Origin: Bacteroidia bacterium
GTDB lineage: Bacteria; Bacteroidota; Bacteroidia; SpSt-205
Length of the DNA: 64,000 nucleotides
Reading direction: 5' to 3'
Assembly: GCA_026003215.1 (NCBI GenBank)
Contig: BPGV01000001.1
Span: 461,570-525,569, forward strand
The position numbers and the translations under genes were made by a program. Positions 1 to 64,000 of this stretch are shown in pieces (the first letter of the stretch is position 1; each line of letters begins with the position of its first letter). The notes under the pieces are model-generated. The model saw nothing but the letters and a program-made list of their open reading frames with translations. It was not told where the DNA came from and ran no database searches.

Positions 1-1
1 T

Positions 2-763
2 GTAGCGGGTATTTTACTAGCGCTTATGGTGGGGCCGCTTGTGCTTATTCCGCTGATGACGGAGGTAGGCTGGCGAAAAGCCTTTGCGGTACTCGGCCTT
101 ACGGGCATGGGGCTGAGCCTGCCCTTGGTAGCTTGGGGCATACCGGCCTTGCCCCCTTCCCCCAGAACCGCCGGACCTGCATGGGTATGGCCAGACCGCA
201 CCCTGCGGTGGTATCTCTTGGCGGGAAGCGCAAACGCTTTTTGCATTTTTGGCCTGCTCAACTGGCTGCCCAGCTATTTGGCGCGGGAACGAGGCATTCC
301 GTTTGGGGAGCTTTCCGGGCCGCTCTTTGGGATATTTGCCGCAGGGATTGGGGGCCTTTTTCTATGGGCATGGGTAGGCGACCGCTACCAAAACCGCTTG
401 CGTTTGGCCCAAGTAGGCTTAGCTATCGCAGGGGTGAGCGTGCTTCTTACGGCAGCCCCCCTCTCTAACTTCCTGCTGGTAGCCCTCCTCATGGTGGGGA
501 CCTTCTTTCAGAGCAGTTACAACGCGCAGGAGTTTGCCACGCTTCAGAGCCTGTACCCCCCCGAACGAAGCGGCGCCCTCACGGGCTTGTATAATGGCTT
601 CACCGTATTGATGGGCGGCGTTGGCGGTTCGTTCATCCCTGGGCTGCTGGTGGCGTGGACGGGGGAGCTGCACAGCGGCATCCTCAGCATCGCCGCTGCA
701 GCGATAGGGGTGTCCTTGGCTCTCCGGCGTGTAGAACGCCTACGCCGATCCATAACGCCCTGA
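2..763 (+). CDS. MFS transporter, C-terminal part (5' end outside window)
   Basis: The reading frame is already open at the left edge, so this is the C-terminal part of a longer gene. The visible 253 residues are very hydrophobic. They contain about seven membrane segments separated by short basic loops (a GDRYQNRLR-type cytoplasmic loop in the middle), typical of the second half of a 12-helix major facilitator superfamily carrier in the inner membrane. A stretch resembling NWLPSYLARERG is common in MFS organic-anion or metabolite carriers, but the substrate cannot be read from the sequence. The gene stops 16 bases before the next start, and the promoter box for that gene lies directly after the stop codon. 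Family assignment is fairly sure; specificity is unknown. Confidence 0.8.
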   Translation, partial: VAGILLALMVGPLVLIPLMTEVGWRKAFAVLGLTGMGLSLPLVAWGIPALPPSPRTAGPAWVWPDRTLRWYLLAGSANAFCIFGLLNWLPSYLARERGIPFGELSGPLFGIFAAGIGGLFLWAWVGDRYQNRLRLAQVGLAIAGVSVLLTAAPLSNFLLVALLMVGTFFQSSYNAQEFATLQSLYPPERSGALTGLYNGFTVLMGGVGGSFIPGLLVAWTGELHSGILSIAAAAIGVSLALRRVERLRRSITP

Positions 764-765
764 TG

Positions 766-773
766 TATCTTTG
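766..773 (+). promoter_or_regulatory. -7 box TATCTTTG for the Omp85 gene
   Basis: Exact match to the Bacteroidota box TAnnTTTG, 6 bases before a GTG at 780. It covers an upstream TTG (771) that would otherwise extend the reading frame, so GTG 780 is the better start. Confidence 0.65.
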
Positions 774-779
774 GGAGAC

Positions 780-2381
780 GTGTGGGGGCTTTGGCTGCAA
801 GTAGGCCTTATCGGGCTTACAGCGGCGGAAAAGAAAGCGCTTAGGGCGGTAGGAGCCGATACGGTGCGGCGAGATAGTCTTTTGCGCAGTTGGGGCTATT
901 GGGGCTCTGCGGGGGCGCGCTTTCGCTTAGAAGGGCTCACTTGGGAAGGAGATAGTGCCGCACAGGCAGGCTTGCGGCGCTATAGGTGGCGACGGTGGCG
1001 TAAGGCTCCCCTCACGCCTGCGCTCTTTCAGGCTATCCTGCTGGATATGCAGAACCAGCTTACCGCCCAAGGCTACCTCTATGCCACGGTAGCGTGGGAC
1101 CGCTTCACTTGCAACGAAAAAGGCGCCTGCTTTGGGCAGCTCCGAGTACAGGCCGGAGAACAGATTCGGCTGGATACGGTACTCCTGCGAGGTCGTTGGC
1201 CGGCTCCAAAGAGCGCCTTTTACCAGATAACGGGCCTCACGCCTGGCCGGCCCCTCTCGGCGGCCCGCTGGGAAGCCCTCCCCCGTCGCCTGCGCAATAA
1301 CCCCTATGCTACCCTCGTAGATACGCCTAAGCTGTGGCTTTTCCCCGGGCTGGCGTGGATAGAGCTTACCCTCCGCCCCAAAAACAACAACCGCATAGAT
1401 GGGGCCTTATCGCTTTTGCCCAGTGGCAGCGGACCTAACCCCAAGCCGCAAGTGATTGGAAACCTTGAGGTGAGCCTCATCAGCCCCCTGCGGCTGGGGG
1501 AAAAGATAGAGGCGCGCTTTGCCCAGCTCCCTGGGGGTTCGCAGCGCCTTAATCTCGCGCTGGCGCTTCCCTACCTCTTGCGGGGCTTTGTGGAGCTACG
1601 GGGAAGCTTCCTGCTCTGGCGGCAGGATACCTCTTTCCTGACCCGTGAAGGCGAGGCCGAGGTACGCTACCGGCTCGCCGCCAACCTGCTCCTCAAAGGC
1701 AGTTTCTTTTCCACCACCTCAAACCTACTGAATACCCGCCCCTATGAGCAGCGTACTTGGCCCCCTCCGCCTGTATTGGATTTTCGGAGGCGCGGCGTGC
1801 GCTTAGGCTGGGAGTTGGATAATACCGACCTGCGCACAGCGCCTACCACGGGTTGGCGCGTAACCCTCACGGGTACCCAAGGCCAGCGAGGATACCTCCG
1901 CAATCCCGCCTTACAAAAGTTAGAATACCAGCGTCTGCCAGCCGTAGGCGCCTTTCAAGAAGCTTTCGCCCATATAGAAAAGTACTTTTCCCTCAGTCGC
2001 CTGCTGGTGTTGCGCAGCGGACTTCGGGGCTACCACTACTGGGCCAAGGGATTCTTTGAAAACGAACTTCCCCGGCTGGGGGGAGAACACTCCTTGCGGG
2101 GTTTTGCCGAAAATACCCTTCCTGCTGCCGCTTATGTGCAGGGAATAGCCGAGGTGCGCCTCCGCCTGGAAGAAGAAGGCTACTTAGGCGCTTTTGGAGA
2201 GGCTTCTTACCTCTCCCTTTATCCCCAGAACCTCACCCAAGCGCTGGCCGCCGGCATCAGTCTCCAGACCCGCCTGGCAGCAGGGCTTTTCCGAATCACC
2301 TTCGCCAGCGGCCGCCTCCTCCCTAACCCCTGGGATCTACGCCGTACCCTCGTGACCCTCCTCTGGGTCTCAGAGTTTTGA
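780..2381 (+). CDS. Omp85/BamA-superfamily outer-membrane protein
   Basis: A 533-residue protein with an N-terminal hydrophobic stretch, a POTRA-like periplasmic part (roughly residues 50-220) and a C-terminal 16-strand-type barrel of alternating hydrophobic residues. The barrel carries LRGF about 100 residues from the end, the conserved Omp85 motif in the loop that folds into the barrel. It ends in an aromatic residue, as barrel substrates do. The length is shorter than BamA (about 800), so it is more like a TamA/ShlB-type family member with one or two POTRA domains. It is probably involved in protein insertion or secretion across the outer membrane; the substrate is unknown. I chose GTG 780 because a TAnnTTTG promoter box overlaps the alternative TTG at 771. 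Confidence 0.75.
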   Translation: MWGLWLQVGLIGLTAAEKKALRAVGADTVRRDSLLRSWGYWGSAGARFRLEGLTWEGDSAAQAGLRRYRWRRWRKAPLTPALFQAILLDMQNQLTAQGYLYATVAWDRFTCNEKGACFGQLRVQAGEQIRLDTVLLRGRWPAPKSAFYQITGLTPGRPLSAARWEALPRRLRNNPYATLVDTPKLWLFPGLAWIELTLRPKNNNRIDGALSLLPSGSGPNPKPQVIGNLEVSLISPLRLGEKIEARFAQLPGGSQRLNLALALPYLLRGFVELRGSFLLWRQDTSFLTREGEAEVRYRLAANLLLKGSFFSTTSNLLNTRPYEQRTWPPPPVLDFRRRGVRLGWELDNTDLRTAPTTGWRVTLTGTQGQRGYLRNPALQKLEYQRLPAVGAFQEAFAHIEKYFSLSRLLVLRSGLRGYHYWAKGFFENELPRLGGEHSLRGFAENTLPAAAYVQGIAEVRLRLEEEGYLGAFGEASYLSLYPQNLTQALAAGISLQTRLAAGLFRITFASGRLLPNPWDLRRTLVTLLWVSEF

Positions 2382-2391
2382 GTTTTTTATC

Positions 2392-2399
2392 TACCTTAG
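2392..2399 (+). promoter_or_regulatory. -7 box TACCTTAG (one mismatch)
   Basis: Lies 4 bases before GTG 2404, the usual spacing in this window. The TTAG variant of TTTG also occurs before the M43 protease gene at 57383-57390. Confidence 0.5.
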
Positions 2400-2403
2400 G
2401 GCC

Positions 2404-3948
2404 GTGCTCAGCCTATACAGTCTTAAGTTTGCTTACCAGCTTATTAGCCGAATGGACCCCTCAGAAGTAAGGTATTTTAAACGATTTTCGGGCTTTCACG
2501 GAGGAGATAAAATATACATGGAGCTCTTTGACAGACTGCGGGAGCTACGCCGACATCGCGTGCCTGTCAAGCAGGTGCGCCCCCTCCTCCAAAAAGAAGA
2601 ACCCCGCTTAGAACAGCTGGTCAAGCATCTGAATGAACGCCTCTTAGAAGCCCTTACTTTCTTTTACGAGACCAACTCGCCGGACCATCGCCTCTCCAAA
2701 AGCCTGCGCCGCGCCGAACTCTTATTGTATAAAGGCCTCATACCGCTCCTCCCTAAGGTCCTCCTCAAGATCTACCAGCAAGCCCTGCAAGAAGAAAAGT
2801 TTGCCTTAGCCCTCCAGACTTTAGACCTCCTGAAACAGCTATGGGGCATGAATCTCATCCGCGGCAGAGGTCTGCGCGCCGAGGACCTTTTCCGCCATAC
2901 CGAACGGGTGCTGAACTACCTTTCCTATGCCCATAAAGCCTGGTATGCTGCTGCCCTGTACATAGAGCTCATTTTGGAGGAAGGGGAATCCCACCCCAAG
3001 GAACGGCTCCTGGTGATTGACCAGTTTGTGTCTCGGCTGGGGCTGCAACCCCCCGAGCCCTCAGACCCGCTTACCCTGCACTTCTTTTATGATACAGGCC
3101 AAGCGGTGCGCGCCCGCCTCTACGGCGATAACGAAAAATATTTAGAGCTTACTCGCCTACTCGTCTACAAAATGGAGCAAAAACCCAAAAAACTGCGTTT
3201 TCTGCAGTCACGTTACCTCCTCGCCCTAAATAACCTCCTGGCGGGTCTCACCGAAAAAGGCGACTATGCCGAAGCCTGGACCCTCATAGAGAAGCTCCGG
3301 CGCCTTATGCCAGCCAGTCGCTTCCTCGCCCTCCAAAAAGAACGGCTGCTCCTCTTCAACGAGCTGAATCTCTCCTTCGTAGAAGGCAAAAGTGATGCCG
3401 TAGCTGCCCGCTACGAGGAATACATGGACCGTTTAGAACGCACCTACTTACGCTCCTCTCCTACCTACGCCCTCAATAGCTACTACCTTTTAGCCTTCAA
3501 CCTGTATGCCGCAGGCAAAGTAGAACAAACTTTTGCCGTCTTAGACAAAGTCGAACAGGGCGCCTTGGAAATCAAGCGAAAAGATCTCCTCCTGGCTGCA
3601 CTCATTTTGCGCCTTCTGACAGCTGTACAGAGCAAAGACAATACGATTTTGCGTTCTGCCCTGTGGCATGCCTACAGACGTATCTACAAAGCTCGGCCCA
3701 CCTCCCCCATAGAAAAAGCCTTTGTAGGGTATCTCCAAAAAGCGCTCCAAGGCAAGTTCGCCTCGCAGGAGGAAGCACTGGATGCCTTTGCCCAGTATCT
3801 CCGAGCAGCTCGGCAAGGCACTGATTTAGCCCCTAAGCGCTTTTGGGAAGTGTTTTTCCCCACAGACTGGTTAGAAAAAAAGCTGTTGGATTACCGCAAG
3901 TATGTGGGAGAGGCTCAGCCATCAGAAGGTAGTGGATCTGGCCAGTGA
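2404..3948 (+). CDS. Uncharacterised helical protein
   Basis: A 514-residue, charged, leucine-rich protein without signal peptide or membrane segment, so probably cytoplasmic. It appears all-helical, with repeated helix-turn-helix units suggestive of a TPR-like solenoid, although no repeat matches the TPR consensus well. The N-terminus (residues 17-40: MDPSEVRYFKRFSGF, then a short linker and a helix) resembles a family of about 500-residue proteins of unknown role that I recall from Bacteroidota. The gene follows the Omp85 gene by 22 bases, with its own promoter-like box, and its last 47 bases overlap rlmD. An alternative start is the ATG at 2452. No function is proposed. Confidence 0.7.
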   Translation: MLSLYSLKFAYQLISRMDPSEVRYFKRFSGFHGGDKIYMELFDRLRELRRHRVPVKQVRPLLQKEEPRLEQLVKHLNERLLEALTFFYETNSPDHRLSKSLRRAELLLYKGLIPLLPKVLLKIYQQALQEEKFALALQTLDLLKQLWGMNLIRGRGLRAEDLFRHTERVLNYLSYAHKAWYAAALYIELILEEGESHPKERLLVIDQFVSRLGLQPPEPSDPLTLHFFYDTGQAVRARLYGDNEKYLELTRLLVYKMEQKPKKLRFLQSRYLLALNNLLAGLTEKGDYAEAWTLIEKLRRLMPASRFLALQKERLLLFNELNLSFVEGKSDAVAARYEEYMDRLERTYLRSSPTYALNSYYLLAFNLYAAGKVEQTFAVLDKVEQGALEIKRKDLLLAALILRLLTAVQSKDNTILRSALWHAYRRIYKARPTSPIEKAFVGYLQKALQGKFASQEEALDAFAQYLRAARQGTDLAPKRFWEVFFPTDWLEKKLLDYRKYVGEAQPSEGSGSGQ

Positions 3949-5257
3949 CGGCTACGGCGTAATACGGCCTGCGGATGGCCCCGTCGTACTGGTGCCTTTC
4001 GTACTGCCCGGCGAAGAGGTAGATGTCTGGATAACCCGCCGCAAAAAGCAGGTGTGGTACGGCGAAGTAGCGTATTGGCACACGCGCTCGTCGGCACGTG
4101 TGCAGCCCGCCTGTGCGGACTTCGGCACCTGCGGGGGCTGCCGCTGGCAAATGATAGACTACGCCGCCCAGCTCCAGTACAAAAAAAACTTTGTCCAGCA
4201 GGCCTTCCACCACATCGCTAAGCTGCCGATCCCCATACCTATGCCTATCCCCTCGCCCCACATCTGGCACTACCGGAACAAAGCGGAGTATGCTTTTGGA
4301 CAGACGCCCCAAGGCGAGCTGGTAGTAGGCTTTCATCCTCGCGGCCACTTCGCTAAAGTATTAGACCTTACACGCTGTCAAATCGTACCTCCGGCCTTTG
4401 AGACTATCCGTAAGATTGTGGCAGAACGCGCTAAAGCCCTACACCTCCTGCCCTATGATCCTGTGCGTCATACCGGCCTACTGCGCTCGCTTCTCGTGCG
4501 TGGCACGCCAGCACGCGTGGTGGTATTCCTTTCGCTGGCAGAGGACCGCCCGGAGATAGCCCAGGAACTGCTCCTTCCCCTCGTAGAGAACCTCTCGGCC
4601 ATCCAGGGTATCGGCTACTTCTACAACCCCAAGCGCAACGATAGCCTACACGACTTGACTCCTATTCTCCTGTGGGGTCAAGCTGAGCTCCTTTTAGAAG
4701 TAGTAAGACGGCGGTATTTCATCGGCCCGAAAGATTTTTTTCAAGTAAATCTACCCCAAGCAGAAAATATGGTTCGGTGGATAGCTGAGCGCTGGCCCCC
4801 AGAGGCACATACCCTCTACGACCTGTATGGAGGTGTAGGCTTTTTCAGCGTGGCCTTAGCGGATAAGGTCAAAAAGATCGTCCTCGTAGAAAAACTCCCC
4901 GAAGCCGTACAAGCTGCCGAGCGAAACTTCGCTGAAAATAAAGCGGCTTTTCCGCAGACTACCTATGAAGTTTTTACCGGCAGCGTGGAAGCCCTATGGG
5001 ACCAAGCGATCCAAGAAGGAGAAGCAAGTGTAGCCATTATTGACCCGCCGCGAGAGGGGTTGCACCCAAGTGTGCGGCGCGCCCTGGCCCGGGGGCCTTT
5101 CAAACACATTTTTTATGTAAGCTGCCACCCGGCTACACAAGCCCGCGACGTAGCGGAGCTTACCCGCAGCTACACCATAGAAGCCGTACAACCGTTTGAC
5201 CTTTTCCCGCATACGGTGCATATAGAAAACCTCCTGTGGCTGCGACGGCGCTTCTAA
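3902..5257 (+). CDS. rlmD: 23S rRNA (uracil-C5)-methyltransferase, RlmD/RumA family
   Basis: A 451-residue SAM-dependent RNA methyltransferase that makes 5-methyluridine in 23S rRNA. Visible parts in order: a TRAM RNA-binding domain (residues about 8-60, starting VVDLASDGYG); an iron-sulfur cluster motif with C71, C77, C80 and C159 (CX5CX2C plus a distant Cys); the SAM-binding motif DLYGGVGFFSV near residue 303; and the catalytic Cys in VSCHPATQARD near residue 408. Length fits the family. It starts inside the end of the preceding gene and is followed one base later by folC, so the two are probably co-transcribed. Which uridine is modified (U1939 or U747) cannot be told from sequence. The symbol is given at family level. 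Confidence 0.88.
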   Translation: MWERLSHQKVVDLASDGYGVIRPADGPVVLVPFVLPGEEVDVWITRRKKQVWYGEVAYWHTRSSARVQPACADFGTCGGCRWQMIDYAAQLQYKKNFVQQAFHHIAKLPIPIPMPIPSPHIWHYRNKAEYAFGQTPQGELVVGFHPRGHFAKVLDLTRCQIVPPAFETIRKIVAERAKALHLLPYDPVRHTGLLRSLLVRGTPARVVVFLSLAEDRPEIAQELLLPLVENLSAIQGIGYFYNPKRNDSLHDLTPILLWGQAELLLEVVRRRYFIGPKDFFQVNLPQAENMVRWIAERWPPEAHTLYDLYGGVGFFSVALADKVKKIVLVEKLPEAVQAAERNFAENKAAFPQTTYEVFTGSVEALWDQAIQEGEASVAIIDPPREGLHPSVRRALARGPFKHIFYVSCHPATQARDVAELTRSYTIEAVQPFDLFPHTVHIENLLWLRRRF

Positions 5258-5258
5258 T

Positions 5259-6569
5259 ATGGAAGATAGGCTTAGGTACTGGACAGAATGGCTGTATGGC
5301 CGCCTGAAAGCCTACGAACAAAGCGGCCGTAAAGGGCTCAACCCTACCCTTGCGTACATGCAGGCTTGGGATGAGCGTCTGGGCCATCCCCACCGAAAAT
5401 ATCCGATTATCCATGTAGCCGGCACCAATGGAAAAGGTTCCACTGCAGCGTTTTTAGCTTCTATCTTGCAGGCGGCAGGGTACAAGGTGGGCCTCCATAC
5501 TTCTCCACACCTGTGGCGCTTCACGGAACGCATGCTCGTGAATGGCCAAGAACCGTCCATAGGCTGGATAGACGCCTTCCTCCGGCGCTGGCAAGCGGAG
5601 ATAGAAGCTCTCCAGCTCTCCTTTTTTGAAGCGACGGTGGGCATGAGCCTACAATGGTTTGCCGATGCTCAGGTAGATATAGCGGTGGTAGAAGTAGGAT
5701 TAGGCGGGCGATGGGATGCCACTAATATCGTGCAGCCCCTTATCTCTGTAATCACGCCGATTGGATGGGACCATGTGGAGATTTTGGGGCCTACACTTAC
5801 CCACATTGCGGGCGAAAAGGCCGGCATTATCAAGGCAGGGCGACCGGTGGTGGTAGCACCAGCCCAGCCGCCGGAGGCCCTCCCCGTCTTCCAAAAAGTA
5901 GCCTTAGAACAAAAAGCCCCTCTTACCTGGGCTCCGCTGCACGTAGAGGCCACCGATTGGGTAGAAACCCCAGAGGCCTTTTATCGGCGCTTCCATAGCG
6001 TAGATACGGGAAAGTCCTTTGTATCTCCCCTCACCGGGGATTACCAAGCTGTCAATCTGAGCACGGTCCTGAGTACCCTGGCTCTCCTCCGAGCAGAAGG
6101 GTGGGCCATTCCGGAAACGGCCCTCCTCCTGGGCATCCAGCAGGTGACTCACCATACCCGCCTGCGCGGCCGAGCCGAATGGAAAAAAATCGGCAAGAAA
6201 TACCTACTCTTGGATGTAGCTCATAATCCGCACGGGTTCCAAGCTTTGAAATCTTTCTTGAAAATAGTTCCCGTTCAGTTGGAGGGTTTAGTTATAGGCT
6301 TTTCGCGGGAAAAGGACATACGCCAGTGTCTGGAGGTCTTAGGCGGGTGGGAGGGGCTGGTGTTTTTCACGCAGGCGGCGACACCCCGGGCCTTAGAAGC
6401 CTCCGCCCTCCAAGCCTTAGCCCAAAGTGCAGGATACCCCGCCGGCCAGAGCTACCCCACCGTCTCCGAAGCTTTGGCAGCTGCTCTCAAGGCCTGCGAC
6501 ACGGTCTTGGTCACAGGGAGTGTCTTTGTCGTAGCAGAGGCCCTACGCGCAGTGGAGACAACGCCCTAA
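5259..6569 (+). CDS. folC: Bifunctional folylpolyglutamate/dihydrofolate synthase
   Basis: A 436-residue Mur-ligase-family enzyme that adds glutamate to dihydropteroate and folates, using ATP. The ATP-binding loop GTNGKGS is at residues 55-61 in the conserved context HVAGTNGKGSTAAF, followed by the TSPHLWRFTERMLVNG omega-loop region specific to FolC. VGLGGRWDATN and a WDH motif (GWDHVEILG) follow, as does the C-terminal DVAHNPHG ligase motif. The start follows the rlmD stop by one base, so translation is likely coupled. The last 27 bases overlap the end of the convergent fur-like gene. Confidence 0.92.
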   Translation: MEDRLRYWTEWLYGRLKAYEQSGRKGLNPTLAYMQAWDERLGHPHRKYPIIHVAGTNGKGSTAAFLASILQAAGYKVGLHTSPHLWRFTERMLVNGQEPSIGWIDAFLRRWQAEIEALQLSFFEATVGMSLQWFADAQVDIAVVEVGLGGRWDATNIVQPLISVITPIGWDHVEILGPTLTHIAGEKAGIIKAGRPVVVAPAQPPEALPVFQKVALEQKAPLTWAPLHVEATDWVETPEAFYRRFHSVDTGKSFVSPLTGDYQAVNLSTVLSTLALLRAEGWAIPETALLLGIQQVTHHTRLRGRAEWKKIGKKYLLLDVAHNPHGFQALKSFLKIVPVQLEGLVIGFSREKDIRQCLEVLGGWEGLVFFTQAATPRALEASALQALAQSAGYPAGQSYPTVSEALAAALKACDTVLVTGSVFVVAEALRAVETTP

Positions 6570-6923
6570 AAGCAGCACCTTATCTACTTGCTTAGCCCAT
6601 GGCTCTACTATCTGTATCGTATCGGCTGGCAGGCACACCCCCTTACGGCACTTCTCACAGAAAAAATGCGCATGAAAGCCTCCCCCTTCCTTTTCACACA
6701 AGACAAATAGCGGTTCATGGCCAGGCAAATAGACCCGATAGACTAACCCCACTTGCTGCAAAAGGATAAGGTTACGATAGACAGTTACCCGATCCAAACC
6801 GGTGAGGTGCAAGAGTTCTGCGTGGGTTTTTGGGCCTTTTTCTAAGGCTTCTACGATGCAGCGGCGGGGTTCTGTGCAGCGCAGGCCTTTTTGCCGTAGA
6901 GTTTTCTTAAGCTCGCTTTTCAT
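6543..6923 (-). CDS. Fur-family metal-responsive repressor
   Basis: A 126-residue Fur/Zur/PerR-type regulator. An N-terminal winged-helix domain (residues about 5-65) carries the recognition segment LDRVTVYRNLILLQQVGLV. It is followed by the dimerisation/metal domain with HAHFFCEKC (H84, H86, C89, C92), C97 and a terminal CLHC (C122, C125), which form a structural zinc site. The protein is about 15-20 residues shorter than typical Fur. The ATG overlaps the stop of the upstream lipoprotein gene in an ATGA junction, so both are translated from one message. Whether the co-repressor is Fe, Zn or peroxide cannot be decided; the Cys pairs and the lipoprotein partner favour metal acquisition. I chose ATG 6923 because longer versions run through the lipoprotein gene. 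Confidence 0.85.
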   Translation of the reverse strand: MKSELKKTLRQKGLRCTEPRRCIVEALEKGPKTHAELLHLTGLDRVTVYRNLILLQQVGLVYRVYLPGHEPLFVLCEKEGGGFHAHFFCEKCRKGVCLPADTIQIVEPWAKQVDKVLLLGRCLHCA

Positions 6924-7489
6924 AACAGGCGAATAGGTAAGCGCACATCTAAGTCGGTACTTCCCCGTTCTAAGCCGTAGTTTTTGTCGGTAGGGTTGAG
7001 ATAGTGGCGGAGGAGGATTCGTACGGCGCCTTCTCGGAGGGTGTCCGGACCTTGCTGCCAAGTGCCTTGCGCCCCGATAGGGCGCCCCATGTCATCGCTA
7101 TCGGTAGGTTGAATAAAGGCAAAAATAGAGTCCGGCTCCGGCAACAAGAAAAGCCGATGGGTATTCTTTTGCTCCTGCGTAATCACGGCTGTTAGGTCTT
7201 CTATGGGATTGCCACTTTCATTCAAGAGACGAACAAAGTACCGATACCCCTGCCCGCCCCGGGGCCGAAGCGTATCTATGGTCGGGAGGCGCCCGCCAGG
7301 CCCATCCGGGTCTTTATAGCGTCCCTTCACGGTATCGGAACCCTGCACCAGGTACAGCTCCACCGTAGTAACTACATCATGCCCAGAGTCGGCGCTGGCA
7401 TCGTGCTTTTCCTTCTTGCACCCCAGAAAAAGTCCCACCCCTATAAGGGCTACAACTCCTCCTCTGAGGAGAGGCGTTGGTACGTTCAT
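6920..7489 (-). CDS. Lipoprotein of the Bacteroidota metal/TonB-locus type
   Basis: A 189-residue protein with a lipoprotein signal peptide whose lipobox LFLGC places the modified Cys at residue 24. The mature part is a beta-rich domain with TVELYLVQGSDTV near the start, an RYKDPDGPGG segment, and a C-terminal LRHYLNPTDK...STDLDVRLPIRLL. This matches, from memory, a Bacteroidota lipoprotein family found beside TonB-dependent receptors for metals or haem. It is the first gene of a two-gene unit with the Fur-family regulator (ATGA overlap) and has its own promoter box at 7494-7501. It is probably anchored in the outer membrane. Role in metal sensing or uptake is inferred only from context. Confidence 0.7.
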   Translation of the reverse strand: MNVPTPLLRGGVVALIGVGLFLGCKKEKHDASADSGHDVVTTVELYLVQGSDTVKGRYKDPDGPGGRLPTIDTLRPRGGQGYRYFVRLLNESGNPIEDLTAVITQEQKNTHRLFLLPEPDSIFAFIQPTDSDDMGRPIGAQGTWQQGPDTLREGAVRILLRHYLNPTDKNYGLERGSTDLDVRLPIRLL

Positions 7490-7493
7490 GCTG

Positions 7494-7501
7494 CAAAGTT
7501 A
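7494..7501 (-). promoter_or_regulatory. -7 box TAACTTTG for lipoprotein-fur unit
   Basis: Exact TAnnTTTG match on the - strand, 4 bases before ATG 7489; predicts a leaderless lipoprotein-fur transcript. Confidence 0.65.
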
Positions 7502-7540
7502 CAAAAAGACCCAATACCCGGCCAATGGTGGCCCCTTTCC

Positions 7541-8343
7541 CTACTCGCCTAAGATGAGGGGGAGGCCGTCCTTAGGACTACCGATGATAATGATTTTGGT
7601 ATTTTGGGAGTTAGCCAGGGCCTGGGTAGCCTCAATCCCCTTCCAGCGGAGGAGATACGGGTTGAGCCCCGAGCTCACAATATCTTGAAACTGCTTGATA
7701 CCGAGCGCCTCTATGCGCTTACGTTCGGCTTCCTTTTGCTCTTTTTTGGATACGAAAACTCATACTCCATCGCTTCTTGTTCTTGGCGAAGCTTGCGCTC
7801 TATGGCTTCCGCAATGCTCTGCGGCAGCTTCACCGAACGAATAAGCACGGCATCGAGGTGTATGTGCTTAGCGCGCAAGAGCGAGTCGGTCTCATGGTAG
7901 ATTTCTTCTTGGATTTGGTCGCGCTTGGTGGAGTACAGCTCCTCGGGCAGGTATTTTCCAATCACCTTACGAGTAGAAGCCCGAATCTGCGGGAGCACAA
8001 TCTTTTCCATATAATCTGGACCAATTTCCCGATGGAGTAGCGGCAGCTCTGACGCCACAGGCGCAAAACGCACCGATACATCTATGTGAATGTTGAGCCC
8101 ATTGCGCGCCAAAACATCCATGGCCTCTTCTTTTTCTTGCAGGCGCACATCATACTCTATGAGGCTATTCCAGGGCGCAATCAGATGGAAGCCCTCGCCG
8201 TAGGTCTGCTTCGTGTCTACCCCTCCGCCAAATGGACGAAAAAGCACCCCTAAATGGCCAGCTTCTATCGTCTTGCAAGAGGAGAATACAAAAGGAAGGA
8301 CTAAGATGAAGATGCCTAAAATCACCCAAAGCCTCGCTTTCAT
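7541..8343 (-). pseudogene. Prohibitin/SPFH-domain protein, frameshifted
   Basis: The first frame encodes 210 residues: a hydrophobic N-terminus with a possible lipobox (VFSSC, Cys 23), the SPFH/band-7 domain (EAGHLGVLFRPFGGG ... GFHLIAPWNS) and the start of a coiled coil ending QEQEAMEYEF. It then runs into unrelated residues and a stop at 7711. The expected continuation (KEQKEAERKRIEALGI, then LLRWKGIEATQALANSQN and GSPKDGLPLIL) is present in another frame to a TAG at 7541. The break lies in 7742-7758, around a 6-T run and a 4-A run on the + strand. Removing one base from each run restores a family-like EFRIQKEQKEAE. A sequencing error, a true mutation or slippage are all possible. It follows DUF2480 by 3 bases, probably in the tRNA-His transcript. 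Confidence 0.75.
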
Positions 8344-8346
8344 ACG

Positions 8347-8844
8347 CTATTTCTTTTTGTAGATAGGCACACTTGAGCAGGCTTCCCCGTAAAAGACCAA
8401 GTGCGCTATGGGCATCACCCGCCGAAAAAACTCCGTCAGTACCGACGGCGACACCGTAGCACACCCTTTTAGGAGGATTTTCTTATCGCGGAAGGGCGTA
8501 AGGTCCAGCTCGGCCAGCTTCATAAGCTGGTACTGCTCAGGCAGCTTTTCGGGTGGACATACCGCGTAATACACCACATGCGGCGCCAAATACATGCCTA
8601 CCAATAGATAAGCCCAGGGCGGCACAATCGCCTCTGTACTCACATGGATGGCTACAGCTTGGCCAGCGTACTGGTTCCAGTCATGGGCCTTGAGGGCGGA
8701 ACGAAAAGGCTTTTCTCGCAGGAGAAGGCCCTCCTCCATGAACTGGGCCAAATCTACCTGCCCAAGGGGAGGAAGGGGCAGAAGCTTTTCTAAGTCAACG
8801 GTGAGCAGCCCCGCCGCTTCTACTCGGTTGAGGGGGGCTTCCAT
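8347..8844 (-). CDS. DUF2480 family protein
   Basis: A 165-residue cytoplasmic protein matching the Bacteroidota-specific DUF2480 family along its length: the N-terminal NRVEAAGLLTVDLE, the central REKPFRSALKAHDWNQYAGQAVAI and PPWAYLLVGMYL, and the C-terminal KGC followed by FYGEACSSVPIYKKK. The conserved cysteines near the C-terminus (KGC and EACSSVP) suggest a metal or redox role, but the function is unknown. The start ATG at 8844 is set by the family N-terminus. That ATG shares its A with the last base of the tRNA-His CCA end, so there is no room for a separate promoter or ribosome-binding site. The gene must be read from the tRNA transcript, and the prohibitin gene follows 3 bases later. 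Confidence 0.85.
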   Translation of the reverse strand: MEAPLNRVEAAGLLTVDLEKLLPLPPLGQVDLAQFMEEGLLLREKPFRSALKAHDWNQYAGQAVAIHVSTEAIVPPWAYLLVGMYLAPHVVYYAVCPPEKLPEQYQLMKLAELDLTPFRDKKILLKGCATVSPSVLTEFFRRVMPIAHLVFYGEACSSVPIYKKK

Positions 8845-8920
8845 GGGGCGGGTAGTCGGATTCGAACCGACGACCTTCTGAGCCACAGTCAGACGCTCTA
8901 ACCAACTGAGCTATACCCGC
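8844..8920 (-). tRNA. tRNA-His (anticodon GTG), CCA encoded
   Basis: Complete cloverleaf on the - strand. The 7-bp acceptor GCGGGTA/TACCCGC is followed by a D-arm (GCTCAGTTGGTTAGAGC), an anticodon stem TCTGA/TCAGA with loop CTGTGGC (anticodon GTG, histidine) and a T-arm with GGTTCGAATCC. The base before the acceptor (8921) is G and the discriminator is C, the extra G-1:C73 pair that marks tRNA-His. A genomic CCA follows the discriminator at 8846-8844, and its A is also the A of the next gene's ATG. A TACCTTTG box lies 8-9 bases upstream. Confidence 0.96.
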
Positions 8921-8929
8921 CGTGCCGTA

Positions 8930-8937
8930 CAAAGGTA
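8930..8937 (-). promoter_or_regulatory. -7 box TACCTTTG for tRNA-His operon
   Basis: Exact TAnnTTTG match on the - strand, 8 bases before the G-1 of tRNA-His. Transcription would start close to the mature tRNA 5' end and continue into DUF2480 and the prohibitin gene. Confidence 0.65.
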
Positions 8938-8949
8938 CAAAGTTTTTTC

Positions 8950-9570
8950 TCAAGGGAGGCCCGCAGCCAGAGAAGGATCCCAGAGCCCCTCCGGCGCCTC
9001 TATCACCAAAGTGGGGGGCACCGTGCCCCGCTCTAACCGCACCACAAAAGGCGCTGGAATCCAAAACTCCTCCCCTTTTTCATTCCGCACCACAAAGAAG
9101 TCATACGCGGCCCCCGGCTGGATAAAGGCCAGAATCCCCCGCCTCTGCCCGTTTGCATCCACGACTTGGGCCCCTTCAGCCTCTACATAGTAAAACTGCC
9201 CTTCGGGCAAGGGCGGAAGGTAGGCCTTGGGCAAATACAAACCGGCCTGCCGCAAAGCCTCTGCGTCAGAACGACTTCTATACCCCGCGAAGCGCAAGAG
9301 ATACCGCCGACGGCCGGGCTCTTTCTCGTCTTTGGGCGTGAGGTAGGGGCGGCACACTTCTACCCGCAAAGGCCGAGCTTCTGGCTCATAGGTAAAAGCC
9401 ACCCAAAATACCGACCAATCGTACGCCTCTGGCTGCGTAGAAAAGACATCCCCTATCACATACCCCCGAAGGCCCTGGGGACGGGCTACCCGCCCCCACA
9501 AAAAAAGCGCCGAAACCGGTAAGGGTTCTATGAGGAGCGGGCGAGTTTGGCTTCCTTCTGGGCTTTCCAC
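8950..9570 (-). CDS. rimM: Ribosome maturation factor RimM
   Basis: A 206-residue protein of the 30S assembly factor RimM, which binds ribosomal protein S19 and helps mature the 16S rRNA head domain. The N-terminal RimM barrel starts at LFLWGRVARPQGLRGYVIGDVFS (the usual GxxxxxxGLxGxV pattern), and the C-terminal PRC-barrel contains FYYVEAEGAQVVD and WIPAPFVV with a final LVIEAPEGLWD. The gene overlaps the end of rpsP by 43 bases, and the first 20 residues before the barrel are encoded inside rpsP. No in-frame ATG closer to the barrel is visible, so 9570 is retained. The rpsP-rimM neighbourhood is standard in bacteria. Confidence 0.9.
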   Translation of the reverse strand: MESPEGSQTRPLLIEPLPVSALFLWGRVARPQGLRGYVIGDVFSTQPEAYDWSVFWVAFTYEPEARPLRVEVCRPYLTPKDEKEPGRRRYLLRFAGYRSRSDAEALRQAGLYLPKAYLPPLPEGQFYYVEAEGAQVVDANGQRRGILAFIQPGAAYDFFVVRNEKGEEFWIPAPFVVRLERGTVPPTLVIEAPEGLWDPSLAAGLP

Positions 9571-9872
9571 GCTTGATATGCGGCTTCTATTTCCTCAGGA
9601 CTTTTACCCTTCCGCCACAGGTGCAGCTTAAGGAGGATTCCCTCCTTGGATAGGAGCGAACGCACCGTCTCGGTAGGTTGCGCTCCATTTTTCAGCCAGT
9701 GTAATACCCGCTCATGGTCAAAGTGAAGGGTAGGTGGATTTGTGTTGGGGTTGTAATACCCTAACTTCTCAATGAAGCGCCCATCGCGCGGCGCCCGGCT
9801 GTCTGCCGCTACTAAGTGAAAAAAGGCATAATGGCGCCGGCCATCCCGACGCAATCTGAGCTTCACGGCCAT
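9528..9872 (-). CDS. rpsP: 30S ribosomal protein S16
   Basis: A 114-residue bS16. It starts AVKLRLRRDGRRHYAFFHLVAADSRAPRDGRFIEKLGYYNP, a near-consensus S16 N-terminus, and has a charged C-terminal extension (KSPEEIEAAYQAWKAQKEAK) of the kind seen in Bacteroidota S16. I chose ATG 9872 over an upstream TTG because it gives the conserved MAVKLRLRR start and lies 6 bases after a TAnnTTTG box. It is followed by rimM with a 43-base overlap. Confidence 0.95.
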   Translation of the reverse strand: MAVKLRLRRDGRRHYAFFHLVAADSRAPRDGRFIEKLGYYNPNTNPPTLHFDHERVLHWLKNGAQPTETVRSLLSKEGILLKLHLWRKGKSPEEIEAAYQAWKAQKEAKLARSS

Positions 9873-9878
9873 GGTGGG

Positions 9879-9886
9879 CAAAGGTA
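9879..9886 (-). promoter_or_regulatory. -7 box TACCTTTG for rpsP
   Basis: Exact TAnnTTTG match, 6 bases before ATG 9872, in the 18-base gap after pyrF. It suggests rpsP-rimM has a promoter separate from lolA-pyrF. Confidence 0.65.
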
Positions 9887-9890
9887 CGGG

Positions 9891-10658
9891 TTATCCCGCA
9901 ATCCTGCCAGCCCATGCCCACGTACGAGCCGCCCACGCTTGAGCCGCTTGCCCGGGAAACTCAGCTTGCAACAGCGAACGGCCCACCACCGCTAAAAAGG
10001 GAGTCAAGGCAAGGCCTGCCTGAACTTCCCCCCCTTGCGCCCCCAAACCCGGCATAAGAAGCCAATCCCGGGGGCGCAGCGCTCGCAGCTGAGCCACTTC
10101 CCCGCTAACATGTGCACCCCATACCCATCCTATCGTCGCTAAGGAAGACGAGGGGCACTCGGCCAGTATCTGGGGCCATACTTGCCCTTGCCACGGAGCC
10201 CCTTCCGTCGTGCGCAAAAGCACAAACACCCACTTGCCTTCATACCGAAGGAAAGGTGCCAAAGCCCCCCACCCCAAATAGGGCTGTACCGTCACCGCAT
10301 CAAAACCATACCGCTCAAAAAAAGCTTCCGCGTACGCCGCATTCGTATAAGCAATATCCCCCCGCTTGGCATCTGCAATCGTAAGTACGCCCGACGGAAG
10401 GGCTTCTTTTACCTTCGCCAGCAAATGCCACCCCTCCGGCCCAAAACGCTCATAAAAAGCCGTATTGAGCTTATACGCAATTGCACGCGACTCCGTCTCC
10501 TGAATAACCTTTTTCAGAAACGCCTCCACCCCTGCCAGATCGCCTTTCTGGGCTGCGGCTTCTACCTCCGCAGGGAGGGCTTCCGGTGAAGGATCCAAGG
10601 CCACACACAAGAAACTCTGCCGGGCCTCTGCCAAAGCCCACAGCGCTTCCGGACTCAT
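9891..10658 (-). CDS. pyrF: Orotidine 5'-phosphate decarboxylase
   Basis: A 255-residue TIM-barrel enzyme that decarboxylates OMP to UMP, the last step of pyrimidine synthesis. The N-terminal LCVALDPSPEALP carries the first substrate-binding Asp. The catalytic segment is IADAKRGDI (Lys and Asp of the DxKxxD tetrad), and a VQPYLGWGALAPF phosphate-side motif and the C-terminal LMPGLGAQGG / VVGRSLLQA phosphate-binding loop follow. Length and motifs fit the longer type-2 OMPDC group. The ATG overlaps the lolA stop by 4 bases (ATGA), so it is translated from the lolA message. Confidence 0.92.
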   Translation of the reverse strand: MSPEALWALAEARQSFLCVALDPSPEALPAEVEAAAQKGDLAGVEAFLKKVIQETESRAIAYKLNTAFYERFGPEGWHLLAKVKEALPSGVLTIADAKRGDIAYTNAAYAEAFFERYGFDAVTVQPYLGWGALAPFLRYEGKWVFVLLRTTEGAPWQGQVWPQILAECPSSSLATIGWVWGAHVSGEVAQLRALRPRDWLLMPGLGAQGGEVQAGLALTPFLAVVGRSLLQAEFPGQAAQAWAARTWAWAGRIAG

Positions 10659-11290
10659 CGCAAGTCTATCACCTGCACCCCCGGATGCTGCTTCACATCA
10701 AATACAAATACCGAATCGGGTATAGGCGCTGTGCTAAAGCTTTTCAGCTCATATTCCACTACCGTCCCATCGCGATTAGAGATGCGCATCCGCTGCGGAA
10801 GCTCCTGCGCGGCATCTATCCACACCTCCACCCGGAAGTAGTCGGTCGTATCGCTTATCGGGAAAAGGGAAATCTTATGCACCGTGCGCCCCTTGTAGGT
10901 TTCAGTCCGGTCTAAGCGGACCTTCATGTCCTGGTCATAAATGCGAAAAACCCGCTCTAAACTAAACCCTTCTTTGGGATCGTAGGTAGAAACATTCACT
11001 TCCTTTTCTTTTTTGAGGAACTGCCATACGGTCTTTCCATCGGAGAGGATAGCCATATCGCCTATATCCACGGCGAAGCGGTTTCGCTTGGGATGGTACT
11101 TAAAAATACCGCTACGGGTAATGCGTTTTTGGGAAGTGTCGGCTCGGTTTTCTATGGTGTAGGAAAACTGCACCGTCATATACTCCATGCTTTTGAGCTT
11201 TTTTCGGGAGCGGCGAATGAGGTCATTGGCCTTAGGGTCCACTTGAGCTAAAAGGAGCCCCCCCAGGAGGAGACCACTCCATCTGCGCAT
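10655..11290 (-). CDS. lolA: LolA-like outer-membrane lipoprotein carrier
   Basis: A 211-residue periplasmic protein with a short signal peptide ending LLLAQ (mature N-terminus Gln or after it). The mature half-barrel has alternating strands typical of LolA: MTVQFSYTIENRAD, GIFKYHPKRNRFAVDIGD, ILSDGKTVWQFLKKEKEV, and a C-terminal VFVFDVKQHPGVQVIDLR. LolA takes lipoproteins released by LolCDE and hands them to the outer membrane. It is the first gene of the lolA-pyrF unit, with TACCTTTG 4 bases before the ATG. Assignment rests on fold pattern and length rather than a strict motif. Confidence 0.78.
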   Translation of the reverse strand: MRRWSGLLLGGLLLAQVDPKANDLIRRSRKKLKSMEYMTVQFSYTIENRADTSQKRITRSGIFKYHPKRNRFAVDIGDMAILSDGKTVWQFLKKEKEVNVSTYDPKEGFSLERVFRIYDQDMKVRLDRTETYKGRTVHKISLFPISDTTDYFRVEVWIDAAQELPQRMRISNRDGTVVEYELKSFSTAPIPDSVFVFDVKQHPGVQVIDLR

Positions 11291-11294
11291 GTTT

Positions 11295-11302
11295 CAAAGG
11301 TA
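11295..11302 (-). promoter_or_regulatory. -7 box TACCTTTG for lolA-pyrF
   Basis: Exact TAnnTTTG match, 4 bases before ATG 11290; predicts a leaderless lolA mRNA. Confidence 0.68.
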
Positions 11303-11317
11303 CGACTTTAGCGAGAG

Positions 11318-13016
11318 CTATACCTCCATCGCCAGGAGGAGGATATCATCGGTTTGGGGGGCCTCACCCGCCCACTGGCGCAGCGCCTGCTGGAGAAGTT
11401 GTACCTGCTCGGGAAGGGAGAGATAGCTATTCGTTTGGAGGAAGCTCTTGAGCCGAGCGGAACCAAAGCGCTTGCCGTCGCTGCTGAGCTGGTCTGTAAG
11501 CCCATCCGAAAAGAGATACAACCGGTCCCCCCGGCTGCAGGGTAAGCCGCTGCAGGGTAGCCACTTGCCGAGGTGCCCCTTGCGTGGCGCTAATATCCTG
11601 AGAGCCGCCTGTGACAGGAAATATCTCTCCCCCGCGCCATACCCAAAGTGGCCGCTTTGCGCCTATGTAAGCGGCTCGGCGCGTCGCCGGCTCCCACCAC
11701 AAAAGCGCCAGTTCAAAGCCCTCCTGAAAAGGCCTATCCCCATTCCCACCAAAAAGAGCTTGGATATCTTCTTGCAAGTGGCGAAATATCCCCTCTAAGT
11801 CATTCTTATAGCGGCTAAGGGCATGGCGCAGCGTAGTAGCGGCATACACACTAATCATGGCAGCGGGCACCCCATGACCGGTACTGTCCCCTAAGGCTAC
11901 GACGACGCCCCCTTCTACCGCCTCAGCCTGATAAAAATCGCCCCCTACCCCGTGAAGCGGGGCATGCCAGAGCGCTACCTCCTTAAAATAGGGCCGTAAA
12001 GCCTCCACAGGCGGCATGAAGCGCTGCTGTATCCGAGCCGCATACCGAAGGGCCTGCGTAGTCTCCTCATGAAAGGCCCGTAACCGCTCCTCCCGCTCCT
12101 TACGCTGGGTGATATTGAGCATGGCGCCGAGGTAGTGCGTGGCTATCCCCGTCTCATCCGTAATAGGGGCCAACGTGAGGAGCATCCAAAAGCCTCGCCC
12201 TTGCCGATCGTACGCATAAATCTCCTCCGTAAAAGGCGACCGAGCAAAATGCTGCACGATAGAGTTTTCCGGGGTAGGCTTATCGTCTGGGGAACGCAGT
12301 AGATGGGCAAAGCTGCCCCCTATCTCATCCACATGCTTGCCAGTCAGCTCCTGGGCCGTCCAACCCGACGCCCGCTCAAAAGTCCGATTTACCCACACAA
12401 TCCGTCCCTCCGGCGAGAGAATAAACTGCATCATGTTAGAATAGGCGGTCGCTGCAGCCAGCAGCCGTAGCCGTTCGCTTTGCTCACGCAGCTGCGCCAG
12501 GGCTTGCTCTTTCTCGCGGGTTAGTTGCTCCGCCATACTAAGCTGCTGCTGAAGCTCCTCCGAATATTGCAAAAGCTCTTGCTTAAGCAGCTCTATCTCC
12601 GTAACATCCTGAAATACCAAAATAAACTGACAGCAGTCCCCATTGGGTCCCGGCAGCTCCATCCACATTCCACTGATAAACTTATCCCCCTCAGGCGACC
12701 TAAAGTGGGTACTGTACTGGCCTTGTCGAGCTTTCTGGCGATATAAAGTAAGGAGCGCATCCGGCGGCGAAAAATACCTCTCCAATACCTCCACAGGCCT
12801 GAGGGCCTGTAGCTGCCGTCCCGAGATCCCCATAAGCAGGAGCGCCCCGGGACTGGCCCAACTAATACGATCTCGCTCCCCGTCTAACACCAACGTCGGC
12901 ATGGGGAAAAACTTCGCCATCATATCAGCAAGGCGAGGGTCCAGGGGCATGTCTTCCATGCCGAGCGCCTGCGGACTTTGCGCCATCAGACGGCGCATCA
13001 TGTCAAACAAACTCAT
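11318..13016 (-). pseudogene. PAS-PAS-SpoIIE (PP2C) phosphatase, frameshifted near the C-terminus
   Basis: Signalling protein of about 565 residues if one base is removed. A first PAS domain (about 25-150: PTLVLDGERDRISWAS ... FQDVTEI) is followed by a coiled coil, a second PAS/PAC (about 190-315: FILSPEGRIVWVNRTFE ... GAMLNITQRKERE) and a SpoIIE-type PP2C domain with GVGGDFYQAEAVEGGVVVALGDSTGHGVPAAM supplying metal-binding Asp residues. At 11527-11532 (six C on the + strand) the frame is lost. With five, it reads LQPGDRLYLFSDGLTDQ and continues to QTDDILLLAMEV and a stop at 11318, the normal end of the domain. Without correction the last metal-site Asp residues are replaced by an unrelated tail ending at 11427. 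Such phosphatases usually act on anti-anti-sigma (STAS) proteins; no partner is visible here. Confidence 0.8.
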
Positions 13017-13020
13017 GCGG

Positions 13021-13028
13021 CAAATATA
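13021..13028 (-). promoter_or_regulatory. -7 box TATATTTG for SpoIIE phosphatase
   Basis: Exact TAnnTTTG match, 4 bases before ATG 13016. The 19-G tract begins 33 bases further upstream. Confidence 0.65.
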
Positions 13029-13061
13029 CGAGTTTTACGATTAGGGATATTAGGTAGAAAT

Positions 13062-13080
13062 GGGGGGGGGGGGGGGGGGG
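13062..13080. repeat. Homopolymer tract of 19 G (+ strand)
   Basis: Nineteen uninterrupted G lie between the end of the PLP-enzyme gene and the SpoIIE phosphatase promoter. On the transcribed - strand this is poly-C, 33 bases upstream of the TATATTTG box, at about -45 to -63 relative to the predicted RNA start. It is by far the longest homopolymer in the window. Such tracts change length readily by slippage. Confidence 0.95.
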
Positions 13081-13098
13081 ATGCGTAAAAATACTTAA

Positions 13099-14244
13099 TC
13101 ATAGCTGGAGGAGGGCGGCTCGCAAGTCTTCTATGAGGTCGTCGGCATCCTCGATACCGACCGAGAGACGGAGGAGCCCCGGCGTAATCCCAAGCGCTAA
13201 CCGCTCCTCCTCTGGGATAGAAGCATGGGTCATGAGCGCAGGGTGGTTGATAAGGGATTCTACGCCGCCCAAGCTTTCCGCCAAGGTAAAGATACGGAGG
13301 GCCTTCCAAAAGGGTTGCATATCTTCTGGGCTGGATACCTTTACTTCAAACGAGACCATACCGCCGGGCAAACGCATCTGCTGCTTAGCTAAGAGATACT
13401 GGGGATGCGTCAGTAGGCCCGGGTAATATACCTTAGCCACCTTAGGATGCGTAGCCAGAAACTCAGCGATTTTTTGGGCGTTTTCGCTGTGCTTTTGCAT
13501 ACGGAGGGGAAGGGTTTTTATACCCCGCAGCACTAAGAAGCAATCCATGGGCCCCGGCACAGCCCCGACTGCATTTTGGAGGAACCGCAGCTGCGTATAA
13601 GCAGCTTCATCGTTGAGCATAACCGCCCCCATCACCACATCGGAATGCCCCCCTAAGTACTTCGTCGCAGAATGTACCACGATATCTGCGCCCATCTCTA
13701 AGGGATTTTGCAAGTAGGGGGTGGCAAAGGTGTTATCTACGACGAGTTTAGCGTTTCGTTCGTGGGCCAGGTCGGCCAAGGCAGCAATAGGTGAGATATG
13801 GAGGAGCGGATTGCTGGGGGTTTCTATCCAGAGGAGGCGGGTATTGGGGCGGAAGGCGGCTTCTACTTCGGCTACGTTCGTGGTATCCACAAAGTCAAAC
13901 TGGAGTCCCCACGGCTCAAAGACTCGGCGCATGATACGGTAGGTGCCGCCGTACAAGTCTCGGCTCACGAGCACATGGTCCCCTGGCGAGAGGAGGCGCA
14001 GCACGGCATCGGTCGCCGCTAAGCCGGAAGCAAACGCCAAAGCATACTTAGCGCTTTCCAGCTGGGCCAGCGCCATCTCTAAGGCGGTACGGGTGGGATT
14101 GTGTGTGCGGCTGTATTCGTAGCCCTTATGGCGGCCCGGCGCTTCCTGTGCATAGGTAGAAGTAAAATACACCGGCGTCATCACCGCCCCGGTGAGCGGG
14201 TCCGGCTCGGTGCCTGCATGCACCGCTAAGGTGTGCCACTTCAC
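13099..14244 (-). CDS. Cys/Met-metabolism PLP enzyme (cystathionine gamma-synthase/lyase type)
   Basis: A 381-residue fold-type-I PLP enzyme of the trans-sulfuration family. The N-terminus (TLAVHAGTEPDPLTGAVMTPVYFTSTY), YSRTHNPTR, the PLP ring-stacking region FASGLAATDAVLRLLSPGDHVLVSRDLYGGTYR and the PLP-binding Lys 195 in HSATKYLGGHSD are all present. GGMVSFEV and SLGGVESLINHPALMTH complete the family pattern. This clade includes cystathionine gamma-synthase (MetB), cystathionine beta-lyase (MetC) and gamma-lyase; sequence alone does not separate them, so no symbol is given. The start is GTG 14244, 4 bases after a TACCTTTG box that fills the gap after lysS. Confidence 0.88.
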   Translation of the reverse strand: MKWHTLAVHAGTEPDPLTGAVMTPVYFTSTYAQEAPGRHKGYEYSRTHNPTRTALEMALAQLESAKYALAFASGLAATDAVLRLLSPGDHVLVSRDLYGGTYRIMRRVFEPWGLQFDFVDTTNVAEVEAAFRPNTRLLWIETPSNPLLHISPIAALADLAHERNAKLVVDNTFATPYLQNPLEMGADIVVHSATKYLGGHSDVVMGAVMLNDEAAYTQLRFLQNAVGAVPGPMDCFLVLRGIKTLPLRMQKHSENAQKIAEFLATHPKVAKVYYPGLLTHPQYLLAKQQMRLPGGMVSFEVKVSSPEDMQPFWKALRIFTLAESLGGVESLINHPALMTHASIPEEERLALGITPGLLRLSVGIEDADDLIEDLRAALLQL

Positions 14245-14248
14245 CCCA

Positions 14249-14256
14249 CAAAGGTA
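14249..14256 (-). promoter_or_regulatory. -7 box TACCTTTG for the PLP-enzyme gene
   Basis: Exact match, 4 bases before GTG 14244. It occupies almost the whole 12-base gap between lysS and this gene. Confidence 0.66.
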
Positions 14257-15759
14257 CTACGACTCGGCAGGGGACGGTGTCTCCGGCCGCAGGAGCGGGA
14301 AAAGAAGCACCTCTTGGATGCTGGGCGCATCACAAAGGAGCATCGTAAGCCTATCTATACCCAAGCCCAAGCCGGCCGTCGGGGGCATCCCATACTCCAG
14401 CGCCCGAAGGAAGTCTTCATCCATGGGCATGGCTTCCAAGCCGCCGGCAGCCCGCAGCGCCGCTTGCCGCTCTAATCGTCGCCGCTGATCTATCGGGTCA
14501 TTGAGCTCGGAGTACGCATTAGCCAGCTCCTTCCCCGCCACAATTAGCTCAAAACGCTCCACTACCCCCGCCTCTGAACGGTGCTTTTTCGCTAAGGGGC
14601 TTATCTCCTCCGGATAATCTAACACAAACGTGGGCTGTATCAGCGTCGGTTCTACGAGCTTGTCGAAAAGCTGTGCGACTAAGTCTATGCGTTCATAGGG
14701 CGGCTCGGGCAGAGGCACCCCCTTCTCCGTAAGCAGGTGTAGCAGCTCCTGCTCCGAAAGCGCCCGTACATCGCGTCCCACGGCTTTTTCTATGGCTTCA
14801 TAATACCGTACCCGCGCAAAAGGCGGCGTAAAATCCAAGATAAGCCCATTGTAGCTCACCTGCGTGGTCCCCAACACCCGCCGCGCCACCGCCTCTAAAA
14901 GTCGCTCCACAAGTTCCATCATCCAGTAATAGTCCTGATACGCCACATACAGCTCCACCTGCGTGAACTCGGGATTATGATAGCGATCTATGCCTTCGTT
15001 GCGAAAATCCTTAGAAAACTCATACACCCCCGTGAAGCCTCCTACAATAAGCCGCTTGAGATAGAGCTCATTAGAGATGCGCAGGAAAAGCTGCATATCG
15101 AGGGCGTTGTGGTGCGTGGTAAAGGGCTGGGCAAAAGCGCCTCCATAGACGGGTTGCAAGATAGGCGTTTCTACTTCCAGGTACCCCCTTTCGTTGAAAA
15201 AGTCGCGTATGGCCTGTACGATAGCGCTGCGACGACGGAAGAGTTCCCGCACTCCTACATGCACGATAAGATCCACATACCGCATGCGATAGCGCAGCTC
15301 TGGGTCTGTAAAAGCTGCATAGGTTTTTTCTTCGGTTTCCTTTTCAATAGGGAGAGGGCGCAGGCACTTAGCTAAGAGGCGGAAATGCTGGACATGTACG
15401 GTTATTTCGCCGGTTTTGGTAGTGAAAACAAAGCCTTCCACGCCGATGATATCACCTAAGTCCAAAAGCTTTTTGAATAAAGTATCGTAAAGCTCGGGCT
15501 GGTGGGCAAAGTCATCGCGTTGGAAGTAGAGTTGGATATCGCCGGTCTCGTCGCGCAGCACGGCGAAGGAGGCTTTGCCCATAATGCGTTTGCGCCACAG
15601 GCGGCCCGCCAGCCGCACCGACTTAAAGTCTAACTTTTGCTGGGGATAGTAGCGCAGGATCTCGGCTGCGGTGGTATTGATAGGGAAAGGCTCCGTAGGA
15701 TAAGGCTCTATGCCCAGCTCACGGAGCGCCTCTACCTTCTGCAAGCGAATCTCATCCAT
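14257..15759 (-). CDS. lysS: Lysyl-tRNA synthetase, class II
   Basis: A 500-residue class-II synthetase that charges tRNA-Lys. It has an N-terminal OB-fold anticodon-binding domain (residues about 45-150: VRLAGRLWRKRIMGKASFAVLRD ... GVEGFVFTTKTGEITV). The catalytic core follows, with motif 1 (FFNERGYLEVETPIL), motif 2 (FRNEGIDRYHNPEFTQVE) and motif 3 (GMPPTAGLGLGIDRLTMLL). Length is normal. The gene has its own promoter box whose TA comes from the stop codon of the upstream hydrolase gene. Confidence 0.95.
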   Translation of the reverse strand: MDEIRLQKVEALRELGIEPYPTEPFPINTTAAEILRYYPQQKLDFKSVRLAGRLWRKRIMGKASFAVLRDETGDIQLYFQRDDFAHQPELYDTLFKKLLDLGDIIGVEGFVFTTKTGEITVHVQHFRLLAKCLRPLPIEKETEEKTYAAFTDPELRYRMRYVDLIVHVGVRELFRRRSAIVQAIRDFFNERGYLEVETPILQPVYGGAFAQPFTTHHNALDMQLFLRISNELYLKRLIVGGFTGVYEFSKDFRNEGIDRYHNPEFTQVELYVAYQDYYWMMELVERLLEAVARRVLGTTQVSYNGLILDFTPPFARVRYYEAIEKAVGRDVRALSEQELLHLLTEKGVPLPEPPYERIDLVAQLFDKLVEPTLIQPTFVLDYPEEISPLAKKHRSEAGVVERFELIVAGKELANAYSELNDPIDQRRRLERQAALRAAGGLEAMPMDEDFLRALEYGMPPTAGLGLGIDRLTMLLCDAPSIQEVLLFPLLRPETPSPAES

Positions 15760-15763
15760 GCCG

Positions 15764-15771
15764 CAAACCTA
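15764..15771 (-). promoter_or_regulatory. -7 box TAGGTTTG for lysS, overlapping an upstream stop codon
   Basis: Exact TAnnTTTG match, 4 bases before ATG 15759. The TAG of the box is also the stop codon (15771-15769) of the carbon-nitrogen hydrolase gene. Confidence 0.63.
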
Positions 15772-16923
15772 CGGCGAGCGTTCCTTTCGCAACCAGACAC
15801 ATACGACCTCGGCGGGAGTTGTGTAGGTTTTACCCTGCACGACCGCGATAGCTTGTCCATCTGCGCCGAGCTCCCACAGCTGCCCCCGAAGGAATACGTT
15901 CAAGCCCACGGCGGTGCTATCATAGCGCGGCAAGCGCCCCCCTAAGGCATAAGTAAGCCAAGCTTGGCCTTCGGTGAGGACTGTGTCCCGGACGTCCGGC
16001 GGTGCGGGCCAACCGCTGTAGCCGCGCCAGGGTCGCCCCCAGCAGGAATCCCCCATCAAGTACGAGGGAACCACCACTATATCCACCTTACCCAGCGCCT
16101 GATAGCTCTGCGGAAACCAACTATCCGCACAGATAAGCACCCCTAAGCGTCCTAAGCTTGTTTCAAAGGTAGGGAGCGCTTCCACTCGGCCCGGCCGCGT
16201 GAAGGTAAGCTCAGTAGCTATGGGAAAAGCCTTCCGGACAATCTGCGGGAAAGGTCGGCCATCGGGGCCATAGACGACGGAGACATTTTCCAGCGGGGCG
16301 CCGGGCTCTACCCGCAGCGAGTCGCCTTCTATCCGCGCCCCCGGCAACACAATAGAACCCGCTACCAGCGTAACCCCATAGGCCCGGGCCAGCTCGGAAA
16401 AAGTACGATGATACACGCGCGCCATTTCTGCAGCCTTCCCCTGGAAGGCGGCCACTGCGGCGGGGTCCTTCCACCCTTCGGCCTGAGCAGCCCGATAAGC
16501 CCGCCAAAAACGCCACGGATGCTTAAGCACAAACCACCGCAAAGACTCTTCCAAGCGCGCCCGGATATAAGCCGCGGCCGGCGCTTCCAAAAGGACCAGC
16601 CAAGTGCCAATATACTCGGGAAAAACCACAATCGTTTTAGGCGTAAGGTACCCTTTGTGCTTGGCATACTGCAAGTACAGCTCCATCTTCCGCTTGAAGC
16701 TCTCTGGGCAGCCATATTCGCCCGGCTCTACCTCGGGCTGGATGCCTACCAAGCTGGCCGTAGCCGAGTCCCGGGAACCAATCTCTGTGCCTTCCATAAC
16801 GGTCCGCTCCGCCATAAAGACCAGCTCTACGCACTCAGGCGAAGAGGTTACCATAAAGTATCCCCCTATCAGCCCTACCACGACCAAACCCGCTATTAAG
16901 AAGGCTAAGCGCCTCTTACGCAT
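15769..16923 (-). CDS. Membrane-anchored carbon-nitrogen (nitrilase-superfamily) hydrolase
   Basis: A 384-residue protein with an N-terminal membrane anchor or signal (residues 6-26) and a nitrilase-superfamily domain. The catalytic triad is visible as Glu 103 (VVFPEY), a Lys in IVRKAFP and Cys in GVLICADSWFP. The domain carries an insert rich in aromatic and basic residues between Glu and Lys. The position of the anchor suggests the active site lies outside the cytoplasm, unlike most amidases of the family. Substrate unknown; it resembles free-standing periplasmic relatives of the apolipoprotein N-acyltransferase hydrolase domain. Its stop codon lies inside the lysS promoter box. Confidence 0.75.
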   Translation of the reverse strand: MRKRRLAFLIAGLVVVGLIGGYFMVTSSPECVELVFMAERTVMEGTEIGSRDSATASLVGIQPEVEPGEYGCPESFKRKMELYLQYAKHKGYLTPKTIVVFPEYIGTWLVLLEAPAAAYIRARLEESLRWFVLKHPWRFWRAYRAAQAEGWKDPAAVAAFQGKAAEMARVYHRTFSELARAYGVTLVAGSIVLPGARIEGDSLRVEPGAPLENVSVVYGPDGRPFPQIVRKAFPIATELTFTRPGRVEALPTFETSLGRLGVLICADSWFPQSYQALGKVDIVVVPSYLMGDSCWGRPWRGYSGWPAPPDVRDTVLTEGQAWLTYALGGRLPRYDSTAVGLNVFLRGQLWELGADGQAIAVVQGKTYTTPAEVVCVWLRKERSP

Positions 16924-16927
16924 CCTT

Positions 16928-16935
16928 CAAAGGTA
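16928..16935 (-). promoter_or_regulatory. -7 box TACCTTTG for the carbon-nitrogen hydrolase
   Basis: Exact match, 4 bases before ATG 16923; part of a 42-base divergent promoter region. Confidence 0.67.
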
Positions 16936-16952
16936 CGCTTCTGGAAGGAAAG

Positions 16953-16960
16953 TACCTTTG
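16953..16960 (+). promoter_or_regulatory. -7 box TACCTTTG for the phosphohexomutase gene
   Basis: Exact match, 5 bases before GTG 16966. The divergent box on the other strand is 17 bases away. Confidence 0.67.
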
Positions 16961-16965
16961 CGGCC

Positions 16966-18336
16966 GTGACCCTTATTTTTTCGGCGTCGGGGCTACGGGG
17001 TACGATAGGCGGCCGCCCCGGCGAAAATCTCACCCCCATAGATGCGGTGCAGTGGGCCGCCGCCTGGGGCTACTGGCATTATCAACGGCGAGGGCCTGTA
17101 CCCCTGGTGATTGGCCAAGACGCCCGTCCCAGCGGGATTATCCTACGCCCTTTGGTAGGTCAGACCCTGCGCGCCTTCGGCCATACCGTCCTGGATGTAG
17201 GCCTCACCACCACCCCTACCCTGGAAATGGCTATCCCCCACCTCCAGGCCCAGGGCGGTGTAATACTCACCGCCTCCCATAACCCCGCCGGCTGGAACGC
17301 CCTCAAATTTCTAAATGAAGAAGGCGAGTTTCTGGCGCCTGAAATCCTCCAGAAGATAGCGGCCCTGAAAGAGGAGGTGATTTTCCCCGCTATCGAAACG
17401 CCGGGACCTATGTCTTTCCCCGAAAACCTTCTCACTCACCACATCCAGCGCCTCCTCGCTCGCCCAGAAGTCCTCGCAGAAAAGATAGCTCGCCTTTCTC
17501 TGCGCATCGTGGTAGACGGCATCAACAGCGGAGGGGCCATAGCCGTGCCTGCGCTCTTAGAGGCGTTAGGCGTGCGGGATATCTACCTGCTGAATGGCGA
17601 ACCGAACGGCCACTTCGCCCATCCCCCCGAACCCCTCCCAGAAAACCTTACCCAACTGGCCGAAGCCGTACGCACCCACAAGGCTCACCTGGGAATAGCC
17701 GTGGACCCCGACGTGGACCGGGTAGCTTTCTTTCTACCCACGGGCGAACCCTTCGGCGAGGAATACACGCTTGTAGCAGTAGCAGACTATATTCTTTCTC
17801 GGCAAAAAGGCCCCGTCGTGACCAACCAATCCACCACCTTGGCCGTGCGCAAAGTAGCCGAAAAGCATGGCGTGCCTTTCTATGAGAGCCGCGTGGGAGA
17901 GTACTACGTGGTCCAAAAAATGAAAGCCGTCGGCGCCGTGATTGGCGGCGAAGGGAATGGCGGCGTGATATGGCCAGCGGTACATTATGGACGCGATGCG
18001 CTGGTGGGTATAGCCCTCTTCCTCAGCGCCTTAGCGGAAGCAGGGGGGGATGCCCTGGCTTTGCGCGCCCAGTACCCTTCTTTCGTGATGCGAAAAGAAA
18101 AGCTCCCCTTGGCTACGCCGCTACCCTCTGAGGTATGGCCAAAGCTTTTGGAAGCTGCACCGGAGGCCACCCCTTCCTTAGAGGATGGCCTAAAACTAAG
18201 CTGGCCAGACAAGTGGATACACCTTAGGGCCTCTGCCACGGAACCCCTCCTGCGGATTATCGCCGAAGCCCCCACGACCGAGGAGTGTGAGACGCTCATT
18301 CACGCATGGAAAGGGTACCTTCAAGCCTATCTCTGA
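16966..18336 (+). CDS. Phosphoglucosamine/phosphomannomutase family enzyme
   Basis: A 456-residue alpha-D-phosphohexomutase. The active-site phosphoserine loop is TASHNP at residues 102-107, the metal loop DPDVDR is near residue 245, the sugar-binding loop GEGNGG (IGGEGNGGVIWP) is near 330, and a C-terminal phosphate-binding RASATEPLLRIIAEA follows. The N-terminal FSASGLRGTIGG matches the GlmM/ManB start. These enzymes interconvert hexose 1- and 6-phosphates for cell-wall or surface sugars. In many Bacteroidota the homologue serves as phosphoglucosamine mutase, but the substrate is not proven by sequence. GTG 16966 is the start, just after a promoter box. Confidence 0.88.
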   Translation: MTLIFSASGLRGTIGGRPGENLTPIDAVQWAAAWGYWHYQRRGPVPLVIGQDARPSGIILRPLVGQTLRAFGHTVLDVGLTTTPTLEMAIPHLQAQGGVILTASHNPAGWNALKFLNEEGEFLAPEILQKIAALKEEVIFPAIETPGPMSFPENLLTHHIQRLLARPEVLAEKIARLSLRIVVDGINSGGAIAVPALLEALGVRDIYLLNGEPNGHFAHPPEPLPENLTQLAEAVRTHKAHLGIAVDPDVDRVAFFLPTGEPFGEEYTLVAVADYILSRQKGPVVTNQSTTLAVRKVAEKHGVPFYESRVGEYYVVQKMKAVGAVIGGEGNGGVIWPAVHYGRDALVGIALFLSALAEAGGDALALRAQYPSFVMRKEKLPLATPLPSEVWPKLLEAAPEATPSLEDGLKLSWPDKWIHLRASATEPLLRIIAEAPTTEECETLIHAWKGYLQAYL

Positions 18337-18339
18337 CCC

Positions 18340-19470
18340 CTATCCGCCCCCATACCACCGCACCAAGGTACGGATGACGCTCGGCAGCCGGTTAGCCCCC
18401 CACAAAAGCACCTCTACCTGCCACGATGAAGCCGCCAACCGATGCAGGAGCCGGCTGAGATGGAGTTCTGCGCGTAGCTCCCGATAGAGGGGCCGAGCGT
18501 ACATTTCCATCCAGTCTGTGGCAGGCCATTCGGAGAGGGGCACCCGCCCCAAGGCCTCTGCTAAGCGTACACCACTTAGGAGGGCATTCGCTATACCTTC
18601 GCCTGTAAAGGGATCCGTGAGCACAGCTGCATCCCCTACCAGCGCACAGGCCGGCCCCGCAATAGGCCGATAGCGCAGAGACACCGGAATACCATGACCT
18701 TTGACTCCTTCAAGCCCCGGATAGCGGGAGAGGAGGTGCTGCCGCAGCGCTAAGTGTTGACGTTTCACCACAGCAGGGGGCATGCCTAAGCCTATATTGC
18801 GGCGCCCTTGCGCCGCAGGAAAATCCCACAAGTACCCGGGCAGGTAAGGCTGCTGAAAGTAAAGCGCTAACTCAGCCCCCTCCGCGCCCGTAGAAGCATA
18901 GCCCCGTACTGCGGGATAGGCTACCGGCGGTGCGAGGCGATAATACCGCCAGAGCCAAGCGCCCACCCGAGAAGTAGCCCCGTCTGCCCCCACCAGAAAG
19001 CGCGTTCGGATTTCCTCTCCACTTTTTAGGAATAGGGTCCAAATAGGAGCGGTATAAGCCACCTTTTCCACGCAGGCGCCCGTACGCAGGCGCACGGTCG
19101 GCGGCAGGTGCGCGGCCAGCCAAGCATCTAAGGCCAGCCGCGGCACCACAAAACCTTGGGGCAGGCCATCCCTCGGCGGGAAGGATAAAGACACCTTGCG
19201 ACCGCTGCTCCCTATGAAGGTGAGGGTATCCACCGCCTGCGCGAAAGGCTGCCGCGCCAGATTAGCCACCAGCGCTTCCCCCCCTAACTTGCGGAGTAAG
19301 GCGACAGCTTTACCACTCAGGGCATCACCACAGACTTTGTCACGCGGGAAGGTAGCTTTCTCGAGCAGCAGCGGCGAGAAGCCTAACTGAGCGAGCCGCC
19401 AAGCGCAAGCCATCCCGGCCGGCCCAGCGCCTATGATTACGACCGCTTCTATCGCATCTCCCATATCCAA
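18340..19470 (-). CDS. Geranylgeranyl-reductase-family FAD oxidoreductase
   Basis: A 376-residue flavoprotein. The N-terminal FAD Rossmann motif is VVIIGAGPAGMACAWRLAQLG. The family cysteine motif FPRDKVCGDALSGKA follows, then GADGATSRV and the second FAD motif ALVGDAAVLTDPFTGEGIANALLSG. This family includes enzymes that reduce double bonds of geranylgeranyl chains in chlorophylls, quinones or ether lipids. In Bacteroidota the substrate is unknown, but a GGGP-synthase homologue occurs at 25269 in this window. The start overlaps DUF4286 by 22 bases, and a second ATG lies two codons in. It is the last gene of a TPR-DUF4286-reductase unit. Confidence 0.82.
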   Translation of the reverse strand: MDMGDAIEAVVIIGAGPAGMACAWRLAQLGFSPLLLEKATFPRDKVCGDALSGKAVALLRKLGGEALVANLARQPFAQAVDTLTFIGSSGRKVSLSFPPRDGLPQGFVVPRLALDAWLAAHLPPTVRLRTGACVEKVAYTAPIWTLFLKSGEEIRTRFLVGADGATSRVGAWLWRYYRLAPPVAYPAVRGYASTGAEGAELALYFQQPYLPGYLWDFPAAQGRRNIGLGMPPAVVKRQHLALRQHLLSRYPGLEGVKGHGIPVSLRYRPIAGPACALVGDAAVLTDPFTGEGIANALLSGVRLAEALGRVPLSEWPATDWMEMYARPLYRELRAELHLSRLLHRLAASSWQVEVLLWGANRLPSVIRTLVRWYGGG

Positions 19471-19754
19471 CGCTCCGCCTGGAAGCGCCCCTGAAACTCG
19501 GGCGGATACGCGGCCCGCAGCCGCGGGGCCTCCTTCGCTAAGTACGCCTCCAGGTCAACCCGCTGCGCTGCCTCGTACAATACCAAGAAGGTACGCTTTC
19601 CTGCCGTAGGCAGGGGATCTACTACCTCACCAAACCGATGCCCCCGAAACCATCCCGTCTGCAACACCTCGGGAATATGCACATGCAACATCCAGTTTCG
19701 CCAAGCTTCCGCTATCTCAGCTTCTATCTCCACCTTGACGGCATACAGGACCAT
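19449..19754 (-). CDS. DUF4286 family protein
   Basis: A 101-residue soluble protein resembling the small Bacteroidota family DUF4286: start VLYAVKVEIEAEIAEAWRNWMLHVHIPEVLQTGWF, a middle strand FLVLYEAA, and EAYLAKEAPRLRAAYPPEFQGRF at the end. The fold is probably a ferredoxin-like or ABM-type barrel. Function unknown. It starts 3 bases after the TPR gene and overlaps the reductase, so it belongs to that operon. Confidence 0.78.
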   Translation of the reverse strand: MVLYAVKVEIEAEIAEAWRNWMLHVHIPEVLQTGWFRGHRFGEVVDPLPTAGKRTFLVLYEAAQRVDLEAYLAKEAPRLRAAYPPEFQGRFQAERWIWEMR

Positions 19755-19757
19755 GGC

Positions 19758-21374
19758 TCACTTACGCTTGAGCACATTTTCCAGATAGGGTAAAGCTTGC
19801 GCAGCTTGGGCATTTTGCGGGTCCAGCTCTTTGAGTTTTGTATAAGCCTCGTAGGACTTTTGGTAATCTTGCTTATTGTAGTAGTAGTACCCCAAATAAG
19901 AATAAGCCTCTATGAGGTCGTTCCGATACTTGGCCGGGTCGCTGGAAGCGAGCTCTACGACCTTTTCGTAATGGGGTTTAGCTCGGCCTTCTTGGCTTTC
20001 GGGGTCCAGCATCGCTGCACACCGCCCCAGCTCCGTATAGACAGGCACTAAGTCGGGTTTCTTTTGCTGCACGTAAGAAAAAGCTTCTATAGCTTTATGG
20101 AAGTAGGTCGTATCTTTTTCTGCTTGTCCCAGCTTATAATAGATGCGCCCCAACGCATAGTAATGCGTTAAGGCAGGGTTTTTTTCTATGGCCTTTTGGA
20201 GGGCTTCGGCGGCTTCTTTATACCGGCCTAAGGAGTTGAGCGCATTGGCCATCTCGGGATAGAGTTCTGCGGCCAAGGAAGGCTCCTTCTCTATAGCCTT
20301 CTGGTAATAAATCACGGCAAGGGAGTCTTGGCCAGACTTATCTAAGGCTTTGGCATAAAAGGCATAATCCTTAGCTATGACTCGCTCGAGTTTTTGTTTT
20401 TCAAAGTACTTGGCCAGCTCTTGCAGACCTGTTTCATACTGGCCATCCTCTATGAGGGAGTACCCTAAGAGCCTTTGCAAAGTCAAGCTAAAAGTATCTT
20501 GTAGGACTTTGCGTATTTCTTCAATAGCGGTTTTGTAATCCTTACTCAGGTAAAGGAAAGTAGCATAACGCACACGCGCAGGGAGCTCCGGTCGGAGCAT
20601 TACATATTTTAGGTAGTTTTCTTTGGCTTGTTGATATTTTTGGACGAGGTAGTAGATTTCTCCGAGTTCGCGGTAAGCAGGAGCATACGAAGGATCCAGC
20701 TCTATGGCTTTTCGGAAGGATTCGGCGGCTTCGCGGTAACCTTTCGCTTTCATTTGGGCCACGCCGAGCTTGTAGAAGTTTTCGGGATTGGTGGGTTCTG
20801 CGGCAGTCGCTTGCTGGTAGTTATCTATGGCCAGCTCCAGTACGCCTTGCTGGAGCCAGAGATCCCCCAACCCCCGCAAAATAGCCGCGTTAGAAGGGTC
20901 TTTGGATTTAGCCTTGGAGAGCAGGAGGGTAGCTTTGTCTGTTCCAAACTTTCCTCCTAAGAAGGTATACACGCGGGCCGCTTCTATGAGGGCCTTGACG
21001 TCACTGGCACCGTACTCCTCGGCTTTGCTGAGGGCGCTTTTAGCGGCGTCTGTGTTTTTTTCCAGTAGTTCTACTTCGGCTATGCCGATATGAGCAAATG
21101 GGAATTTCGGATTCTTGGCTAGGGCAGTGGAAAAGGCTTCTCGGGCTTGGCGGAGGAGCAGAGAACGGCGAGGGTCGTCTTCTTCGGCTTGGCGATACTG
21201 CCCTAAATAAGCCTGACCTTGCAGGTAGTAGGCATAAAGCTCCTTGGGCTTGGCAGACAGGATTTGCTGGGTCAGGGTAAGCACACGGTCGTAGTTTTCG
21301 CGGGCAAGGGCTTGTTCGGCCTCTCCGAGGCTTTGGGCCCACAGAAGGGAGACTATCCAGCCGAGGTAACGCAT
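19758..21374 (-). CDS. Secreted TPR-repeat protein
   Basis: A 538-residue exported protein with a very short signal peptide (residues 1-14, ending SLLWAQ) and about a dozen tetratricopeptide repeats covering the rest. The clearest units are NPENFYKLGVAQMKAKGYREAAESFRKAIELDPSYAP and SLGRYKEAAEALQKAIEKNPALTH-type segments (quoted in parts: GRYKEAAEALQKAIEKNP). TPR solenoids act as scaffolds for protein complexes, here probably in the periplasm. It is first in a unit with DUF4286 and the reductase and diverges from another exported TPR gene at 21430. No specific role can be assigned. Confidence 0.8.
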   Translation of the reverse strand: MRYLGWIVSLLWAQSLGEAEQALARENYDRVLTLTQQILSAKPKELYAYYLQGQAYLGQYRQAEEDDPRRSLLLRQAREAFSTALAKNPKFPFAHIGIAEVELLEKNTDAAKSALSKAEEYGASDVKALIEAARVYTFLGGKFGTDKATLLLSKAKSKDPSNAAILRGLGDLWLQQGVLELAIDNYQQATAAEPTNPENFYKLGVAQMKAKGYREAAESFRKAIELDPSYAPAYRELGEIYYLVQKYQQAKENYLKYVMLRPELPARVRYATFLYLSKDYKTAIEEIRKVLQDTFSLTLQRLLGYSLIEDGQYETGLQELAKYFEKQKLERVIAKDYAFYAKALDKSGQDSLAVIYYQKAIEKEPSLAAELYPEMANALNSLGRYKEAAEALQKAIEKNPALTHYYALGRIYYKLGQAEKDTTYFHKAIEAFSYVQQKKPDLVPVYTELGRCAAMLDPESQEGRAKPHYEKVVELASSDPAKYRNDLIEAYSYLGYYYYNKQDYQKSYEAYTKLKELDPQNAQAAQALPYLENVLKRK

Positions 21375-21379
21375 ATCGG

Positions 21380-21387
21380 CAAAGGTA
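21380..21387 (-). promoter_or_regulatory. -7 box TACCTTTG for the TPR operon
   Basis: Exact match on the - strand, 5 bases before ATG 21374. Confidence 0.66.
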
Positions 21388-21417
21388 GGGCTTTAGGCGA
21401 AGTACAGTTTTTCTGTG

Positions 21418-21425
21418 TATGTTTG
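21418..21425 (+). promoter_or_regulatory. -7 box TATGTTTG for the + strand TPR operon
   Basis: Exact match, 4 bases before ATG 21430. It overlaps an upstream in-frame GTG, which is therefore not the start. Confidence 0.67.
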
Positions 21426-21429
21426 CCCC

Positions 21430-22620
21430 ATGCGTAGGTGGCTACTACCCATAGCCCTTTCTCTCCTGTGGGCACAGAAAAGCAAAATCACCTCTGCAGC
21501 CCTGGCCGTTCAAGATGGAGAATACGACAAAGCCCTCAGCTTTCTTGAGGAAGCCTTCAAACAGCCCGATCTCCTCAAGCCCAGAGACCTGGCCAAGGGC
21601 TACATGTTACGCGCTCGCGCCTATATGGGTCTCCTTCTGAGTGGCAAAGACGCCCAGCAAATACAAAAAATATTTGAGAAGTATCCCAATCTTTTTGAGG
21701 AAGTGATGCTTTCTATGCGCAAGTGCCGAGAATACGATACTTCCAAGGAATACGAAAATGACTTGAAACTCATCGCGGCACAGGCGGCCAGCGTCGTATA
21801 TCTCAAAGGCTTTGAGCTCTTTCAGAAAGATAAGCTGGCCGAAGCTCGCCAGCACCTCACCTGGGCGATTGAACTTTATGACCAGATAGGCCAAAAAGAG
21901 TTTTATCCGCCGTATGCGCTTAGAGGTTTAGTGCTCCTTCAGATGAAGGATACTACCGTAGCCATAGCTGATTTAGAAAAAAGTTTAGCTTTGGCTAAGC
22001 AAAAGCCCTTACCCAATGATCCTACCTTGCCCTTTGTATATTCTGCCCTTATTACCGCTTATGGCGCCAAAGGGGAAGGGGAAAAAGCTATCCAACTGGC
22101 AAATGAAGCCCGCACCAAGTTTCCTACCGACGAGAATATCCGGCGCGCCGAGCTCAACCTTTACCTGCAGCACCCCGACCTCCAAGAACGAGCCTTAGAC
22201 CGCTTCCGCCAAGAAGTAGAACGTGACCCTAAAAATGAAACCTACCTCGTGATTTACGCCCAGCTCTGGGAAAGGAAAAACCCCGACTCCGCGGCTTATT
22301 ACTATCAAAAGGTTTTGGAAATAAACCCTGAAAACGTAAATGCTAATTACAACCTCGGCGCTTACTACATAAATCAAGCCGCAGAAATCAGCACAAAATA
22401 CAATGAAACCAAGGACGAAAAACTGCAACAACAGTATTTTTCCCAAATGCAAGAGCTCTTTAGGAAGGCTTTGCCCAATCTGGAAAAAGCTCATACAAAA
22501 CTCCCAGAAGACTTAGCCCTCCTCCAAAGTCTTATTCAAGTCACGACTTATCTCGGCATGGAAGATAAAGCTAAAGAATACCTCCAAAAGAAAAACGCCC
22601 TCCAACAAAGGAAAAACTGA
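21430..22620 (+). CDS. Secreted TPR-repeat protein
   Basis: A 396-residue exported helical-repeat protein. The signal peptide RRWLLPIALSLLWAQ ends in the same LLWAQ seen in the divergent neighbour. The mature part has several TPR units, for example DGEYDKALSFLEEAFKQPD near the N-terminus and PDSAAYYYQKVLEINPENVN in the C-terminal half. I chose ATG 21430 because it gives a proper signal peptide and lies 4 bases after a promoter box. It heads an operon with a small secreted protein and a sodium symporter. Function unknown; possibly an envelope scaffold. Confidence 0.8.
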   Translation: MRRWLLPIALSLLWAQKSKITSAALAVQDGEYDKALSFLEEAFKQPDLLKPRDLAKGYMLRARAYMGLLLSGKDAQQIQKIFEKYPNLFEEVMLSMRKCREYDTSKEYENDLKLIAAQAASVVYLKGFELFQKDKLAEARQHLTWAIELYDQIGQKEFYPPYALRGLVLLQMKDTTVAIADLEKSLALAKQKPLPNDPTLPFVYSALITAYGAKGEGEKAIQLANEARTKFPTDENIRRAELNLYLQHPDLQERALDRFRQEVERDPKNETYLVIYAQLWERKNPDSAAYYYQKVLEINPENVNANYNLGAYYINQAAEISTKYNETKDEKLQQQYFSQMQELFRKALPNLEKAHTKLPEDLALLQSLIQVTTYLGMEDKAKEYLQKKNALQQRKN

Positions 22621-22626
22621 CCTTCT

Positions 22627-23100
22627 ATGAAAAATAGCTGGACCTATTTCTGGATTTTGGTACCCTTTTGGGTGACAGCTGTGCAAGCACAAGATTCACC
22701 GGCCGCAGGGGAGCCCACCAATCCAGCTGTGCAGCTGCCCGGTGGAGCCACGATTATTTATTCCTTAGGGGACTTAGAAAAAATGGATAAGATTGAGCTC
22801 ACACGCATTTACACCGCTAAGCTCACACGCTTATACCGTATCTTAGAATACCTTCCCTTTGCCAAGCTGGAACCAAAAGGCCCCAACGACCTCAAAATCC
22901 CCTCCGTACCTGCCAATGAAAAAGCTATGAAAGCGCTGGAAGATGCACTCCGGGATTATATCAAAGCGGTAGAATCTTCCTTAGCGACTATCACCCCGTA
23001 TGCCGATAAAAAGCAGATTATTGACGCCATTCTCTTTCTGCAAGCGGTCACCAACAAAGTAGAACTGGTAGGCTTAGGCATGAGCCAGCTCATCTATTAG
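22627..23100 (+). CDS. Small secreted protein of unknown function
   Basis: A 157-residue protein with a signal peptide of about 24 residues (WILVPFWVTAVQAQ, cleaved before Gln) and a mature helical domain. It contains KIELTRIYTAKLTRLYRILEYLPFAKLE and a second half that could form a helical bundle. No cysteines, metal motif or recognised family. It starts 6 bases after the TPR gene and its stop codon shares a base with the symporter start, so all three are co-transcribed. Confidence 0.7.
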   Translation: MKNSWTYFWILVPFWVTAVQAQDSPAAGEPTNPAVQLPGGATIIYSLGDLEKMDKIELTRIYTAKLTRLYRILEYLPFAKLEPKGPNDLKIPSVPANEKAMKALEDALRDYIKAVESSLATITPYADKKQIIDAILFLQAVTNKVELVGLGMSQLIY

Positions 23101-24473
23101 TGGGCTGGGTAGCGTTGGGGTATATTGCCCTCCTGTGGGCTATCAGTTATTGGGTAGATCGTCGGTATAAAACCGCCGACCTTAGTACCTTTTACACTGC
23201 GAGGCGCCAAGCCCACTGGCTATGGGTCAGTTACAGCATGATTGGTACCACCATTTCCGGCCTGACTTTTCTCTCGTTACCTGGCAGCGTACGCCAAGAT
23301 GGCTGGACCTACCTCCAGGTGTGTATAGGATATCTGATAGGTTATGCTGCCATAGCGTATATTCTGCTGCCTTTATACTATGCCCATACGCGCGCCTCTG
23401 TTTACGAATACTTTCGCCATCGGTTAGGCCCCTCGGCAGAAAAGACCGCTACCCTCCTATTTCTCCTATCACGAGGCATAGGCAGCAGCTTACGGCTCTT
23501 TTTAGCCCTGTGGGTAATACAAAGTTTTTTACCATCGTGGCCCTTTCCTCTCCTTAGCGCTATCGCTTTGGGAGTCATTCTGCTTTACACTTTGCGCAGT
23601 GGCGTGGCTGCCCTGATTTACACCGACGCTTTCCAAACTACCCTATTTTTGGCTACCGCCGCCTACACCACTTACCTGCTTTCCCAAGGCCCCATTCAAA
23701 GCTGCCTTTCCATACCTCTGATTATAAATACCCATCCACAGAGTCCGCACTTTTGGCTTAAGGACCTCTTAGGTGGCGCCCTTATAGCGTTTTCTATGAC
23801 AGGCTTAGACCAGGATCAGATGCAAAAAAACCTAAGCCTTCCTACCCTCCAAAAGGGCCAAAAAAACCTCCTCCTCTATGGAAGCCTGCTCTTGCCTGTG
23901 AATGCTCTCTTCTTGTTTTTAGGTAGCGGGTTATGGGCTTACATTGCTTGTATGCATATAGCACCTCCCCCTCCTGATGAAGCTTTCGTTACCGTCGTCC
24001 AAAATATAGGCGGAATATTGCCTTTTCTCTTTATTCTGGGGCTTACGGCGGCTGCGCTCTCCAGCGCGGACGGCTCACTCACAGCCCTTACCACAGTGAC
24101 TCTGCGGAATCTCCTTCCTACCTCCTATGAAAACATCCGCACCAAGAACTTCGTACTCATAGGCTGGGCATGCTTATTTTGGGTACTCTTATGGGCTTAT
24201 ACTTTCCTTCCTAAAGAAGGGCACATATTGGGCATATTTCTTCACTTTTCGGGCTATACTTATGGCCCTCTTTTAGGACTTTTTCTTTTTTCTCGGCTGG
24301 TAGCTCCGGGAAAGGATGCCCGCTATGTGCCATGGGGCACCCTTTTGTGCACAACCTTAGCTATCGTAGCGGAAAAGTTTTTGGGGGTTAAGTGGGGGTA
24401 TGGGACAATTTTATGGATAGCTTTATGGAATGCTGTAGGCCTATGGGCCCTTAGTCGGGCATTTCGCTCTTAG
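23100..24473 (+). CDS. Sodium:solute symporter (SSS family)
   Basis: A 457-residue inner-membrane protein with about 12-13 hydrophobic segments. It shows SSS-family features: FYTARRQAHWLWVSYSMIGTTISGLTFLSLPG near the N-terminus, with an unwound first core helix; an RSGVAALIYTDAFQTTLF segment; FSMTGLDQDQMQKNLS (the GlxDQDxxQ type motif typical of this family); and AAALSSADGSLTAL. Uptake is driven by Na+, but the substrate is not readable. It begins with GTG overlapping the previous stop by one base. Its last 23 bases overlap a convergent gene. Confidence 0.88.
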   Translation: MGWVALGYIALLWAISYWVDRRYKTADLSTFYTARRQAHWLWVSYSMIGTTISGLTFLSLPGSVRQDGWTYLQVCIGYLIGYAAIAYILLPLYYAHTRASVYEYFRHRLGPSAEKTATLLFLLSRGIGSSLRLFLALWVIQSFLPSWPFPLLSAIALGVILLYTLRSGVAALIYTDAFQTTLFLATAAYTTYLLSQGPIQSCLSIPLIINTHPQSPHFWLKDLLGGALIAFSMTGLDQDQMQKNLSLPTLQKGQKNLLLYGSLLLPVNALFLFLGSGLWAYIACMHIAPPPPDEAFVTVVQNIGGILPFLFILGLTAAALSSADGSLTALTTVTLRNLLPTSYENIRTKNFVLIGWACLFWVLLWAYTFLPKEGHILGIFLHFSGYTYGPLLGLFLFSRLVAPGKDARYVPWGTLLCTTLAIVAEKFLGVKWGYGTILWIALWNAVGLWALSRAFRS

Positions 24474-25281
24474 CGCCGTGGCGCTGCTGCCAGGCCCGCA
24501 CATAGGCAAAAAAACGCTCTTTATTTACGCCTATCAGTATCAAGCGCTTGGCTTCCCCCGGTAAGATATGCGGCTGCCACCTTACTGACACGGGAAGGGC
24601 TTTTCCATAGCGCTCAAAATCCGCTTTATCACAAAAAACCTCAAACCGAAAATGTAAGAATGACCTATCATCTAAAAAGAAAAAATACGGCCGTACATAT
24701 ACCCGGCCGAGAGGAAAGGACTTTTCTACCCAGTGGCGCACAGTTTCATAGAGGGAGTCTCGGGGCACCCGCCAGTGCACACTATCTATGGCAATGATAA
24801 ACCTCCCCTCAAAAAGATACGGTTGGGGGTCATCGTAGAAGTACACTTCTGCGGCTTCTAATAAAGCGGAGACCGCTGGCCGAAGACTTTCATTTTTTTG
24901 AAACCAGACGCGCGACCACATCACGGGCTGAAAAGAATCCGAAAAACGACTAAGCCATTCCGGCGAAAAGGTATAGGAAAATACGCCTTCTGTAATATAC
25001 CCACAGTGTAGATTTACTTTGAAGGTTTTTATCAGGTTTCGGCCATTATAGAGCTTTAACACATAATGATAATCACAATAATCCTCGTAAAAAGGCTTTC
25101 CTTGCCATAGAGTTTGCATTTCTTTGAGTACAGCTTTGTCTTGTATCCGGAAAGCTGAGTATCGTTGCTGGAGGGGATGCGGGGCATAGTTGGGGATAGA
25201 GACACCGATAAGGGTCCACTCGCCTTCATCCAAGTTGATTCCACTCAAGAGGGCGTAAGCCCATAAGGTCAAGAGGTACAT
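24451..25281 (-). CDS. Uncharacterised protein
   Basis: A 276-residue protein with a short hydrophobic N-terminus (YLLTLWAYALLSG) that could be a signal peptide, and a mixed alpha/beta body rich in Tyr, Phe and Trp. No recognised motif or family. A central repeat of FxLDDRSFLHFRFEVF-type strands suggests a beta-sheet core. It is the last gene of the long - strand run that starts at ftsW and overlaps the end of the GGGP-synthase homologue by 13 bases, so it is probably co-transcribed with it. The 3' end overlaps the convergent symporter gene by 23 bases. Confidence 0.6.
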   Translation of the reverse strand: MYLLTLWAYALLSGINLDEGEWTLIGVSIPNYAPHPLQQRYSAFRIQDKAVLKEMQTLWQGKPFYEDYCDYHYVLKLYNGRNLIKTFKVNLHCGYITEGVFSYTFSPEWLSRFSDSFQPVMWSRVWFQKNESLRPAVSALLEAAEVYFYDDPQPYLFEGRFIIAIDSVHWRVPRDSLYETVRHWVEKSFPLGRVYVRPYFFFLDDRSFLHFRFEVFCDKADFERYGKALPVSVRWQPHILPGEAKRLILIGVNKERFFAYVRAWQQRHGAKSEMPD

Positions 25282-26033
25282 AGGCTAAAAAACTCTTGCC
25301 AAGCGGTCCGGGAGAAAGGTTTTTTTTCAGCGGCCGTGCCAATCACGACAAAAGTAGCGCCTGCTTGGAGGAGCACTTGGGCGGTCTCAGGACTATAAAC
25401 GCCCCCTCCTACCAGTAAAGGAGCTGTAGTTATGGCCCGCACGGCGGATACAGCTTCTGGGGATAGAGCGTGGGCAGCGCCACTTCCTGCATCTATGTAA
25501 ATGACTTTCTGACCCAGCAGTAGGCCTGCTAAGGCCGTCGCTTGTACCAACTCGGGCTTATCTGCGGGGATAGGGAGGCTTTGCGTGATATAATGCACGG
25601 TACGCCAATCCTCCGGCATGCCTACAAGCAAGTACGTGGTCGGGATGACCTCCCCACCCCACCGATAGAGTATAGGGGCCGCTTCTACCTGAGCCCCAAT
25701 CAGATAATAGGGATTACGGCTACTGGCTAAAAACAGCAGCAAAACGGCATCTACAGCTGGCGTAAGCTGAGCTACACTCCCAGGGAAAAGCACAAGAGCC
25801 AACGAAGGGAAAAGGGCTTTGGCTTCTCGGCACCAGGCAGACATATCCGCTTGGGCAAGAAAGCTGCCACCGACGAGAACCCACTGGCCACCGGCTTCGT
25901 AATAAGCCTCAGCCCGACGCGCGTATTCTTCCGGCGTGAGCCTATCCGGGTCTACAAGCCATAGCGGCTGGGGGGAGACCTGCTGCCAAGCCGACAGGAT
26001 ACCCATCGCCCCCGAAGCTACAAGCCTATCCAT
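25269..26033 (-). CDS. Geranylgeranylglyceryl phosphate synthase/PcrB family protein
   Basis: A 254-residue TIM-barrel enzyme of the GGGPS/PcrB family, which joins a polyprenyl diphosphate to glycerol-1-phosphate. Motifs: LWLVDPDRLT (first barrel strand), GGQWVLVGGSFL, YLLVG, VIYIDAGSGAAH, and the phosphate-binding PLLVGGGVYSPETAQ and FVVIGTAAEK. Bacteroidota carry group-II homologues, some shown to make GGGP. Specificity for chain length is not readable. I chose ATG 26033 (fits the family N-terminus and overlaps the preceding gene by 16 bases); upstream ATGs at 26057 and 26099 lie deeper in that gene. Confidence 0.82.
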   Translation of the reverse strand: MDRLVASGAMGILSAWQQVSPQPLWLVDPDRLTPEEYARRAEAYYEAGGQWVLVGGSFLAQADMSAWCREAKALFPSLALVLFPGSVAQLTPAVDAVLLLFLASSRNPYYLIGAQVEAAPILYRWGGEVIPTTYLLVGMPEDWRTVHYITQSLPIPADKPELVQATALAGLLLGQKVIYIDAGSGAAHALSPEAVSAVRAITTAPLLVGGGVYSPETAQVLLQAGATFVVIGTAAEKKPFSRTAWQEFFSLCTS

Positions 26034-26482
26034 TGGCGGAGCTTTTTCACGAGCCATCGCTGCCCCCATCGCCAGAGAAAAGGAGCCATCGTAGCCCAAA
26101 GCGAAGGCGGTATCGCTCCTTTGGGATCAGGAGCCCCTAAAATATGCTCTTCCATGAGGCGGAGCCCGCCTTCGGCCAGACGCAACCGATAGACCGCATC
26201 CTGCACAGGCAAAGAACGCCGAAAAAGCCTTGTCCCTTTCCATAGCATAACCCCCCCCAAGAGGAACCACCCTACGCCTATCACGAGCAAGGTAGGGATC
26301 CAACCCCACACACGGACTAACCCCACGAGGAGAGCCCCTGTAAGGCAGAGTAAGCTCACGCCAAACGCAAAGCCCGCTGCCACCAGCATTAGGGTCCGGC
26401 TGGTCCATCGGTACAAAAGCAGTTCTGCGCGTGCTTCTAAGGCCACCAGCCACAAGCGGAAGTACCGCCGCCACGGAGCCAT
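26018..26482 (-). CDS. Small membrane protein with holin-X-like layout
   Basis: A 154-residue protein with a basic N-terminal helix (residues 1-28), a hairpin of two membrane segments (about 32-58 and 62-82) and a soluble C-terminal part with several Trp. The layout is reminiscent of the phage-holin-superfamily III/DUF1469-type proteins often encoded near cell-envelope genes, but the match is only topological. It follows ftsZ by 2 bases and precedes the GGGP-synthase homologue, so it belongs to the ftsW-ftsZ transcript. Confidence 0.6.
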   Translation of the reverse strand: MAPWRRYFRLWLVALEARAELLLYRWTSRTLMLVAAGFAFGVSLLCLTGALLVGLVRVWGWIPTLLVIGVGWFLLGGVMLWKGTRLFRRSLPVQDAVYRLRLAEGGLRLMEEHILGAPDPKGAIPPSLWATMAPFLWRWGQRWLVKKLRQWIGL

Positions 26483-26484
26483 GC

Positions 26485-27822
26485 TTAGTCTGCGTTATCG
26501 TAGAGGCGCGGATTATGTCTGCGGAGCGGCAGCCCCATCCCCGTTTCATCCGAAGGCTCCAAGCGTGTGGAGGAAAGCGAAGAAGGCGGAGAAGTAAGCT
26601 GGGTAAAGTCCCTCTTCAATCGCTGATACGCGGGGCTGTGTTGGGCTTTTTCTAAGGCACGGGGGTCGTTTTCTATCTGGCGAAGCCGCTCTTGGAGCGA
26701 AAAAGTAGCGGGAGGTTCCTCTACGACAGGCGGCGAAGGCACCGCAGATAAGGGAAGTTCCATTTCTAAGAGCGGAGGCGTGGTATTTTCTTTTTTCTTG
26801 TGGAGAGAGGCCGAGGGCGCGGTATGCACGGTGGTGATAAGGTTTCGTATAGACTCAGGCTGCCCTAAGCCAGTAGCAATCAGCGTGATACTGAGTTCAT
26901 CCCCTGCGGCATCATCAAACACCTGTCCCATAATCACATCGGTATCGGCATCTCCTACGGCTTCTGCCAGGCGCTTCATGATTTGATCTACCTCCTGCAT
27001 TTCCAGCGTTTCTTCCGAAGCGGTGATATTGACCAGAATAGCCCGCGCCCCCCGAATATCCACATCATCCAACAAAGGAGAACTCAGCGCCTCTTCTATG
27101 GCCATGATAGCCCGATTTTCTCCCCGCTGCTGCGACATCCCCAAGAGGGTATAGCCCCCCTTCTGCATGACAGTTTTGACATCCGCAAAATCTACATTAA
27201 TGTAGCCCGGCTTGGTAACGACTTCGGCGATTCCGCGTACCGCACGATACAGCACCTGATCCGCCAGTAGGAAGGCTTCCTTTTGGCGCATGTTAGGAGA
27301 AGAGAGCCGAGTAATATTGTCATTTTGTATGATTACGAGGGCATCTACATGCTTTTCCAACTCAATAAGGCCTTTTATAGCGTTTTTCTTACGTGGTTTT
27401 CCCTCAAAGTAGAAAGGGAGTGTCACCACAGCTACCGTAAGGAGCCCCAAGCTTTGGCACAACTCAGCCACCACCGGGATGGCCCCTGTACCGGTGCCTC
27501 CCCCTAAGCCTGCGGTGAGGAAAACCATACGCAGCGGCGGCTGAAGCACCTGCCGAATCTCTTCTACGCTCTCTTGTGCGGCCTGCTTCCCGCGTTCAGG
27601 GTCGGCCCCACACCCTAACCCCCCAGTGAGCTTTTGTCCAATAAGCAAACGCCGAGGCACCGGACTAAGCCCTAACACCTGCGCGTCTGTGTTACAGACA
27701 ATAAACTCCACCCCGTGTATCCCCTTTTGATACATGTTATTGACGGCGTTGCACCCTGCGCCTCCTATCCCTATTACGGATATAATCGGAGGAGCGGAAC
27801 TTGCAGAAAAGTTAAGGCTCAT
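26485..27822 (-). CDS. ftsZ: Cell division protein FtsZ
   Basis: A 445-residue tubulin-like GTPase that forms the division ring. The nucleotide-binding domain has IGIGGAGCNAVNNM, the tubulin signature GGGTGTG at residues 107-113, and the T7 synergy loop with NVDFADVKTVM (catalytic Asp). A variable linker of about 110 residues follows position 330. The C-terminus HNPRLYDNAD resembles the Bacteroidota FtsZ tail that binds FtsA. It follows ftsA by 18 bases in the standard dcw order. Confidence 0.96.
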   Translation of the reverse strand: MSLNFSASSAPPIISVIGIGGAGCNAVNNMYQKGIHGVEFIVCNTDAQVLGLSPVPRRLLIGQKLTGGLGCGADPERGKQAAQESVEEIRQVLQPPLRMVFLTAGLGGGTGTGAIPVVAELCQSLGLLTVAVVTLPFYFEGKPRKKNAIKGLIELEKHVDALVIIQNDNITRLSSPNMRQKEAFLLADQVLYRAVRGIAEVVTKPGYINVDFADVKTVMQKGGYTLLGMSQQRGENRAIMAIEEALSSPLLDDVDIRGARAILVNITASEETLEMQEVDQIMKRLAEAVGDADTDVIMGQVFDDAAGDELSITLIATGLGQPESIRNLITTVHTAPSASLHKKKENTTPPLLEMELPLSAVPSPPVVEEPPATFSLQERLRQIENDPRALEKAQHSPAYQRLKRDFTQLTSPPSSLSSTRLEPSDETGMGLPLRRHNPRLYDNAD

Positions 27823-27840
27823 ATGCTTTTAGTTTTGTAT

Positions 27841-29136
27841 CTAATCTACAAGGTCTTGCGGAAGCTTGAAACTCTTTTCTAACATAGAGCGCAACCGCTC
27901 CATGAGCTTAGAGGGCGTGGGGGCGGAGGGTTCCTTAGCGGTGGTTTTATATTCGGGGGGCGGAGGTAGCGGCGGTAGAAACTCCCGCAAAGTAGGCACC
28001 AGCGAAAGCGTAGCTACGGCGCCCGCCATTTGCGGATGCAGGAGGGGTTCCACGATGCCTCGCCCTATGATTTCACCCACGGCTACGCGGAAGACTCGCT
28101 CTCCCAATACATACTCCACTAATTTTTCTATGCCTGGCATAGCTGCCCCACCGCCCGCCAGGTAAATACCCCCGTAAAGATGCTTGAGTAACCCAGCCTT
28201 TTCTATTTCCCGCGCCACAAAGACAAATATTTCTTCTAAGCGTGCTTGGATTACTTCTGACAAAATACGCCGCCGCACCTCTACGGGTTCAGGCACCCCT
28301 GGCAGACGCAGCCGCAATACTTCCTCAGGATCCACCAAAGAAGCCAAAGCCACCCCCTGTTGAAGTTTAAGCACTTCGGCTTGCTGCGGTAAAATAAACC
28401 GCAGTACTTCTCGTATATCTTGCGTAACAAGATGCCCACCTAAGGGTAACACGGCAAAATGTCTCAAGACTCCCTGGGCATATAAAACCACCGCAGTAGC
28501 ATGTGTGCCCAGATATACCAGCCCCACACCGGACGCCTTATGACCTGGCGAGAGAAATACCTCCGCTGCGAGGAGGGCCCGAGACACAAATCCCTCCACC
28601 TCCACCCCTATCCGTTGGAAGCAACGGCGCAGCGTATGCAGTATCGTCTGCGGGGCATACAATAAATAAAACTGCCCTTCCAGCCGTACCCCACTCATAC
28701 CAATAGGATCCCGCACATCTCTGCGATGATCCAAGTGGTAAGTCTGCGGTATCACATGGATAAGCTCCATATCCGCTGGCACAGGACGCTGCGCCGCTTG
28801 CTGACGCAGCCGCTCTAAGTCTTCGTATCTAATCTCATGGTCTGGCTGTGGGAAAGTAATCACGCCTTGGGACCATTCTCCTCGCAGCTCCACATGATGT
28901 AGCGAAACCCATACTCGGCGCAGGACCGTACCTGATTGCTGCATGGCCTGCTGGAGCGCACGTTCCATGGAAGCCACAGCCCGCTCAATATTGGCTACCC
29001 CCCGATCATCTATCCCCTCTGCCGGAGCTACTCCTGCACCTAAAACACTTACCCGCCCATCCCGCTCATCTCGCTGCCCAATAAGCACACGAATTTGTTG
29101 TGTTCCTACATCAACTATTCCATATATGTTCTTCAT
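27841..29136 (-). CDS. ftsA: Cell division protein FtsA
   Basis: A 431-residue actin-like protein that tethers FtsZ to the membrane. It has the phosphate-1 motif IYGIVDVGTQQIRVLIG and the phosphate-2/adenosine motif GGIYLAGGGAAMPGIEKL. The C-terminal LMERLRSMLEKSF is amphipathic, as in the FtsA membrane-targeting helix. I chose ATG 29136, 8 bases after the ftsQ stop; in-frame ATGs further upstream lie within ftsQ. Order ftsQ-ftsA-ftsZ is conserved. Confidence 0.93.
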   Translation of the reverse strand: MKNIYGIVDVGTQQIRVLIGQRDERDGRVSVLGAGVAPAEGIDDRGVANIERAVASMERALQQAMQQSGTVLRRVWVSLHHVELRGEWSQGVITFPQPDHEIRYEDLERLRQQAAQRPVPADMELIHVIPQTYHLDHRRDVRDPIGMSGVRLEGQFYLLYAPQTILHTLRRCFQRIGVEVEGFVSRALLAAEVFLSPGHKASGVGLVYLGTHATAVVLYAQGVLRHFAVLPLGGHLVTQDIREVLRFILPQQAEVLKLQQGVALASLVDPEEVLRLRLPGVPEPVEVRRRILSEVIQARLEEIFVFVAREIEKAGLLKHLYGGIYLAGGGAAMPGIEKLVEYVLGERVFRVAVGEIIGRGIVEPLLHPQMAGAVATLSLVPTLREFLPPLPPPPEYKTTAKEPSAPTPSKLMERLRSMLEKSFKLPQDLVD

Positions 29137-29144
29137 ATCTGCTA

Positions 29145-29825
29145 TTAGTTTTGGCATATAATCTGATTTGGAATAAATAAAATGACATTTTTGCAATATT
29201 GGATTCCCACCTTCGGTTGAAGGGAGCGCAAATATACATCCCACTGCTGGAGTGCTATGTCCAGATGAGGAACCCGCCCCAGCCAGAAAATCTCAGGCGC
29301 CACTTCCAAAAAACCGATCCACTGCCCATCCGGCAGTTCTTTGAGCCTACTGACCGCTCTATGATACCAAGGCTTTTTCTCCCACCAGCCTAAGAACGTC
29401 GCTATGGCTGTACTGTCCCATTTGTGCGCTTCTATGATAGGGAGGTCTAAGGAACGCACACATGGGAGCCGGGCCCCCTCCCTATCTACATAATACTGAC
29501 GCATAGGCAACGCCACCCGTGCCACAGGCTCGCGCAAAATACCTTCTATGCATACCTCCCCTTTTCCAGTATAATAAACATTTATCTTACGAAAAAGCTG
29601 CATTTTATGCATTTCCTGACAAAAAAGCCACAGCCTTTCTTGCTGCGTACTACTTTCTATGGCTTCTATTTGACGACTTATCCATAGGCTATCCCATAAA
29701 AGACCTTGGCCTGTAATATACCACTTATTCCGCGTCTGCAAAAAGGCATAGTAGGCCTCACCTGCTTTCCATCCGGCCCCCAGTATCACGATACCCAAAA
29801 GAAAGGCGCCCACACGCGTATTCAT
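29145..29825 (-). CDS. ftsQ: Cell division protein FtsQ (divergent)
   Basis: A 226-residue protein with one N-terminal membrane helix (about residues 5-25) and a periplasmic domain beginning with YYAFLQTRNKWYITGQGLLWD. It keeps the POTRA-like layout, with a segment around VYYTGKGEVCIEGILREPVARVALP corresponding to the beta-domain of FtsQ (xxREPxAxxxxxG pattern), and YYVDREGARLP. Sequence similarity to model FtsQ is low, as usual in Bacteroidota; the call rests largely on its place between murC and ftsA. Its ATG overlaps the murC stop (ATGA). Confidence 0.78.
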   Translation of the reverse strand: MNTRVGAFLLGIVILGAGWKAGEAYYAFLQTRNKWYITGQGLLWDSLWISRQIEAIESSTQQERLWLFCQEMHKMQLFRKINVYYTGKGEVCIEGILREPVARVALPMRQYYVDREGARLPCVRSLDLPIIEAHKWDSTAIATFLGWWEKKPWYHRAVSRLKELPDGQWIGFLEVAPEIFWLGRVPHLDIALQQWDVYLRSLQPKVGIQYCKNVILFIPNQIICQN

Positions 29826-31138
29826 GTAAAACTTTTTGTTAAAGCATTATACACAGGCGCTACCCAACGATAAATATCTCCTGCCCCTAAGAATGCCATA
29901 ACCACGGGGGCCTCGGCAAAATATACTAAAAAATAGTCCATATTGTCCTTCAAAGGTAGATACTCACGCACAGGTACCCGCACATGTGGAGAGATTAACT
30001 TATGCGTAACATGAGGTGTGGAAGGCTCTCGCGCCGCATAAATGGGGAAAAGCACTACCTCATCAGCTAAGGAAAGCGCTTTACCAAACTCCTCAGCAAA
30101 AAATGCCGTACGACTATATAAATGTGGCTGAAAAACAGCTATAAGCCTAAATCCCGGAAAGCTTTCTCGTAAGGCCTCTAAGGTGCGTTTTATTTCCGTA
30201 GGATGATGCGCATAATCACTTACTAAAAAATACCTATTTCGCACGGAGTATACCTCCATCCGACGATGTACCCCCTGGAAATCCCTAAGGGCCTCCCTTA
30301 CATCTTTATAGGGATACCCTATAGCCTCTAAAAGCACCAGGGCTGCTGCGGCATTTTCTGCAAAGTGACGCCCTACTTGAGACCACTCCACCACGCGACT
30401 TCCACCAGCCCACGTATAGCTGAAATACACCCTCCCCTCACGTACACCATACCCTTCTACCTGATAGCGTAGGAGGGAACGCCCCAGCTCCGGCAAATGC
30501 GCCGGTCCTACACATAGCCCCCTCACCTGCGAGAGGAATATTTTATAAGTCTCCACTACAGATTCGGGCGAGCCATATATTTCTAAATGGTCGGGATCCA
30601 CACTGAGTAAAATTGCATGTTCTGGTTGGAGAAGCAGGAGAGCTTTGTCATATTCATCTGCTTCTACTACGGCCCAGGGCCCTTCGCCCCCGCGATACGT
30701 ACTGCCGAAGTTTCGCATTATGCCTCCGACAAAAGCCACCGGCGAAGCCCCCAACGCATGTAAAAGCCATGTGAGGATAGCACTGGTGGAGGTTTTGCCA
30801 TGCGCACCCGCTACGGCAAGAACCTTATACGGGGCCACACATTCTGCAAGCGCTTGAGCTCTACGCCATACAGGGAGACTCCGACGGCGGGCCTCCGCCC
30901 ATTCCGGAAAATCCGCAGGAATAGCCGGCGTATAAATCACGCCCTCGGCAGCCTGGATAGCTTCCGATCGCGGGCTAAAGTCAATCGGAATCCCCAACCG
31001 CTGCAGCCTCTCTGTCTGCGGAGAAGGTTCTCGGTCATAGCCCGTAATGAGGTATCCCCTCTGGTGTAGATGTTCGGCTAAGGCGCTCATCCCCACGCCA
31101 CCAATACCCCACAGGCGAAGCCTTTTAGGAAAGGTCAT
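29822..31138 (-). CDS. murC: UDP-N-acetylmuramate-L-alanine ligase
   Basis: A 438-residue ATP-dependent ligase that adds L-Ala to UDP-MurNAc. It has the N-terminal Rossmann GIGGVGMSALAEHLHQRGY, the ATP loop AVAGAHGKTSTSA, the VVEADEYDKALLLLQPEHAILLSVDPDHLEIYG metal and substrate region, and the C-terminal SDYAHHPTEIKRTLEALRE. Slightly shorter than E. coli MurC but within range. The start overlaps murG by 14 bases and the end overlaps ftsQ by 4, so it is deep in the ftsW-ftsZ operon. Confidence 0.95.
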   Translation of the reverse strand: MTFPKRLRLWGIGGVGMSALAEHLHQRGYLITGYDREPSPQTERLQRLGIPIDFSPRSEAIQAAEGVIYTPAIPADFPEWAEARRRSLPVWRRAQALAECVAPYKVLAVAGAHGKTSTSAILTWLLHALGASPVAFVGGIMRNFGSTYRGGEGPWAVVEADEYDKALLLLQPEHAILLSVDPDHLEIYGSPESVVETYKIFLSQVRGLCVGPAHLPELGRSLLRYQVEGYGVREGRVYFSYTWAGGSRVVEWSQVGRHFAENAAAALVLLEAIGYPYKDVREALRDFQGVHRRMEVYSVRNRYFLVSDYAHHPTEIKRTLEALRESFPGFRLIAVFQPHLYSRTAFFAEEFGKALSLADEVVLFPIYAAREPSTPHVTHKLISPHVRVPVREYLPLKDNMDYFLVYFAEAPVVMAFLGAGDIYRWVAPVYNALTKSFT

Positions 31139-32204
31139 AAGCCAGCTGGTAAAGTACTTGGGCTAAGGTTTCGGCAGCATCCGGCCGAGCCAACTGGAGT
31201 GCCGCTTGGCCATACTGTTTGCGTAGCTCCTCTCGCCGAAGCAGGCTCAAGACAGCCTCGCAGAGCGCCCGATTGTCTGTTTCCTCTACTACGAGAGCGG
31301 CGTTATGCTGAGCCCAATAAGCGGCATTTTTGCGCTGATGGTCTTCTGCCACATGGGGCGAAGGCACCAGGACGGCCGCTTTACCCCACCAAGCCAGCTC
31401 CCCCAACGTAGAGCCACCTGCCCGGCTTACGACCACATCCGCCGCCGTATAAGCGGCTACCATATCTTCAATAAAGGGCTCTTGCCGCACGACCGCAGGC
31501 AAAGCCATATCGCTCCTTCCCCCGCCTACTTGCCACAAAAGCGAGGCCCCTGCCTCCACCCATGCAGACACACAGGACGCCACGGCCTGATTGAGCGCCG
31601 AAGAACCCTGACTACCTCCCAAGACCAAAATAAGGGGGGATTCCGGCGCAAACCCCAGCTTCTTTTTGGCTTCCTCAGCAGAGTATCGGACTTTGTCAGA
31701 AGGGCGAAACCGAACAGGCACCCCCACCCACGCATAACGCACCGAGGGGAGCAGCCCCTGCGTATGCGGAAAGGCCCCATACACGCAGCTGGCCCACCGG
31801 CTCAGCCAACGAGTGGTACGCCCCGCATGGGCATTGAGCTCGAGCACCACCACAGGTACTTTATGTACAATACCCCATATCCCCGGCAATAGCCCTGGAT
31901 ACCCCCCCGTAGTGAAAAGTACCTTAGGTCGTAGGGAGCTCAGCAGCCGGTGGGTAAAAAACATGGCTCGAGGAAGCTTATAAAAAAGGGTAAGGTTTCT
32001 GAAAAAAGCCTTTGGTTGCCATCCACGCACAGGAACACTATAAAAAGGCCACCCGGCTGTGCTAACCCATTTTTCCTCGCGCCCGCCGCGCACCCCCACC
32101 CAATAAATAGGAGCCTGCGGCCAATGAGCTCGCCATACGGAAGCTACCGCAAGCGCCGGAAAAACATGGCCGCCTGTACCTCCTGCAGCTATCACCAAAC
32201 TCAT
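31125..32204 (-). CDS. murG: Lipid II synthase MurG
   Basis: A 359-residue glycosyltransferase that adds GlcNAc to lipid I on the cytoplasmic face of the membrane. The N-terminal IAAGGTGGHVFPALAVA (G-loop 1), LVLGGSQGSSALNQAV (G-loop 3) and the UDP-GlcNAc site SRAGGSTLGELAWWGKAAVLVPSPHVAEDHQRKNA are all present. I chose ATG 32204, giving MSLVIAAGGTGGH and a 4-base ATGA overlap with ftsW. A longer in-frame version to 32573 reads through ftsW and does not resemble MurG. Confidence 0.95.
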   Translation of the reverse strand: MSLVIAAGGTGGHVFPALAVASVWRAHWPQAPIYWVGVRGGREEKWVSTAGWPFYSVPVRGWQPKAFFRNLTLFYKLPRAMFFTHRLLSSLRPKVLFTTGGYPGLLPGIWGIVHKVPVVVLELNAHAGRTTRWLSRWASCVYGAFPHTQGLLPSVRYAWVGVPVRFRPSDKVRYSAEEAKKKLGFAPESPLILVLGGSQGSSALNQAVASCVSAWVEAGASLLWQVGGGRSDMALPAVVRQEPFIEDMVAAYTAADVVVSRAGGSTLGELAWWGKAAVLVPSPHVAEDHQRKNAAYWAQHNAALVVEETDNRALCEAVLSLLRREELRKQYGQAALQLARPDAAETLAQVLYQLAYDLS

Positions 32205-33292
32205 ACGCGCGCTACTTTTTCGCTTATTGCTACCGACAGTCCCAGAATGAAGGCCTGCACTATAAGAGAACTTCCCCCTAAACTCACCCATGGCAGAGGT
32301 ACCCCAGTAATGGGCAACACTTCCAGGCTTACTCCCACATGAATGAGCACTTGAAACGCTACCTGTAAAAAAGCCCCTACCAAAAATAACTGCGCAAACC
32401 CTTGCGTAACGGTAATCCACGCCGCTAATCGCCAGAGAAAAAGTCCATACAGCACCAATACCACCACACCCCCTATAAACCCGTATTCCTCTATCAAGAT
32501 AGAATAGGCAAAGTCTGAATAAGATTGAGGCAGGTAATAGCGCTGCGTGCTGCGACCAGGGCCTTTTCCCCAAAGCCCACCGGAATACACAGCCAAGGAG
32601 GCATGCGCCCGTTGATAATCATCAGCTCGCTGGGAGACGAAGGCTTCACCTTGCCAATAAGCCAAGAGCCGTTGCTCCCAAACCTTGGCCCGTGGCGCCA
32701 CCGCAAATAAAATAGCTATCCCTAACAGCCCTAAAAAAAACAACCGTACAAATATTCTCAGAGATACTCCTCCTATGTACAAAAATATCATAGCTATCCC
32801 CATAAGAAGAATACCATTGCTTAGATTTACAGGGGCAATCAAGAGAAAGGTTAAGCCTATACGCCATAAGAGAGGAAATAAACCCGTCCAGTTTCGCACT
32901 TGCTCGGGCGCAGCGGCTATCCGATAAGCTAAAAGCCCTAACAAGCTAAAGCGCGCCAGTTCCGAAGGCTGTAAAGAGATACCCCCTATGTACACCCACC
33001 GCTGAGCCCCCCCCCCTCTAAAAAATACATAGCCCAATAGTGCCAAAGATATCCACCAAAAAACTTCAAAAAAAGGGCCAAATCTGCGATAATCTGCATG
33101 ATGAATTACAAAGGCTATAAAGAAAGCAACTATTACAGTAAAGACATGCTTGACAAGATAATACTCGGGCGTGGTAGGGTGAAAACGAAATACCAGGCCC
33201 ACCGTAGCACTGTATACAACAAGAGTTCCTATAAGGCTCAGCAGAAAAGCTATGCCCCATAGGATTTTATCACCCCGAAGCCAGCCAGACAC
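32201..33292 (-). CDS. ftsW: Peptidoglycan glycosyltransferase FtsW
   Basis: A 363-residue SEDS-family protein with about 10 membrane segments; it polymerises septal peptidoglycan. Key parts: FFRGGGAQRWVYIGGISLQPSELARFSLLGLLAY (SEDS motif with the catalytic-Asp-adjacent region), a large periplasmic loop containing YQRAHASLAVYSGGLWGKGPGRSTQRYYLPQSYSDFAYSILIEEYGFIGG (with the conserved Asp in SDFAYS), and the C-terminal PITGVPLPWVSLGGSS. The GTG start is 5 bases after a TAnnTTTG box. It heads the ftsW-murG-murC-ftsQ-ftsA-ftsZ run. Confidence 0.95.
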   Translation of the reverse strand: MSGWLRGDKILWGIAFLLSLIGTLVVYSATVGLVFRFHPTTPEYYLVKHVFTVIVAFFIAFVIHHADYRRFGPFFEVFWWISLALLGYVFFRGGGAQRWVYIGGISLQPSELARFSLLGLLAYRIAAAPEQVRNWTGLFPLLWRIGLTFLLIAPVNLSNGILLMGIAMIFLYIGGVSLRIFVRLFFLGLLGIAILFAVAPRAKVWEQRLLAYWQGEAFVSQRADDYQRAHASLAVYSGGLWGKGPGRSTQRYYLPQSYSDFAYSILIEEYGFIGGVVVLVLYGLFLWRLAAWITVTQGFAQLFLVGAFLQVAFQVLIHVGVSLEVLPITGVPLPWVSLGGSSLIVQAFILGLSVAISEKVARV

Positions 33293-33297
33293 GCAAA

Positions 33298-33305
33298 CAA
33301 AGGTA
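33298..33305 (-). promoter_or_regulatory. -7 box TACCTTTG for the division/cell-wall operon
   Basis: Exact match on the - strand, 5 bases before GTG 33292 of ftsW. The only clear box in this nine-gene run. Confidence 0.66.
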
Positions 33306-33386
33306 CATCCCCACCCCCCTCCCTTAGAGCCTGTGGATAAAGATAAAGCAGCCCCAAGCAGGCGTGGATAGGCCTTAGGCCCCTCT

Positions 33387-34169
33387 CTATACTAAAGAAA
33401 AGGCATCCGCATCCTGCCAAGCGGGGAAACGCACCCTATACGCTTGTAGCGGAGACAGGGCTATCTCCATCCGAAAAGCCCCCTCAGTCTCCCCAGCAGA
33501 AAGAATTTTTTCTCCCCAAAAACTCCATAAACTACTTCCTCCCACATACATAAGGCCCTTGGCATCCTGTCCTATTCTATTTACGCCCAATACATAGGAA
33601 AGATTTTCTACAGCTCGTGCAGGGAGTAATCTCTCCCAGTGAGTCTGCCGTACAGCAGGCCAGTTCGCTACATATACCAGGAGGTCATACGGATAGTCTG
33701 GCCGCCACCGCGCCCACACCGGGAAACGCAAATCATAGCACACCTGCATCGCTATCCGCCAGCCCTGCCATTCCACTGCTACCTGCCGTGTGCCGGCTGT
33801 GTAGTATGTATCCTCCCCCGCCATGCGGAATAAGTGCCTTTTGTCATACGCTACATAGGACCCGTCGGGAAAAACCGCATAAGCTCGGTTGTAGTAGCGC
33901 CCCTGCGCCTTCACCATAAGGCTGCCTATAAATAACGCCTGCTGCTGCGCGGCCCACCGCTGCATCGCTCTAAGACCCTGCCCCGGCTCTTCTTCGGCTA
34001 TCTCCGTACGCATAGAAAACCCTGTACTCCACATCTCGGGCAATACCCACACGTCCGCCGGCAAGGCGTGCGAAAGCAACTTCTCTACCCGCGCCACATT
34101 CGCCGCAGGGTCCTCCCACGCAATGTCCATCTGTATCCAGCCTACCCGCAGCACCGAAGCCTCTGCCAT
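33387..34169 (-). CDS. Omega-amidase-like carbon-nitrogen hydrolase (YafV type)
   Basis: A 260-residue cytoplasmic nitrilase-superfamily amidase. The triad is visible: Glu 45 (WVLPEMWSTGF), Lys 110 (AYDKRHLF) and Cys 144 (MQVCYDLRFPVWARW). The YDLRFPVW segment and GLRAMQRWAAQQ are characteristic of YafV/omega-amidases, which deaminate 2-oxoglutaramate or 2-oxosuccinamate. I chose ATG 34169 because it lies 5 bases after TATCTTTG and gives a family-like N-terminus; longer versions run into the divergent TetR gene. Confidence 0.82.
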   Translation of the reverse strand: MAEASVLRVGWIQMDIAWEDPAANVARVEKLLSHALPADVWVLPEMWSTGFSMRTEIAEEEPGQGLRAMQRWAAQQQALFIGSLMVKAQGRYYNRAYAVFPDGSYVAYDKRHLFRMAGEDTYYTAGTRQVAVEWQGWRIAMQVCYDLRFPVWARWRPDYPYDLLVYVANWPAVRQTHWERLLPARAVENLSYVLGVNRIGQDAKGLMYVGGSSLWSFWGEKILSAGETEGAFRMEIALSPLQAYRVRFPAWQDADAFSLV

Positions 34170-34174
34170 ATTCC

Positions 34175-34182
34175 CAAAGATA
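34175..34182 (-). promoter_or_regulatory. -7 box TATCTTTG for the omega-amidase
   Basis: Exact match on the - strand, 5 bases before ATG 34169. Confidence 0.66.
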
Positions 34183-34236
34183 CCTGAAACCTGGGGAACT
34201 GGGAACTTTTTCGGAGTTTTTTGCGTTTCCCTTTGC

Positions 34237-34860
34237 GTGCAGGAAGTGATAGTCCAAACCGCCCTTCGTCTCTTTTTGCAGCAGGGCCTGCGCACTACTA
34301 CCATGGACCAAATCGCAGACAGCTTAGGTATCTCTAAGAAAACCCTCTACGAGCACTTCCCCTCCAAAGAAGCCCTTATTGAAGGTGCCGCAAATGCCTT
34401 TCTAAATCAGTTAGAAGCTCGCATGCAAGAGCTCCGCCAAGCCCACCAAGGAAATACCCTCCTCACCATGACCGCTATTGCTAATCACGCTTATCATACC
34501 CTCTCCTCGGTCAATCCTATCCTCTTTAACGAGCTACGCCGTCTCTTGGCTCCCCTCCGCTCTACCGTACTCAACCGCATACGCGCTACGATTAGCACCC
34601 ACCTCACCCAATCCTTACAGGAGGGCATCCAACAGGGTATCTTTCGCTCAGACCTCCCCGTGGATATGCTCCCCACCTGGGTAGGATATGCCATCATGCA
34701 TATTGTACTCAACCCGAGCTTCGCTGAGGAAGTGAAACGCTCCATCCCAGACATCTATGCCGAAACCTTTTTGCTCCTTCTCCATGGTTTCTGCACAGAA
34801 AAAGGACACAAACTCTTGGAAACCTACAAAAATCACATAAGAGAAACCTATGCCCGCTAA
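34237..34860 (+). CDS. TetR-family regulator
   Basis: A 207-residue regulator. The N-terminal helix-turn-helix is clear: VIVQTALRLFLQQGLRTTTMDQIADSLGISKKTLYEHFPSKEALIEGA. The C-terminal two thirds is a helical ligand/dimer domain. It overlaps the following tolC-like gene by 11 bases, so it likely controls an efflux operon of which it is part. The start is not certain: GTG 34237 is one base after TCCCTTTG (a poor promoter-box match), and GTG 34246 is the next candidate. Longer ORFs reach into the divergent amidase. Confidence 0.85.
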   Translation: MQEVIVQTALRLFLQQGLRTTTMDQIADSLGISKKTLYEHFPSKEALIEGAANAFLNQLEARMQELRQAHQGNTLLTMTAIANHAYHTLSSVNPILFNELRRLLAPLRSTVLNRIRATISTHLTQSLQEGIQQGIFRSDLPVDMLPTWVGYAIMHIVLNPSFAEEVKRSIPDIYAETFLLLLHGFCTEKGHKLLETYKNHIRETYAR

Positions 34861-36196
34861 ATACCATACGCCCCTTTTACTCTTATTATTGGCAGTAGCG
34901 TGGGCGCAGCCTCCCCAGGCCCTTAGCCTGCGGGACTGCATCCGGTATGCCCTCACACACGCGCCTTCCGTCCAAAACGCCTACTTAGACTATCAGATTG
35001 CTCGGCAAAAAATCGCCGAAGTGCGCGCCGCCGGCCTACCCCAAATCAACGGAAATGCCTCCTTTCGCTATTTCGTAGAGATACCTACTTCCTTGGTGCC
35101 AGGGGAGTTTTTCGGGGCACCGCGGGGCACCTTTATCCCGGTGCGCTTCGGTGTGCCATATAACTTAGAGATTAGCGCCTCCGCTACCCAGCTCCTCTTC
35201 GATGGAACCTACTTTGTGGGGCTCCAAGCCGCAAAAGCCGTCAAAGAACTCACCTATAAATCTTACCAGCGTTCTAAAACGGAAACTATAGCCGCCATAA
35301 GCAAGGCCTACTATACCGCTCTGGTCAGTCAAGAACGGCTGCGCCTCCTCTCGCAAAACATCCAGCAAATAGAAGTACTCCTGCGCCAAGTACAAGGATT
35401 ATACGAAAATGGCTTCGCCGAGAAGCTGGACCTACAACGCATAGAAGTAAGCCTGAACAACCTCCGCACCGAACACAGTAAGGCTGCAGAAATGACCGGT
35501 CTAGCCTACTTAGCCCTCAAACTGCAAATGGGCATGCCTTTGGAAACGGCTATCTCCCTTACGGATACCTTGGCTCCTACCGAACTCTTAGCCCTGCTAC
35601 CCGAGTCGCTGAGCACCTCTACCTTTGAGGTTAGCCAGCGCTGGGAATACCAAATCCTCCTCCAACAGCGCCGCGCCCTGGAACTCAACCTGAAGCGCTA
35701 TCAAGTAAGTTACCTGCCCTCATTGGTGTTTGTAGGCAATGTGGCTACCCAAGCCCAGCGGCGCGAGTTTGATATTTTTGACCCGAAAAAGCGGTGGTTT
35801 CCGATCGCCTTTGTGGGCGTACAGCTGCAAGTGCCGCTATTTGATGGGCTGCGGCGAGCCAGCCAAGTAGCCCAAGCGCGCTTAGAGCTGCAGAAAAATC
35901 AAAATGACCTCTTCCAACTCCGACAAGCCCTCACCTTAGAAGCAGAGACGGCCCGCCGCACCCTCCTCAATAGCCTCCGTAACTTAGAAATCCAGCGGCG
36001 CAACCTGGACTTAGCCCGAGAAGTCGTAGAAACCGCTCAACGCAAGCAAAGCCTCGGCGTGGGCTCTACGATTGAAGTGCTCCAAGCCCAGACCAGCTAC
36101 GAGCAGGCACAAACCCACTATACCACCGCGCTGCTGGAGGCTTATCTCGCTTACATCGACTGGCAAAAAGCTATTGGAACCCTACCAACCGAATAA
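34850..36196 (+). CDS. TolC-family outer-membrane efflux protein
   Basis: A 448-residue outer-membrane factor with a signal peptide ending LLLLLLAVAWAQ and two repeats of the TolC helix-strand-helix pattern. The first begins SLRDCIRYALTHAPSVQNAYLDYQIARQKIAEVRAAGLPQING, a family-like start. The C-terminal repeat contains LRNLEIQRRNLDLAREVVETAQRKQSLGVGSTIEVLQAQTSYEQAQ. Co-transcribed with the TetR gene (overlap 11) and the adaptor lipoprotein (gap 3). No inner-membrane pump is encoded next to it. Confidence 0.85.
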   Translation: MPAKYHTPLLLLLLAVAWAQPPQALSLRDCIRYALTHAPSVQNAYLDYQIARQKIAEVRAAGLPQINGNASFRYFVEIPTSLVPGEFFGAPRGTFIPVRFGVPYNLEISASATQLLFDGTYFVGLQAAKAVKELTYKSYQRSKTETIAAISKAYYTALVSQERLRLLSQNIQQIEVLLRQVQGLYENGFAEKLDLQRIEVSLNNLRTEHSKAAEMTGLAYLALKLQMGMPLETAISLTDTLAPTELLALLPESLSTSTFEVSQRWEYQILLQQRRALELNLKRYQVSYLPSLVFVGNVATQAQRREFDIFDPKKRWFPIAFVGVQLQVPLFDGLRRASQVAQARLELQKNQNDLFQLRQALTLEAETARRTLLNSLRNLEIQRRNLDLAREVVETAQRKQSLGVGSTIEVLQAQTSYEQAQTHYTTALLEAYLAYIDWQKAIGTLPTE

Positions 36197-36199
36197 CCT

Positions 36200-37357
36200 A
36201 TGACACGCGCACATACGCTCAGCCTTCTGGCTGTACTTCTCTTCTGGGGCTGCCACTCCCAATCTAAACCCGGCCAGCTTTCTGTAGAAGAGAAAAAGAA
36301 AAAAGTAGAAGAGCTCCGCAAAGAAATCTTTCGCCTTCAACAAGAGATAGCGGAGTTAGAGAAAGCTATTCAGGCGGAAGACAGCACTTATGCCCGCAAA
36401 AAAGCCATTCCAGTCGGCTTTACGGTCGTACAACCGCGCTATTTTGCGGCTTTCTTGCAGTTTCAGGGGAACGTAGATAATCGCCAGGTAGTCACCCTCA
36501 CGGCCAAAGTACCTGCTCCCGTCACACGCATCTATGTACAAGAGGGACAAACCGTGGCTGCTGGCCAGCTCCTCTTAGAACAAGAAGCCGAGGTGCTGCG
36601 CAAAAATATCGCTGAGGTGCGTACCCGCTTAGAGCTGGCTCGTACCCTGTACGAAAAGCAGAAAAAATTGTACGAAGAGGGGATCGGTTCGGAGGTGCAA
36701 TACCTAACCGCCAAAAACAACAAAGAGTCCTTAGAAGCCACACTGGCTACCTTAGAAGAGCAGCTAAGAAACACTCAGATACGGGCACCTTTTGCGGGCA
36801 AGGTAGATGCTGTACAAGTACGAGTAGGTGAGCTTTTGGCGCCGGGGACGCCTGCCCTTCGGCTGGTAAGCCCCGGGCAGTGGGAGGTCAAAGCCGAGAT
36901 CCCCGAATCCTACTTGTACTTGGCCCAGCCGGGCAAGAAAGTAGACATATGGGTGCCGGACTTGAACTTGTCTTTTTCTGCGCCGATAGCGGCCGTAAGC
37001 GAGAACATTAGCCCCCTCAGTCGGACCTTCACGGTGATAGTGCGAGAAATACCCTTGGCTTACCGGACCCAGCTCCGGCCCAATCTGATTGCCTATGTGC
37101 GCCTACCCGAAAGGGAGATCCCGCAAGCTCTGGTGGTGCCGACGGAAGCGGTGCAGTTTCAGGACACGTTAGCGTATGTGTACGTGGCCCAAGGAGGGAT
37201 AGCACGTAGGCGAAAAGTGCGCGTAGTGGCGACGCGAGGGGGAGACGTAGCCATAGAAGGGGTACAAGCCGGAGATACAGTTATCACAACGGGGGCGTCG
37301 CTTCTGGGTGAAGGGCAGGCGATACTTCTTTCGTCAGTAGAGGGGATAGGATTTTGA
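36200..37357 (+). CDS. RND-type periplasmic adaptor (membrane-fusion lipoprotein)
   Basis: A 385-residue membrane-fusion protein with lipobox LFWGC (Cys 18). A short coiled coil (residues about 25-70, EEKKKKVEELRKEIFRLQQEIAELEK) precedes the lipoyl/barrel-sandwich part with VTRIYVQEGQTVAAGQLLLEQEAEVL and a coiled-coil hairpin. The beta-barrel region ends with a RND-adaptor-like C-terminal domain (ALVVPTEAVQFQDTLAYVYVAQGG and ITTGASLLGEGQ). It is the last gene of the TetR-TolC-adaptor unit; a GC-rich hairpin follows immediately. No pump gene is adjacent. Confidence 0.85.
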   Translation: MTRAHTLSLLAVLLFWGCHSQSKPGQLSVEEKKKKVEELRKEIFRLQQEIAELEKAIQAEDSTYARKKAIPVGFTVVQPRYFAAFLQFQGNVDNRQVVTLTAKVPAPVTRIYVQEGQTVAAGQLLLEQEAEVLRKNIAEVRTRLELARTLYEKQKKLYEEGIGSEVQYLTAKNNKESLEATLATLEEQLRNTQIRAPFAGKVDAVQVRVGELLAPGTPALRLVSPGQWEVKAEIPESYLYLAQPGKKVDIWVPDLNLSFSAPIAAVSENISPLSRTFTVIVREIPLAYRTQLRPNLIAYVRLPEREIPQALVVPTEAVQFQDTLAYVYVAQGGIARRRKVRVVATRGGDVAIEGVQAGDTVITTGASLLGEGQAILLSSVEGIGF

Positions 37358-37360
37358 GGG

Positions 37361-37398
37361 GGCGGGGGGGCGGCGCCACAGGCGCCGCCCCCCCCGCC
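37361..37398. terminator. GC-rich hairpin between convergent genes
   Basis: An almost perfect inverted repeat of 17-18 bases per arm (left arm about 37361-37377, loop ACA 37378-37380, right arm 37381-37398) with one extra C in the right arm. It starts 3 bases after the adaptor stop and ends at the stop of the convergent acylase gene. Its symmetry suits termination from both sides, although there is no T-run. Confidence 0.6.
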
Positions 37399-39841
37399 CT
37401 ACCGCACCCCTAAGCTCCGGCGTATCACCTTCTCCGAGGGTAAAGCCTCCACCGACCGAACAAAATTATGCTTGAATAGCCGCCCTTCTGCCCAAGAGGA
37501 AATAAACTCCGCATAGTGAAAGCTCCCCGGATTACCTGACTGCCCCCCAGGGTAGACGCCGTAGCCTTGCACAGGCGGCTTGAGGTCCACTACCATCCGC
37601 CATGACGGCCCCGCCACCGAACCAATCGCATTCACGCACTGGCCATCGCCATCCGTACGCAGGGTATCGCTACTAAAACCCGGTAGCCGCGCCAAGTGCC
37701 GCACCTGCGTGGCCCGATACCGCCACCAAATGAGGGTATCCCCTGCCTGTTCCGCCCACGCTTCCACTGCAGCCCACCCCTCTCGGATAAGATTCGGAAG
37801 CGCTTCTGGGCCAAGCCACCTCGGATGCGGTGAGGGACGCCCCACTCGGCGCGCAGAGTCTACCTCCAAAAGCACTTTGAGCGTAATCTCCCACTCTGGC
37901 GTGCGCACCCGCAAAAGCCGCCATAGCCGATTATGCACCGCCACCCACCACCGCTTGAAAAGCGTAGGCGCCCGGCTGTGCGCCACAAACCGATAATCCC
38001 ACCGCCGTAAAGTATCCAGCCACCGCGACCGAACCCCCTCCATATGAGATAAAAACAACGGCAAAGCTCGTTTCGCTAAATAGCTCTCCACATCCAGCTG
38101 GAGGAGCCGAAAAGAATCTACGGTAATCCTTTGCATCGCCCGCAGCCGTTCTTCTATCCGGGCGGCGCGGTCAGGGAGCGCAAAGTACCAGCCTAAATAA
38201 TACGGATATTCTTTGCCCGCGGGATAAGAGTTTGCCGAGCGCACGAAGCCCTCGGGCGGGTCTATGACGTGCGGGTTTTCTTCCAAGGAGAGCCAATCCC
38301 GCCAGTGGTGCTCAGGTCGCTCAGCATCCAAGACAAACTTCCCTTGCTCCTCCCAACGGAGCGGATAAAATCCCCGCGCCCACAGCGCAATATGCCCTGT
38401 AGTATCTGCATAGGCGAAATTTTGGGCTGGACTGCCAAAGAAACTGAGTGCTTTTTTAAAGTCTTCCAAGTTTTTGGCGCGATTTAGATGGTAGAAGCAC
38501 CGAGCCTCGTTAGATGGCTCATAGCTTAGCCAGCGGAGAGCGCAATCTATGGGGGCCTGGCGGGCCTTGCCTTGGAGCGGATGCGGGAGGCGGTCGCGGC
38601 TGCGATGCACCACCGGCCCCCACGGTGAATACCACACCGTATCTACGCGTAGCCTTTGCGTGCCCCAGGCCGTACGCACCCATAAGCTCTCTGGACGCGG
38701 ATGAAGGGCCACTACCTGGCCGTTGTAGTAAAAAGAGGTGTGCGTGCTATCGGCGTAACGCAGATGGTAAAAGTCCATCGCATCGGGCCCTACGTTTGTT
38801 ACACTCCAAGCCACAGCCTCGTTGTAGCCAATAATGACGCCGGGGGCTCCCAAGAGGGTTACGCCATAGACATTTACGCCAGGAGCCACCAGGTGCATTT
38901 CCAGCCAGATAGAAGGGAGGTTTAAGGAAAGGTGGGGATCACCCGCCAGCAGCGGATAGCCCGAAGCGGTTTTTTTTGCCGCTCACAGCCCAGTTGTTAC
39001 TGCCGAGCCAGTAAGGGTCTTCTTCCTGGGCTTGGACTAAGGTGTCCTCGGCATACGCAGTACTATGCAAAGCCTGAGGCTGTGGTGGAACCTCATGACG
39101 AGGCTCTACCTGCCCAGAGAGAATAGTCGTATGCCCAAAGGGCGCATGATTGGGAAAAAGCGTATCTATGGCGCCTTTTCCGATTTGGGAGAGTAGACGG
39201 GTTAGATACTTATCTTGGCTCTTGACCGTAAGGTCGTAGGCCATATATTTGACGAGGTAAGCCGAACGCAGCGGCGACCACGGCTCAGGCGCATAGTCTA
39301 AAAGCTTGTACTCAAAAGGATAGTCTCGGGACCGCAGCTGAGAAAGATAAGCGTTTACGCCTTCGGTGAAGGCTTCTACTATCATGCGGGTGATAGAGTC
39401 CTGCATCATCGTGGCGAGGGCTCTTTCAGCGGCGTAGGGCAGACCCAGCCGGCGCATGGCTCGGTCATTTTCTAAGAGGGCTTCGCCTAAGATGCGGCTC
39501 AGGCGCCCAGCCGCAGCGTCACTTTGCACTTCCATCTGCCAGAGACGCAGGTAGGCTTGGATATAGCCTTGCACCCGGTACAGGTCGGCTTCGTTCCGAG
39601 CGAAGATATGTGGCACCCACCGTTCATCCCAGAGGACCCACACCGAGTCCTGTAGCGTGGGAATGTGCAGTTCGACAGGCGGTTTGAGGTCGGGCGGTTC
39701 CGCATTGCGCCAAAAGCCTTCCACTGGGGAAAAGAACTTCCCTAAGGGCGGGAGCTTTCCCCACCGGCGACCTAAGCCCACTTCAATGAGAAGGGTCAGA
39801 AAGACAAAAAGACCCAACCGAAGCCAAGCGCGCGTTTTCAT
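37399..39841 (-). pseudogene. Penicillin-acylase-family Ntn hydrolase, frameshifted
   Basis: About 813 residues if one base is removed. The first frame (39841 to 38939) gives a signal/anchor, the alpha-chain region (WVPHIFARNEADLYRVQGYIQAYLRLWQME) and the autoprocessing site GSNNWAVSG, where Ser 281 is the expected N-terminal nucleophile of the beta chain. At 38970-38977 eight T on the + strand break the frame. With seven, the protein reads GKKTASGYPLLAGDPHLSLNLPS and joins the second frame (MHLVAPGVNVYGVTLLGAPGVIIGYNEAVAWSVTNVG ...) to the stop at 37399. All expected domains are present on both sides, so the break is either a sequencing error or recent. Such enzymes cleave amide bonds, for example N-acyl-homoserine lactones or beta-lactams; the substrate is unknown. 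The ATG follows the nuoN stop directly. Confidence 0.85.
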
Positions 39842-41254
39842 CTAAGGCCTCGGTAAGAAAAACCCTGCAAGTCCATACAAGTAATCCATGGCCCCCCACA
39901 AAAGAAGCGGCAAGACCCCCACCCCCAGGAGGAGAATAGCCCCTAAGGCCAAGGCTGGACGAAAGACTGGCGGGGCTTCACCGGGCTGGTAAAGCCAACT
40001 GATGGGTCGCCAATAGGCATAATACCCTATCAGGGCTCCAATGAGAGCCAAAATAGCTGGGAGACCATAGCCTGCCCGAAAAGCCGCAACAAATACGCTA
40101 TATTTCGCAAAGAAGCCCACAAGCGGGGGTAGCCCCGAAAGAGAGCCCAAAGCCAGAGCCAACGCCAATCCATAGCCCGGCCGGGCATAGCCTAACCCAC
40201 GTAGGTTTTTATGTTCTACGGGTTCTGCACGCAAAGCGAGGAGTCCAAAGGCTAATACGCTCATGAGGCCATATACGGCAGCATAGGTCCAAGCTTGGAG
40301 GCGTCCTTCGGGGCCACTGACTAAGGCGAGGAGGATATAGCCGCCGTGGGCTACCGAGGAGTACCCCAACATGCGTTGCAGGGAAGGTTGGCGCAGGGCG
40401 AGGAGGTTCCCTACCACACTGGAAGCCGCAGCTATGACGGCCAAGGCATATTGCCATTCCTTCGGCACGGCAATATAGTGCAAGAGTAAGCCCCCCAGAA
40501 AAGCCGCACTTAGCTTACCCAGAGCCACTACTACCCCAGCAGCGGCAGGAGTAGCCCCCCCATACACATCCGGCGCCCACCAGTGAAAGGGAAACACCGA
40601 CAGCTTGAAAAGAAGGCCTATCCCTATCATGCCCATAGCTAACGCAAATAAGGGATGTCCATACCAGGCTTCCCAGCGCATCGGCCAAAGGTGATGGAAA
40701 TACAAGGTGCCCGTCAACCCATAGAGATACGAGACGCCAAAAAGCAAAAAAGCAAAACCTACGGCCCCTAAGAGGAAGTACTTCACTGCGGCCTCAGCTG
40801 CGGGGGTATTCTTCCAAGCAAGGCCGACCAGCACATAAGCCCCCAAAGACACCGTCTCCAAAGCCACTATCGCTAAAAGAAGGTGATTGCCGGCAGGTAG
40901 CACGGTCAAGACTCCTACAAGGAGCAAAAGAAGCGGTAGCGCTTCCCAGCCTTGGTACTCAGGTTGTCGAACAATATACGCCCCCAGGAAAGAAAGCCCT
41001 AAAGCACCCGTAAGGGAAATAGCTGCTGCTAAAAAGCTATACACCCCTCCCCCCCATACTATTCCAAAAAAACTACTCTTAGGAATCGGATAGGCCCACG
41101 CCAAATAGAGCCCTATCCCCACCCCAACCCATGCAAAAATGGCAGCAATCGTAGAAAGATATCGCCGAAAAGTCCGAAAGGTTCCGCCAAGGAGGGTGAG
41201 TAGGCCGCCAAGCGTAAGCCAGCTTATAAGCCCTAAGCCTAAGTAGCTCTCCAT
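39842..41254 (-). CDS. nuoN: NADH-quinone oxidoreductase subunit N
   Basis: A 470-residue antiporter-like membrane subunit of respiratory complex I with about 14 hydrophobic segments. It contains the Mrp/NuoN core (LLLVGVLTVLPAGNHLLLAIVALETVSLGAYVLVGL), FKLSVFPFHWWAPDVYGGATPAAAGVVVALGKLSAAF with the key Lys, and QRMLGYSSVAHGGYILLAL. It sits alone here; the other nuo genes are not in the window, so it may mark the end of a nuo operon broken by rearrangement or an isolated copy. The penicillin-acylase gene follows without a gap. Confidence 0.92.
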   Translation of the reverse strand: MESYLGLGLISWLTLGGLLTLLGGTFRTFRRYLSTIAAIFAWVGVGIGLYLAWAYPIPKSSFFGIVWGGGVYSFLAAAISLTGALGLSFLGAYIVRQPEYQGWEALPLLLLLVGVLTVLPAGNHLLLAIVALETVSLGAYVLVGLAWKNTPAAEAAVKYFLLGAVGFAFLLFGVSYLYGLTGTLYFHHLWPMRWEAWYGHPLFALAMGMIGIGLLFKLSVFPFHWWAPDVYGGATPAAAGVVVALGKLSAAFLGGLLLHYIAVPKEWQYALAVIAAASSVVGNLLALRQPSLQRMLGYSSVAHGGYILLALVSGPEGRLQAWTYAAVYGLMSVLAFGLLALRAEPVEHKNLRGLGYARPGYGLALALALGSLSGLPPLVGFFAKYSVFVAAFRAGYGLPAILALIGALIGYYAYWRPISWLYQPGEAPPVFRPALALGAILLLGVGVLPLLLWGAMDYLYGLAGFFLPRP

Positions 41255-41259
41255 CGCGG

Positions 41260-41267
41260 CGAAGATA
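41260..41267 (-). promoter_or_regulatory. -7 box TATCTTCG (one mismatch) for nuoN
   Basis: TAnnTTCG, 5 bases before ATG 41254. The same TTCG variant precedes the epimerase gene at 43829. Its presence suggests nuoN is the first gene of this unit rather than the last of a nuo operon. Confidence 0.5.
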
Positions 41268-41318
41268 ACGCATATTCTGCACCCCCTCCTAAACCAATCT
41301 GGATTGAATCTTTATACT

Positions 41319-41326
41319 TACCTTTG
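41319..41326 (+). promoter_or_regulatory. -7 box TACCTTTG for the haem-binding protein
   Basis: Exact match, 3 bases before ATG 41330. The box overlaps an upstream in-frame TTG, which is therefore not the start. Confidence 0.66.
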
Positions 41327-41329
41327 CCT

Positions 41330-41839
41330 ATGCGCCTGAGCATCGGGGTAATCGCTGTAAGCGTAATGCTTTTCCTGGGAGCATTAGTGGGGGTATATGC
41401 CCTTCATCGCGAGAACCAAGCCCTCCACGCCGAAGTAGAACGGCTCTCTCACCTCGTCAGTGAAAGACCCGTAGAACTCTCCACCTTCATGACCACTTAT
41501 GAGCGGTTTCTCACCAAGCTTTCCTTAGCGGGCCAAGCGCAAAACTGGCCTTTGGCCGAGTTTTATCACGAGGAGCTGGAGGAGACCGCCGAGCAGCTCG
41601 AAAAACTCAACCTCACCGACGACGGCATCCCCGTAAGCACTATGATGCGCCCAAACCTTATTGAGCCCTTAGAAGCCGTCAAAAAAGCCATAGAAGAAAA
41701 GAATCCCACAGCCTTTGACCAATCATTCAAAGCTGTAGTGCAAAGCTGTAATAACTGTCATAAGGCAGCGGGCAAACCCTACATCCAGTTTCGTATGCCG
41801 GAAGGCACCCATCCGCCTCAGCAAATATTCACCCCCTAA
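41330..41839 (+). CDS. Membrane-anchored c-type cytochrome-like protein
   Basis: A 169-residue protein with an N-terminal membrane helix (about 4-24), a coiled coil and a single haem c site CNNCH near residue 140, followed by KAAGKPYIQFRMPEG. The helical body resembles small cytochrome-c' or haem-sensor type domains, and one haem per chain is predicted. It would lie in the periplasm anchored by its N-terminus. Partners are not obvious: nuoN is divergent and dnaK is downstream. ATG 41330 was chosen because it is 3 bases after the promoter box. Confidence 0.72.
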   Translation: MRLSIGVIAVSVMLFLGALVGVYALHRENQALHAEVERLSHLVSERPVELSTFMTTYERFLTKLSLAGQAQNWPLAEFYHEELEETAEQLEKLNLTDDGIPVSTMMRPNLIEPLEAVKKAIEEKNPTAFDQSFKAVVQSCNNCHKAAGKPYIQFRMPEGTHPPQQIFTP

Positions 41840-41842
41840 GCT

Positions 41843-41857
41843 CTGACAAAGTGTCAG
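41843..41857. promoter_or_regulatory. Perfect inverted repeat upstream of dnaK (possible operator)
   Basis: CTGACA-AAG-TGTCAG: two 6-base arms with a 3-base spacer, 36 bases before the dnaK ATG and just after the upstream stop codon. It is not the CIRCE sequence. The position suits a repressor or alternative factor controlling the heat-shock gene; this is inference. Confidence 0.45.
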
Positions 41858-41893
41858 CTTTTCCGGTGGTATAAGGTTTGCTTTCTTTCCCCC

Positions 41894-43771
41894 ATGCCAA
41901 AGATCGTAGGAATAGACCTGGGAACGACCAATTCGGTCGTAGCGGTAATGGAAGGAAACGAACCCAAAGTAATAGTCAATCAAGAAGGGAAGCGCACCAC
42001 CCCTTCGGTGGTGGCTTTCAAACCGGATGGAGAAAGGCTCGTAGGCGAGCTGGCTAAACGCCAAGCCGTCATGAACCCCGAAAATACCATCTACTCTATC
42101 AAGCGCTTCATGGGGAAAACCTATGACGAAGCCATAGAGGATGTGCGCCGCATGCCTTATAAAGTGGCTCGAGGCCCCAACAATATCTGCCAAGTTCAAA
42201 TCGGAGACAAACTCTATACGCCCCAAGAAATTTCCGCCATGATCCTCCAAAAGCTGAAAAAAGCAGCGGAAGATTATTTAGGGGAGCCCGTCACGGAGGC
42301 GGTCATTACGGTACCGGCGTACTTCAACGATGCGCAGCGTAAGGCCACCAAGGAAGCGGGCGAGATCGCCGGCTTGAATGTACGGCGCATCATTAACGAA
42401 CCGACAGCGGCAGCTCTGGCCTACGGCGTAGATAAACGCCTCAAACAAGGGAAGATCGCGGTCTTTGACTTAGGGGGGGGCACCTTTGACATCTCCATCT
42501 TAGAGGTAGGCGACGGCGTCTTTGAAGTACTCGCTACCAGTGGCGATACCCACTTAGGCGGGGATGACTTTGACATGCGCATCGTGAACTGGCTCGTAGA
42601 AGAGTTTCTGCGGGAAGAAGGCGTAGACCTGCGCAAGGACCCGCGCGCCATGCAGCGCCTGCGCGAAGCCGCCGAACAAGCTAAAATAGAACTTTCCAAC
42701 CAACAAAGCACCGAAATCAACCTCCCTTACATCACCGTAGATCCCCGCAAAGGCCCCCTAAACCTGCAAAAGACCCTTACCCGGGCCAAGTTTGAAAGCT
42801 TATGCGAAGACTTATATCAGCGGTGCTTAGAGCCCTGCCGCAAAGCCATAGAAGCAGCTCGTCTTTCCCCCAAAGACATAGACGAGGTAATTTTAGTCGG
42901 TGGCTCCACCCGCATGCCCCGCATACAAAAGCTCGTAGAGGAGTTCTTTGGTAAAACCCCTAATAAAAGCGTCAACCCCGACGAAGCCGTAGCCTTAGGC
43001 GCAGCGGTACAAGCAGGTGTCCTCTCCGGGGAAGTACAAGGCGTCCTCCTCCTGGATGTGATACCCATTTCGTTAGGGATTGAAACACTGGGCGGTGTCT
43101 TTACCAAGCTCATAGAAGCCAACACCACCATCCCTACCAAGCGCACGGAAATCTTTTCCACAGCGGCAGACAATCAGACCACCGTTGAAATCCATGTCCT
43201 CCAAGGAGAGCGCTCGATGGCGGCCGATAACCGAAGCTTAGGCCGGTTTTACTTAGATGGCATACCGCCTGCTCCACGCGGCGTACCCCAAATAGAAGTG
43301 ACCTTCGATGTGGATGCCAACGGAATCCTCACCGTCACCGCTCGGGACAAAGCCACCGGCAAACAACAATCCATCCGCATAGAAGCGGGCACAGGCCTGA
43401 GCAAAGAAGAGATTGAACGCATGAAGCGCGAAGCCGAGCTCCATGCGGCCGAAGACCAAAAGCGCAAAGAACTGGTAGAAAAACTCAACCAGGCCGACGC
43501 GATCATTTATCAAGCTGAAAAGCTCCTCCGAGAACAAAGCGATCGCCTCCCCGCCGCAGACAAAGAGCGATTAGAAGGCCTAATACGAGACCTGCGCGCG
43601 GCCCACGGAGCCAAAGACGGCGCCAAAGTAGATACCCTCCTGCCGCAACTCTCTACCCTGCTCATGTCCCTGGGCCAGCGAGCCTACCAAACGGGCGATG
43701 GACACGCCAGTGGCTCTTCCGCCGGCGCTACCGAAGTAGAATACGAAGAAATCCCCTCCGACAAAAGCTAA
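41894..43771 (+). CDS. dnaK: Molecular chaperone DnaK (Hsp70)
   Basis: A 625-residue Hsp70. The nucleotide-binding domain starts [19 protein letters not shown] and includes [51 protein letters not shown] and [19 protein letters not shown]. The linker VLLLDV, the substrate-binding domain ([18 protein letters not shown]) and the helical lid follow, with an acidic tail EVEYEEI before the end. Full length. No exact TAnnTTTG is seen at the start (AAGGTTTG ends 13 bases before the ATG). An inverted repeat sits upstream, so this gene differs from the usual leaderless pattern. A strong terminator follows. Confidence 0.97.
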
Positions 43772-43798
43772 TACCCCCTTTACCGTCGGTAAAGCACA

Positions 43799-43827
43799 GG
43801 CCTCCTGCGCTGCAGGAGGCCTTTTTT
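43799..43827 (+). terminator. Rho-independent terminator after dnaK
   Basis: Ten-base stem GGCCTCCTGC / GCAGGAGGCC with a 3-base loop GCT, followed directly by TTTTTT. Classic form, 27 bases after the dnaK stop; the next promoter box starts just after the T-run. Confidence 0.93.
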
Positions 43828-43828
43828 G

Positions 43829-43836
43829 TACTTTCG
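43829..43836 (+). promoter_or_regulatory. -7 box TACTTTCG (one mismatch) for the epimerase gene
   Basis: TAnnTTCG, 5 bases before ATG 43842, starting 2 bases after the dnaK terminator. Confidence 0.48.
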
Positions 43837-43841
43837 CCCCC

Positions 43842-44828
43842 ATGAAAACCGCCTTGGTATGTGGGGCAGGGGGATTCATTGGGAGCCATCTGGTGAAGCG
43901 GCTCAAAGCCGAAGGGTACTGGGTGCGCGGCGTAGACCTCAAATATCCCGAGTTTTCCCCCACCGCCGCAGATGACTTTGTGATTGGGGACTTGCGAGAC
44001 CCGTACTTCGTGCGCCATGGGATAGACCGCCGCTTTGACGAAGTGTATCAGCTGGCAGCCGACATGGGCGGCGCCGGCTACGTCTTTACCGGCGAACACG
44101 ACGCCGACATCATGCACAACTCCGCCCTCATCAACCTCAACGTCCTGGATGCCTGCTACAAGCGGAATATTCGCCACATTTTTTACTCGTCCTCAGCCTG
44201 CATGTATCCCGCCTACAATCAAATGGACCCCCAAAATCCCAAGACAGCCGAAGACAGCGCCTATCCGGCCGACCCTGACAGCGAGTACGGCTGGGAAAAG
44301 CTCTTCAGCGAAAGGCTCTACTTAGCCTACCACCGCAACTACGGCCTGGAAGTACGAATCGCCCGCTACCATAATATCTTCGGCCCGGAAGGCACCTGGA
44401 TAGGCGGCCGCGAAAAAGCCCCTGCCGCCCTCTCCCGAAAAGTAGCCCTCGCTAAGCTCAAAGGTCTCCCCTACATAGAAATATGGGGCGACGGCGAACA
44501 AACCCGCTCCTTCCTCTACATAGATGAGTGTATTGAAGGCACCCTGCGACTCATGCGCTCAGATTTTACAGGCCCCGTCAACATCGGCTCAGAAGAAATG
44601 GTCTCTATCAATCAGCTCGCCCGGCTTATCATGGAAATTGCAGGGGTGCAGTTGGAGATTAGGCACGTGCCAGGTCCCATAGGTGTGCGGGGACGCACCT
44701 CCGACAACACCCTTATTGCGGAAAAGCTGGGCTGGAAACCCTCCGAACCCCTGCGCAAGGGCATGGAGATTACCTACCGTTGGATAGAAGACCAAGTGCG
44801 AGCAGCTATCGCGGCAGGTAAGCTATGA
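43842..44828 (+). CDS. GDP-mannose 3,5-epimerase-like SDR enzyme
   Basis: A 328-residue extended short-chain dehydrogenase. The NAD motif is GAGGFIGSHLV (residues 8-18), and the catalytic YxxxK lies in DSEYGWEKLFSERLYLAYHRNYGLEVRIARYHNIFGPEGTW. These, with AADMGGAGYVFTGEHDADIMHNSALINLNVLDAC, SSSACMYPAYNQ and GGREKAPAALSRK, are close to plant GDP-mannose 3,5-epimerase, which makes GDP-L-galactose and GDP-L-gulose. In bacteria such enzymes supply sugars for surface polysaccharides, but the exact substrate is inferred. It overlaps pfkA by 4 bases (ATGA). Confidence 0.82.
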   Translation: MKTALVCGAGGFIGSHLVKRLKAEGYWVRGVDLKYPEFSPTAADDFVIGDLRDPYFVRHGIDRRFDEVYQLAADMGGAGYVFTGEHDADIMHNSALINLNVLDACYKRNIRHIFYSSSACMYPAYNQMDPQNPKTAEDSAYPADPDSEYGWEKLFSERLYLAYHRNYGLEVRIARYHNIFGPEGTWIGGREKAPAALSRKVALAKLKGLPYIEIWGDGEQTRSFLYIDECIEGTLRLMRSDFTGPVNIGSEEMVSINQLARLIMEIAGVQLEIRHVPGPIGVRGRTSDNTLIAEKLGWKPSEPLRKGMEITYRWIEDQVRAAIAAGKL

Positions 44829-45802
44829 AGCCGCGCATAGGGGTCTTTTGTTCGGGGGGCGACTCCCCCGGCATGAACGCGGCCTTACGCGCCGTGGTCC
44901 GCACCGCCCTCTACTTGGGGTACGAACCCATCGGCGTCTTCCGCGGATATGAAGGCATGATAGCCGGCGAAATCACGCCCCTGGATGCCAGCGCCGTAAG
45001 CGGTATCATCCAACGGGGAGGAACTATCTTACGCTCCGGCCGCAGCGCGGCTTTCCTCACCCCAGAGGGCCGAAAAAAAGCTTACGAAAACCTCCAAAAA
45101 TGGCATATCGCTAAGCTCGTAGCTATCGGCGGCGACGGTACCTTCAAAGGCGCCGCCACCTTCCTGGCAGAGTACCCTGACATCCAGATAATAGGCCTGC
45201 CCGGGACCATAGACAACGACCTGTATGGCACCGAGCTCACGATTGGGTTTGACACAGCGGTGAATATCGCCGTAGAGGCCATAGATAGGCTACGGGACAC
45301 GGCAGCCGCGATGGGCCGACTCTTTTTGGTGGAGGTGATGGGGCGAGATGCCGGCTTTATCGCGTTGCATACGGCGGTAGCCAGCGGCGCCGAAGCCGTC
45401 CTGGTACCCGAAACCCCCACCGATTTTGACGCCATCGTCCAAGTGCTGGAGCGGGGCTGGAAACGCCACAAAACCTCCTCCATTATCGTAGTAGCCGAGG
45501 GAGACGAGGCCGGCGGTGCCCTCAAAGCGGCGCAGGAGCTTCAGAAGCGCTTCCCTCACTATGAGATACGGGCCACCGTATTAGGGCACATTCAGCGGGG
45601 GGGCGCGCCGACGGCTACCGACAGGCTCTTAGGCTCCCTCTTAGGCAGTGCTGCGGTAGAACGGCTCCACGAAGGCGCCTCCGGTGCCATGGTCGGCCTC
45701 CAAAAAGGCGAGATTGTACTTACGCCCTTCTCCCAGGCGGTAAAAACCCATGCCCCCCTCAATCCCCTCCTCCTCAAACTGGTAGAAATCCTGTCGCTCT
45801 GA
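44825..45802 (+). CDS. pfkA: ATP-dependent 6-phosphofructokinase
   Basis: A 325-residue glycolytic kinase converting fructose 6-phosphate to fructose 1,6-bisphosphate. The N-terminal GVFCSGGDSPGMNAALRAVVR, the ATP-site GGDGTFKGA and the catalytic PGTIDNDLYGTELTIGFDTA with Asp as base are present. Gly in LPGTIDND and GGDGT (not the Asp/Lys of PPi enzymes) points to ATP use. VMGRDAGFIAL and HIQRGGAPTATDR complete the family set. The start overlaps the epimerase stop (ATGA). The stop abuts the convergent tolC-like gene with no gap. Confidence 0.95.
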   Translation: MKPRIGVFCSGGDSPGMNAALRAVVRTALYLGYEPIGVFRGYEGMIAGEITPLDASAVSGIIQRGGTILRSGRSAAFLTPEGRKKAYENLQKWHIAKLVAIGGDGTFKGAATFLAEYPDIQIIGLPGTIDNDLYGTELTIGFDTAVNIAVEAIDRLRDTAAAMGRLFLVEVMGRDAGFIALHTAVASGAEAVLVPETPTDFDAIVQVLERGWKRHKTSSIIVVAEGDEAGGALKAAQELQKRFPHYEIRATVLGHIQRGGAPTATDRLLGSLLGSAAVERLHEGASGAMVGLQKGEIVLTPFSQAVKTHAPLNPLLLKLVEILSL

Positions 45803-47152
45803 CTACTCTACCCACGCCAGGATAGCCCGCAGCTGCGCCACCTCTACCCCATACTGGGCATAAAGCTCATATAACCGCAGCAGCGCCGCATAGGCTTCCC
45901 GCTCTCGGCGATTGACGACAAAAAGGTCTGATTCCCCCGCAGCCAAACGGATGTTTTCCAACTCTACCAACTCCAAAAGACCTTGGACGACGCTTTTTTG
46001 GACCTCTATTTGGCGCCAAAGCGAGTCTATCAGGCCGAGCTGCCCGAGCGCTTTATTGTAGAGAGAACGGGCTTCGTAGGCTTGCTCCAGCTGGAGCTGC
46101 TGGAGTTGGAGGCGGGCTTGGAGGAGCTGGCCGCGTGCCTCCCGTAGATACAGCGGCATAGCGACGGTAAGCCCTACCTTAAAGTTGGTCTCAAAGGGGC
46201 GGCTCCATCCCTCCTGCCACTTTTCTGGGTCTCGGAGGAAGTAGTACTCTGCCTGCAAACGCGGACGCAACCGCTCAGCAGCCCAGCGCCTCTCTACCTC
46301 CGTGATACGCTGCTTGAAAAGATACAGCTGAAGCTTGGGGTGCTGGGCGATAAGCTCATCCCATCGGGTGCGCGGCACATACGGGATGGTAGAGTCGGGG
46401 CGATACCGCGCAAAAAAGCTATCTACGGGCTGAGGGGGCTCTTCCCACAGGTGCCGCTGGACGAGAAAGCCTTTTTTAAGGAGGTCGGCCTGCGCAGTTA
46501 GGAGGCTTTGCTGGCGTAGGGATACTTCTACGGCGGCTTCTAAGGTATCTGCGCGCGTAGCTTCCCCTTGGATAAAAGCCTCTCGGAGGAAACGCAAGCG
46601 CGCCTCAGCTACGGAAAGCTGAGCCTGATACACTTGCACCTTATAGTAGGCTACAAACCAGCCCCAATAATCCTGCGCAATCTCTAAGAGTAGCTCTGCC
46701 AGGGCCAGCTGCCGTTCATAGGGGGCCATCTGGGCATAGAGACGCGCTTTTTGGATAGCTGCTCGCCGGTAGTCTATCAAAAGCCCCTGCCCCAAAGGCA
46801 CACTCAACCCCGCGCCTAAGAGCCCAGCGGGAGGCGTTACATCCTCTGGGTTGAGCGAAAATCCACCCGTGCTTTCATACAGCACCTTAAAATCCAGCGC
46901 ATTCCAAACGGGCACTTTGAGTTCAGAGGAAAAAAGGGTGTAATACAGCTGGTTTTTGAAGTTTTTTTCGGTGAGGCTGCCTGAAAAAGTGGGGTCCCAT
47001 GTGCCCATCGTAGCCAGGGCTTGAGCCTGAGCCACAGCCGGTACCAGCTGGATAGCTCGGAAAAGGGGATGGTTTTGGGTGGCCCGCTCGTACAAGGCTT
47101 CCAACGCGAGCGGTTCTTGTGCCCATAAGAGACACCACAAGAGCCCTTTCAT
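45803..47152 (-). CDS. TolC-family outer-membrane protein of an ABC/HlyD exporter
   Basis: A 449-residue outer-membrane factor with a signal peptide of only about 12 residues (KGLLWCLLWAQ). Two helical hairpin repeats follow with barrel strands between, including LLQARLQLQQLQLEQAYEARSLYNKALGQLGLID. It is the last gene of the gatB-ABC-HlyD-TolC run, overlapping HlyD by 4 bases. It probably forms the outer-membrane exit of that exporter. A second TolC gene (34850) in the window differs in sequence and neighbours. Confidence 0.85.
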   Translation of the reverse strand: MKGLLWCLLWAQEPLALEALYERATQNHPLFRAIQLVPAVAQAQALATMGTWDPTFSGSLTEKNFKNQLYYTLFSSELKVPVWNALDFKVLYESTGGFSLNPEDVTPPAGLLGAGLSVPLGQGLLIDYRRAAIQKARLYAQMAPYERQLALAELLLEIAQDYWGWFVAYYKVQVYQAQLSVAEARLRFLREAFIQGEATRADTLEAAVEVSLRQQSLLTAQADLLKKGFLVQRHLWEEPPQPVDSFFARYRPDSTIPYVPRTRWDELIAQHPKLQLYLFKQRITEVERRWAAERLRPRLQAEYYFLRDPEKWQEGWSRPFETNFKVGLTVAMPLYLREARGQLLQARLQLQQLQLEQAYEARSLYNKALGQLGLIDSLWRQIEVQKSVVQGLLELVELENIRLAAGESDLFVVNRREREAYAALLRLYELYAQYGVEVAQLRAILAWVE

Positions 47153-48525
47153 TTTGGAGCGGTGAGGGTTGGGTTTTTGTCGCTGGTTCGATAAAACTGC
47201 GCCACCATATCTGGGGGGAAGCCGTTGATTTGGCGCCAGATTTCGTACCAGATAGGCACGTCATTCAGGAGGAACCATCCACGAGCCCCCCCACCTAATC
47301 GCAGGAGGGTAGGCCAAGGGATATCTTCGGGGTCGGGTTCTACCAGCACGCGGAAGTACCCTGTGCCGTAATCCACGTAGTCAATCGTATAGACTCGTCC
47401 GCCAAAGGTACCGAAGCTTAGGCGGGGCCATCCCGAAAACACAAAGGCCGGCCAGCCATCAAACTGCAAACGCACCTTTGTACCTCGTTGGAGGAGCACC
47501 ACATCCATGGGCCGTACAAAGAGTTCCACGGCCAGGCGATAGGCGCCCGGCATAAATACCGCTAAGGGTTCGCCTTCTTTGATGACCTCGCCGATACCGG
47601 TTTTGATGGCGCGCACCACATACCCATCTTGCGGCGCGACCACCGCATAAAACCCGCGACGAATGTCTATATTAGCCACTTCGTTGCGGAGCTTAGCGAT
47701 GGCCGCTTCTACCTCGTAGAGGTAAGCTTCAGTGCTGCGCAGGTCGGATTCGGCTTTGGCGATTTTTTCGGCGTAATCGGCTTGGAGGACGGCGATTTGG
47801 AGGCGAGCATTTTGGACATCGGCTTGGCTGGCTAAGAGGCGGTTTTGGGCAGAGACCCGTTTTGCTTGGGCTTCTTGAAACTTCATTTGGCGGGCTTGGA
47901 GGTCGGTTAGAGAGCGCAAGCCTCGGGCAAATAGACTCTCCTGGCGCGCATATTGGTTTTGCGCCAGCTCGTACTCTACCCGCGCTGCGGCATAGGCAGC
48001 ACTATCGGCCTGATACCGCAGCTGCGCTTGCAGGAGGGCATTTTGGGCACGTGCTAAACTCCCTTCTCGGGCTTCATACAGGGCGGCCAGCTGCCGACGA
48101 AGGGCCTCGATCTTAGCGCGCTGGGCCTGAGCTGTCTGTTCCTTAGCGGCCAGCTGCTCCCGCAGCCGCAGAGGCAAGTTCGGGTCTAAGAAATACTCTT
48201 TGATTTCCCCCAGGAGGAGGAGAGTATCGCCGGCTTTGACCTGCTGACCTTCCTGGACATACCAGCGCACGATGCGGCCGGGGATCAGGGCATGGAGGGT
48301 CTGGGGGCGCACCTCCGGCGAAAGCGAGGTGACCTTCCCTATCGCCGCTATATTTTGCGTCCAAGGAAGGAAGAGAAAGGCAAAGAACACCAGGCCCATG
48401 ATCCCTATCCACCGGATACCGCGGCGCACCCAGAGAGGGGGTTCCACGGTGTGCCCAATCGTATACCCCACTTCATCCAGGCGAGCCGTGGAAAAGCCTA
48501 TCCGTTGTACCCACCAGCGCTTCAT
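47149..48525 (-). CDS. HlyD-family periplasmic adaptor
   Basis: A 458-residue membrane-fusion protein: a cytoplasmic tail of about 40 residues, one membrane helix (about 40-60), a lipoyl half (IPGRIVRWYVQEGQQVKAGDTLLLLG), a long coiled-coil hairpin with TAQAQRAKIEALRRQLAALYEAREGSL, the return half (YAVVAPQDGYVVRAIKTGIGEVIKEGEPLAVFMP) and a beta-barrel. It links the ABC protein to TolC. I chose ATG 48525, a 4-base overlap with the ABC gene; an ATG at 48558 lies inside that gene. Confidence 0.87.
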   Translation of the reverse strand: MKRWWVQRIGFSTARLDEVGYTIGHTVEPPLWVRRGIRWIGIMGLVFFAFLFLPWTQNIAAIGKVTSLSPEVRPQTLHALIPGRIVRWYVQEGQQVKAGDTLLLLGEIKEYFLDPNLPLRLREQLAAKEQTAQAQRAKIEALRRQLAALYEAREGSLARAQNALLQAQLRYQADSAAYAAARVEYELAQNQYARQESLFARGLRSLTDLQARQMKFQEAQAKRVSAQNRLLASQADVQNARLQIAVLQADYAEKIAKAESDLRSTEAYLYEVEAAIAKLRNEVANIDIRRGFYAVVAPQDGYVVRAIKTGIGEVIKEGEPLAVFMPGAYRLAVELFVRPMDVVLLQRGTKVRLQFDGWPAFVFSGWPRLSFGTFGGRVYTIDYVDYGTGYFRVLVEPDPEDIPWPTLLRLGGGARGWFLLNDVPIWYEIWRQINGFPPDMVAQFYRTSDKNPTLTAPK

Positions 48526-50630
48526 GGGGAAAAAAGCATGTTCTCCTTTTCCATCCATGCGCTTAGCCCCCCCGGCAAACCGTAATACCGGAGCCTCCCC
48601 CCGTACAGGAACGCTACTTTATCACACAGCTGCATAACCCGAAAGTCTTGCGATACAATAATCGCTGTATAAGGCTTGTCTTTAGCTAATGTGTATTCAA
48701 AAATGGGGGCTTTGAGCGACCAATCTACACTGACAAAGATATCATCTACAAAAAGGATAGCTGGTTTCATGAGGAGAGCTCGCGCTAAGATGAGCTTTCG
48801 TTGGTCCAGCCCACTGAGAAAGCCTTTCCCTTGCGGAGGTAGTACCGTAAAGAAGCCTTCGGGCAAACGCTCTATGCTCTCTTTTAGGCCTAAGCGAGTA
48901 CACACTTCCATTACTTCTTCCCACGAGGCAGTCGGAGCTTGAAGTGTAAGGTTATCCCATACGCGAGCTTCTATAATCTCCCCCACGTCCAAGGCATCGC
49001 CAATCCTTGCCCGCAAAGAAAGGAGGTCTACCTGACGCAGATTCACATCAGCAATCCTAATCTCTCCGGTATAGGTGGGATACAGCCCATAGAGTAAATA
49101 AAGGAGGGTCGTTTTACCACTACCTGCAGGGCCTGTCAAGCATATTTTCTCGCCCGGCTGAACCTCTAAGGAAATATTTTCCAGCACCGGATAGCTCATT
49201 TCCTGTCGGGTATGGGCAAAAGAAACTTCCCGCATGCGTATACTGTAGGGGCCCGTGGCGGGAAGCGTAACCCCAGATAATCGCTCTTGAAGAGGCGTAA
49301 AAAGCTGGCTCAGTTTATCCATCCCTACCAGGGCATCATACAGGGCTTCCAAGTTGCCGACCAGGTCTTGTACGGCGTTGAGCAGTAGAAAAAGTACGAG
49401 TTCGGAGGCGACAAACTGCCCCAAGCTAATTTGTTTGCGTACCACCAAAAGGGCCCCTAAGGTGAGCATCAGCAGCGCTATGGCTATCTGGTAGAAAAAA
49501 AGCAGGCCTTTTTGGGTCAGAAGCAAGCGAAAGTACCGCTGCCGCGCCAGCAGGTACCGCTCTTCCAGTTCCTGCGTACGGCGATATAAAATGGGCGGGA
49601 AGCCCGCTACCTTGAACGTAACCAAAGCCCGCGCAATCTCCTCTAACCAACTGGCCATGCGGTATTTTTCGTCAGAGACCGCCTTTTTCTTTTGGTAAGC
49701 CCCCCTAAAAGAATAATACAACCCTAACCCCACGAGTAGCGTAAGTAAAAGCACAGAAAAAGCAAAAAACGGCGCATAGAAAGAAAGTAATATAATCCCG
49801 AAGATGATGGTCAGAAAATCGGCAGGCACATTGAGGAGGAGCTTGGAAAGATTTTTTTCCAGGGTAAATATTTCAAAATACCGATTGATAAGGGCGGGGA
49901 GGTTTTCACGCAACACGGCGGGATAAAGCCACCGCGGCACGCGATGCACTATCTCCAGCGTAGTATGAAGGAAAAGCCGTCGTTGCAAATGCTCTATCAG
50001 GATGTACTGACCGATACGCACTAAGGCCGCCACAATAAGCACCGTCGCCGCCAATAGAATGAGGGTAGTAAGCCCCGTCACCCACTGCAGGGTCTGTATG
50101 TAAGTATAGATGGCTTGTACTACTACGGGAACAAGGAGGTTAGCGCCGCCAGCTACCGCCGCATAGAGATAAATGTAGGCTACAATGCGGCTCTCCGCCG
50201 AAAAAAACCGAGTCAAGCGCCGCCAAGGCCCCCCTTCGGTTATTTTATCAAAAGGCGAGGGATAAAAGCCGCGTGGAACAATAACATACATGTGGGCATT
50301 TTCCCCCAGCCCCCGCTGAAGAAGAGCCGAAGGCAAAAACCGACCTAAATACCGCTCATTTTGCCATAAATCCCAGTATTTTTCGCCAGCAGGTATGGCT
50401 AAAAAAAACTCTTTCCAATCCCTACGCACCAGCAGTACAGGAAGATTCCGGCGCTCTAAATGCAAAAACAGCTCATCTCGAGAAAAAGTATGCGAAAAAG
50501 CTATCAGATTGGCTTCCCCTAAGTATTCTTGGAGCGCATCAAAAGAATGTGGCCATAGGAGCGTAGACTCTCCCGACGGCACATACTCCTGGCGATAAAA
50601 ATCCGCTAAGACCTGCAGGTACGCCTGCAT
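48522..50630 (-). CDS. ABC exporter (membrane plus nucleotide-binding domain) of type-I-secretion type
   Basis: A 702-residue fused half-exporter. The N-terminal about 150 residues form a soluble domain in the position of the C39-like domain of HlyB-type proteins, without visible catalytic Cys/His. Six membrane segments follow (about 160-450), then an ATP-binding domain with Walker A GPAGSGKTT, signature LSGLDQRK (in place of LSGGQ), Walker B ILFVDDIF (Asp in place of catalytic Glu) and IIVSQD at the H-loop (Gln in place of His). I recall this weakened domain from a Bacteroidota ABC-HlyD-TolC family, so it may work with low ATPase activity. Its ATG follows the gatB stop by one base. Cargo not visible. 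Confidence 0.85.
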   Translation of the reverse strand: MQAYLQVLADFYRQEYVPSGESTLLWPHSFDALQEYLGEANLIAFSHTFSRDELFLHLERRNLPVLLVRRDWKEFFLAIPAGEKYWDLWQNERYLGRFLPSALLQRGLGENAHMYVIVPRGFYPSPFDKITEGGPWRRLTRFFSAESRIVAYIYLYAAVAGGANLLVPVVVQAIYTYIQTLQWVTGLTTLILLAATVLIVAALVRIGQYILIEHLQRRLFLHTTLEIVHRVPRWLYPAVLRENLPALINRYFEIFTLEKNLSKLLLNVPADFLTIIFGIILLSFYAPFFAFSVLLLTLLVGLGLYYSFRGAYQKKKAVSDEKYRMASWLEEIARALVTFKVAGFPPILYRRTQELEERYLLARQRYFRLLLTQKGLLFFYQIAIALLMLTLGALLVVRKQISLGQFVASELVLFLLLNAVQDLVGNLEALYDALVGMDKLSQLFTPLQERLSGVTLPATGPYSIRMREVSFAHTRQEMSYPVLENISLEVQPGEKICLTGPAGSGKTTLLYLLYGLYPTYTGEIRIADVNLRQVDLLSLRARIGDALDVGEIIEARVWDNLTLQAPTASWEEVMEVCTRLGLKESIERLPEGFFTVLPPQGKGFLSGLDQRKLILARALLMKPAILFVDDIFVSVDWSLKAPIFEYTLAKDKPYTAIIVSQDFRVMQLCDKVAFLYGGRLRYYGLPGGLSAWMEKENMLFSP

Positions 50631-50631
50631 G

Positions 50632-52062
50632 TCAGGAAAGCTTTTCTAAAAGACGGCGTTGAACCTCTCGGGGGTCGGCCTTCCCCCCAGCACGTCGTAC
50701 CACTTGCCCTACAAAGAAGCCTAAGAGTCCCGCCTTGCCCTTACGATAAGTCTCTACTTTGTCTGGATTTTCTGCGAGCACTTCTTGAATCCACTGGTCT
50801 ATTTGCGCCTCATCTTGTAAGAGCAGTAGGTCTTTTTCTCGAGCGATCTCCGCAGGGTCAGCCTGGGGCCGACGAACCAACTCCGGAAAAATTTCCTCCC
50901 GCGCCGCCGTGAGGCTAACTTGGCGCTGCTCCACTAAGGCGATGAGGGTATAAAGCTTCTCTGGCAGAAGTGGGAAAGCCTCCATAGGTATAGCCGCGGC
51001 ATTCAGGTAAGCTCGGACGGGCCCATTTATCCACGAAGCCGCCGCCTTGGGCGAGGCCCCCAGCGATACTAAGGCCAGGAAGTACTCCGCATACGGCCTA
51101 TCCTCGGTAAGGAGCAGCGCATCGTCGGCAGAAAGGCCATACCGCTCCAGCATGCGGTCAAAGAGCCCCTCCGGCAGCTCAGGCAGGCTCTGGCGCAGGC
51201 GTTGGAGCTCCTCCCTCTCAAGGCGCACCGGCGGTAGGTCCGGCTCAGGGAAATAGCGGTAGTCGTCGGCGGTTTCTTTTTCACGCAAGGGCACCGTCTG
51301 CCGCCCATCCCAGGTGCGCGTCTCTCGCAGCACCTGCCCTCCCTCGCTAATCAAACGCACCTGCCGCTCAAACTCGTACGCCAAAGCTTTTCCCAAAGCC
51401 GAAATAGAGTTTAGGTTCTTTATCTCCACCCGTACCCCAAACTCCGACGAACCCACCGGCCGCACAGAAATATTGGCATCACAGCGTAAGCTCCCCTCCT
51501 CCATATTGCCATCACATATCCCTAAGAAGCGTACGAGCTTCCGAATAGCCGTGAGATAGGCCATTGCTTCCTCCGGCGTACACATATCCGGCCGGCTCAC
51601 AATCTCCACCAACCCTATCCCCGCCCGATTGAAGTCCAATAACGTATCAAACGGGTCTTGGTCATGGAGGCTTTTCCCTGTGTCTTCCTCCAGCTGGAGC
51701 CGCTCTATGCCGACGCGCTTTTTGGTCCCATCGGATAGGCGTATGTCTATATAGCCATTTTTTGCAATAGGAGCCGCTTCTTGGGTGATTTGGTAGCCCT
51801 TAGGCAGGTCTGGATAGAAGTAGTTTTTACGAGAGAAGTAAAACTCCTGCGCAATCTCACAGTTTAACGCCAGTCCTAAGCGTACGACCGCCTCCACACA
51901 AGCTTTATTGAGCACGGGCAAAGTACCCGGGTAGCCCAGCGACACCACTGAGACGAAGCGATTGGGGCGTTCGCCAAAGGTGACCGCTTCTGGCGCAAAG
52001 ACTTTGGCGCGGGTTTGAAGCTGGGCATGCACCTCCAGTCCTACTACCATCTCGTAGCTCAT
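50632..52062 (-). CDS. gatB: Aspartyl/glutamyl-tRNA amidotransferase subunit B
   Basis: A 476-residue subunit of GatCAB, which converts Glu-tRNA-Gln (or Asp-tRNA-Asn) to the amide. It starts YEMVVGLEVHAQLQTRAKVF, and has PGTLPVLNKACVEAVVRLGLALNC, FSRKNYFYPDLPKGYQI, GIGLVEIVSRPDMCTPEEA, and the tail domain (GKAGLLGFFVGQVVR). gatA and gatC are not in the window. It is the first gene of a unit that continues into the ABC/HlyD/TolC exporter. Confidence 0.95.
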   Translation of the reverse strand: MSYEMVVGLEVHAQLQTRAKVFAPEAVTFGERPNRFVSVVSLGYPGTLPVLNKACVEAVVRLGLALNCEIAQEFYFSRKNYFYPDLPKGYQITQEAAPIAKNGYIDIRLSDGTKKRVGIERLQLEEDTGKSLHDQDPFDTLLDFNRAGIGLVEIVSRPDMCTPEEAMAYLTAIRKLVRFLGICDGNMEEGSLRCDANISVRPVGSSEFGVRVEIKNLNSISALGKALAYEFERQVRLISEGGQVLRETRTWDGRQTVPLREKETADDYRYFPEPDLPPVRLEREELQRLRQSLPELPEGLFDRMLERYGLSADDALLLTEDRPYAEYFLALVSLGASPKAAASWINGPVRAYLNAAAIPMEAFPLLPEKLYTLIALVEQRQVSLTAAREEIFPELVRRPQADPAEIAREKDLLLLQDEAQIDQWIQEVLAENPDKVETYRKGKAGLLGFFVGQVVRRAGGKADPREVQRRLLEKLS

Positions 52063-52066
52063 GCAG

Positions 52067-52074
52067 CAAAGATA
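52067..52074 (-). promoter_or_regulatory. -7 box TATCTTTG for gatB
   Basis: Exact match, 4 bases before ATG 52062; the divergent FkbM box is 6 bases away. Confidence 0.66.
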
Positions 52075-52080
52075 AGCCCT

Positions 52081-52088
52081 TACTTTTG
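52081..52088 (+). promoter_or_regulatory. -7 box TACTTTTG for the FkbM methyltransferase
   Basis: Exact TAnnTTTG match, 7 bases before ATG 52096, in a 33-base divergent gap with gatB. Confidence 0.6.
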
Positions 52089-52095
52089 CTTGCTC

Positions 52096-52944
52096 ATGCC
52101 GTATGTACGCGGAAAACGCTGGATAGACACCCTCGCCTTAGGGATAAACTTAGCGTTTTGGCTGCCCCGCCGCTGGTGGTGGCAGTGGCGCTTAGGCAGT
52201 CGCACGGCTGCCTGGAAAAAACTCATGGAAAGGCCGCACTATCACTGGAGCCGGTGGCCTGTCTCCCTGAAAGGACGCTGGTTTCGCCTTCCCACCGGCA
52301 TCTACGCCGACGAAGCCGGGCTGATATGGAGTATAGCCCAAAAGCAAGGCGATCGCTTCCCCTCCCACTGGCTGAAAAAGCTCTCTACCAGTGAAGTAGG
52401 CATGGACATAGGCGCGCATCGAGGCTATTGGACTCTTACCTACGCCCGAAACGCCCCCACCCTCCAACAAGTATTCCTCTTTGAACCTCACCCAGAAAAC
52501 TACGCCTACCTCCTCCAGAACCTCGCCCGCAATCACTTTTCCCAAGCGATACCTCTACCTTATGCGGTGTGGAATAAACCCACCCGCTTAGAACTCCGCG
52601 CACAACCTGCCCAGACAGAGCATGCTTCCTTTGGCTTCACTGTGACAGAAAAAAGTACTGGTAGCATACCTGCTACCTCTGCAGATGCCTTTGTAAAAGC
52701 GCTGGCCGTAAAACGATTAGATTGGATAAAAATTGATGCCGAAGGCGCCGAAGTAGCTATCGTAGAAGGAGCACAAGAAACCCTCCAGACCCTGCGCCCT
52801 ACTCTATGGATGGAGATCCATGATACTTGGGAGGAAATAGAAAAAAAACTACATGCCGTAGGATATGTCATCCGAGAAGCCATCCGCCATCGTAGTGAGG
52901 GTCCCTACAAAGAGACGGGCTACCTCTGGGCCGAACCGGCCTGA
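52096..52944 (+). CDS. FkbM-family methyltransferase
   Basis: A 282-residue SAM-dependent methyltransferase. The SAM loop is VGMDIGAHRGYWTLTYAR, followed by VFLFEPHPENYAYLLQNL, and the FkbM-type DWIKIDAEGAEVAIVEGAQETL (KIDxEGxExxVLxG pattern) is present. The N-terminal 110 residues are a basic, Trp-rich extension that may contact membrane or nucleic acid. Such enzymes O-methylate sugars or small molecules; substrate unknown. I chose ATG 52096 for its position relative to the promoter box; ATGs further upstream lie within gatB on the other strand. Confidence 0.82.
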   Translation: MPYVRGKRWIDTLALGINLAFWLPRRWWWQWRLGSRTAAWKKLMERPHYHWSRWPVSLKGRWFRLPTGIYADEAGLIWSIAQKQGDRFPSHWLKKLSTSEVGMDIGAHRGYWTLTYARNAPTLQQVFLFEPHPENYAYLLQNLARNHFSQAIPLPYAVWNKPTRLELRAQPAQTEHASFGFTVTEKSTGSIPATSADAFVKALAVKRLDWIKIDAEGAEVAIVEGAQETLQTLRPTLWMEIHDTWEEIEKKLHAVGYVIREAIRHRSEGPYKETGYLWAEPA

Positions 52945-52949
52945 GCCAC

Positions 52950-52971
52950 TGGCACCCTTTCAGCAGTGCCA
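52950..52971. terminator. Short hairpin between convergent genes (weak)
   Basis: TGGCAC / GTGCCA arms (6 bases) around a 10-base loop, 6 bases after the FkbM stop and 50 bases before the stop of the convergent membrane-protein gene. No T-run. Confidence 0.3.
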
Positions 52972-53020
52972 AGAGCAGGTCAGGCAAACAAAGTCATATG
53001 AGCTCAGAGATGTAACGCTA

Positions 53021-53788
53021 CTACTTCAGTATTAGTTTCAGTATTATAGCGAGCACGGGCACAACAAGAAGACCGGCGAAAACGTAAGAAGCCGTACACA
53101 CATACATCGACATGCCCACCATGCGCTGAATAAATAGGCCCTCTCTTAAGTCGTTAGCGATAACCGTAGGTATCTCGACCTCCTGCTTCTCCTCCTCCTT
53201 TGACTCAAAATCAAACTCAAAAATAATCCTCGCCATGAACAACCAGACTAACAGCCCCCCATAAAGCCACAATATCTCGCTAACCCCACTGCGCAAAAAG
53301 AGCGCAAGGGCACCCATCAGCACCAGAGCTACCCGCACAAACCAAACTCGTCCCTTCTTTTCTGTCAGATCTACCCCTATAAAGGCCATTATCATCGCTG
53401 CAGCGATAAATACCACTCCCGTAGTCCAAAGAACCTTAAGGGTTAGCGCAGCTCTCCCCAGCGCAAAAAATGGTAAGAGCGCTACGCCACACCCAAATCC
53501 ACAAGATACCCACCCCACTATGAGCCTAAAAACGGATCTGGGCGGCCTCTCCTTTTTGGCATAAGGTAAAAGGAGACCGAACGATAGAAACAGCCCTAAG
53601 GACATCACCAGCTCTACTATTCCTATTTGATGCCGCTCCATTGGAGCCAGCCACGGCCAGAGGTAGGTGCATACCCAACCCCCCAAAAACCCAGTCACTA
53701 TAATATTTATCCCCAACAACGCATAAAACCCTTGGAAAAAGCGCTTCGTGACTACTCTGTCTCGTTCCAGCATAGGTTCTCTCTCCAT
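53021..53788 (-). CDS. Seven-segment membrane protein of unknown function
   Basis: A 255-residue protein with about seven hydrophobic segments (for example GIVELVMSLGLFLSFGLLLPY and VLWTTGVVFIAAAMIMAFIGV), a charged N-terminus and an acidic loop (FEFDFESKEEEKQEVEIP) before the last segment. The segment count recalls the Bax-inhibitor-1/YccA group, but the Asp motif of that family is not evident. Starts 6 bases after sdaAB, so probably in the same transcript. No function assigned. Confidence 0.7.
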   Translation of the reverse strand: MEREPMLERDRVVTKRFFQGFYALLGINIIVTGFLGGWVCTYLWPWLAPMERHQIGIVELVMSLGLFLSFGLLLPYAKKERPPRSVFRLIVGWVSCGFGCGVALLPFFALGRAALTLKVLWTTGVVFIAAAMIMAFIGVDLTEKKGRVWFVRVALVLMGALALFLRSGVSEILWLYGGLLVWLFMARIIFEFDFESKEEEKQEVEIPTVIANDLREGLFIQRMVGMSMYVCTASYVFAGLLVVPVLAIILKLILK

Positions 53789-53794
53789 AGGCGT

Positions 53795-54469
53795 TCAGAC
53801 AGGGGGGAGCAATCGGATAGTTTTCACCCAAGGGAGGGCTTCTATGTAGCGTAGGCTTACCTCCCGAGGGGCCTCATCTAACTCATACACATGCAAAGCG
53901 GTATCGGCTTTGGCGCGGCGGCTCACCGTGAGGGTAGCGATATTGGCGTTTTCGTTCGCCAGGATGGCGGCGATAAAGGCCACCGCCCCTCGAATATCGC
54001 GCGCTTCTACCAGGAGCGTGGGGAGCTGCCCGGTGAAGTTGGTATGCAGTTCATTTACAGCGGTGATGAGGATTAAGCCGCCTCCCCGCGAGATGCCTTC
54101 CACCGTAAGCGTAGTTTCTCCTCGCCTTGCGCGGATGACAAGGGTATTAGGGTGATTTTTGGCAGAGCTTACTACGGGGTCGAAAGTGTAACCCAACCCT
54201 TGAGCCTCTGCATGCGCATAGGCCTCTCGGATGCGTTCGTCATCCACCGCAAATCCCATCAGGCCCGCTAATGCCGCCTTATCGCTGCCATGCCCCCGAT
54301 ATGTCATGGCGAAAGAGTTATAGAAGCTTATGTGGGCCTCTTCCGGCGTGCCGCCGAGGAGGAAATGGACCACCCGCGCAATCCGCACTACGCCAGCGGT
54401 GTGCGAACTGCTGGGCCCTATCATAATCGGCCCCAGCATGTCAAAAATGCCACTGGGCTCCTGACTCAT
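53795..54469 (-). CDS. sdaAB: L-serine dehydratase, iron-sulfur type, beta subunit
   Basis: A 224-residue beta subunit of the oxygen-sensitive L-serine ammonia-lyase (serine to pyruvate). It starts GIFDMLGPIMIGPSSSHTAGVVRIARV, the strongly conserved SdaAB start, has FYNSFAMTYRGHGSDKAALAGLMGF, and ends with an ACT-like domain (TLLVEARDIRGAVAFIAAILANENANIATLTVSR). The alpha subunit carrying the cluster cysteines is not adjacent. Its ATG overlaps the upstream barrel-protein gene by 4 bases. Confidence 0.9.
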   Translation of the reverse strand: MSQEPSGIFDMLGPIMIGPSSSHTAGVVRIARVVHFLLGGTPEEAHISFYNSFAMTYRGHGSDKAALAGLMGFAVDDERIREAYAHAEAQGLGYTFDPVVSSAKNHPNTLVIRARRGETTLTVEGISRGGGLILITAVNELHTNFTGQLPTLLVEARDIRGAVAFIAAILANENANIATLTVSRRAKADTALHVYELDEAPREVSLRYIEALPWVKTIRLLPPV

Positions 54470-55038
54470 TGAAAGCGAGAACGATTGAAGTTTTCTTTTT
54501 GCAAAATAAAGCTGATTTGCCCAATAAATCCTTCGATGCGGTCTCGGCCAGGCCCATTCACCCCTTCTAAGTAAGAAGTCTGGGGCCTACGCCGCACATA
54601 TAAGAGGGCGAGCTCTGCCCAGAGGTGCATACGCCAGCTTAGGCCAGCGCCCCACCCTATGCCATTTACAGAGACGCTGGCAGGACTGCCGGGTAAAGCT
54701 TTATCTTCTTGATTGCGGGGCCAGGCATTGAGCCGGAAAAGGGCTATCTCTCCCACAGGCGAGACCTTTTTCTGCAAGGGGCGCAGCCGAAGGGTAAGCG
54801 CAATGGCATTCCACCGCGTCTGACTGTACTTACCCTGAGAGCGGTCTTGGCTGATAAAATGCCCGCCTTCCCAGTGGAGGCTCGGCTGTAAACGTTTGTC
54901 TGGCAAAAAACGAACGCCCACCGCTCCGAGCCCGTAAAAGCGCGTCCACCGCTCGGCCGGGACCGTGAGGTCATTCGTGCTGGTGTGGCCCCCCCATCCA
55001 CCCCACAGCGCCACTTGCATCCATATCCCCCAGCTCAT
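54466..55038 (-). CDS. Small outer-membrane beta-barrel-like protein
   Basis: A 190-residue protein with alternating hydrophobic and polar residues from the N-terminus (IWMQVALWGGWGG, YGLGAVGVRFLPDKRLQPSLHWEGGHFI) and aromatic residues at strand ends, suggesting an 8-strand barrel. The first 12 residues could serve as a short signal. No known family recognised. TACCTTTG lies 4 bases before the ATG. It overlaps sdaAB by 4 bases, an odd pairing of an envelope and a cytoplasmic protein. Confidence 0.65.
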   Translation of the reverse strand: MSWGIWMQVALWGGWGGHTSTNDLTVPAERWTRFYGLGAVGVRFLPDKRLQPSLHWEGGHFISQDRSQGKYSQTRWNAIALTLRLRPLQKKVSPVGEIALFRLNAWPRNQEDKALPGSPASVSVNGIGWGAGLSWRMHLWAELALLYVRRRPQTSYLEGVNGPGRDRIEGFIGQISFILQKENFNRSRFQ

Positions 55039-55042
55039 AGCC

Positions 55043-55050
55043 CAAAGGTA
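55043..55050 (-). promoter_or_regulatory. -7 box TACCTTTG for the barrel-protein/sdaAB unit
   Basis: Exact match, 4 bases before ATG 55038, between it and the small coiled-coil gene. Confidence 0.66.
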
Positions 55051-55055
55051 GTACT

Positions 55056-55262
55056 TTATGAGAGGCTTTCCATGAGCGCCTGTACCTTACGCAGCTGCGT
55101 TCTAAGCTTAATGAGAATCTTCTGCTCTTGGCGCAAAGCAAAGCTTCGGGGAAGGTCTTTTTCTTCAAGGGCCTCCCTAAGGCTTTCTTGGAGAGTTTCT
55201 TCATATGCCTCTACCTGCCGGAGGAAGTTTTCCCAGGCTTTTTGCACCTCTTCCCAGCGCAT
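55056..55262 (-). CDS. Small coiled-coil protein
   Basis: A 68-residue, highly charged helical protein without signal peptide or cysteine (EEVQKAWENFLRQVEAYEE ... ALRQEQKILIKLRTQLRKV). Its ATG comes one base after the stop of the M43 protease gene, so translation is likely coupled. The size recalls small exonuclease VII subunits, but the conserved residues do not match. Function unknown; it would stay in the cytoplasm while its operon partner is exported. Confidence 0.6.
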   Translation of the reverse strand: MRWEEVQKAWENFLRQVEAYEETLQESLREALEEKDLPRSFALRQEQKILIKLRTQLRKVQALMESLS

Positions 55263-55263
55263 C

Positions 55264-57378
55264 TCACCATCTTAGATAGGGGCGAATCTGTATGCCCTCC
55301 GGTGTTTCTACAAGCAAACGGTAGACCCCTGCTGAAAGCGCCGGCAGAGGCAGGGGATTCACCCCAGCGCTGAGGAATACGTCTCCTTGCGCGACCACCC
55401 GACCCAGCCCATCGTATAGGCGCCATGACGCCCGCTGGGGCTTGCTGGAAACTAAATAGGCCCCTTCCGCCGTAGTATATACCGACACACTTGCCTCAGC
55501 AGATCCCAAGGAAGTAGTTGGGCCGGTGGGTATAGCCTCTACCCGAACGTCATCTATGTACAAGTTGTTCCCTCCGCCAGCGATGGCCTCAAACCGCAAA
55601 CGAACCCCATTTACGCCTTGATACGCATCTAAAAAGACGGTATCCGTGCGCCAGTGTAGCGGTAAATAAGCTGCTCCGTCTATAGTGCCCGAATGCACGA
55701 TACACCCACTGGGATGGGTGCTGAGGTCAGAGCCACTTTTTTCGTAGACAAGCTGCCAGGTGCCGCCCCCATCCGGCGAAGCCCACACCCGCAGCGTATC
55801 TACATAAGTGAGCGGTAAAGAGTACGAGTCACTCCAAGTGAGGCACGCATAACTCACCGCAAAGGTGAGGCGCACCCGCTGCCCTGCTGGCACCCGAAAA
55901 TCAAAAGCCGGGGTTATGAGATGGTGCCTTTCTCCGTAAAAGGGATAGTTATGGAGCCGCAAACGCATGGCATACTGGGAAGCTCCATAGGCGCCAGCAG
56001 GAAAAGCGCTGGTATCCCACCGCGCCCACCCCCGCACAAATCCATGGCGCAGCCCCCCTGAAGAAATGTACATATTGTACGACCCCGTCTCAAACCCTTC
56101 AAAGTAGGGCAAGGAACGCACCGTATCTATCTGAATAAAATTAGAAAAGTAAGCCGTATCGCGTCGCCCACTGAGATTTTGGACGATGAGTTGGGGGGGA
56201 GGATAGATGCCGGGCGCAGGATAGGTCACTACCGGGCAAGGAGAGGCTGGATTATCAGGCACACCACCGTAGAAGTTCCAGGAAAAGAGGTAGGGCTGCC
56301 CCTCTGCTACGGCATGAAAGCGAATAGGCGTGCCGACAAGGCCAGTCGTATTTTCGGCCCACACCGCTGCCCGCACCCGCCCATAAGGCCCCGTGCCAGT
56401 AGCTTGCAAGTTACTCAGGCTCGTTAGGTCAGGGTAGTAGGTAGAAACATCCGTGAGCGCCCAATAGGCCACGTCCGATTGCCCAAGTGTAAAAGGCAGG
56501 TGGCTATGCGGGTCACCTGTATAGTCCATGACATTGCGCAGGTCATCCGGCCGGTCAGGCCAATCTACATCACAGGTATTCTGCTGCTGAAAGAGATAGT
56601 TGGCTTGAGCTGTCGGCGGGGTGTCACAGATGCCATCTCCGTTACAATCCGATGGATTATCGCACCCTTGGTCAAAAGTGTGAGGTAACCCTAAGTTATG
56701 GCCAAGCTCATGGGTCACCACTCGTCCTTTACGACGCAGGGTGCCTACCCGCCCCACCGTTCGGGTGATAACCACCGTGCCAAACTCCGTGGGATAATAG
56801 GTAGGGGCGTCCCAAGGGTAGTAGGCATACCCCGCTACTTGAGTGGTCGTACACGTATCACAGAGGCCTTGAAATCCACATACTATCGGCACCACCCAGA
56901 TATTGAGGTATTGGTCTCGGGGCCAGCCAGTGGCTGCCTTCATGACCGCCTCATCATCTAAGCATAACTTGGGGCTGGTCCAGTTTAGTGGGGGTTGGTT
57001 GTACTTCCAATACACCACGCCTGAGGTAGGCTGGCCGGTGGGGTCTTTGGTGGCCAACGCAAACTCCACATTCATGTCCGCCCCCCACGGCGTATAACTG
57101 CCCGTATAAGGAATGCGCCGGAAATCCTCAAAAAGCTGCTCCATCTGCTCTTCTATCACCGAGAGCGGCAAGCTGTCCTGCGGCCCCGAATAAATCACAT
57201 GAAATACCACTGGCACCACAAAATCTGCATTCGGATGGCAAGCCGTGTCCGGAATAATACTCCGCATACGCCCCTTCCGAAGAGCAGTAGTTCTGGGAGA
57301 GGTATTTTGCGGCAAAAAGGCCGTACCACACTCTTGGGCCCATAATCCAGCCAGCAAGCCTATCCATAAGCCACGCAT
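55264..57378 (-). CDS. Secreted M43-family zinc metalloprotease with T9SS sorting domain
   Basis: A 704-residue exported protease. A short signal peptide (RGLWIGLLAGLWAQ) is followed by a pappalysin-type catalytic domain with zinc motif HELGHNLGLPH (three His, catalytic Glu) near residue 228 and the Met-turn NVMDYT. A calcium-type segment DCNGDGICDTPP lies between. A PKD-like domain (GTPIRFHAVAEGQPYLFSWNFYGG) and a jelly-roll/MAM-like domain follow. The last about 80 residues (RASWRLYDGLGRVVAQGDVF ... GVYRLLVETPEGIQIRPYLRW) form the type-A C-terminal domain that directs type IX secretion and surface anchoring. Its function is probably digestion of external protein. Promoter variant TACCTTAG lies 4 bases before the ATG. 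Confidence 0.88.
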   Translation of the reverse strand: MRGLWIGLLAGLWAQECGTAFLPQNTSPRTTALRKGRMRSIIPDTACHPNADFVVPVVFHVIYSGPQDSLPLSVIEEQMEQLFEDFRRIPYTGSYTPWGADMNVEFALATKDPTGQPTSGVVYWKYNQPPLNWTSPKLCLDDEAVMKAATGWPRDQYLNIWVVPIVCGFQGLCDTCTTTQVAGYAYYPWDAPTYYPTEFGTVVITRTVGRVGTLRRKGRVVTHELGHNLGLPHTFDQGCDNPSDCNGDGICDTPPTAQANYLFQQQNTCDVDWPDRPDDLRNVMDYTGDPHSHLPFTLGQSDVAYWALTDVSTYYPDLTSLSNLQATGTGPYGRVRAAVWAENTTGLVGTPIRFHAVAEGQPYLFSWNFYGGVPDNPASPCPVVTYPAPGIYPPPQLIVQNLSGRRDTAYFSNFIQIDTVRSLPYFEGFETGSYNMYISSGGLRHGFVRGWARWDTSAFPAGAYGASQYAMRLRLHNYPFYGERHHLITPAFDFRVPAGQRVRLTFAVSYACLTWSDSYSLPLTYVDTLRVWASPDGGGTWQLVYEKSGSDLSTHPSGCIVHSGTIDGAAYLPLHWRTDTVFLDAYQGVNGVRLRFEAIAGGGNNLYIDDVRVEAIPTGPTTSLGSAEASVSVYTTAEGAYLVSSKPQRASWRLYDGLGRVVAQGDVFLSAGVNPLPLPALSAGVYRLLVETPEGIQIRPYLRW

Positions 57379-57382
57379 ACCA

Positions 57383-57390
57383 CTAAGGTA
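57383..57390 (-). promoter_or_regulatory. -7 box TACCTTAG (one mismatch) for the M43 protease
   Basis: Same TTAG variant as at 2392, 4 bases before ATG 57378. Confidence 0.5.
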
Positions 57391-57397
57391 AAAAAAC

Positions 57398-57405
57398 TAC
57401 CTTCA
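57398..57405 (+). promoter_or_regulatory. Weak -7-like box TACCTTCA
   Basis: Two mismatches to TAnnTTTG but at the usual position, 4 bases before GTG 57410. Low confidence as a stand-alone call. Confidence 0.3.
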
Positions 57406-57409
57406 CCCC

Positions 57410-59575
57410 GTGATGGGCCTAAGAAGTGTTTTTAGTCTCTGGATAGGCCTCCTTTTCAGCCAGACTCTCTCCACTGAAGAAGGGTTCCTCCTACCTACCC
57501 GCGATACGGTGTATATTTTGGTAGTCTTTGCTGAGATAGATTATTCGGCTTGCGGCGAAGACCCCCATGTAAAGCAATATGGTTTCAACTGGCCAGTAGG
57601 ATTAGGGGGCAAAGCCCAAGTGCCTGCAGATGCGGATTCGCTCTTAGATGCGTGGGGTGTCCCAGGCGAGGCGCCCAAGGGAATCATCACGCGGGTTTAT
57701 GCGGAAGCTTCTTTTGGGCAGTTTGTGGTGCTGGGAGATTATTTACCGGAGGTGGTGCGTGTGCCGTGTACGGCGCTTCCGGCCCGAGGCACCCAAAGTT
57801 TGTATGAAGAAGTGGCCTTGGTGGCGCGCTATTGGCCAGCGGGTTTGACTCATACGGCCCGAGGCTTACCCTTTTCCTACTTTGATCGGTGGCAGCTGCT
57901 GCCGCAGCAGGCTGGCCGACCCAAGCTCCGAGCGCCTGGGGGTGACCCCAGCTACAAACCGCGGTTAGATGTGCTCTTTATCGTGTGGCGCAATCTGGTC
58001 TATCGCCTAAATGCTCGGCCGCCCTTCCCCTGCAACTATGGCTTCGGGCTATGGCTCTGTGATTACCGGGAAGGGATAGGGCCTTTTACCGGCGGGGTAG
58101 AAACGGCTTCCTCTTATACTACTTGCCACACCGCCAAGGGAGCTTCGGTGGGGTTCCTGGCGGAGTTTTTCCACGGCTTGTATGGGGGCAATCACTGGCA
58201 TACGGCCGGGGGTGCGGGACTGCATACGTTTCCCTTTCTGCCGGTGTGCCGCGGCCTGAGCGTGCAAGGGGGAAGGCCCATCTATGCCGTAGGCTATGAC
58301 CGTTGGCTCATGGGCTGGAAAGCCCCGAATAAAACCTACCTCCTTAGCGTCTCAGACGAAAACGGCCGCGAAGTGCCCACCGACCTCCAGCAGCCTTCTT
58401 CCCCCATCGTACAGCGCTTCTGGCTAAGGGATTTTCTCACGACTGGCGATGCCATTCGCATCCGGCTCCCCTACACCGAAAAGGGAGGGCCCACCGTCAA
58501 AAATCAATACCTCTGGCTGGAAAACCGCCGCTTCCTCGCTACCGAAAGCTGGGGGCTGCCGGGCATGCCGTGCAGCGATACGTTACCGGGGGGGCAGCAA
58601 GGCTTCCCCGGCCTGTATGCCTACATCCAAGTAGGCAAAGACCAAAAAACGGGGCCGGACATTTACACCGCGAACCCCGCGCACCCAAACGGCCTGGGAA
58701 GCTGGCTTTTTTCCCTATCCGCTGAGGGAAACTACGATTTTTACCTCCGACACACCCCCCACGGCTGGGCCATAGACAAAGCCTACAGCCTTCCCAATCC
58801 CTTCACTGGCATGAATGACCTGTATGTGGCCCACGATGCCGACACGAATGGCCAAGTAACCCCCTTAGAAGCCCACGGGTTAGGCTGGGTAGAGTGGAAA
58901 GGCGACTCGGCTTGTATCAGCGCGGCTTCAGCAGGAGACAGCGAAGACCCCTTCACCCCCTACGGTTACACCACCCTCTCCATAGAAACCAATCCGGCCC
59001 CGGTGCCTGTTTATACGCTCCTTTCCACGGAAGGGTATCAGCAAGCGACGCGTCAGCGCCCAGCTCCCTATGATAACCGCACCATTTGGCTGAGTGGCCT
59101 CTGTATCCAAGTGCTCCGCGAACGGGAAGATGGAGCCCTCCTGGTGGAGGTTCGGTGGGATGGTTTTACGGTGCGGCGGGCGGTGCGCTGGTGCGGACGC
59201 ATCCACCTCTCGCCGAATCCTTTTTCCGCTGACGCCCCAGCCCTGCTCATCAAAGGCACTGTTTTACTGGACCGCAGCCTAAGCCCCACTTACGGCATAG
59301 CGCAGGCCTACGACTCCACAGAAAAGCGATTTTGGTACAGCGACACCACCGTACTCATCGTAGAGAAAGGCGCCATCCTCCATATCGCCAAGGGCGGTAA
59401 GCTCATCTTGCGCCGGGGAAGCCGCCTGAGCGTAGAGTCTGGCGCCCAAGTGATTGGGGAAGGAACCCTCTGGTTAGAACCGGGCGCAAAGCTGGAGCTT
59501 GCGCCCCAGGCAAAGCTCACCGTATCGGTGCGCGAGCGAAAAAAGCCTTATCCCCTATTCCTGGAGAGCAGGTAG
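57410..59575 (+). CDS. Large secreted protein with a degenerate metalloprotease motif
   Basis: A 721-residue exported protein (signal ending WIGLLFSQ). The N-terminal half resembles secreted M6-like proteases: VYILVVFAEIDY, then ITRVYAEASFGQFVVLGDYLPEVVRVP, DVLFIVWRNL, and GFLAEFFHGLYGGNHWHTAGGAG where the expected HExxH reads AEFFH, the first zinc His being Ala. The C-terminal half has Dockerin-like DADTNGQVTPLEA and a right-handed beta-helix-like tail (IVEKGAILHIAKGGKLILRRGSRLSVESG). It may be a non-catalytic binding protein or use another residue. The start is GTG 57410 (ATG 57413 possible). Its last 21 bases overlap the end of dusB. Confidence 0.7.
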   Translation: MMGLRSVFSLWIGLLFSQTLSTEEGFLLPTRDTVYILVVFAEIDYSACGEDPHVKQYGFNWPVGLGGKAQVPADADSLLDAWGVPGEAPKGIITRVYAEASFGQFVVLGDYLPEVVRVPCTALPARGTQSLYEEVALVARYWPAGLTHTARGLPFSYFDRWQLLPQQAGRPKLRAPGGDPSYKPRLDVLFIVWRNLVYRLNARPPFPCNYGFGLWLCDYREGIGPFTGGVETASSYTTCHTAKGASVGFLAEFFHGLYGGNHWHTAGGAGLHTFPFLPVCRGLSVQGGRPIYAVGYDRWLMGWKAPNKTYLLSVSDENGREVPTDLQQPSSPIVQRFWLRDFLTTGDAIRIRLPYTEKGGPTVKNQYLWLENRRFLATESWGLPGMPCSDTLPGGQQGFPGLYAYIQVGKDQKTGPDIYTANPAHPNGLGSWLFSLSAEGNYDFYLRHTPHGWAIDKAYSLPNPFTGMNDLYVAHDADTNGQVTPLEAHGLGWVEWKGDSACISAASAGDSEDPFTPYGYTTLSIETNPAPVPVYTLLSTEGYQQATRQRPAPYDNRTIWLSGLCIQVLREREDGALLVEVRWDGFTVRRAVRWCGRIHLSPNPFSADAPALLIKGTVLLDRSLSPTYGIAQAYDSTEKRFWYSDTTVLIVEKGAILHIAKGGKLILRRGSRLSVESGAQVIGEGTLWLEPGAKLELAPQAKLTVSVRERKKPYPLFLESR

Positions 59576-60586
59576 CCGGTTTTCTTGGGTCTCAGCTACT
59601 TCCGAACGTTTGCGGAGAGCATCTAATGCCCGAAGCAGTTCCGCCGGCGTGCGCGCTTCCATAAGGGATAAGCGCAGGGCCTTCGCATGGGGTAGCCCCC
59701 GAAAGTAGCCCGTATAATGCTTCCGCAGTTCTATGACGGTCTTTTCTGGGGGCTCTGGGAGAAGCCGTAGCGCATACGCTAAATGCTTTTTTACCATTTC
59801 TATCCGCTCTTCCAAAGAAGGCGGCGATAAAAGCTCTCCCGTCTGAAAGTAATGCTTTATCTCTCGGAAAATCCACGGGTAGCCAATAGCCGCTCTTCCT
59901 ATCATGAGGGCGTCGGGCTTGTAGGTATGGTATAGGTGATAGGCTTTTTGGGGGCTATCTATGTCACCATTCCCGATAATCGGGATATGTATGCTTGGGT
60001 GGGCTTTGAGGCGGCCAATCCATTCCCAGCGGGCCTCGCCGGCATAGCCATCAGCTTTGGTGCGGGCATGTACCGCCAAGGCCTGAATACCCACTTTTTG
60101 CAAGCGCTCGGCGACTTCCAGGATGCGGATGCTGTGCGCATCCCACCCCAAACGCGTCTTTACCGTCACAGGCAAAGTCGTGTATTCTACGATCGCCCGC
60201 GTAAGGGCTTCCATCTTGTCTATATCGCGGAGGATGCCGGCGCCGGCGCCTTTACAGACCACCTTACTGACAGGACAGCCGTAGTTGATATCCAGCCAAT
60301 CCGGCTGCACTTTTTCTATCAAGCGCGCAGCCTCGCGCATGGGTTCTATCTCCCCACCAAATATTTGTATCGCTACGGGTCTCTCTTCGTACCAAATCTG
60401 CGCTTTCTTCCAGCTTTTCTCTATCTGTCGTATAAGGGCCTCACTGGAAATAAACTCTGTGACCACGGCATCCGCGCCCATTTCGCGGCACAGTCGCCGG
60501 AAAGCCGCATCACTCACGTCCTCCATGGGAGCCAGGAAGAGCGGCGGTACCGGCCCCACCCGCCACACTACACGTCCAATCCGCAT
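59555..60586 (-). CDS. dusB: tRNA-dihydrouridine synthase (DusB type)
   Basis: A 343-residue FMN enzyme that reduces uridines in tRNA. FMN-binding and catalytic parts: FLAPMEDVSDAAFRRLCREMGADAVVTEFIS, QIFGGEIEPM, WLDINYGCPVSKVVCKGAGAGIL (catalytic Cys in GCPV), VKTRLGW, VHARTKADGYAGEARW and IIGNGDIDS, then DALMIGRAAIGYPWIF. Length and motifs fit the DusA/B/C group; B is chosen for the YGCPVSKV form. Divergent from cysS with only 35 bases between starts. Confidence 0.88.
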   Translation of the reverse strand: MRIGRVVWRVGPVPPLFLAPMEDVSDAAFRRLCREMGADAVVTEFISSEALIRQIEKSWKKAQIWYEERPVAIQIFGGEIEPMREAARLIEKVQPDWLDINYGCPVSKVVCKGAGAGILRDIDKMEALTRAIVEYTTLPVTVKTRLGWDAHSIRILEVAERLQKVGIQALAVHARTKADGYAGEARWEWIGRLKAHPSIHIPIIGNGDIDSPQKAYHLYHTYKPDALMIGRAAIGYPWIFREIKHYFQTGELLSPPSLEERIEMVKKHLAYALRLLPEPPEKTVIELRKHYTGYFRGLPHAKALRLSLMEARTPAELLRALDALRKRSEVAETQENRLPALQE

Positions 60587-60591
60587 TCAAA

Positions 60592-60599
60592 CAAAGATA
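60592..60599 (-). promoter_or_regulatory. -7 box TATCTTTG for dusB
   Basis: Exact match, 5 bases before ATG 60586. The cysS box begins 11 bases away on the other strand. Confidence 0.67.
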
Positions 60600-60609
60600 C
60601 GCATAAGCC

Positions 60610-60617
60610 TATCTTTG
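60610..60617 (+). promoter_or_regulatory. -7 box TATCTTTG for cysS
   Basis: Exact match, 4 bases before GTG 60622. The two divergent boxes in this 35-base gap are 10 bases apart. Confidence 0.67.
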
Positions 60618-60621
60618 CCCC

Positions 60622-62091
60622 GTGAGCCTCTACCTCTACAATACCCTCACCCGCAAAAAAGAACCCTTCACCCCTCTCCACCCCCCCTATGTGGGTATGT
60701 ATGTCTGCGGCCCGACCGTATATGGCGATCCCCACTTAGGCCATGCACGGGCGGCGATTACCTTTGATGTGCTCTTTCGGTACCTGCGCTACTTAGGGTA
60801 TCAAGTGCGCTACGTGCGGAATATCACCGATGTTGGCCACCTGGAAGGCGATGCCGACGAAGGCGAAGATAAAATCCTCAAAAAAGCCCGCCTGGAAAAA
60901 GTAGAACCCATTGAAATAGCCCAGCGCTACACTGCGCTGTACCACAAAGCCATGGATGCCCTAAATGTCCTCCGCCCCTCCGTAGAACCCACCGCCACAG
61001 GCCACATCGCCCAGCAAATCGCCATGATTGAACGCATCCTCCAAAACGGCTACGCCTACGAAGTCAATGGCTCTGTCTACCTGGATGTGGAAAAGTACCG
61101 GCAAGATTACCCCTACGGCATCCTGTCCGGCCGCAATATTGAAGAGCTGATAGCGGGCAGCCGAGAGCTGGAAGGCCAAGCAGAGAAAAAACACCCTTGG
61201 GACTTTGCCCTGTGGAAACGCGCCGAACCCACCCACCTTATGCAGTGGGACTCCCCTTGGGGTCGAGGCTTCCCCGGCTGGCACATAGAATGCTCCGCCA
61301 TGAGCATTCATTACCTGGGCGTACCGTTTGACATTCATGGCGGAGGGCTGGACCTCATCTTCCCCCACCACGAAGCCGAGATCGCCCAAGCTCACGCCTG
61401 CTTCGGCCCAGAAGCCCACCACCAAGCCCGCTTCTGGATACACAATAACCTCGTCACGATTGAAGGCCAAAAAATGAGTAAATCCCTCGGAAACTTCATC
61501 ACTATTGAAGAAATCTTTACCGGCAGACACCCTAAACTTTCCCGCGGCTACCCGCCTATGGCATTACGCTTCCTTTTCCTGCAAGCCCACTACCGCAGCA
61601 CCGTAGACTTTTCCGAAGAAGCCCTATCCGCAGCTTATAAAGGCTACCTCCGTCTCATGACCGCTTTTGAACGCCTTAAGGAGGTGCGCCCGCATACCTA
61701 CTCATCCTTTTCGGTAAGCGCTTGGCGAGAAAGAGTTTTTACCGCTCTACATGACGACCTCAACACAGCCGCGGCTTTAGCGGCATTTTTTGAGCAAACA
61801 GAGGACATCCTCAGATTGCGTCGCCAAGAAATCTTCCTCACGCCGGAAGACCTTTCCCTCCTCCAAAAAACCTGGCAGGAAGTGCTAATAGACATCTTAG
61901 GCCTTATCCCCCTCACTCAAGTAGAATGGCACCGCTGGAAAATCGCCATAGAACTGCTTATTCGTCTGCGCAGAGAAGCCCGAGCCGCTAAAAACTACAG
62001 CTTAGCTGACCTCCTGCGTGATGAACTGCAAAACATGGGGGTACGCCTCTTAGACTTTCCCGATGAGACCTTGTGGGAAATGCACGAATAA
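60622..62091 (+). CDS. cysS: Cysteinyl-tRNA synthetase
   Basis: A 489-residue class-I synthetase charging tRNA-Cys. The HIGH motif is [10 protein letters not shown]; the zinc/cysteine pocket uses [23 protein letters not shown] and [10 protein letters not shown]; the KMSKS motif is [11 protein letters not shown]. Length is normal. GTG 60622 is used as start because it yields [15 protein letters not shown], the family N-terminus, 4 bases after the promoter box. The M28 gene follows 10 bases later. Confidence 0.95.
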
Positions 62092-62101
62092 CTAAGCTTT
62101 C

Positions 62102-63082
62102 ATGTCACTCTCGTATCACATAGCCTGTATAGTAGGGATATTTTTGGTGGGGTGCTCCTCGCCTACCCCCTCTGCGTCGCCGTTATCGGCGGCTTCGCTG
62201 ACCCTGAACCCCAATCGTCCTACTTTTTCTGCCGATAGCGCGTATGCCTATATTGAAAAGCAGCTTTCGTTTGGCCCCCGTATTCCGGGCACGGCCGCGC
62301 ATCGGGCGTGTGGCGATTGGATAGTGGCGGAGCTGCGGCGGTGCGGCGCCCAAGTCGTAGAACAGCAAGGACACTTCAAAGGCACACCCATCCGAAATAT
62401 TATTGCCTCGTTTGGGGGGGACTCCCCGGGCAAGCGCATACTGCTTTCGGCCCACTGGGACTCGCGTCCATGGGCGGACCGGGATCCCCATACCCCCCAA
62501 GCCCCTGTGCCCGGCGCCAACGATGGGGCCAGCGGCGTCGCCGTCCTCTTAGAGATAGCCCGCCTCCTCAGTCAAAAGCCCCTTCCCTATCCCGTGGATA
62601 TCCTCTTTTGGGATGCGGAAGACCTGGGGCGTGAAGGAATAGAAGACTCGTACTGTTTGGGTTCCCAGTTTTGGCTAAGCCGGCCTGAACCTTTTCCCCC
62701 TGCTGCCTATGCGTGGGGCATACACCTGGATATGGTGGGGGCAGCGCATTCCACCTTCCTCCAAGAGGGATACAGCCGCCAATATGCCTCAACTCTCGTA
62801 GAAAAGCTCTGGCAAGTAGCTCGCCAGCTCGGCTATGGTCAGCTCTTCCCTGCGCTGCCCGGCGACCCTATCATAGATGACCCATACTACCTCTCCAGCC
62901 GAGGCGGCATCCCCATGGTGAATATCATCGCCCGAGACCCACTGGGGAAAAACTTTTTCCCGCAGTGGCACACCACCCAAGATGACCTTTCGCACATAGA
63001 CAAAGCCACCCTCCAAGCCGTAGGCGAAACCCTGGTAGCCTTCCTTTACACGTACACCCCTACACACCTCACCGCTCAATAG
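62102..63082 (+). CDS. Glutaminyl-cyclase-like M28 lipoprotein
   Basis: A 326-residue lipoprotein (lipobox FLVGC, Cys 18) of the M28 zinc-peptidase fold. Metal-site residues: LSAHWDSRP (His), GANDGASG (Asp), DILFWDAEDLG (Glu), IHLDMVGAAHSTF (Asp) and FFPQWHTTQDDLSHID (His). The pairing of LDMVGA and WHTTQDD is closer to glutaminyl-peptide cyclotransferases than to aminopeptidases. Such an enzyme forms pyroglutamate at N-terminal Gln of exported proteins, and several proteins here are predicted to be cut before Gln. The exact activity is inferred. Follows cysS by 10 bases. Confidence 0.78.
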   Translation: MSLSYHIACIVGIFLVGCSSPTPSASPLSAASLTLNPNRPTFSADSAYAYIEKQLSFGPRIPGTAAHRACGDWIVAELRRCGAQVVEQQGHFKGTPIRNIIASFGGDSPGKRILLSAHWDSRPWADRDPHTPQAPVPGANDGASGVAVLLEIARLLSQKPLPYPVDILFWDAEDLGREGIEDSYCLGSQFWLSRPEPFPPAAYAWGIHLDMVGAAHSTFLQEGYSRQYASTLVEKLWQVARQLGYGQLFPALPGDPIIDDPYYLSSRGGIPMVNIIARDPLGKNFFPQWHTTQDDLSHIDKATLQAVGETLVAFLYTYTPTHLTAQ

Positions 63083-63127
63083 CCCCTTTTTCCACAGTTT
63101 TTACCCCCCCAGAAAAAAGAAAAAGCC

Positions 63128-63135
63128 TACCTTTG
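63128..63135 (+). promoter_or_regulatory. -7 box TACCTTTG for the M23/LysM gene
   Basis: Exact match, 3 bases before ATG 63139. It overlaps an upstream TTG that would extend the frame. Confidence 0.66.
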
Positions 63136-63138
63136 GGC

Positions 63139-63957
63139 ATGCAGAGAAGTTTCTGGCTACTCTCTCTGCTACTAAGCTGGGCTTTTGGTACCGACTCGCT
63201 CAAAGTAGCGAGCTCCATACGAATGCTGTATGCCTCCTTAGAAAGCCTTTCTGAGCAGCTGCCCAAAGTATGGTGGGATCGTCAGTGGGTAGGGGCTTGC
63301 AGACCTAAAGATATTCGCTCTATCATAGCTCCCGTACGCATAACCTTACAAAAACCTGAGGAAGGCTTCTACTTTGTGGTGCCTATCCAAGGCGCACTCA
63401 ATTCGGGGTTTGGGTTTCGTCGGGGCTGGCAGTTCCACTTTGGATTAGATATTGACCTTAAGGTAGGCGACACCGTCGTAGCAGCCATGGACGGCGAAGT
63501 GCGTTTAGCTGGCTATGACCCTGGGGGATACGGCTACTTTTGCGTGATAGCCCACCCCAACGGCGTAGAGACCGTCTATGGACACTTTTCTCGGCTATTA
63601 GTCACGCCTGAACAGCTTGTAAAAGCGGGGGACCCCATTGGCTTAGGCGGGAGTACCGGCCGGAGCACAGGCCCCCACCTACACTTCGAACTACGCTTCA
63701 TGGGCGAACCCATAGATGTGAGCGCTTTGATAGACTTCCCCTCCGGCGAGCTTATAGAATCTGAACTCTATATCACTCCCGAGACTTTTGCCCACCTAAG
63801 TACCCTCTCAAGCGCTATGTACCATGTGGTACGCCGGGGCGAGTCGCTTTATACTATTGCCCGGCGGTACGGTGTGACGGTACGCTACCTCTGCGCCCTG
63901 AATGGCCTTTCCACACGGAGCATCCTCCGACCGGGGCAGTACTTGCGCGTCCGATGA
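63139..63957 (+). CDS. M23-family peptidase with LysM domain
   Basis: A 272-residue exported cell-wall protein. A short signal (FWLLSLLLSWAFG) is followed by the M23 (lysostaphin-type) domain with GFGFRRGWQFHFGLDIDL and the zinc pair in PHLHFEL, and then a C-terminal LysM (MYHVVRRGESLYTIARRYGVTVRYLCALNGLS). All M23 ligands (His and Asp of HFGLD, His of HLH) are present, so it should be an active murein endopeptidase. It overlaps pth by 4 bases (ATGA). Start at ATG 63139. Confidence 0.87.
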   Translation: MQRSFWLLSLLLSWAFGTDSLKVASSIRMLYASLESLSEQLPKVWWDRQWVGACRPKDIRSIIAPVRITLQKPEEGFYFVVPIQGALNSGFGFRRGWQFHFGLDIDLKVGDTVVAAMDGEVRLAGYDPGGYGYFCVIAHPNGVETVYGHFSRLLVTPEQLVKAGDPIGLGGSTGRSTGPHLHFELRFMGEPIDVSALIDFPSGELIESELYITPETFAHLSTLSSAMYHVVRRGESLYTIARRYGVTVRYLCALNGLSTRSILRPGQYLRVR

Positions 63958-64000
63958 AAAAACGGGCGCTCTTCGGGCTGGGTAACCCCGGAGAAACCTA
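63954..64000 (+). CDS. pth: Peptidyl-tRNA hydrolase, first codons only (cut by window end)
   Basis: The ATG at 63954 overlaps the preceding stop (ATGA) and opens a frame reading KKRALFGLGNPGET to the edge. The GLGNPG motif near residue 8 is the hallmark N-terminus of bacterial peptidyl-tRNA hydrolase, which frees tRNA from stalled peptidyl-tRNA. Only 15 residues are visible, so the call rests on this motif. Confidence 0.75.
   Translation, partial: MKKRALFGLGNPGET

Follow-up and report, generated by a model that had tools for sequence, protein, structure and literature searches.

In the genome studied here, from an uncultured family of Bacteroidia, most mRNAs of first-in-operon genes are predicted from sequence to begin at the start codon or within about 4 bases of it, that is, to be leaderless by way of a nearby -7 promoter box, TAnnTTTG, and we put the probability of this reading at about 0.9. 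Only about 30–36% of all genes would be involved; the preliminary description of this DNA as mainly leaderless therefore holds for promoter-first genes (56–68% of divergent genes) but not for the gene set as a whole. Leaderless genes are a known kind, and there appears to be no description so far of a Bacteroidota lineage whose own -7 box makes them the default.

The window, a stretch of 64,000 nt, was analysed together with 40 stretches spread over the genome, giving 864 kb (38% of 2.27 Mb) and 679 genes for gene-based counts, and whole-genome pattern counts were run alongside this sample. Genes were called with a home-made program allowing about 2.5 candidate starts per gene, and the resulting error is bounded by decoys, which are rearranged versions of the box motif; other 6-base distance bins served as a further control. 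The decoy, distance and start-choice controls were all passed by the near-box peak. The present genome is labeled G000, a sister-family genome G393, and two genomes of other uncultured Bacteroidia G532 and G434. One sampled stretch of sequence contained a 2,500-base run of N, which suggests masking.

Within the window, exact TAnnTTTG stands 3–8 bases ahead of the start codon in 20 of the 57 called genes (Table 1), as against 0–2 genes for each of 28 rearranged motifs at the same distance and 1–4 genes for the exact box in other 6-base bins. Because a one-mismatch form precedes 6 further genes, the earlier figure of about 23 genes is a fair count, and the 14 exact box/start pairs listed with it are all present in the sequence. 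Doubtful boxes are the one-mismatch calls at 5358 and 29145 and the G-rich box at 15764, which has G at both N positions and sits within a tight gene string. As had been noted, dnaK is an exception lacking a box at 3–8 nt, so its mRNA is probably leadered.

Table 1. Putative -7 boxes near start codons in the window, with dnaK as an exception
Feature	Position	Strand	Distance and start codon	Gene or remark
-7 box TATCTTTG	766..773	+	6 nt to GTG 780	Omp85-domain protein
-7 box TAACTTTG	7494..7501	-	4 nt to ATG 7489	
-7 box TACCTTTG	9879..9886	-	6 nt to ATG 9872	ribosomal protein S16
-7 box TACCTTTG	11295..11302	-	4 nt to ATG 11290	LolA-like
-7 box TATATTTG	13021..13028	-	4 nt to ATG 13016	PAS/SpoIIE
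-7 box TACCTTTG	14249..14256	-	4 nt to GTG 14244	Cys/Met metabolism PLP enzyme
Box TAGGTTTG	15764..15771	-	4 nt to ATG 15759	class II tRNA synthetase; weaker case
-7 box TACCTTTG	16928..16935	-	4 nt to ATG 16923	diverges from 16966
-7 box TACCTTTG	16953..16960	+	5 nt to GTG 16966	phosphoglucomutase/phosphomannomutase
-7 box TACCTTTG	21380..21387	-	5 nt to ATG 21374	TPR protein
-7 box TATGTTTG	21418..21425	+	4 nt to ATG 21430	TPR protein; diverges from 21374
-7 box TACCTTTG	33298..33305	-	5 nt to GTG 33292	FtsW/RodA family
-7 box TATCTTTG	34175..34182	-	5 nt to ATG 34169	carbon-nitrogen hydrolase
One-mismatch box TATCTTCG	41260..41267	-	5 nt to ATG 41254	proton antiporter/NADH:quinone oxidoreductase TM family
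-7 box TACCTTTG	41319..41326	+	3 nt to ATG 41330	
dnaK (HSP70)	41894..43771	+		exception; box at 3–8 nt absent
One-mismatch box TACTTTCG	43829..43836	+	5 nt to ATG 43842	NAD-dependent epimerase
-7 box TATCTTTG	52067..52074	-	4 nt to ATG 52062	GatB
-7 box TACTTTTG	52081..52088	+	7 nt to ATG 52096	FkbM methyltransferase; diverges from gatB
-7 box TACCTTTG	55043..55050	-	4 nt to ATG 55038	
One-mismatch box TACCTTAG	57383..57390	-	4 nt to ATG 57378	M43 peptidase
-7 box TATCTTTG	60592..60599	-	5 nt to ATG 60586	tRNA-dihydrouridine synthase family
-7 box TATCTTTG	60610..60617	+	4 nt to GTG 60622	CysS; opposing box 10 bp away
-7 box TACCTTTG	63128..63135	+	3 nt to ATG 63139	M23 peptidase/LysM

Across the 864 kb, an exact box lies at 3–8 bases in 202 of the 679 genes, compared with a decoy mean of about 4. 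In a start-agnostic count of the same sample, TAnnTTTG is followed by ATG at distances 3, 4, 5, 6, 7 and 8 in 22, 83, 35, 32, 30 and 21 cases, over a background of about 8–9 per distance further off (Poisson P about 2e-51 for distance 4); GTG peaks solely at distance 4 (34 vs. about 9), and TTG and the control codons have no distance peak from the box. GTG starts likewise cluster at spacing 4 in the genes (26/91 vs. 10/100 at 5–8, P = 0.0014). With coding potential as the sole criterion for choosing starts, TA..TTTG at -12, present in 71 of 668 genes, outnumbered every other combination of gapped hexamer and position. The preliminary description had given the spacing as 3–7 bases, mostly 4–5, the actual range being 3–8 with the mode at exactly 4; the sharp genome-wide peak at 3–6 bases that it had proposed as support exceeds the controls by a very large margin.

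The box had been taken for the Bacteroidota -7 element, and it is the same letter for letter (PMC6847099, PMC7366714), being identical to that of the sigma-ABfr promoters (TTTG / TAnnTTTG) of Bacteroides fragilis and Flavobacterium johnsoniae. Promoters of F. johnsoniae are numbered T-12...G-5, with 4–5 nt from box to transcription start (PMC6847099), and the upstream profile of G000 has the identical -12/-5 register; by analogy, a spacing of 4 would make the first base of the start codon (A or G) +1, a position that is transferred from F. johnsoniae and may be off by a few bases. Purines are enriched 5–6 bases past the box, even where the start codon is 7–8 bases away. A short RpoD-type sigma factor of about 290 aa is expected for Bacteroidota, and a 292-aa ORF with Sigma70_r2 was found in the genome. 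We propose that TAnnTTTG is read by the primary sigma factor as its -7 element, which in this lineage would have moved right next to the coding sequence; RNA polymerase would start on the first base of the start codon, A or G, at spacing 4, also at 3 and 5, and at spacing 5–8 transcription would begin 1–4 bases ahead of the start codon. Because the leader would be absent, an SD or other leader signal would be impossible, and ribosomes with fMet-tRNA would presumably recognize the 5'-terminal AUG or GUG directly, as is known for leaderless mRNAs elsewhere.

Divergent genes, which are promoter-first, have an exact near box in 56% of cases; where a gene follows another on the same strand at a gap of no more than 20 bp, the figure is 12%. 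The share of divergent genes reaches about 68% when one mismatch is allowed and background is corrected for; these divergent genes would use the near box, and closely following genes, already named as exceptions, mostly would not. This difference bears on the idea that the box serves mainly in translation, as a signal specific to Bacteroidota that ribosomes recognize on leadered mRNAs. The fixed distance to the start codon fits such a signal, and a phylum without SD must rely on other signals (PMC6847099), but we consider the idea very improbable because the motif is that of the known sigma element, because closely following genes need a translation signal equally, and because pgm has no box where a neighbouring gene ends directly upstream of it. 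Further from the start codon, exact boxes are still present at an even, low frequency of 18–30 per 6-base bin, which would suit transcripts starting further upstream at other promoters, with normal leaders and a near box that is secondary or fortuitous. There is hardly any likelihood of this, because, among 172 divergent genes, 96 carry an exact box at 3–8 and only 16 carry one at 9–60 without having one at 3–8, and because near boxes occur on both genes in 42 of 86 divergent pairs, whose start codons are a median of about 46 bp apart, leaving almost no space for other promoters or leaders. With leaderless transcription from the near box as the preferred reading, an additional upstream promoter may yield leadered forms of some mRNAs.

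SD-like words at -16 to -9 occur in 0 of the 202 near-box genes, are not above background in operon-internal genes, and are enriched in no gene class examined; an A-rich signal sought in operon-internal genes was not found. Bacteroidota ribosomes retain the anti-SD but hide it. For 16S, there was no match in G000, and a pattern search gave no confirmed 16S. No -33 element had been visible by eye, and no excess of TTTG was found 13–34 bases upstream of the 202 boxes; since this element is weak in F. johnsoniae too (PMC6847099), its absence is not special. The difference from F. johnsoniae lies in the leaders, 87% of which exceed 10 nt there (mean 33), whereas most promoter-first genes here are predicted to have 0–4 nt.

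Spacing was also compared among relatives. For cysS, the box is at exactly 4 (GTG) in 9 and at 5 (ATG) in 1 of 10 genus genomes, a spacing kept although flanking DNA has diverged, and no near box was found at cysS in the sister family. The 4-nt spacing of gatB is kept in two relatives, both with GTG starts, and the start codons of cysS and gatB were confirmed by N-terminal homology. The pgm gene has the box or a TTCG variant in most relatives and lacks it in three, where another gene ends 1–6 bp upstream. Box position, promoter-first preference, lack of SD and conserved interspecies spacing all fit the leaderless reading of the preliminary description, which they support at the sequence level. 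In many Bacteroidia, rpsU carries an extended SD for bS21 autoregulation (PMC9976891). This genome likewise encodes bS21; unlike in those bacteria, rpsU is predicted to be leaderless, with the box 4–7 nt ahead of ATG in all 11 family genomes with a hit, so that an upstream SD could not exist in its mRNA.

It seems moderately probable that leaderless transcription is the default of this lineage in a wider sense: sigma would read a lone -7 box at the start codon, back-to-back divergent boxes would put the upstream contact region of each promoter near or inside the first codons of its neighbour, SD-based bS21 feedback would be gone, and operon-internal genes would start without a recognisable signal. 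If true, leaderless use would be a graded, repeatedly evolved state in a phylum with SD-blind ribosomes.

In Actinobacteria such as Mycobacterium, the start codon is at the RNA 5' end, and ATG and GTG are both used; the present genes resemble these in their ATG/GTG starts and predicted 5'-terminal start codon, and differ from Actinobacteria, which also use SD, in having no SD signal in any gene class. The features used by Zheng et al. (2011) for leaderless genes, namely a near core element, no SD and concentration in first genes, were found here. As in Deinococcus-Thermus (PMC12340547), the core element is set close to the start codon, at a distance of a few bases, an upstream element is often missing, and roughly a third of genes are concerned, the Deinococcus-Thermus average being 39% (PMC3160421). 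Their element is TANNNT with standard sigma-70, whereas the conserved letters here are TA..TTTG, the TAnnTTTG of the Bacteroidota sigma, and not the Deinococcus-type -10 motif. In the Bacteroidota, one survey detected leaderless genes in a single genome out of 37, where they made up 2.4% of its genes.

Near-box genes make up 26–40% of genes in this family, the strongest among the genomes sampled, vs. 0–7% in mainstream genomes. A lineage seemingly without leaders would offer a natural contrast to these and to its sister family for studying the need for leaders and the evolution of leaderless genes; when these MAGs are annotated, the box can be used to place gene starts, and pipelines assuming AT-rich leaders for Bacteroidota may miscall some. 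That all Bacteroidota are equally leaderless, an ordinary pattern overlooked so far, is unlikely. Near boxes are clearly enriched in G532 (31% of 70 genes), G393 (20%) and G434 (18%), and Zheng et al. point out that Bacteroidetes may escape a Pribnow-based method such as theirs (PMC3160421). Against it stand the mainstream genomes and transcription start maps, with 3.7% of 5' UTRs shorter than 10 nt in B. thetaiotaomicron (PMC7366714), 5.5% leaderless in F. psychrophilum (PMC9723704) and 13% of leaders at 10 nt or less in F. johnsoniae (PMC6847099). The preliminary description had called such heavy use unusual for Bacteroidota, which agrees with these published values and is qualified by the lesser forms in other uncultured Bacteroidia. 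Raw phylum-wide pattern counts had hinted that the sister family lacks the trait, which the gene-based test overturned; because raw counts are an unfair measure in AT-rich genomes, the family limit of the trait is not based on them. A comparison of 396 Bacteroidia genomes shows the highest density of TACCTTTGN(3-8)ATG in this genus (194 in G000 vs. 7 for the control), the next-densest lineages having 70–83 in 2.5–3.2 Mb.

G000, the genome from which the window derives, is one contig of 2,268,343 bases, and statistics were collected from the window and 40 spread 20-kb stretches (864 kb, 38% of the genome), with genes called by a simple hexamer-based caller. When the Bacteroidota -7 element TAnnTTTG (the box) was counted in the 864 kb without gene calls, its occurrences at 3–8 bases before ATG were 22, 83, 35, 32, 30 and 21, respectively, versus about 8–9 per distance farther away; the peak for GTG was confined to distance 4 (34 vs. 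about 9), and TTG, GTA and CTG had no distance peak. An exact box was found 3–8 bases before a candidate start in 202 of 679 genes; rearranged motifs averaged 4, and each of the other 6-base distance bins contained 18–30. With starts picked by coding potential alone, TA..TTTG at -12 ranked first among all such patterns (71 of 668 genes), and the variant TAnnTTCG was truly enriched (13 vs. 1.1). The 14 exact boxes at 3–5 bases before starts listed in the preliminary description are all present in the window, where 20 of 57 genes carry an exact box (decoys, 0–2) and six further genes, some of them doubtful, a one-mismatch box.

The same description regarded this region as mainly leaderless, and the validity of this view depends on gene arrangement. 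An exact box at 3–8 bases was found for 56% of divergent (promoter-first) genes vs. 12% of co-directional genes with gaps of 20 bp or less (68% vs. 18% when one mismatch was allowed and background corrected), and only 16 of 172 divergent genes had an exact box at 9–60 without one at 3–8. The view is therefore correct for promoter-first genes, not for all genes. The sequences argue strongly that, in the family of G000, promoter-first genes are usually transcribed as leaderless mRNAs.

The position of the RNA 5′ end relative to the box is inferred from a relative, Flavobacterium johnsoniae, in which the box spans T-12 to G-5 and the mapped start lies 4–5 nt after it (PMC6847099); on this numbering, with spacing 4 in G000 the start codon would begin at +1. 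The clustering of GTG starts at spacing 4 (P = 0.0014) and the purine enrichment at positions 5–6 past the box, retained when the start codon is 7–8 bases off, agree with this assignment. No -33 element was found upstream of the boxes; the only features there are a G preceding the box and, around -18, a slightly AT-rich patch. G000 resembles F. johnsoniae in its weak -33, which is no peculiarity of G000. In the 864 kb, all gene classes, operon-internal genes included, favour T (0.34–0.40) at the position directly preceding the start codon; at spacing 7–8, purines occupy this position in only 12–19% of cases.

SD-like words at -16 to -9 were absent from the 202 box genes, largely because the box occupies that place, and in operon-internal genes they were about as frequent as expected (14 vs. 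13.7). The A-rich upstream pattern of F. johnsoniae was not visible in internal genes of G000, where start errors could blur it. G000 encodes ribosomal protein S1 domains, bS21 and a typical short RpoD; for the ribosomal step, we rely on general knowledge of leaderless initiation.

Conservation was examined at orthologous starts. For cysS in ten genus genomes (77–100% protein identity), the box lies exactly 4 bases before GTG in nine and 5 before ATG in one, with the other upstream DNA diverged; a sister-family genome has no box at that site. The cysS start thus stays GTG, not ATG, in nine of the ten (L211–L220), giving G at the inferred +1, and this retention possibly reflects start-nucleotide regulation. 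For gatB, the 4-base spacing is kept in two relatives, the MAGs SKW77 and SKYB116, with GTG replacing ATG, and the cysS and gatB start codons are consistent with the N-termini of homologues. The box or its TTCG variant precedes pgm in most relatives and is missing from three genomes, where another gene ends 1–6 bp upstream. For rpsU, all 11 family members with a match have the box 4–7 bases before ATG, one in TTCG form. In many Bacteroidia, rpsU has an extended SD serving autoregulation (PMC9976891), which an mRNA without a leader cannot carry.

Both partners are of the near-box type in 42 of the 86 divergent pairs of the sample (nearly half), with mostly 27–55 bp, commonly 27–48 bp, between start codons, and polymerase footprints must overlap at such back-to-back promoters. 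In the cysS pair, 10 bp separate the two boxes, so that the sequence some 33 bases upstream of either promoter already belongs to the beginning of the partner gene.

In gene-based counts with small comparator samples, the share of genes with a near-start box was 26% in the same genus, 40% in the same family (55 genes), 20% in the sister family, 31% in G532 (family f91; 70 genes), yet only 23% of its divergent genes, 18% in G434 (MAG SFB_649D_100_82), 11% in G622, about 7% in G041 and G144, 4% in Ginsengibacter and a Sphingobacteriales genome, and 3% in the AT-rich genome G154. G532 and G434, two Bacteroidota lineages outside the order of G000 with strong enrichment, are candidates for independent leaderless lineages. 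Among 396 Bacteroidia genomes, TACCTTTGN(3-8)ATG is densest in the genus of G000.

Published values for short or absent 5′ UTRs are 3.7% (under 10 nt) in Bacteroides thetaiotaomicron (PMC7366714), 5.5% (leaderless) in F. psychrophilum (PMC9723704) and 13% (10 nt or less) in F. johnsoniae (PMC6847099), and a Pribnow-based survey of 37 Bacteroidetes/Chlorobi genomes reported leaderless genes in just one, at 2.4% of its genes (PMC3160421). The authors of StartLink and GeneMarkS-2 class this group as using AT-rich non-canonical RBSs (PMC9581028), and a comparative study suggested, from base composition, leaderless mRNA and/or S1 for Bacteroidetes (PMC5397173); none of the literature searched described a Bacteroidota dominated by leaderless genes. 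Leaderless genes as a kind have precedents in Deinococcus-Thermus, Actinobacteria and archaea; the apparent novelty is their dominance in a Bacteroidota lineage via the promoter box of the phylum itself, graded over neighbouring lineages and with the SD lost at rpsU.

Two CRISPR-like arrays with different repeats were also observed in the sampled stretches.

Coordinates of the window, back-to-back predicted leaderless promoters and CRISPR-like arrays
Feature	Local position	Position in G000:C1	Details
Window		461570-525569	
Back-to-back promoters	window 60586-60622		cysS start at 60622
Back-to-back promoters	window 52062-52096		
Back-to-back promoters	window 16923-16966		
CRISPR-like array	L003:14076-15889	~134076-135889	repeat GTTTTTATCGGCCCATTATGGAGTGGAAAC, 28 copies, ~66-base spacing
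CRISPR-like array	L027, minus strand, near its end	~1640000	repeat begins GTTTCAATCCCACATTGG; ~30 copies in the stretch, spacing ~66

What the first reader, a model, noticed from the sequence alone, without database searches (positions are those of the whole stretch)
8842..8937. The tRNA-His CCA end shares its A with the ATG of DUF2480
Seen: genomic CCA at 8846-8844, and the A at 8844 is the first base of the DUF2480 ATG, whose N-terminus matches the family. So the only promoter for DUF2480 (and prohibitin) is the TACCTTTG before the tRNA. Known: 3' processing of tRNA cuts after CCA. Inference: processing would remove the A of AUG, so each transcript can serve either as tRNA-His or as DUF2480 mRNA. 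This would give an in-built link between tRNA maturation and expression of the downstream gene.
Basis: partly seen in the sequence, partly recalled or inferred. Interest (0 to 1): 0.68.

Follow-up and report, generated by a model that had tools for sequence, protein, structure and literature searches.

The report
tRNA-punctuated leaderless messages in a bacterium
In this uncultured Bacteroidia lineage about a quarter of the tRNA genes run straight into a protein gene with only 1-5 bases between them, so cutting out the tRNA would also make the start of the next message, a layout known from animal mitochondria and, as far as I could find, not described for a bacterium.

Summary
The only tRNA-His of the genome (8844-8921, -) ends one base inside the ATG (8844-8842) of a genuine DUF2480 gene, and the only promoter found lies before the tRNA.

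The CCA looks accidental: 41 of 44 tRNAs here encode no CCA, and 6 of 8 same-genus genomes with the pair lack it (CTATGG, CATGG, CTGTGG). Only C74 is templated. A 3' cut after base 73 or 74 leaves AUG intact, 0-2 nt from the new 5' end.

The junction is one case of a genome-wide layout. tRNAs directly abut the starts of secE, L25, dxr, trigger factor, FBPase, prs, OsmC, a PhoD-like phosphatase and a cytochrome. In 49 of 50 junctions from eight same-genus genomes the start codon begins 1-5 nt past position 74's first base (offset +1 to +5). Three outgroup Bacteroidia show no real case among 60 tRNAs. The genus also appears to make exactly leaderless mRNAs at promoters (TAnnTTTG-N4-ATG).

Best reading: tRNA punctuation, with RNase Z-type processing releasing near-leaderless mRNAs. 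Spacing, conservation and promoters are shown; cleavage site, co-transcription and translation are inferred. A cut after CCA at this species' His and Trp junctions is not excluded.

The parts
8930..8937 (-). TACCTTTG, Bacteroidota -7 promoter element before the tRNA; predicted +1 at 8925
   Evidence: Only TAnnTTTG between the upstream gene and DUF2480; G of the element is at -5 in F. johnsoniae (PMC6847099); an equivalent element precedes tRNA-His in all 8 genus loci with the pair
8847..8921 (-). tRNA-His(GTG) body, G-1 to discriminator C73; single copy in the genome
8844..8846 (-). C74-C75-A76: apparent encoded CCA; only C74 is conserved across tRNAs and relatives
8347..8844 (-). DUF2480 gene, 165 aa, ATG at 8844-8842
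   Evidence: PF10652, 157 bits against a cut-off of 25
7711..8343 (-). SPFH/Band 7 (prohibitin-like) gene starting 3 nt after the DUF2480 stop codon
   Evidence: PF01145, 104 bits; also follows DUF2480 in L005, L006, L007

Best explanation
The locus is a tRNA-mRNA transcription unit in which the tRNA serves as the removable 5' leader of the next gene. RNA polymerase starts a few bases before tRNA-His and reads through DUF2480 and the SPFH gene. RNase P makes the tRNA 5' end. An RNase Z-type cut after base 73 or 74 frees the tRNA, whose CCA is completed by the CCA-adding enzyme. The other product is an mRNA beginning 0-2 nt before AUG (1 or 2 nt in this species), which is translated as a (near-)leaderless mRNA. 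The lineage uses this layout at about a dozen tRNA genes and appears to use exactly leaderless mRNAs at its ordinary promoters. Shown: positions, conserved abutment, promoter motifs, gene identities, presence of the enzymes. Inferred: co-transcription, cut position, translation of the product.
For: (1) Abutment kept in 8 of 9 same-genus genomes while the base at 75 and the frame through the tRNA change. (2) Ten Pfam-supported tRNA-gene junctions in this genome (for identities, for positions); 49 of 50 junctions in eight same-genus genomes at offset +1 to +5, peak at +1 (tally). (3) Three outgroup Bacteroidia: no credible case among 60 tRNAs; Fisher p = 3e-5 for 11/44 against 0/60. (4) Promoters in the same genus put the start codon 4 nt after TAnnTTTG, i.e. 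at +1, in a sharp peak missing from outgroups (-5 position from PMC6847099), so translation of leaderless mRNA appears routine. (5) No -7 element inside any of twelve such tRNAs, at most 2 of 6 consensus bases where it would be needed; 9 of 12 have TAnnTTTG just before the tRNA, and the other three follow another tRNA. (6) C74 templated at 43/44 tRNAs with 75 and 76 free, and the commonest start position is 75, as expected if the cut is after C74; cuts between C74 and C75 are known in P. acnes and S. coelicolor (PMC3848588, PMC4681348). (7) RNase Z homologue and CCA-adding enzyme present.
Against: No RNA data. Short gaps could come from general compaction: CDS-CDS gaps in the window are also often -4 to +10. 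RNase Z is inhibited by CC or CCA after base 73 in some bacteria, and in vitro CCA-containing precursors were cut after CCA (PMC7479834), which would damage AUG at the His and Trp junctions of this species. The RNase Z homologue scores just below the TIGR02651 cut-off (284 against 293). UUG and GUG starts, common at these junctions, are poor leaderless starts in some bacteria.
Confidence: 0.7

Rival explanations
1. One reading: the 3' end is made exactly after the encoded CCA, taking the A of AUG, so each precursor gives either a tRNA-His or a DUF2480 mRNA.
For: CCA is present here and in G009. Bacterial and archaeal RNase Z can cut just after CCA on CCA-containing precursors in vitro (PMC7479834).
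Against: CCA is absent from 41 of 44 tRNAs and from the same junction in 6 of 8 relatives. CCAUG also stands before secE here and in G008, a gene expected to be essential. C at position 75 is not avoided at +2 junctions.
Confidence: 0.1
2. Genome compaction only: genes sit close behind tRNAs as they do behind other genes, and ribosomes start internally on the uncut or partly cut transcript without the cut creating the start.
For: CDS-CDS junctions in the window are equally tight; tandem tRNAs here are also 1-10 nt apart.
Against: Translational coupling, available at CDS-CDS junctions, is not available behind an untranslated tRNA, and a folded tRNA 1-4 nt upstream should block a 30S subunit (inference). 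Offsets stay at 1-5 nt across species although the sequence and exact offset vary. Outgroups do not show it.
Confidence: 0.14
3. Exonucleolytic maturation: the tRNA 3' end is trimmed back from a distal cut, so making the tRNA destroys the mRNA and the downstream gene is expressed only from unprocessed transcripts.
For: This is a known bacterial route for CCA-encoding tRNAs (described in PMC4681348 and cited in PMC7479834).
Against: Most tRNAs here lack CCA, the class handled by RNase Z. Several likely essential genes (secE, dxr, prs) lie behind tRNAs.
Confidence: 0.06

Closest known systems
tRNA punctuation of animal mitochondrial transcripts (Ojala et al. 1981; own knowledge, appears in the reference list of PMC4633059)
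   Same: tRNAs directly abut protein genes; excision of the tRNA would create the mRNA 5' end; mRNAs have little or no leader.
   Different: Here each unit has its own promoter and only about a quarter of tRNAs are involved; most genes use other promoters or operons; free-living bacterium; cleavage not shown.
Leaderless mRNAs of bacteria (Mycobacterium PMC4633059, P. acnes PMC3848588, review PMC9031893)
   Same: Start codon at or within a few nt of the 5' end, including GUG starts in actinobacteria.
   Different: There the end is made by transcription initiation; here, at the tRNA junctions, by predicted RNA processing.
Bacterial tRNA-mRNA operons (for example thrU-tyrU-glyT-thrT-tufB of E. 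coli; own knowledge)
   Same: One promoter for a tRNA and a protein gene.
   Different: There the gene has a leader and a ribosome binding site after the tRNA; here the start codon abuts the tRNA and the layout is repeated across the genome.
Cleavage of tRNA precursors between C74 and C75 in P. acnes and S. coelicolor (PMC3848588, PMC4681348)
   Same: A cut at C74|C75 would explain the templated C74 and the commonest start position (75).
   Different: Not tied to mRNA formation in the passages read; P. acnes lacks an obvious RNase Z, whereas this genome has a homologue.

Membership tests
tRNA punctuation (mitochondrial type) | tRNA genes directly abut protein-coding genes, repeatedly across the genome | tested here: met
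   Ten Pfam-supported junctions in this genome, 49 of 50 at offset +1 to +5 in the genus
tRNA punctuation (mitochondrial type) | No separate promoter between tRNA and gene | tested here: met
   No TAnnTTTG inside twelve tRNAs; sequence motif only
tRNA punctuation (mitochondrial type) | tRNA excision produces the mature mRNA 5' end | not testable with these tools
   Needs 5'-end mapping; enzymes are present
Leaderless mRNA | Start codon at or within a few nt of the mRNA 5' end | tested here: inconclusive
   Predicted from promoter spacing and from the tRNA boundary; no transcript data
RNase Z (TIGR02651) | Score over the curated cut-off and HxHxDH motif | tested here: inconclusive
   284 bits against 293, full length, HLHADH present; best PDB relative B. 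subtilis RNase Z 1Y44, E 3e-44
DUF2480 (PF10652) | Profile match above gathering score | tested here: met
   157 bits against a cut-off of 25, profile positions 4-165

The most novel reading that the evidence does not exclude
A free-living bacterial lineage has evolved mitochondrial-style tRNA punctuation: tRNA 3' processing (cut after templated C74) makes exactly or nearly leaderless, 5'-monophosphorylated mRNAs for a set of housekeeping genes (secE, L25, dxr, trigger factor, FBPase, prs), tying their output to tRNA maturation.
Probability: 0.5. Interest if true: 0.85.

Novelty: new variant of a known kind. Interest (0 to 1): 0.7.

Why it matters
If confirmed it would be, as far as I could find, the first clear bacterial counterpart of mitochondrial tRNA punctuation, arising where leaderless translation seems to have become the norm. 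It offers a natural test of how leaderless 5'-monophosphate mRNAs are translated, couples tRNA maturation to synthesis of translation and secretion proteins, and shows how punctuation could evolve from ordinary operons. It also matters for annotation: start codons (often GTG or TTG) hard against tRNA genes are real.

Tried and rejected
Start inside the tRNA (GTG at 8886): rejected, the frame through the tRNA differs between species. Promoter inside the tRNA: at most 2 of 6 consensus bases at the needed place, no TAnnTTTG inside. CCA as a conserved functional element: rejected, only C74 is conserved. Widespread layout across Bacteroidia: not seen in 30 DUF2480 loci or credibly in 60 outgroup tRNAs. 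RNA folding of the junction was uninformative (z = 0.14). Literature searches for bacterial tRNA punctuation returned only mitochondrial, plant and archaeal cases; the library lacks most subscription journals. Asp-LigA (+7), Lys and Gly junctions were left out of the core set because their gaps are longer, and Leu(TAA) because its small protein has no Pfam match.

Full report
Observation. On the minus strand, tRNA-His(GTG) is at 8844-8920 by ARAGORN, with G-1 at 8921. The 3' side reads TACCCGC-C73-C74-C75-A76-TGG, and A76 (8844) is the first base of the ATG of a 165-aa protein that matches DUF2480 over its full length. It is the only tRNA-His among 44 tRNAs in the 2.27-Mb genome. The only TAnnTTTG element between the upstream gene and DUF2480 is TACCTTTG at 8937-8930.

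What relatives show. Nine same-genus genomes with DUF2480 were found, this one included. In eight of them tRNA-His lies directly upstream with a TAnnTTTG before it. The bases after C73 are CCATGG (this genome, G009), CTATGG (G003, G006, G010), CTGTGG (G008) and CATGG (G004, G011). So the CCA is not conserved, the abutment is, and the reading frame through the tRNA changes, which fixes the start at the junction. Around the pair, the upstream gene of this genome (8950-9570, RimM-like by eye) is matched in no other locus, while the SPFH gene follows DUF2480 in four genomes. No TAnnTTTG-tRNA-DUF2480 arrangement appears in 30 DUF2480 loci from other families of the class: ARAGORN found no tRNA in the 20 or so of them where the start could be located by motif.

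The wider pattern. Among the 44 tRNAs of the genome full CCA is encoded at only three. Position 74 is C at 43 of 44, while 75 and 76 vary. Protein genes start directly behind many tRNAs. Offsets are counted from base 73, so that +1 means the start codon begins at position 75: Val(CAC)-dxr TTG +1, Met/Ile(CAT)-OsmC TTG +1, Leu(TAG)-trigger factor TTG +1, Thr(CGT)-multihaem cytochrome GTG +1, His-DUF2480 ATG +2, Trp-SecE ATG +2, Arg(TCG)-L25 ATG +2, Ser(TGA)-FBPase ATG +3, Phe-PhoD GTG +3, Gln-prs GTG +4, Leu(TAA)-small protein ATG +4, Asp-LigA ATG +7. Pfam confirms the first ten, several with the N-terminus in register with the profile (dxr residue 4 on position 1, FBPase 3 on 2, trigger factor 15 on 15). 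The small protein has no Pfam match but recurs in relatives; LigA was recognised by eye only.

The same pairs recur in G004, G008 and G010, and several in G003 and G009. A tally of junctions with the ten Pfam-supported genes gives 50 cases: 23 at +1, 13 at +2, 8 at +3, 3 at +4, 2 at +5, 1 at +14 (entered by hand). A second genus of the family (G001) and a more distant member of the order (G012) also have such junctions, among them Trp-SecE, Arg(TCT)-PurK and, in G012, tRNA-His followed 4 nt later by histidyl-tRNA synthetase. Three outgroup Bacteroidia (G143, G122, G297) have none at +5 or less among 60 tRNAs, apart from a 61-codon TTG frame repeated in what look like rRNA-operon copies of G297, which I regard as spurious. 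Fisher's exact test for 11 of 44 against 0 of 60 gives p = 3e-5; tRNAs are not fully independent units, so this is a guide only.

Leaderless promoters. In the window, 20 of 32 TAnnTTTG elements with an ORF behind them have the start codon 3-6 nt after the element, 10 of them at exactly 4. The same peak is seen in other stretches of this genome and in its relatives, not in G143 or the class sample. In Flavobacterium johnsoniae the G of the element is at -5 (PMC6847099), so a spacing of 4 puts +1 on the start codon. Flavobacteria themselves are mostly leadered: 87% of F. johnsoniae leaders exceed 10 nt and only 5.5% of mapped F. psychrophilum mRNAs are leaderless (PMC9723704). This lineage therefore seems to use leaderless mRNAs routinely, and the offset distribution behind tRNAs (peak at the first position after C74, then falling) resembles the one behind promoters.

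Mechanism. None of twelve tRNAs with an abutting gene contains a -7 element, and the place where one would be needed (-12 to -5 from the start) matches at most 2 of 6 consensus bases. The units therefore most likely start before the tRNA. Because the tRNA must be freed, its 3' cut also makes the mRNA 5' end. The genome has an RNase Z homologue (full length, HLHADH, 284 bits against a cut-off of 293; B. subtilis 1Y44 at E 3e-44) and a CCA-adding enzyme. RNase Z normally cuts after base 73 (PMC7479834); cuts between C74 and C75 are known in P. acnes and S. coelicolor (PMC3848588, PMC4681348). A cut after 74 leaves 0-4 nt before the start codon at 49 of the 50 junctions, a cut after 73 leaves 1-5 nt. 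The templated C74 favours the cut after C74 but does not prove it. Not shown: co-transcription, cut position, translation of the product.

In vitro, B. subtilis and archaeal RNase Z cut CCA-containing precursors just after CCA, and CC or CCA after base 73 inhibits the bacterial enzyme. Applied to CCAUGG this would cost the A. It stays possible for His and Trp in this species. Against it: the same CCAUG stands before secE, the CCA is not kept in relatives, and most junctions cannot work this way. The link between tRNA maturation and the downstream gene survives with the sign reversed: maturation probably makes the message.

Rivals. Compaction alone is the main one: CDS-CDS gaps here are also often -4 to +10. 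But those genes can use translational coupling, which is not available behind a tRNA, and outgroups do not show the tRNA layout. Exonucleolytic maturation would destroy the mRNA and is unlikely for CCA-less tRNAs.

Novelty. The parts are known: mitochondrial punctuation, bacterial tRNA-mRNA operons, leaderless mRNAs. I found no report of the combination in bacteria in the open library, which lacks most subscription journals, so novelty is provisional. Records with titles among the relatives are unnamed Bacteroidia MAGs (isolates SKW77, SKW103, SKYB87); habitat was not checked.

Noticed in passing
All tRNA loci examined (window 8846; L014-L056; L087-L308): Position 74 is C in nearly every tRNA gene of every Bacteroidia genome sampled (43/44 here, 150/159 in five relatives, 90/90 in G001, G012, G143, G122, G297), while 75 and 76 vary: exactly one base of CCA seems templated, which suggests a conserved role in 3' processing.
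   Followed up: partly
L180 (G012), tRNA-His at contig C227:654-726: In a member of the same order tRNA-His is followed 4 nt later by the gene for histidyl-tRNA synthetase (GTG start, PF13393 at 1e-49): a tRNA joined to its own synthetase.
   Followed up: partly
Window, for example 21418, 11302, 13028, 7501: Sharp peak of TAnnTTTG-N4-start codon: ordinary promoters of this genus appear to give exactly leaderless mRNAs, unlike flavobacteria.
   Followed up: yes
L013 and L060, upstream of DUF2480: In two distant Bacteroidota DUF2480 has a promoter-like element 4-5 nt before ATG (TACTTTTG-CGAGC-ATG, TATCTTTG-CACC-ATG), so it may be leaderless there too, without a tRNA.
   Followed up: no
G000:C1:546385 (L033) and relatives L149, L154, L170: dxr starts with TTG directly after C74 of tRNA-Val(CAC) in all four genomes checked: a conserved non-AUG start on a predicted leaderless mRNA.
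   Followed up: partly
L177 (G001), contig C209:1638-1711: In a sister genus a tRNA-Met(CAT) resembling the initiator is followed 3 nt later by a 338-aa ATPase-like gene.
   Followed up: no
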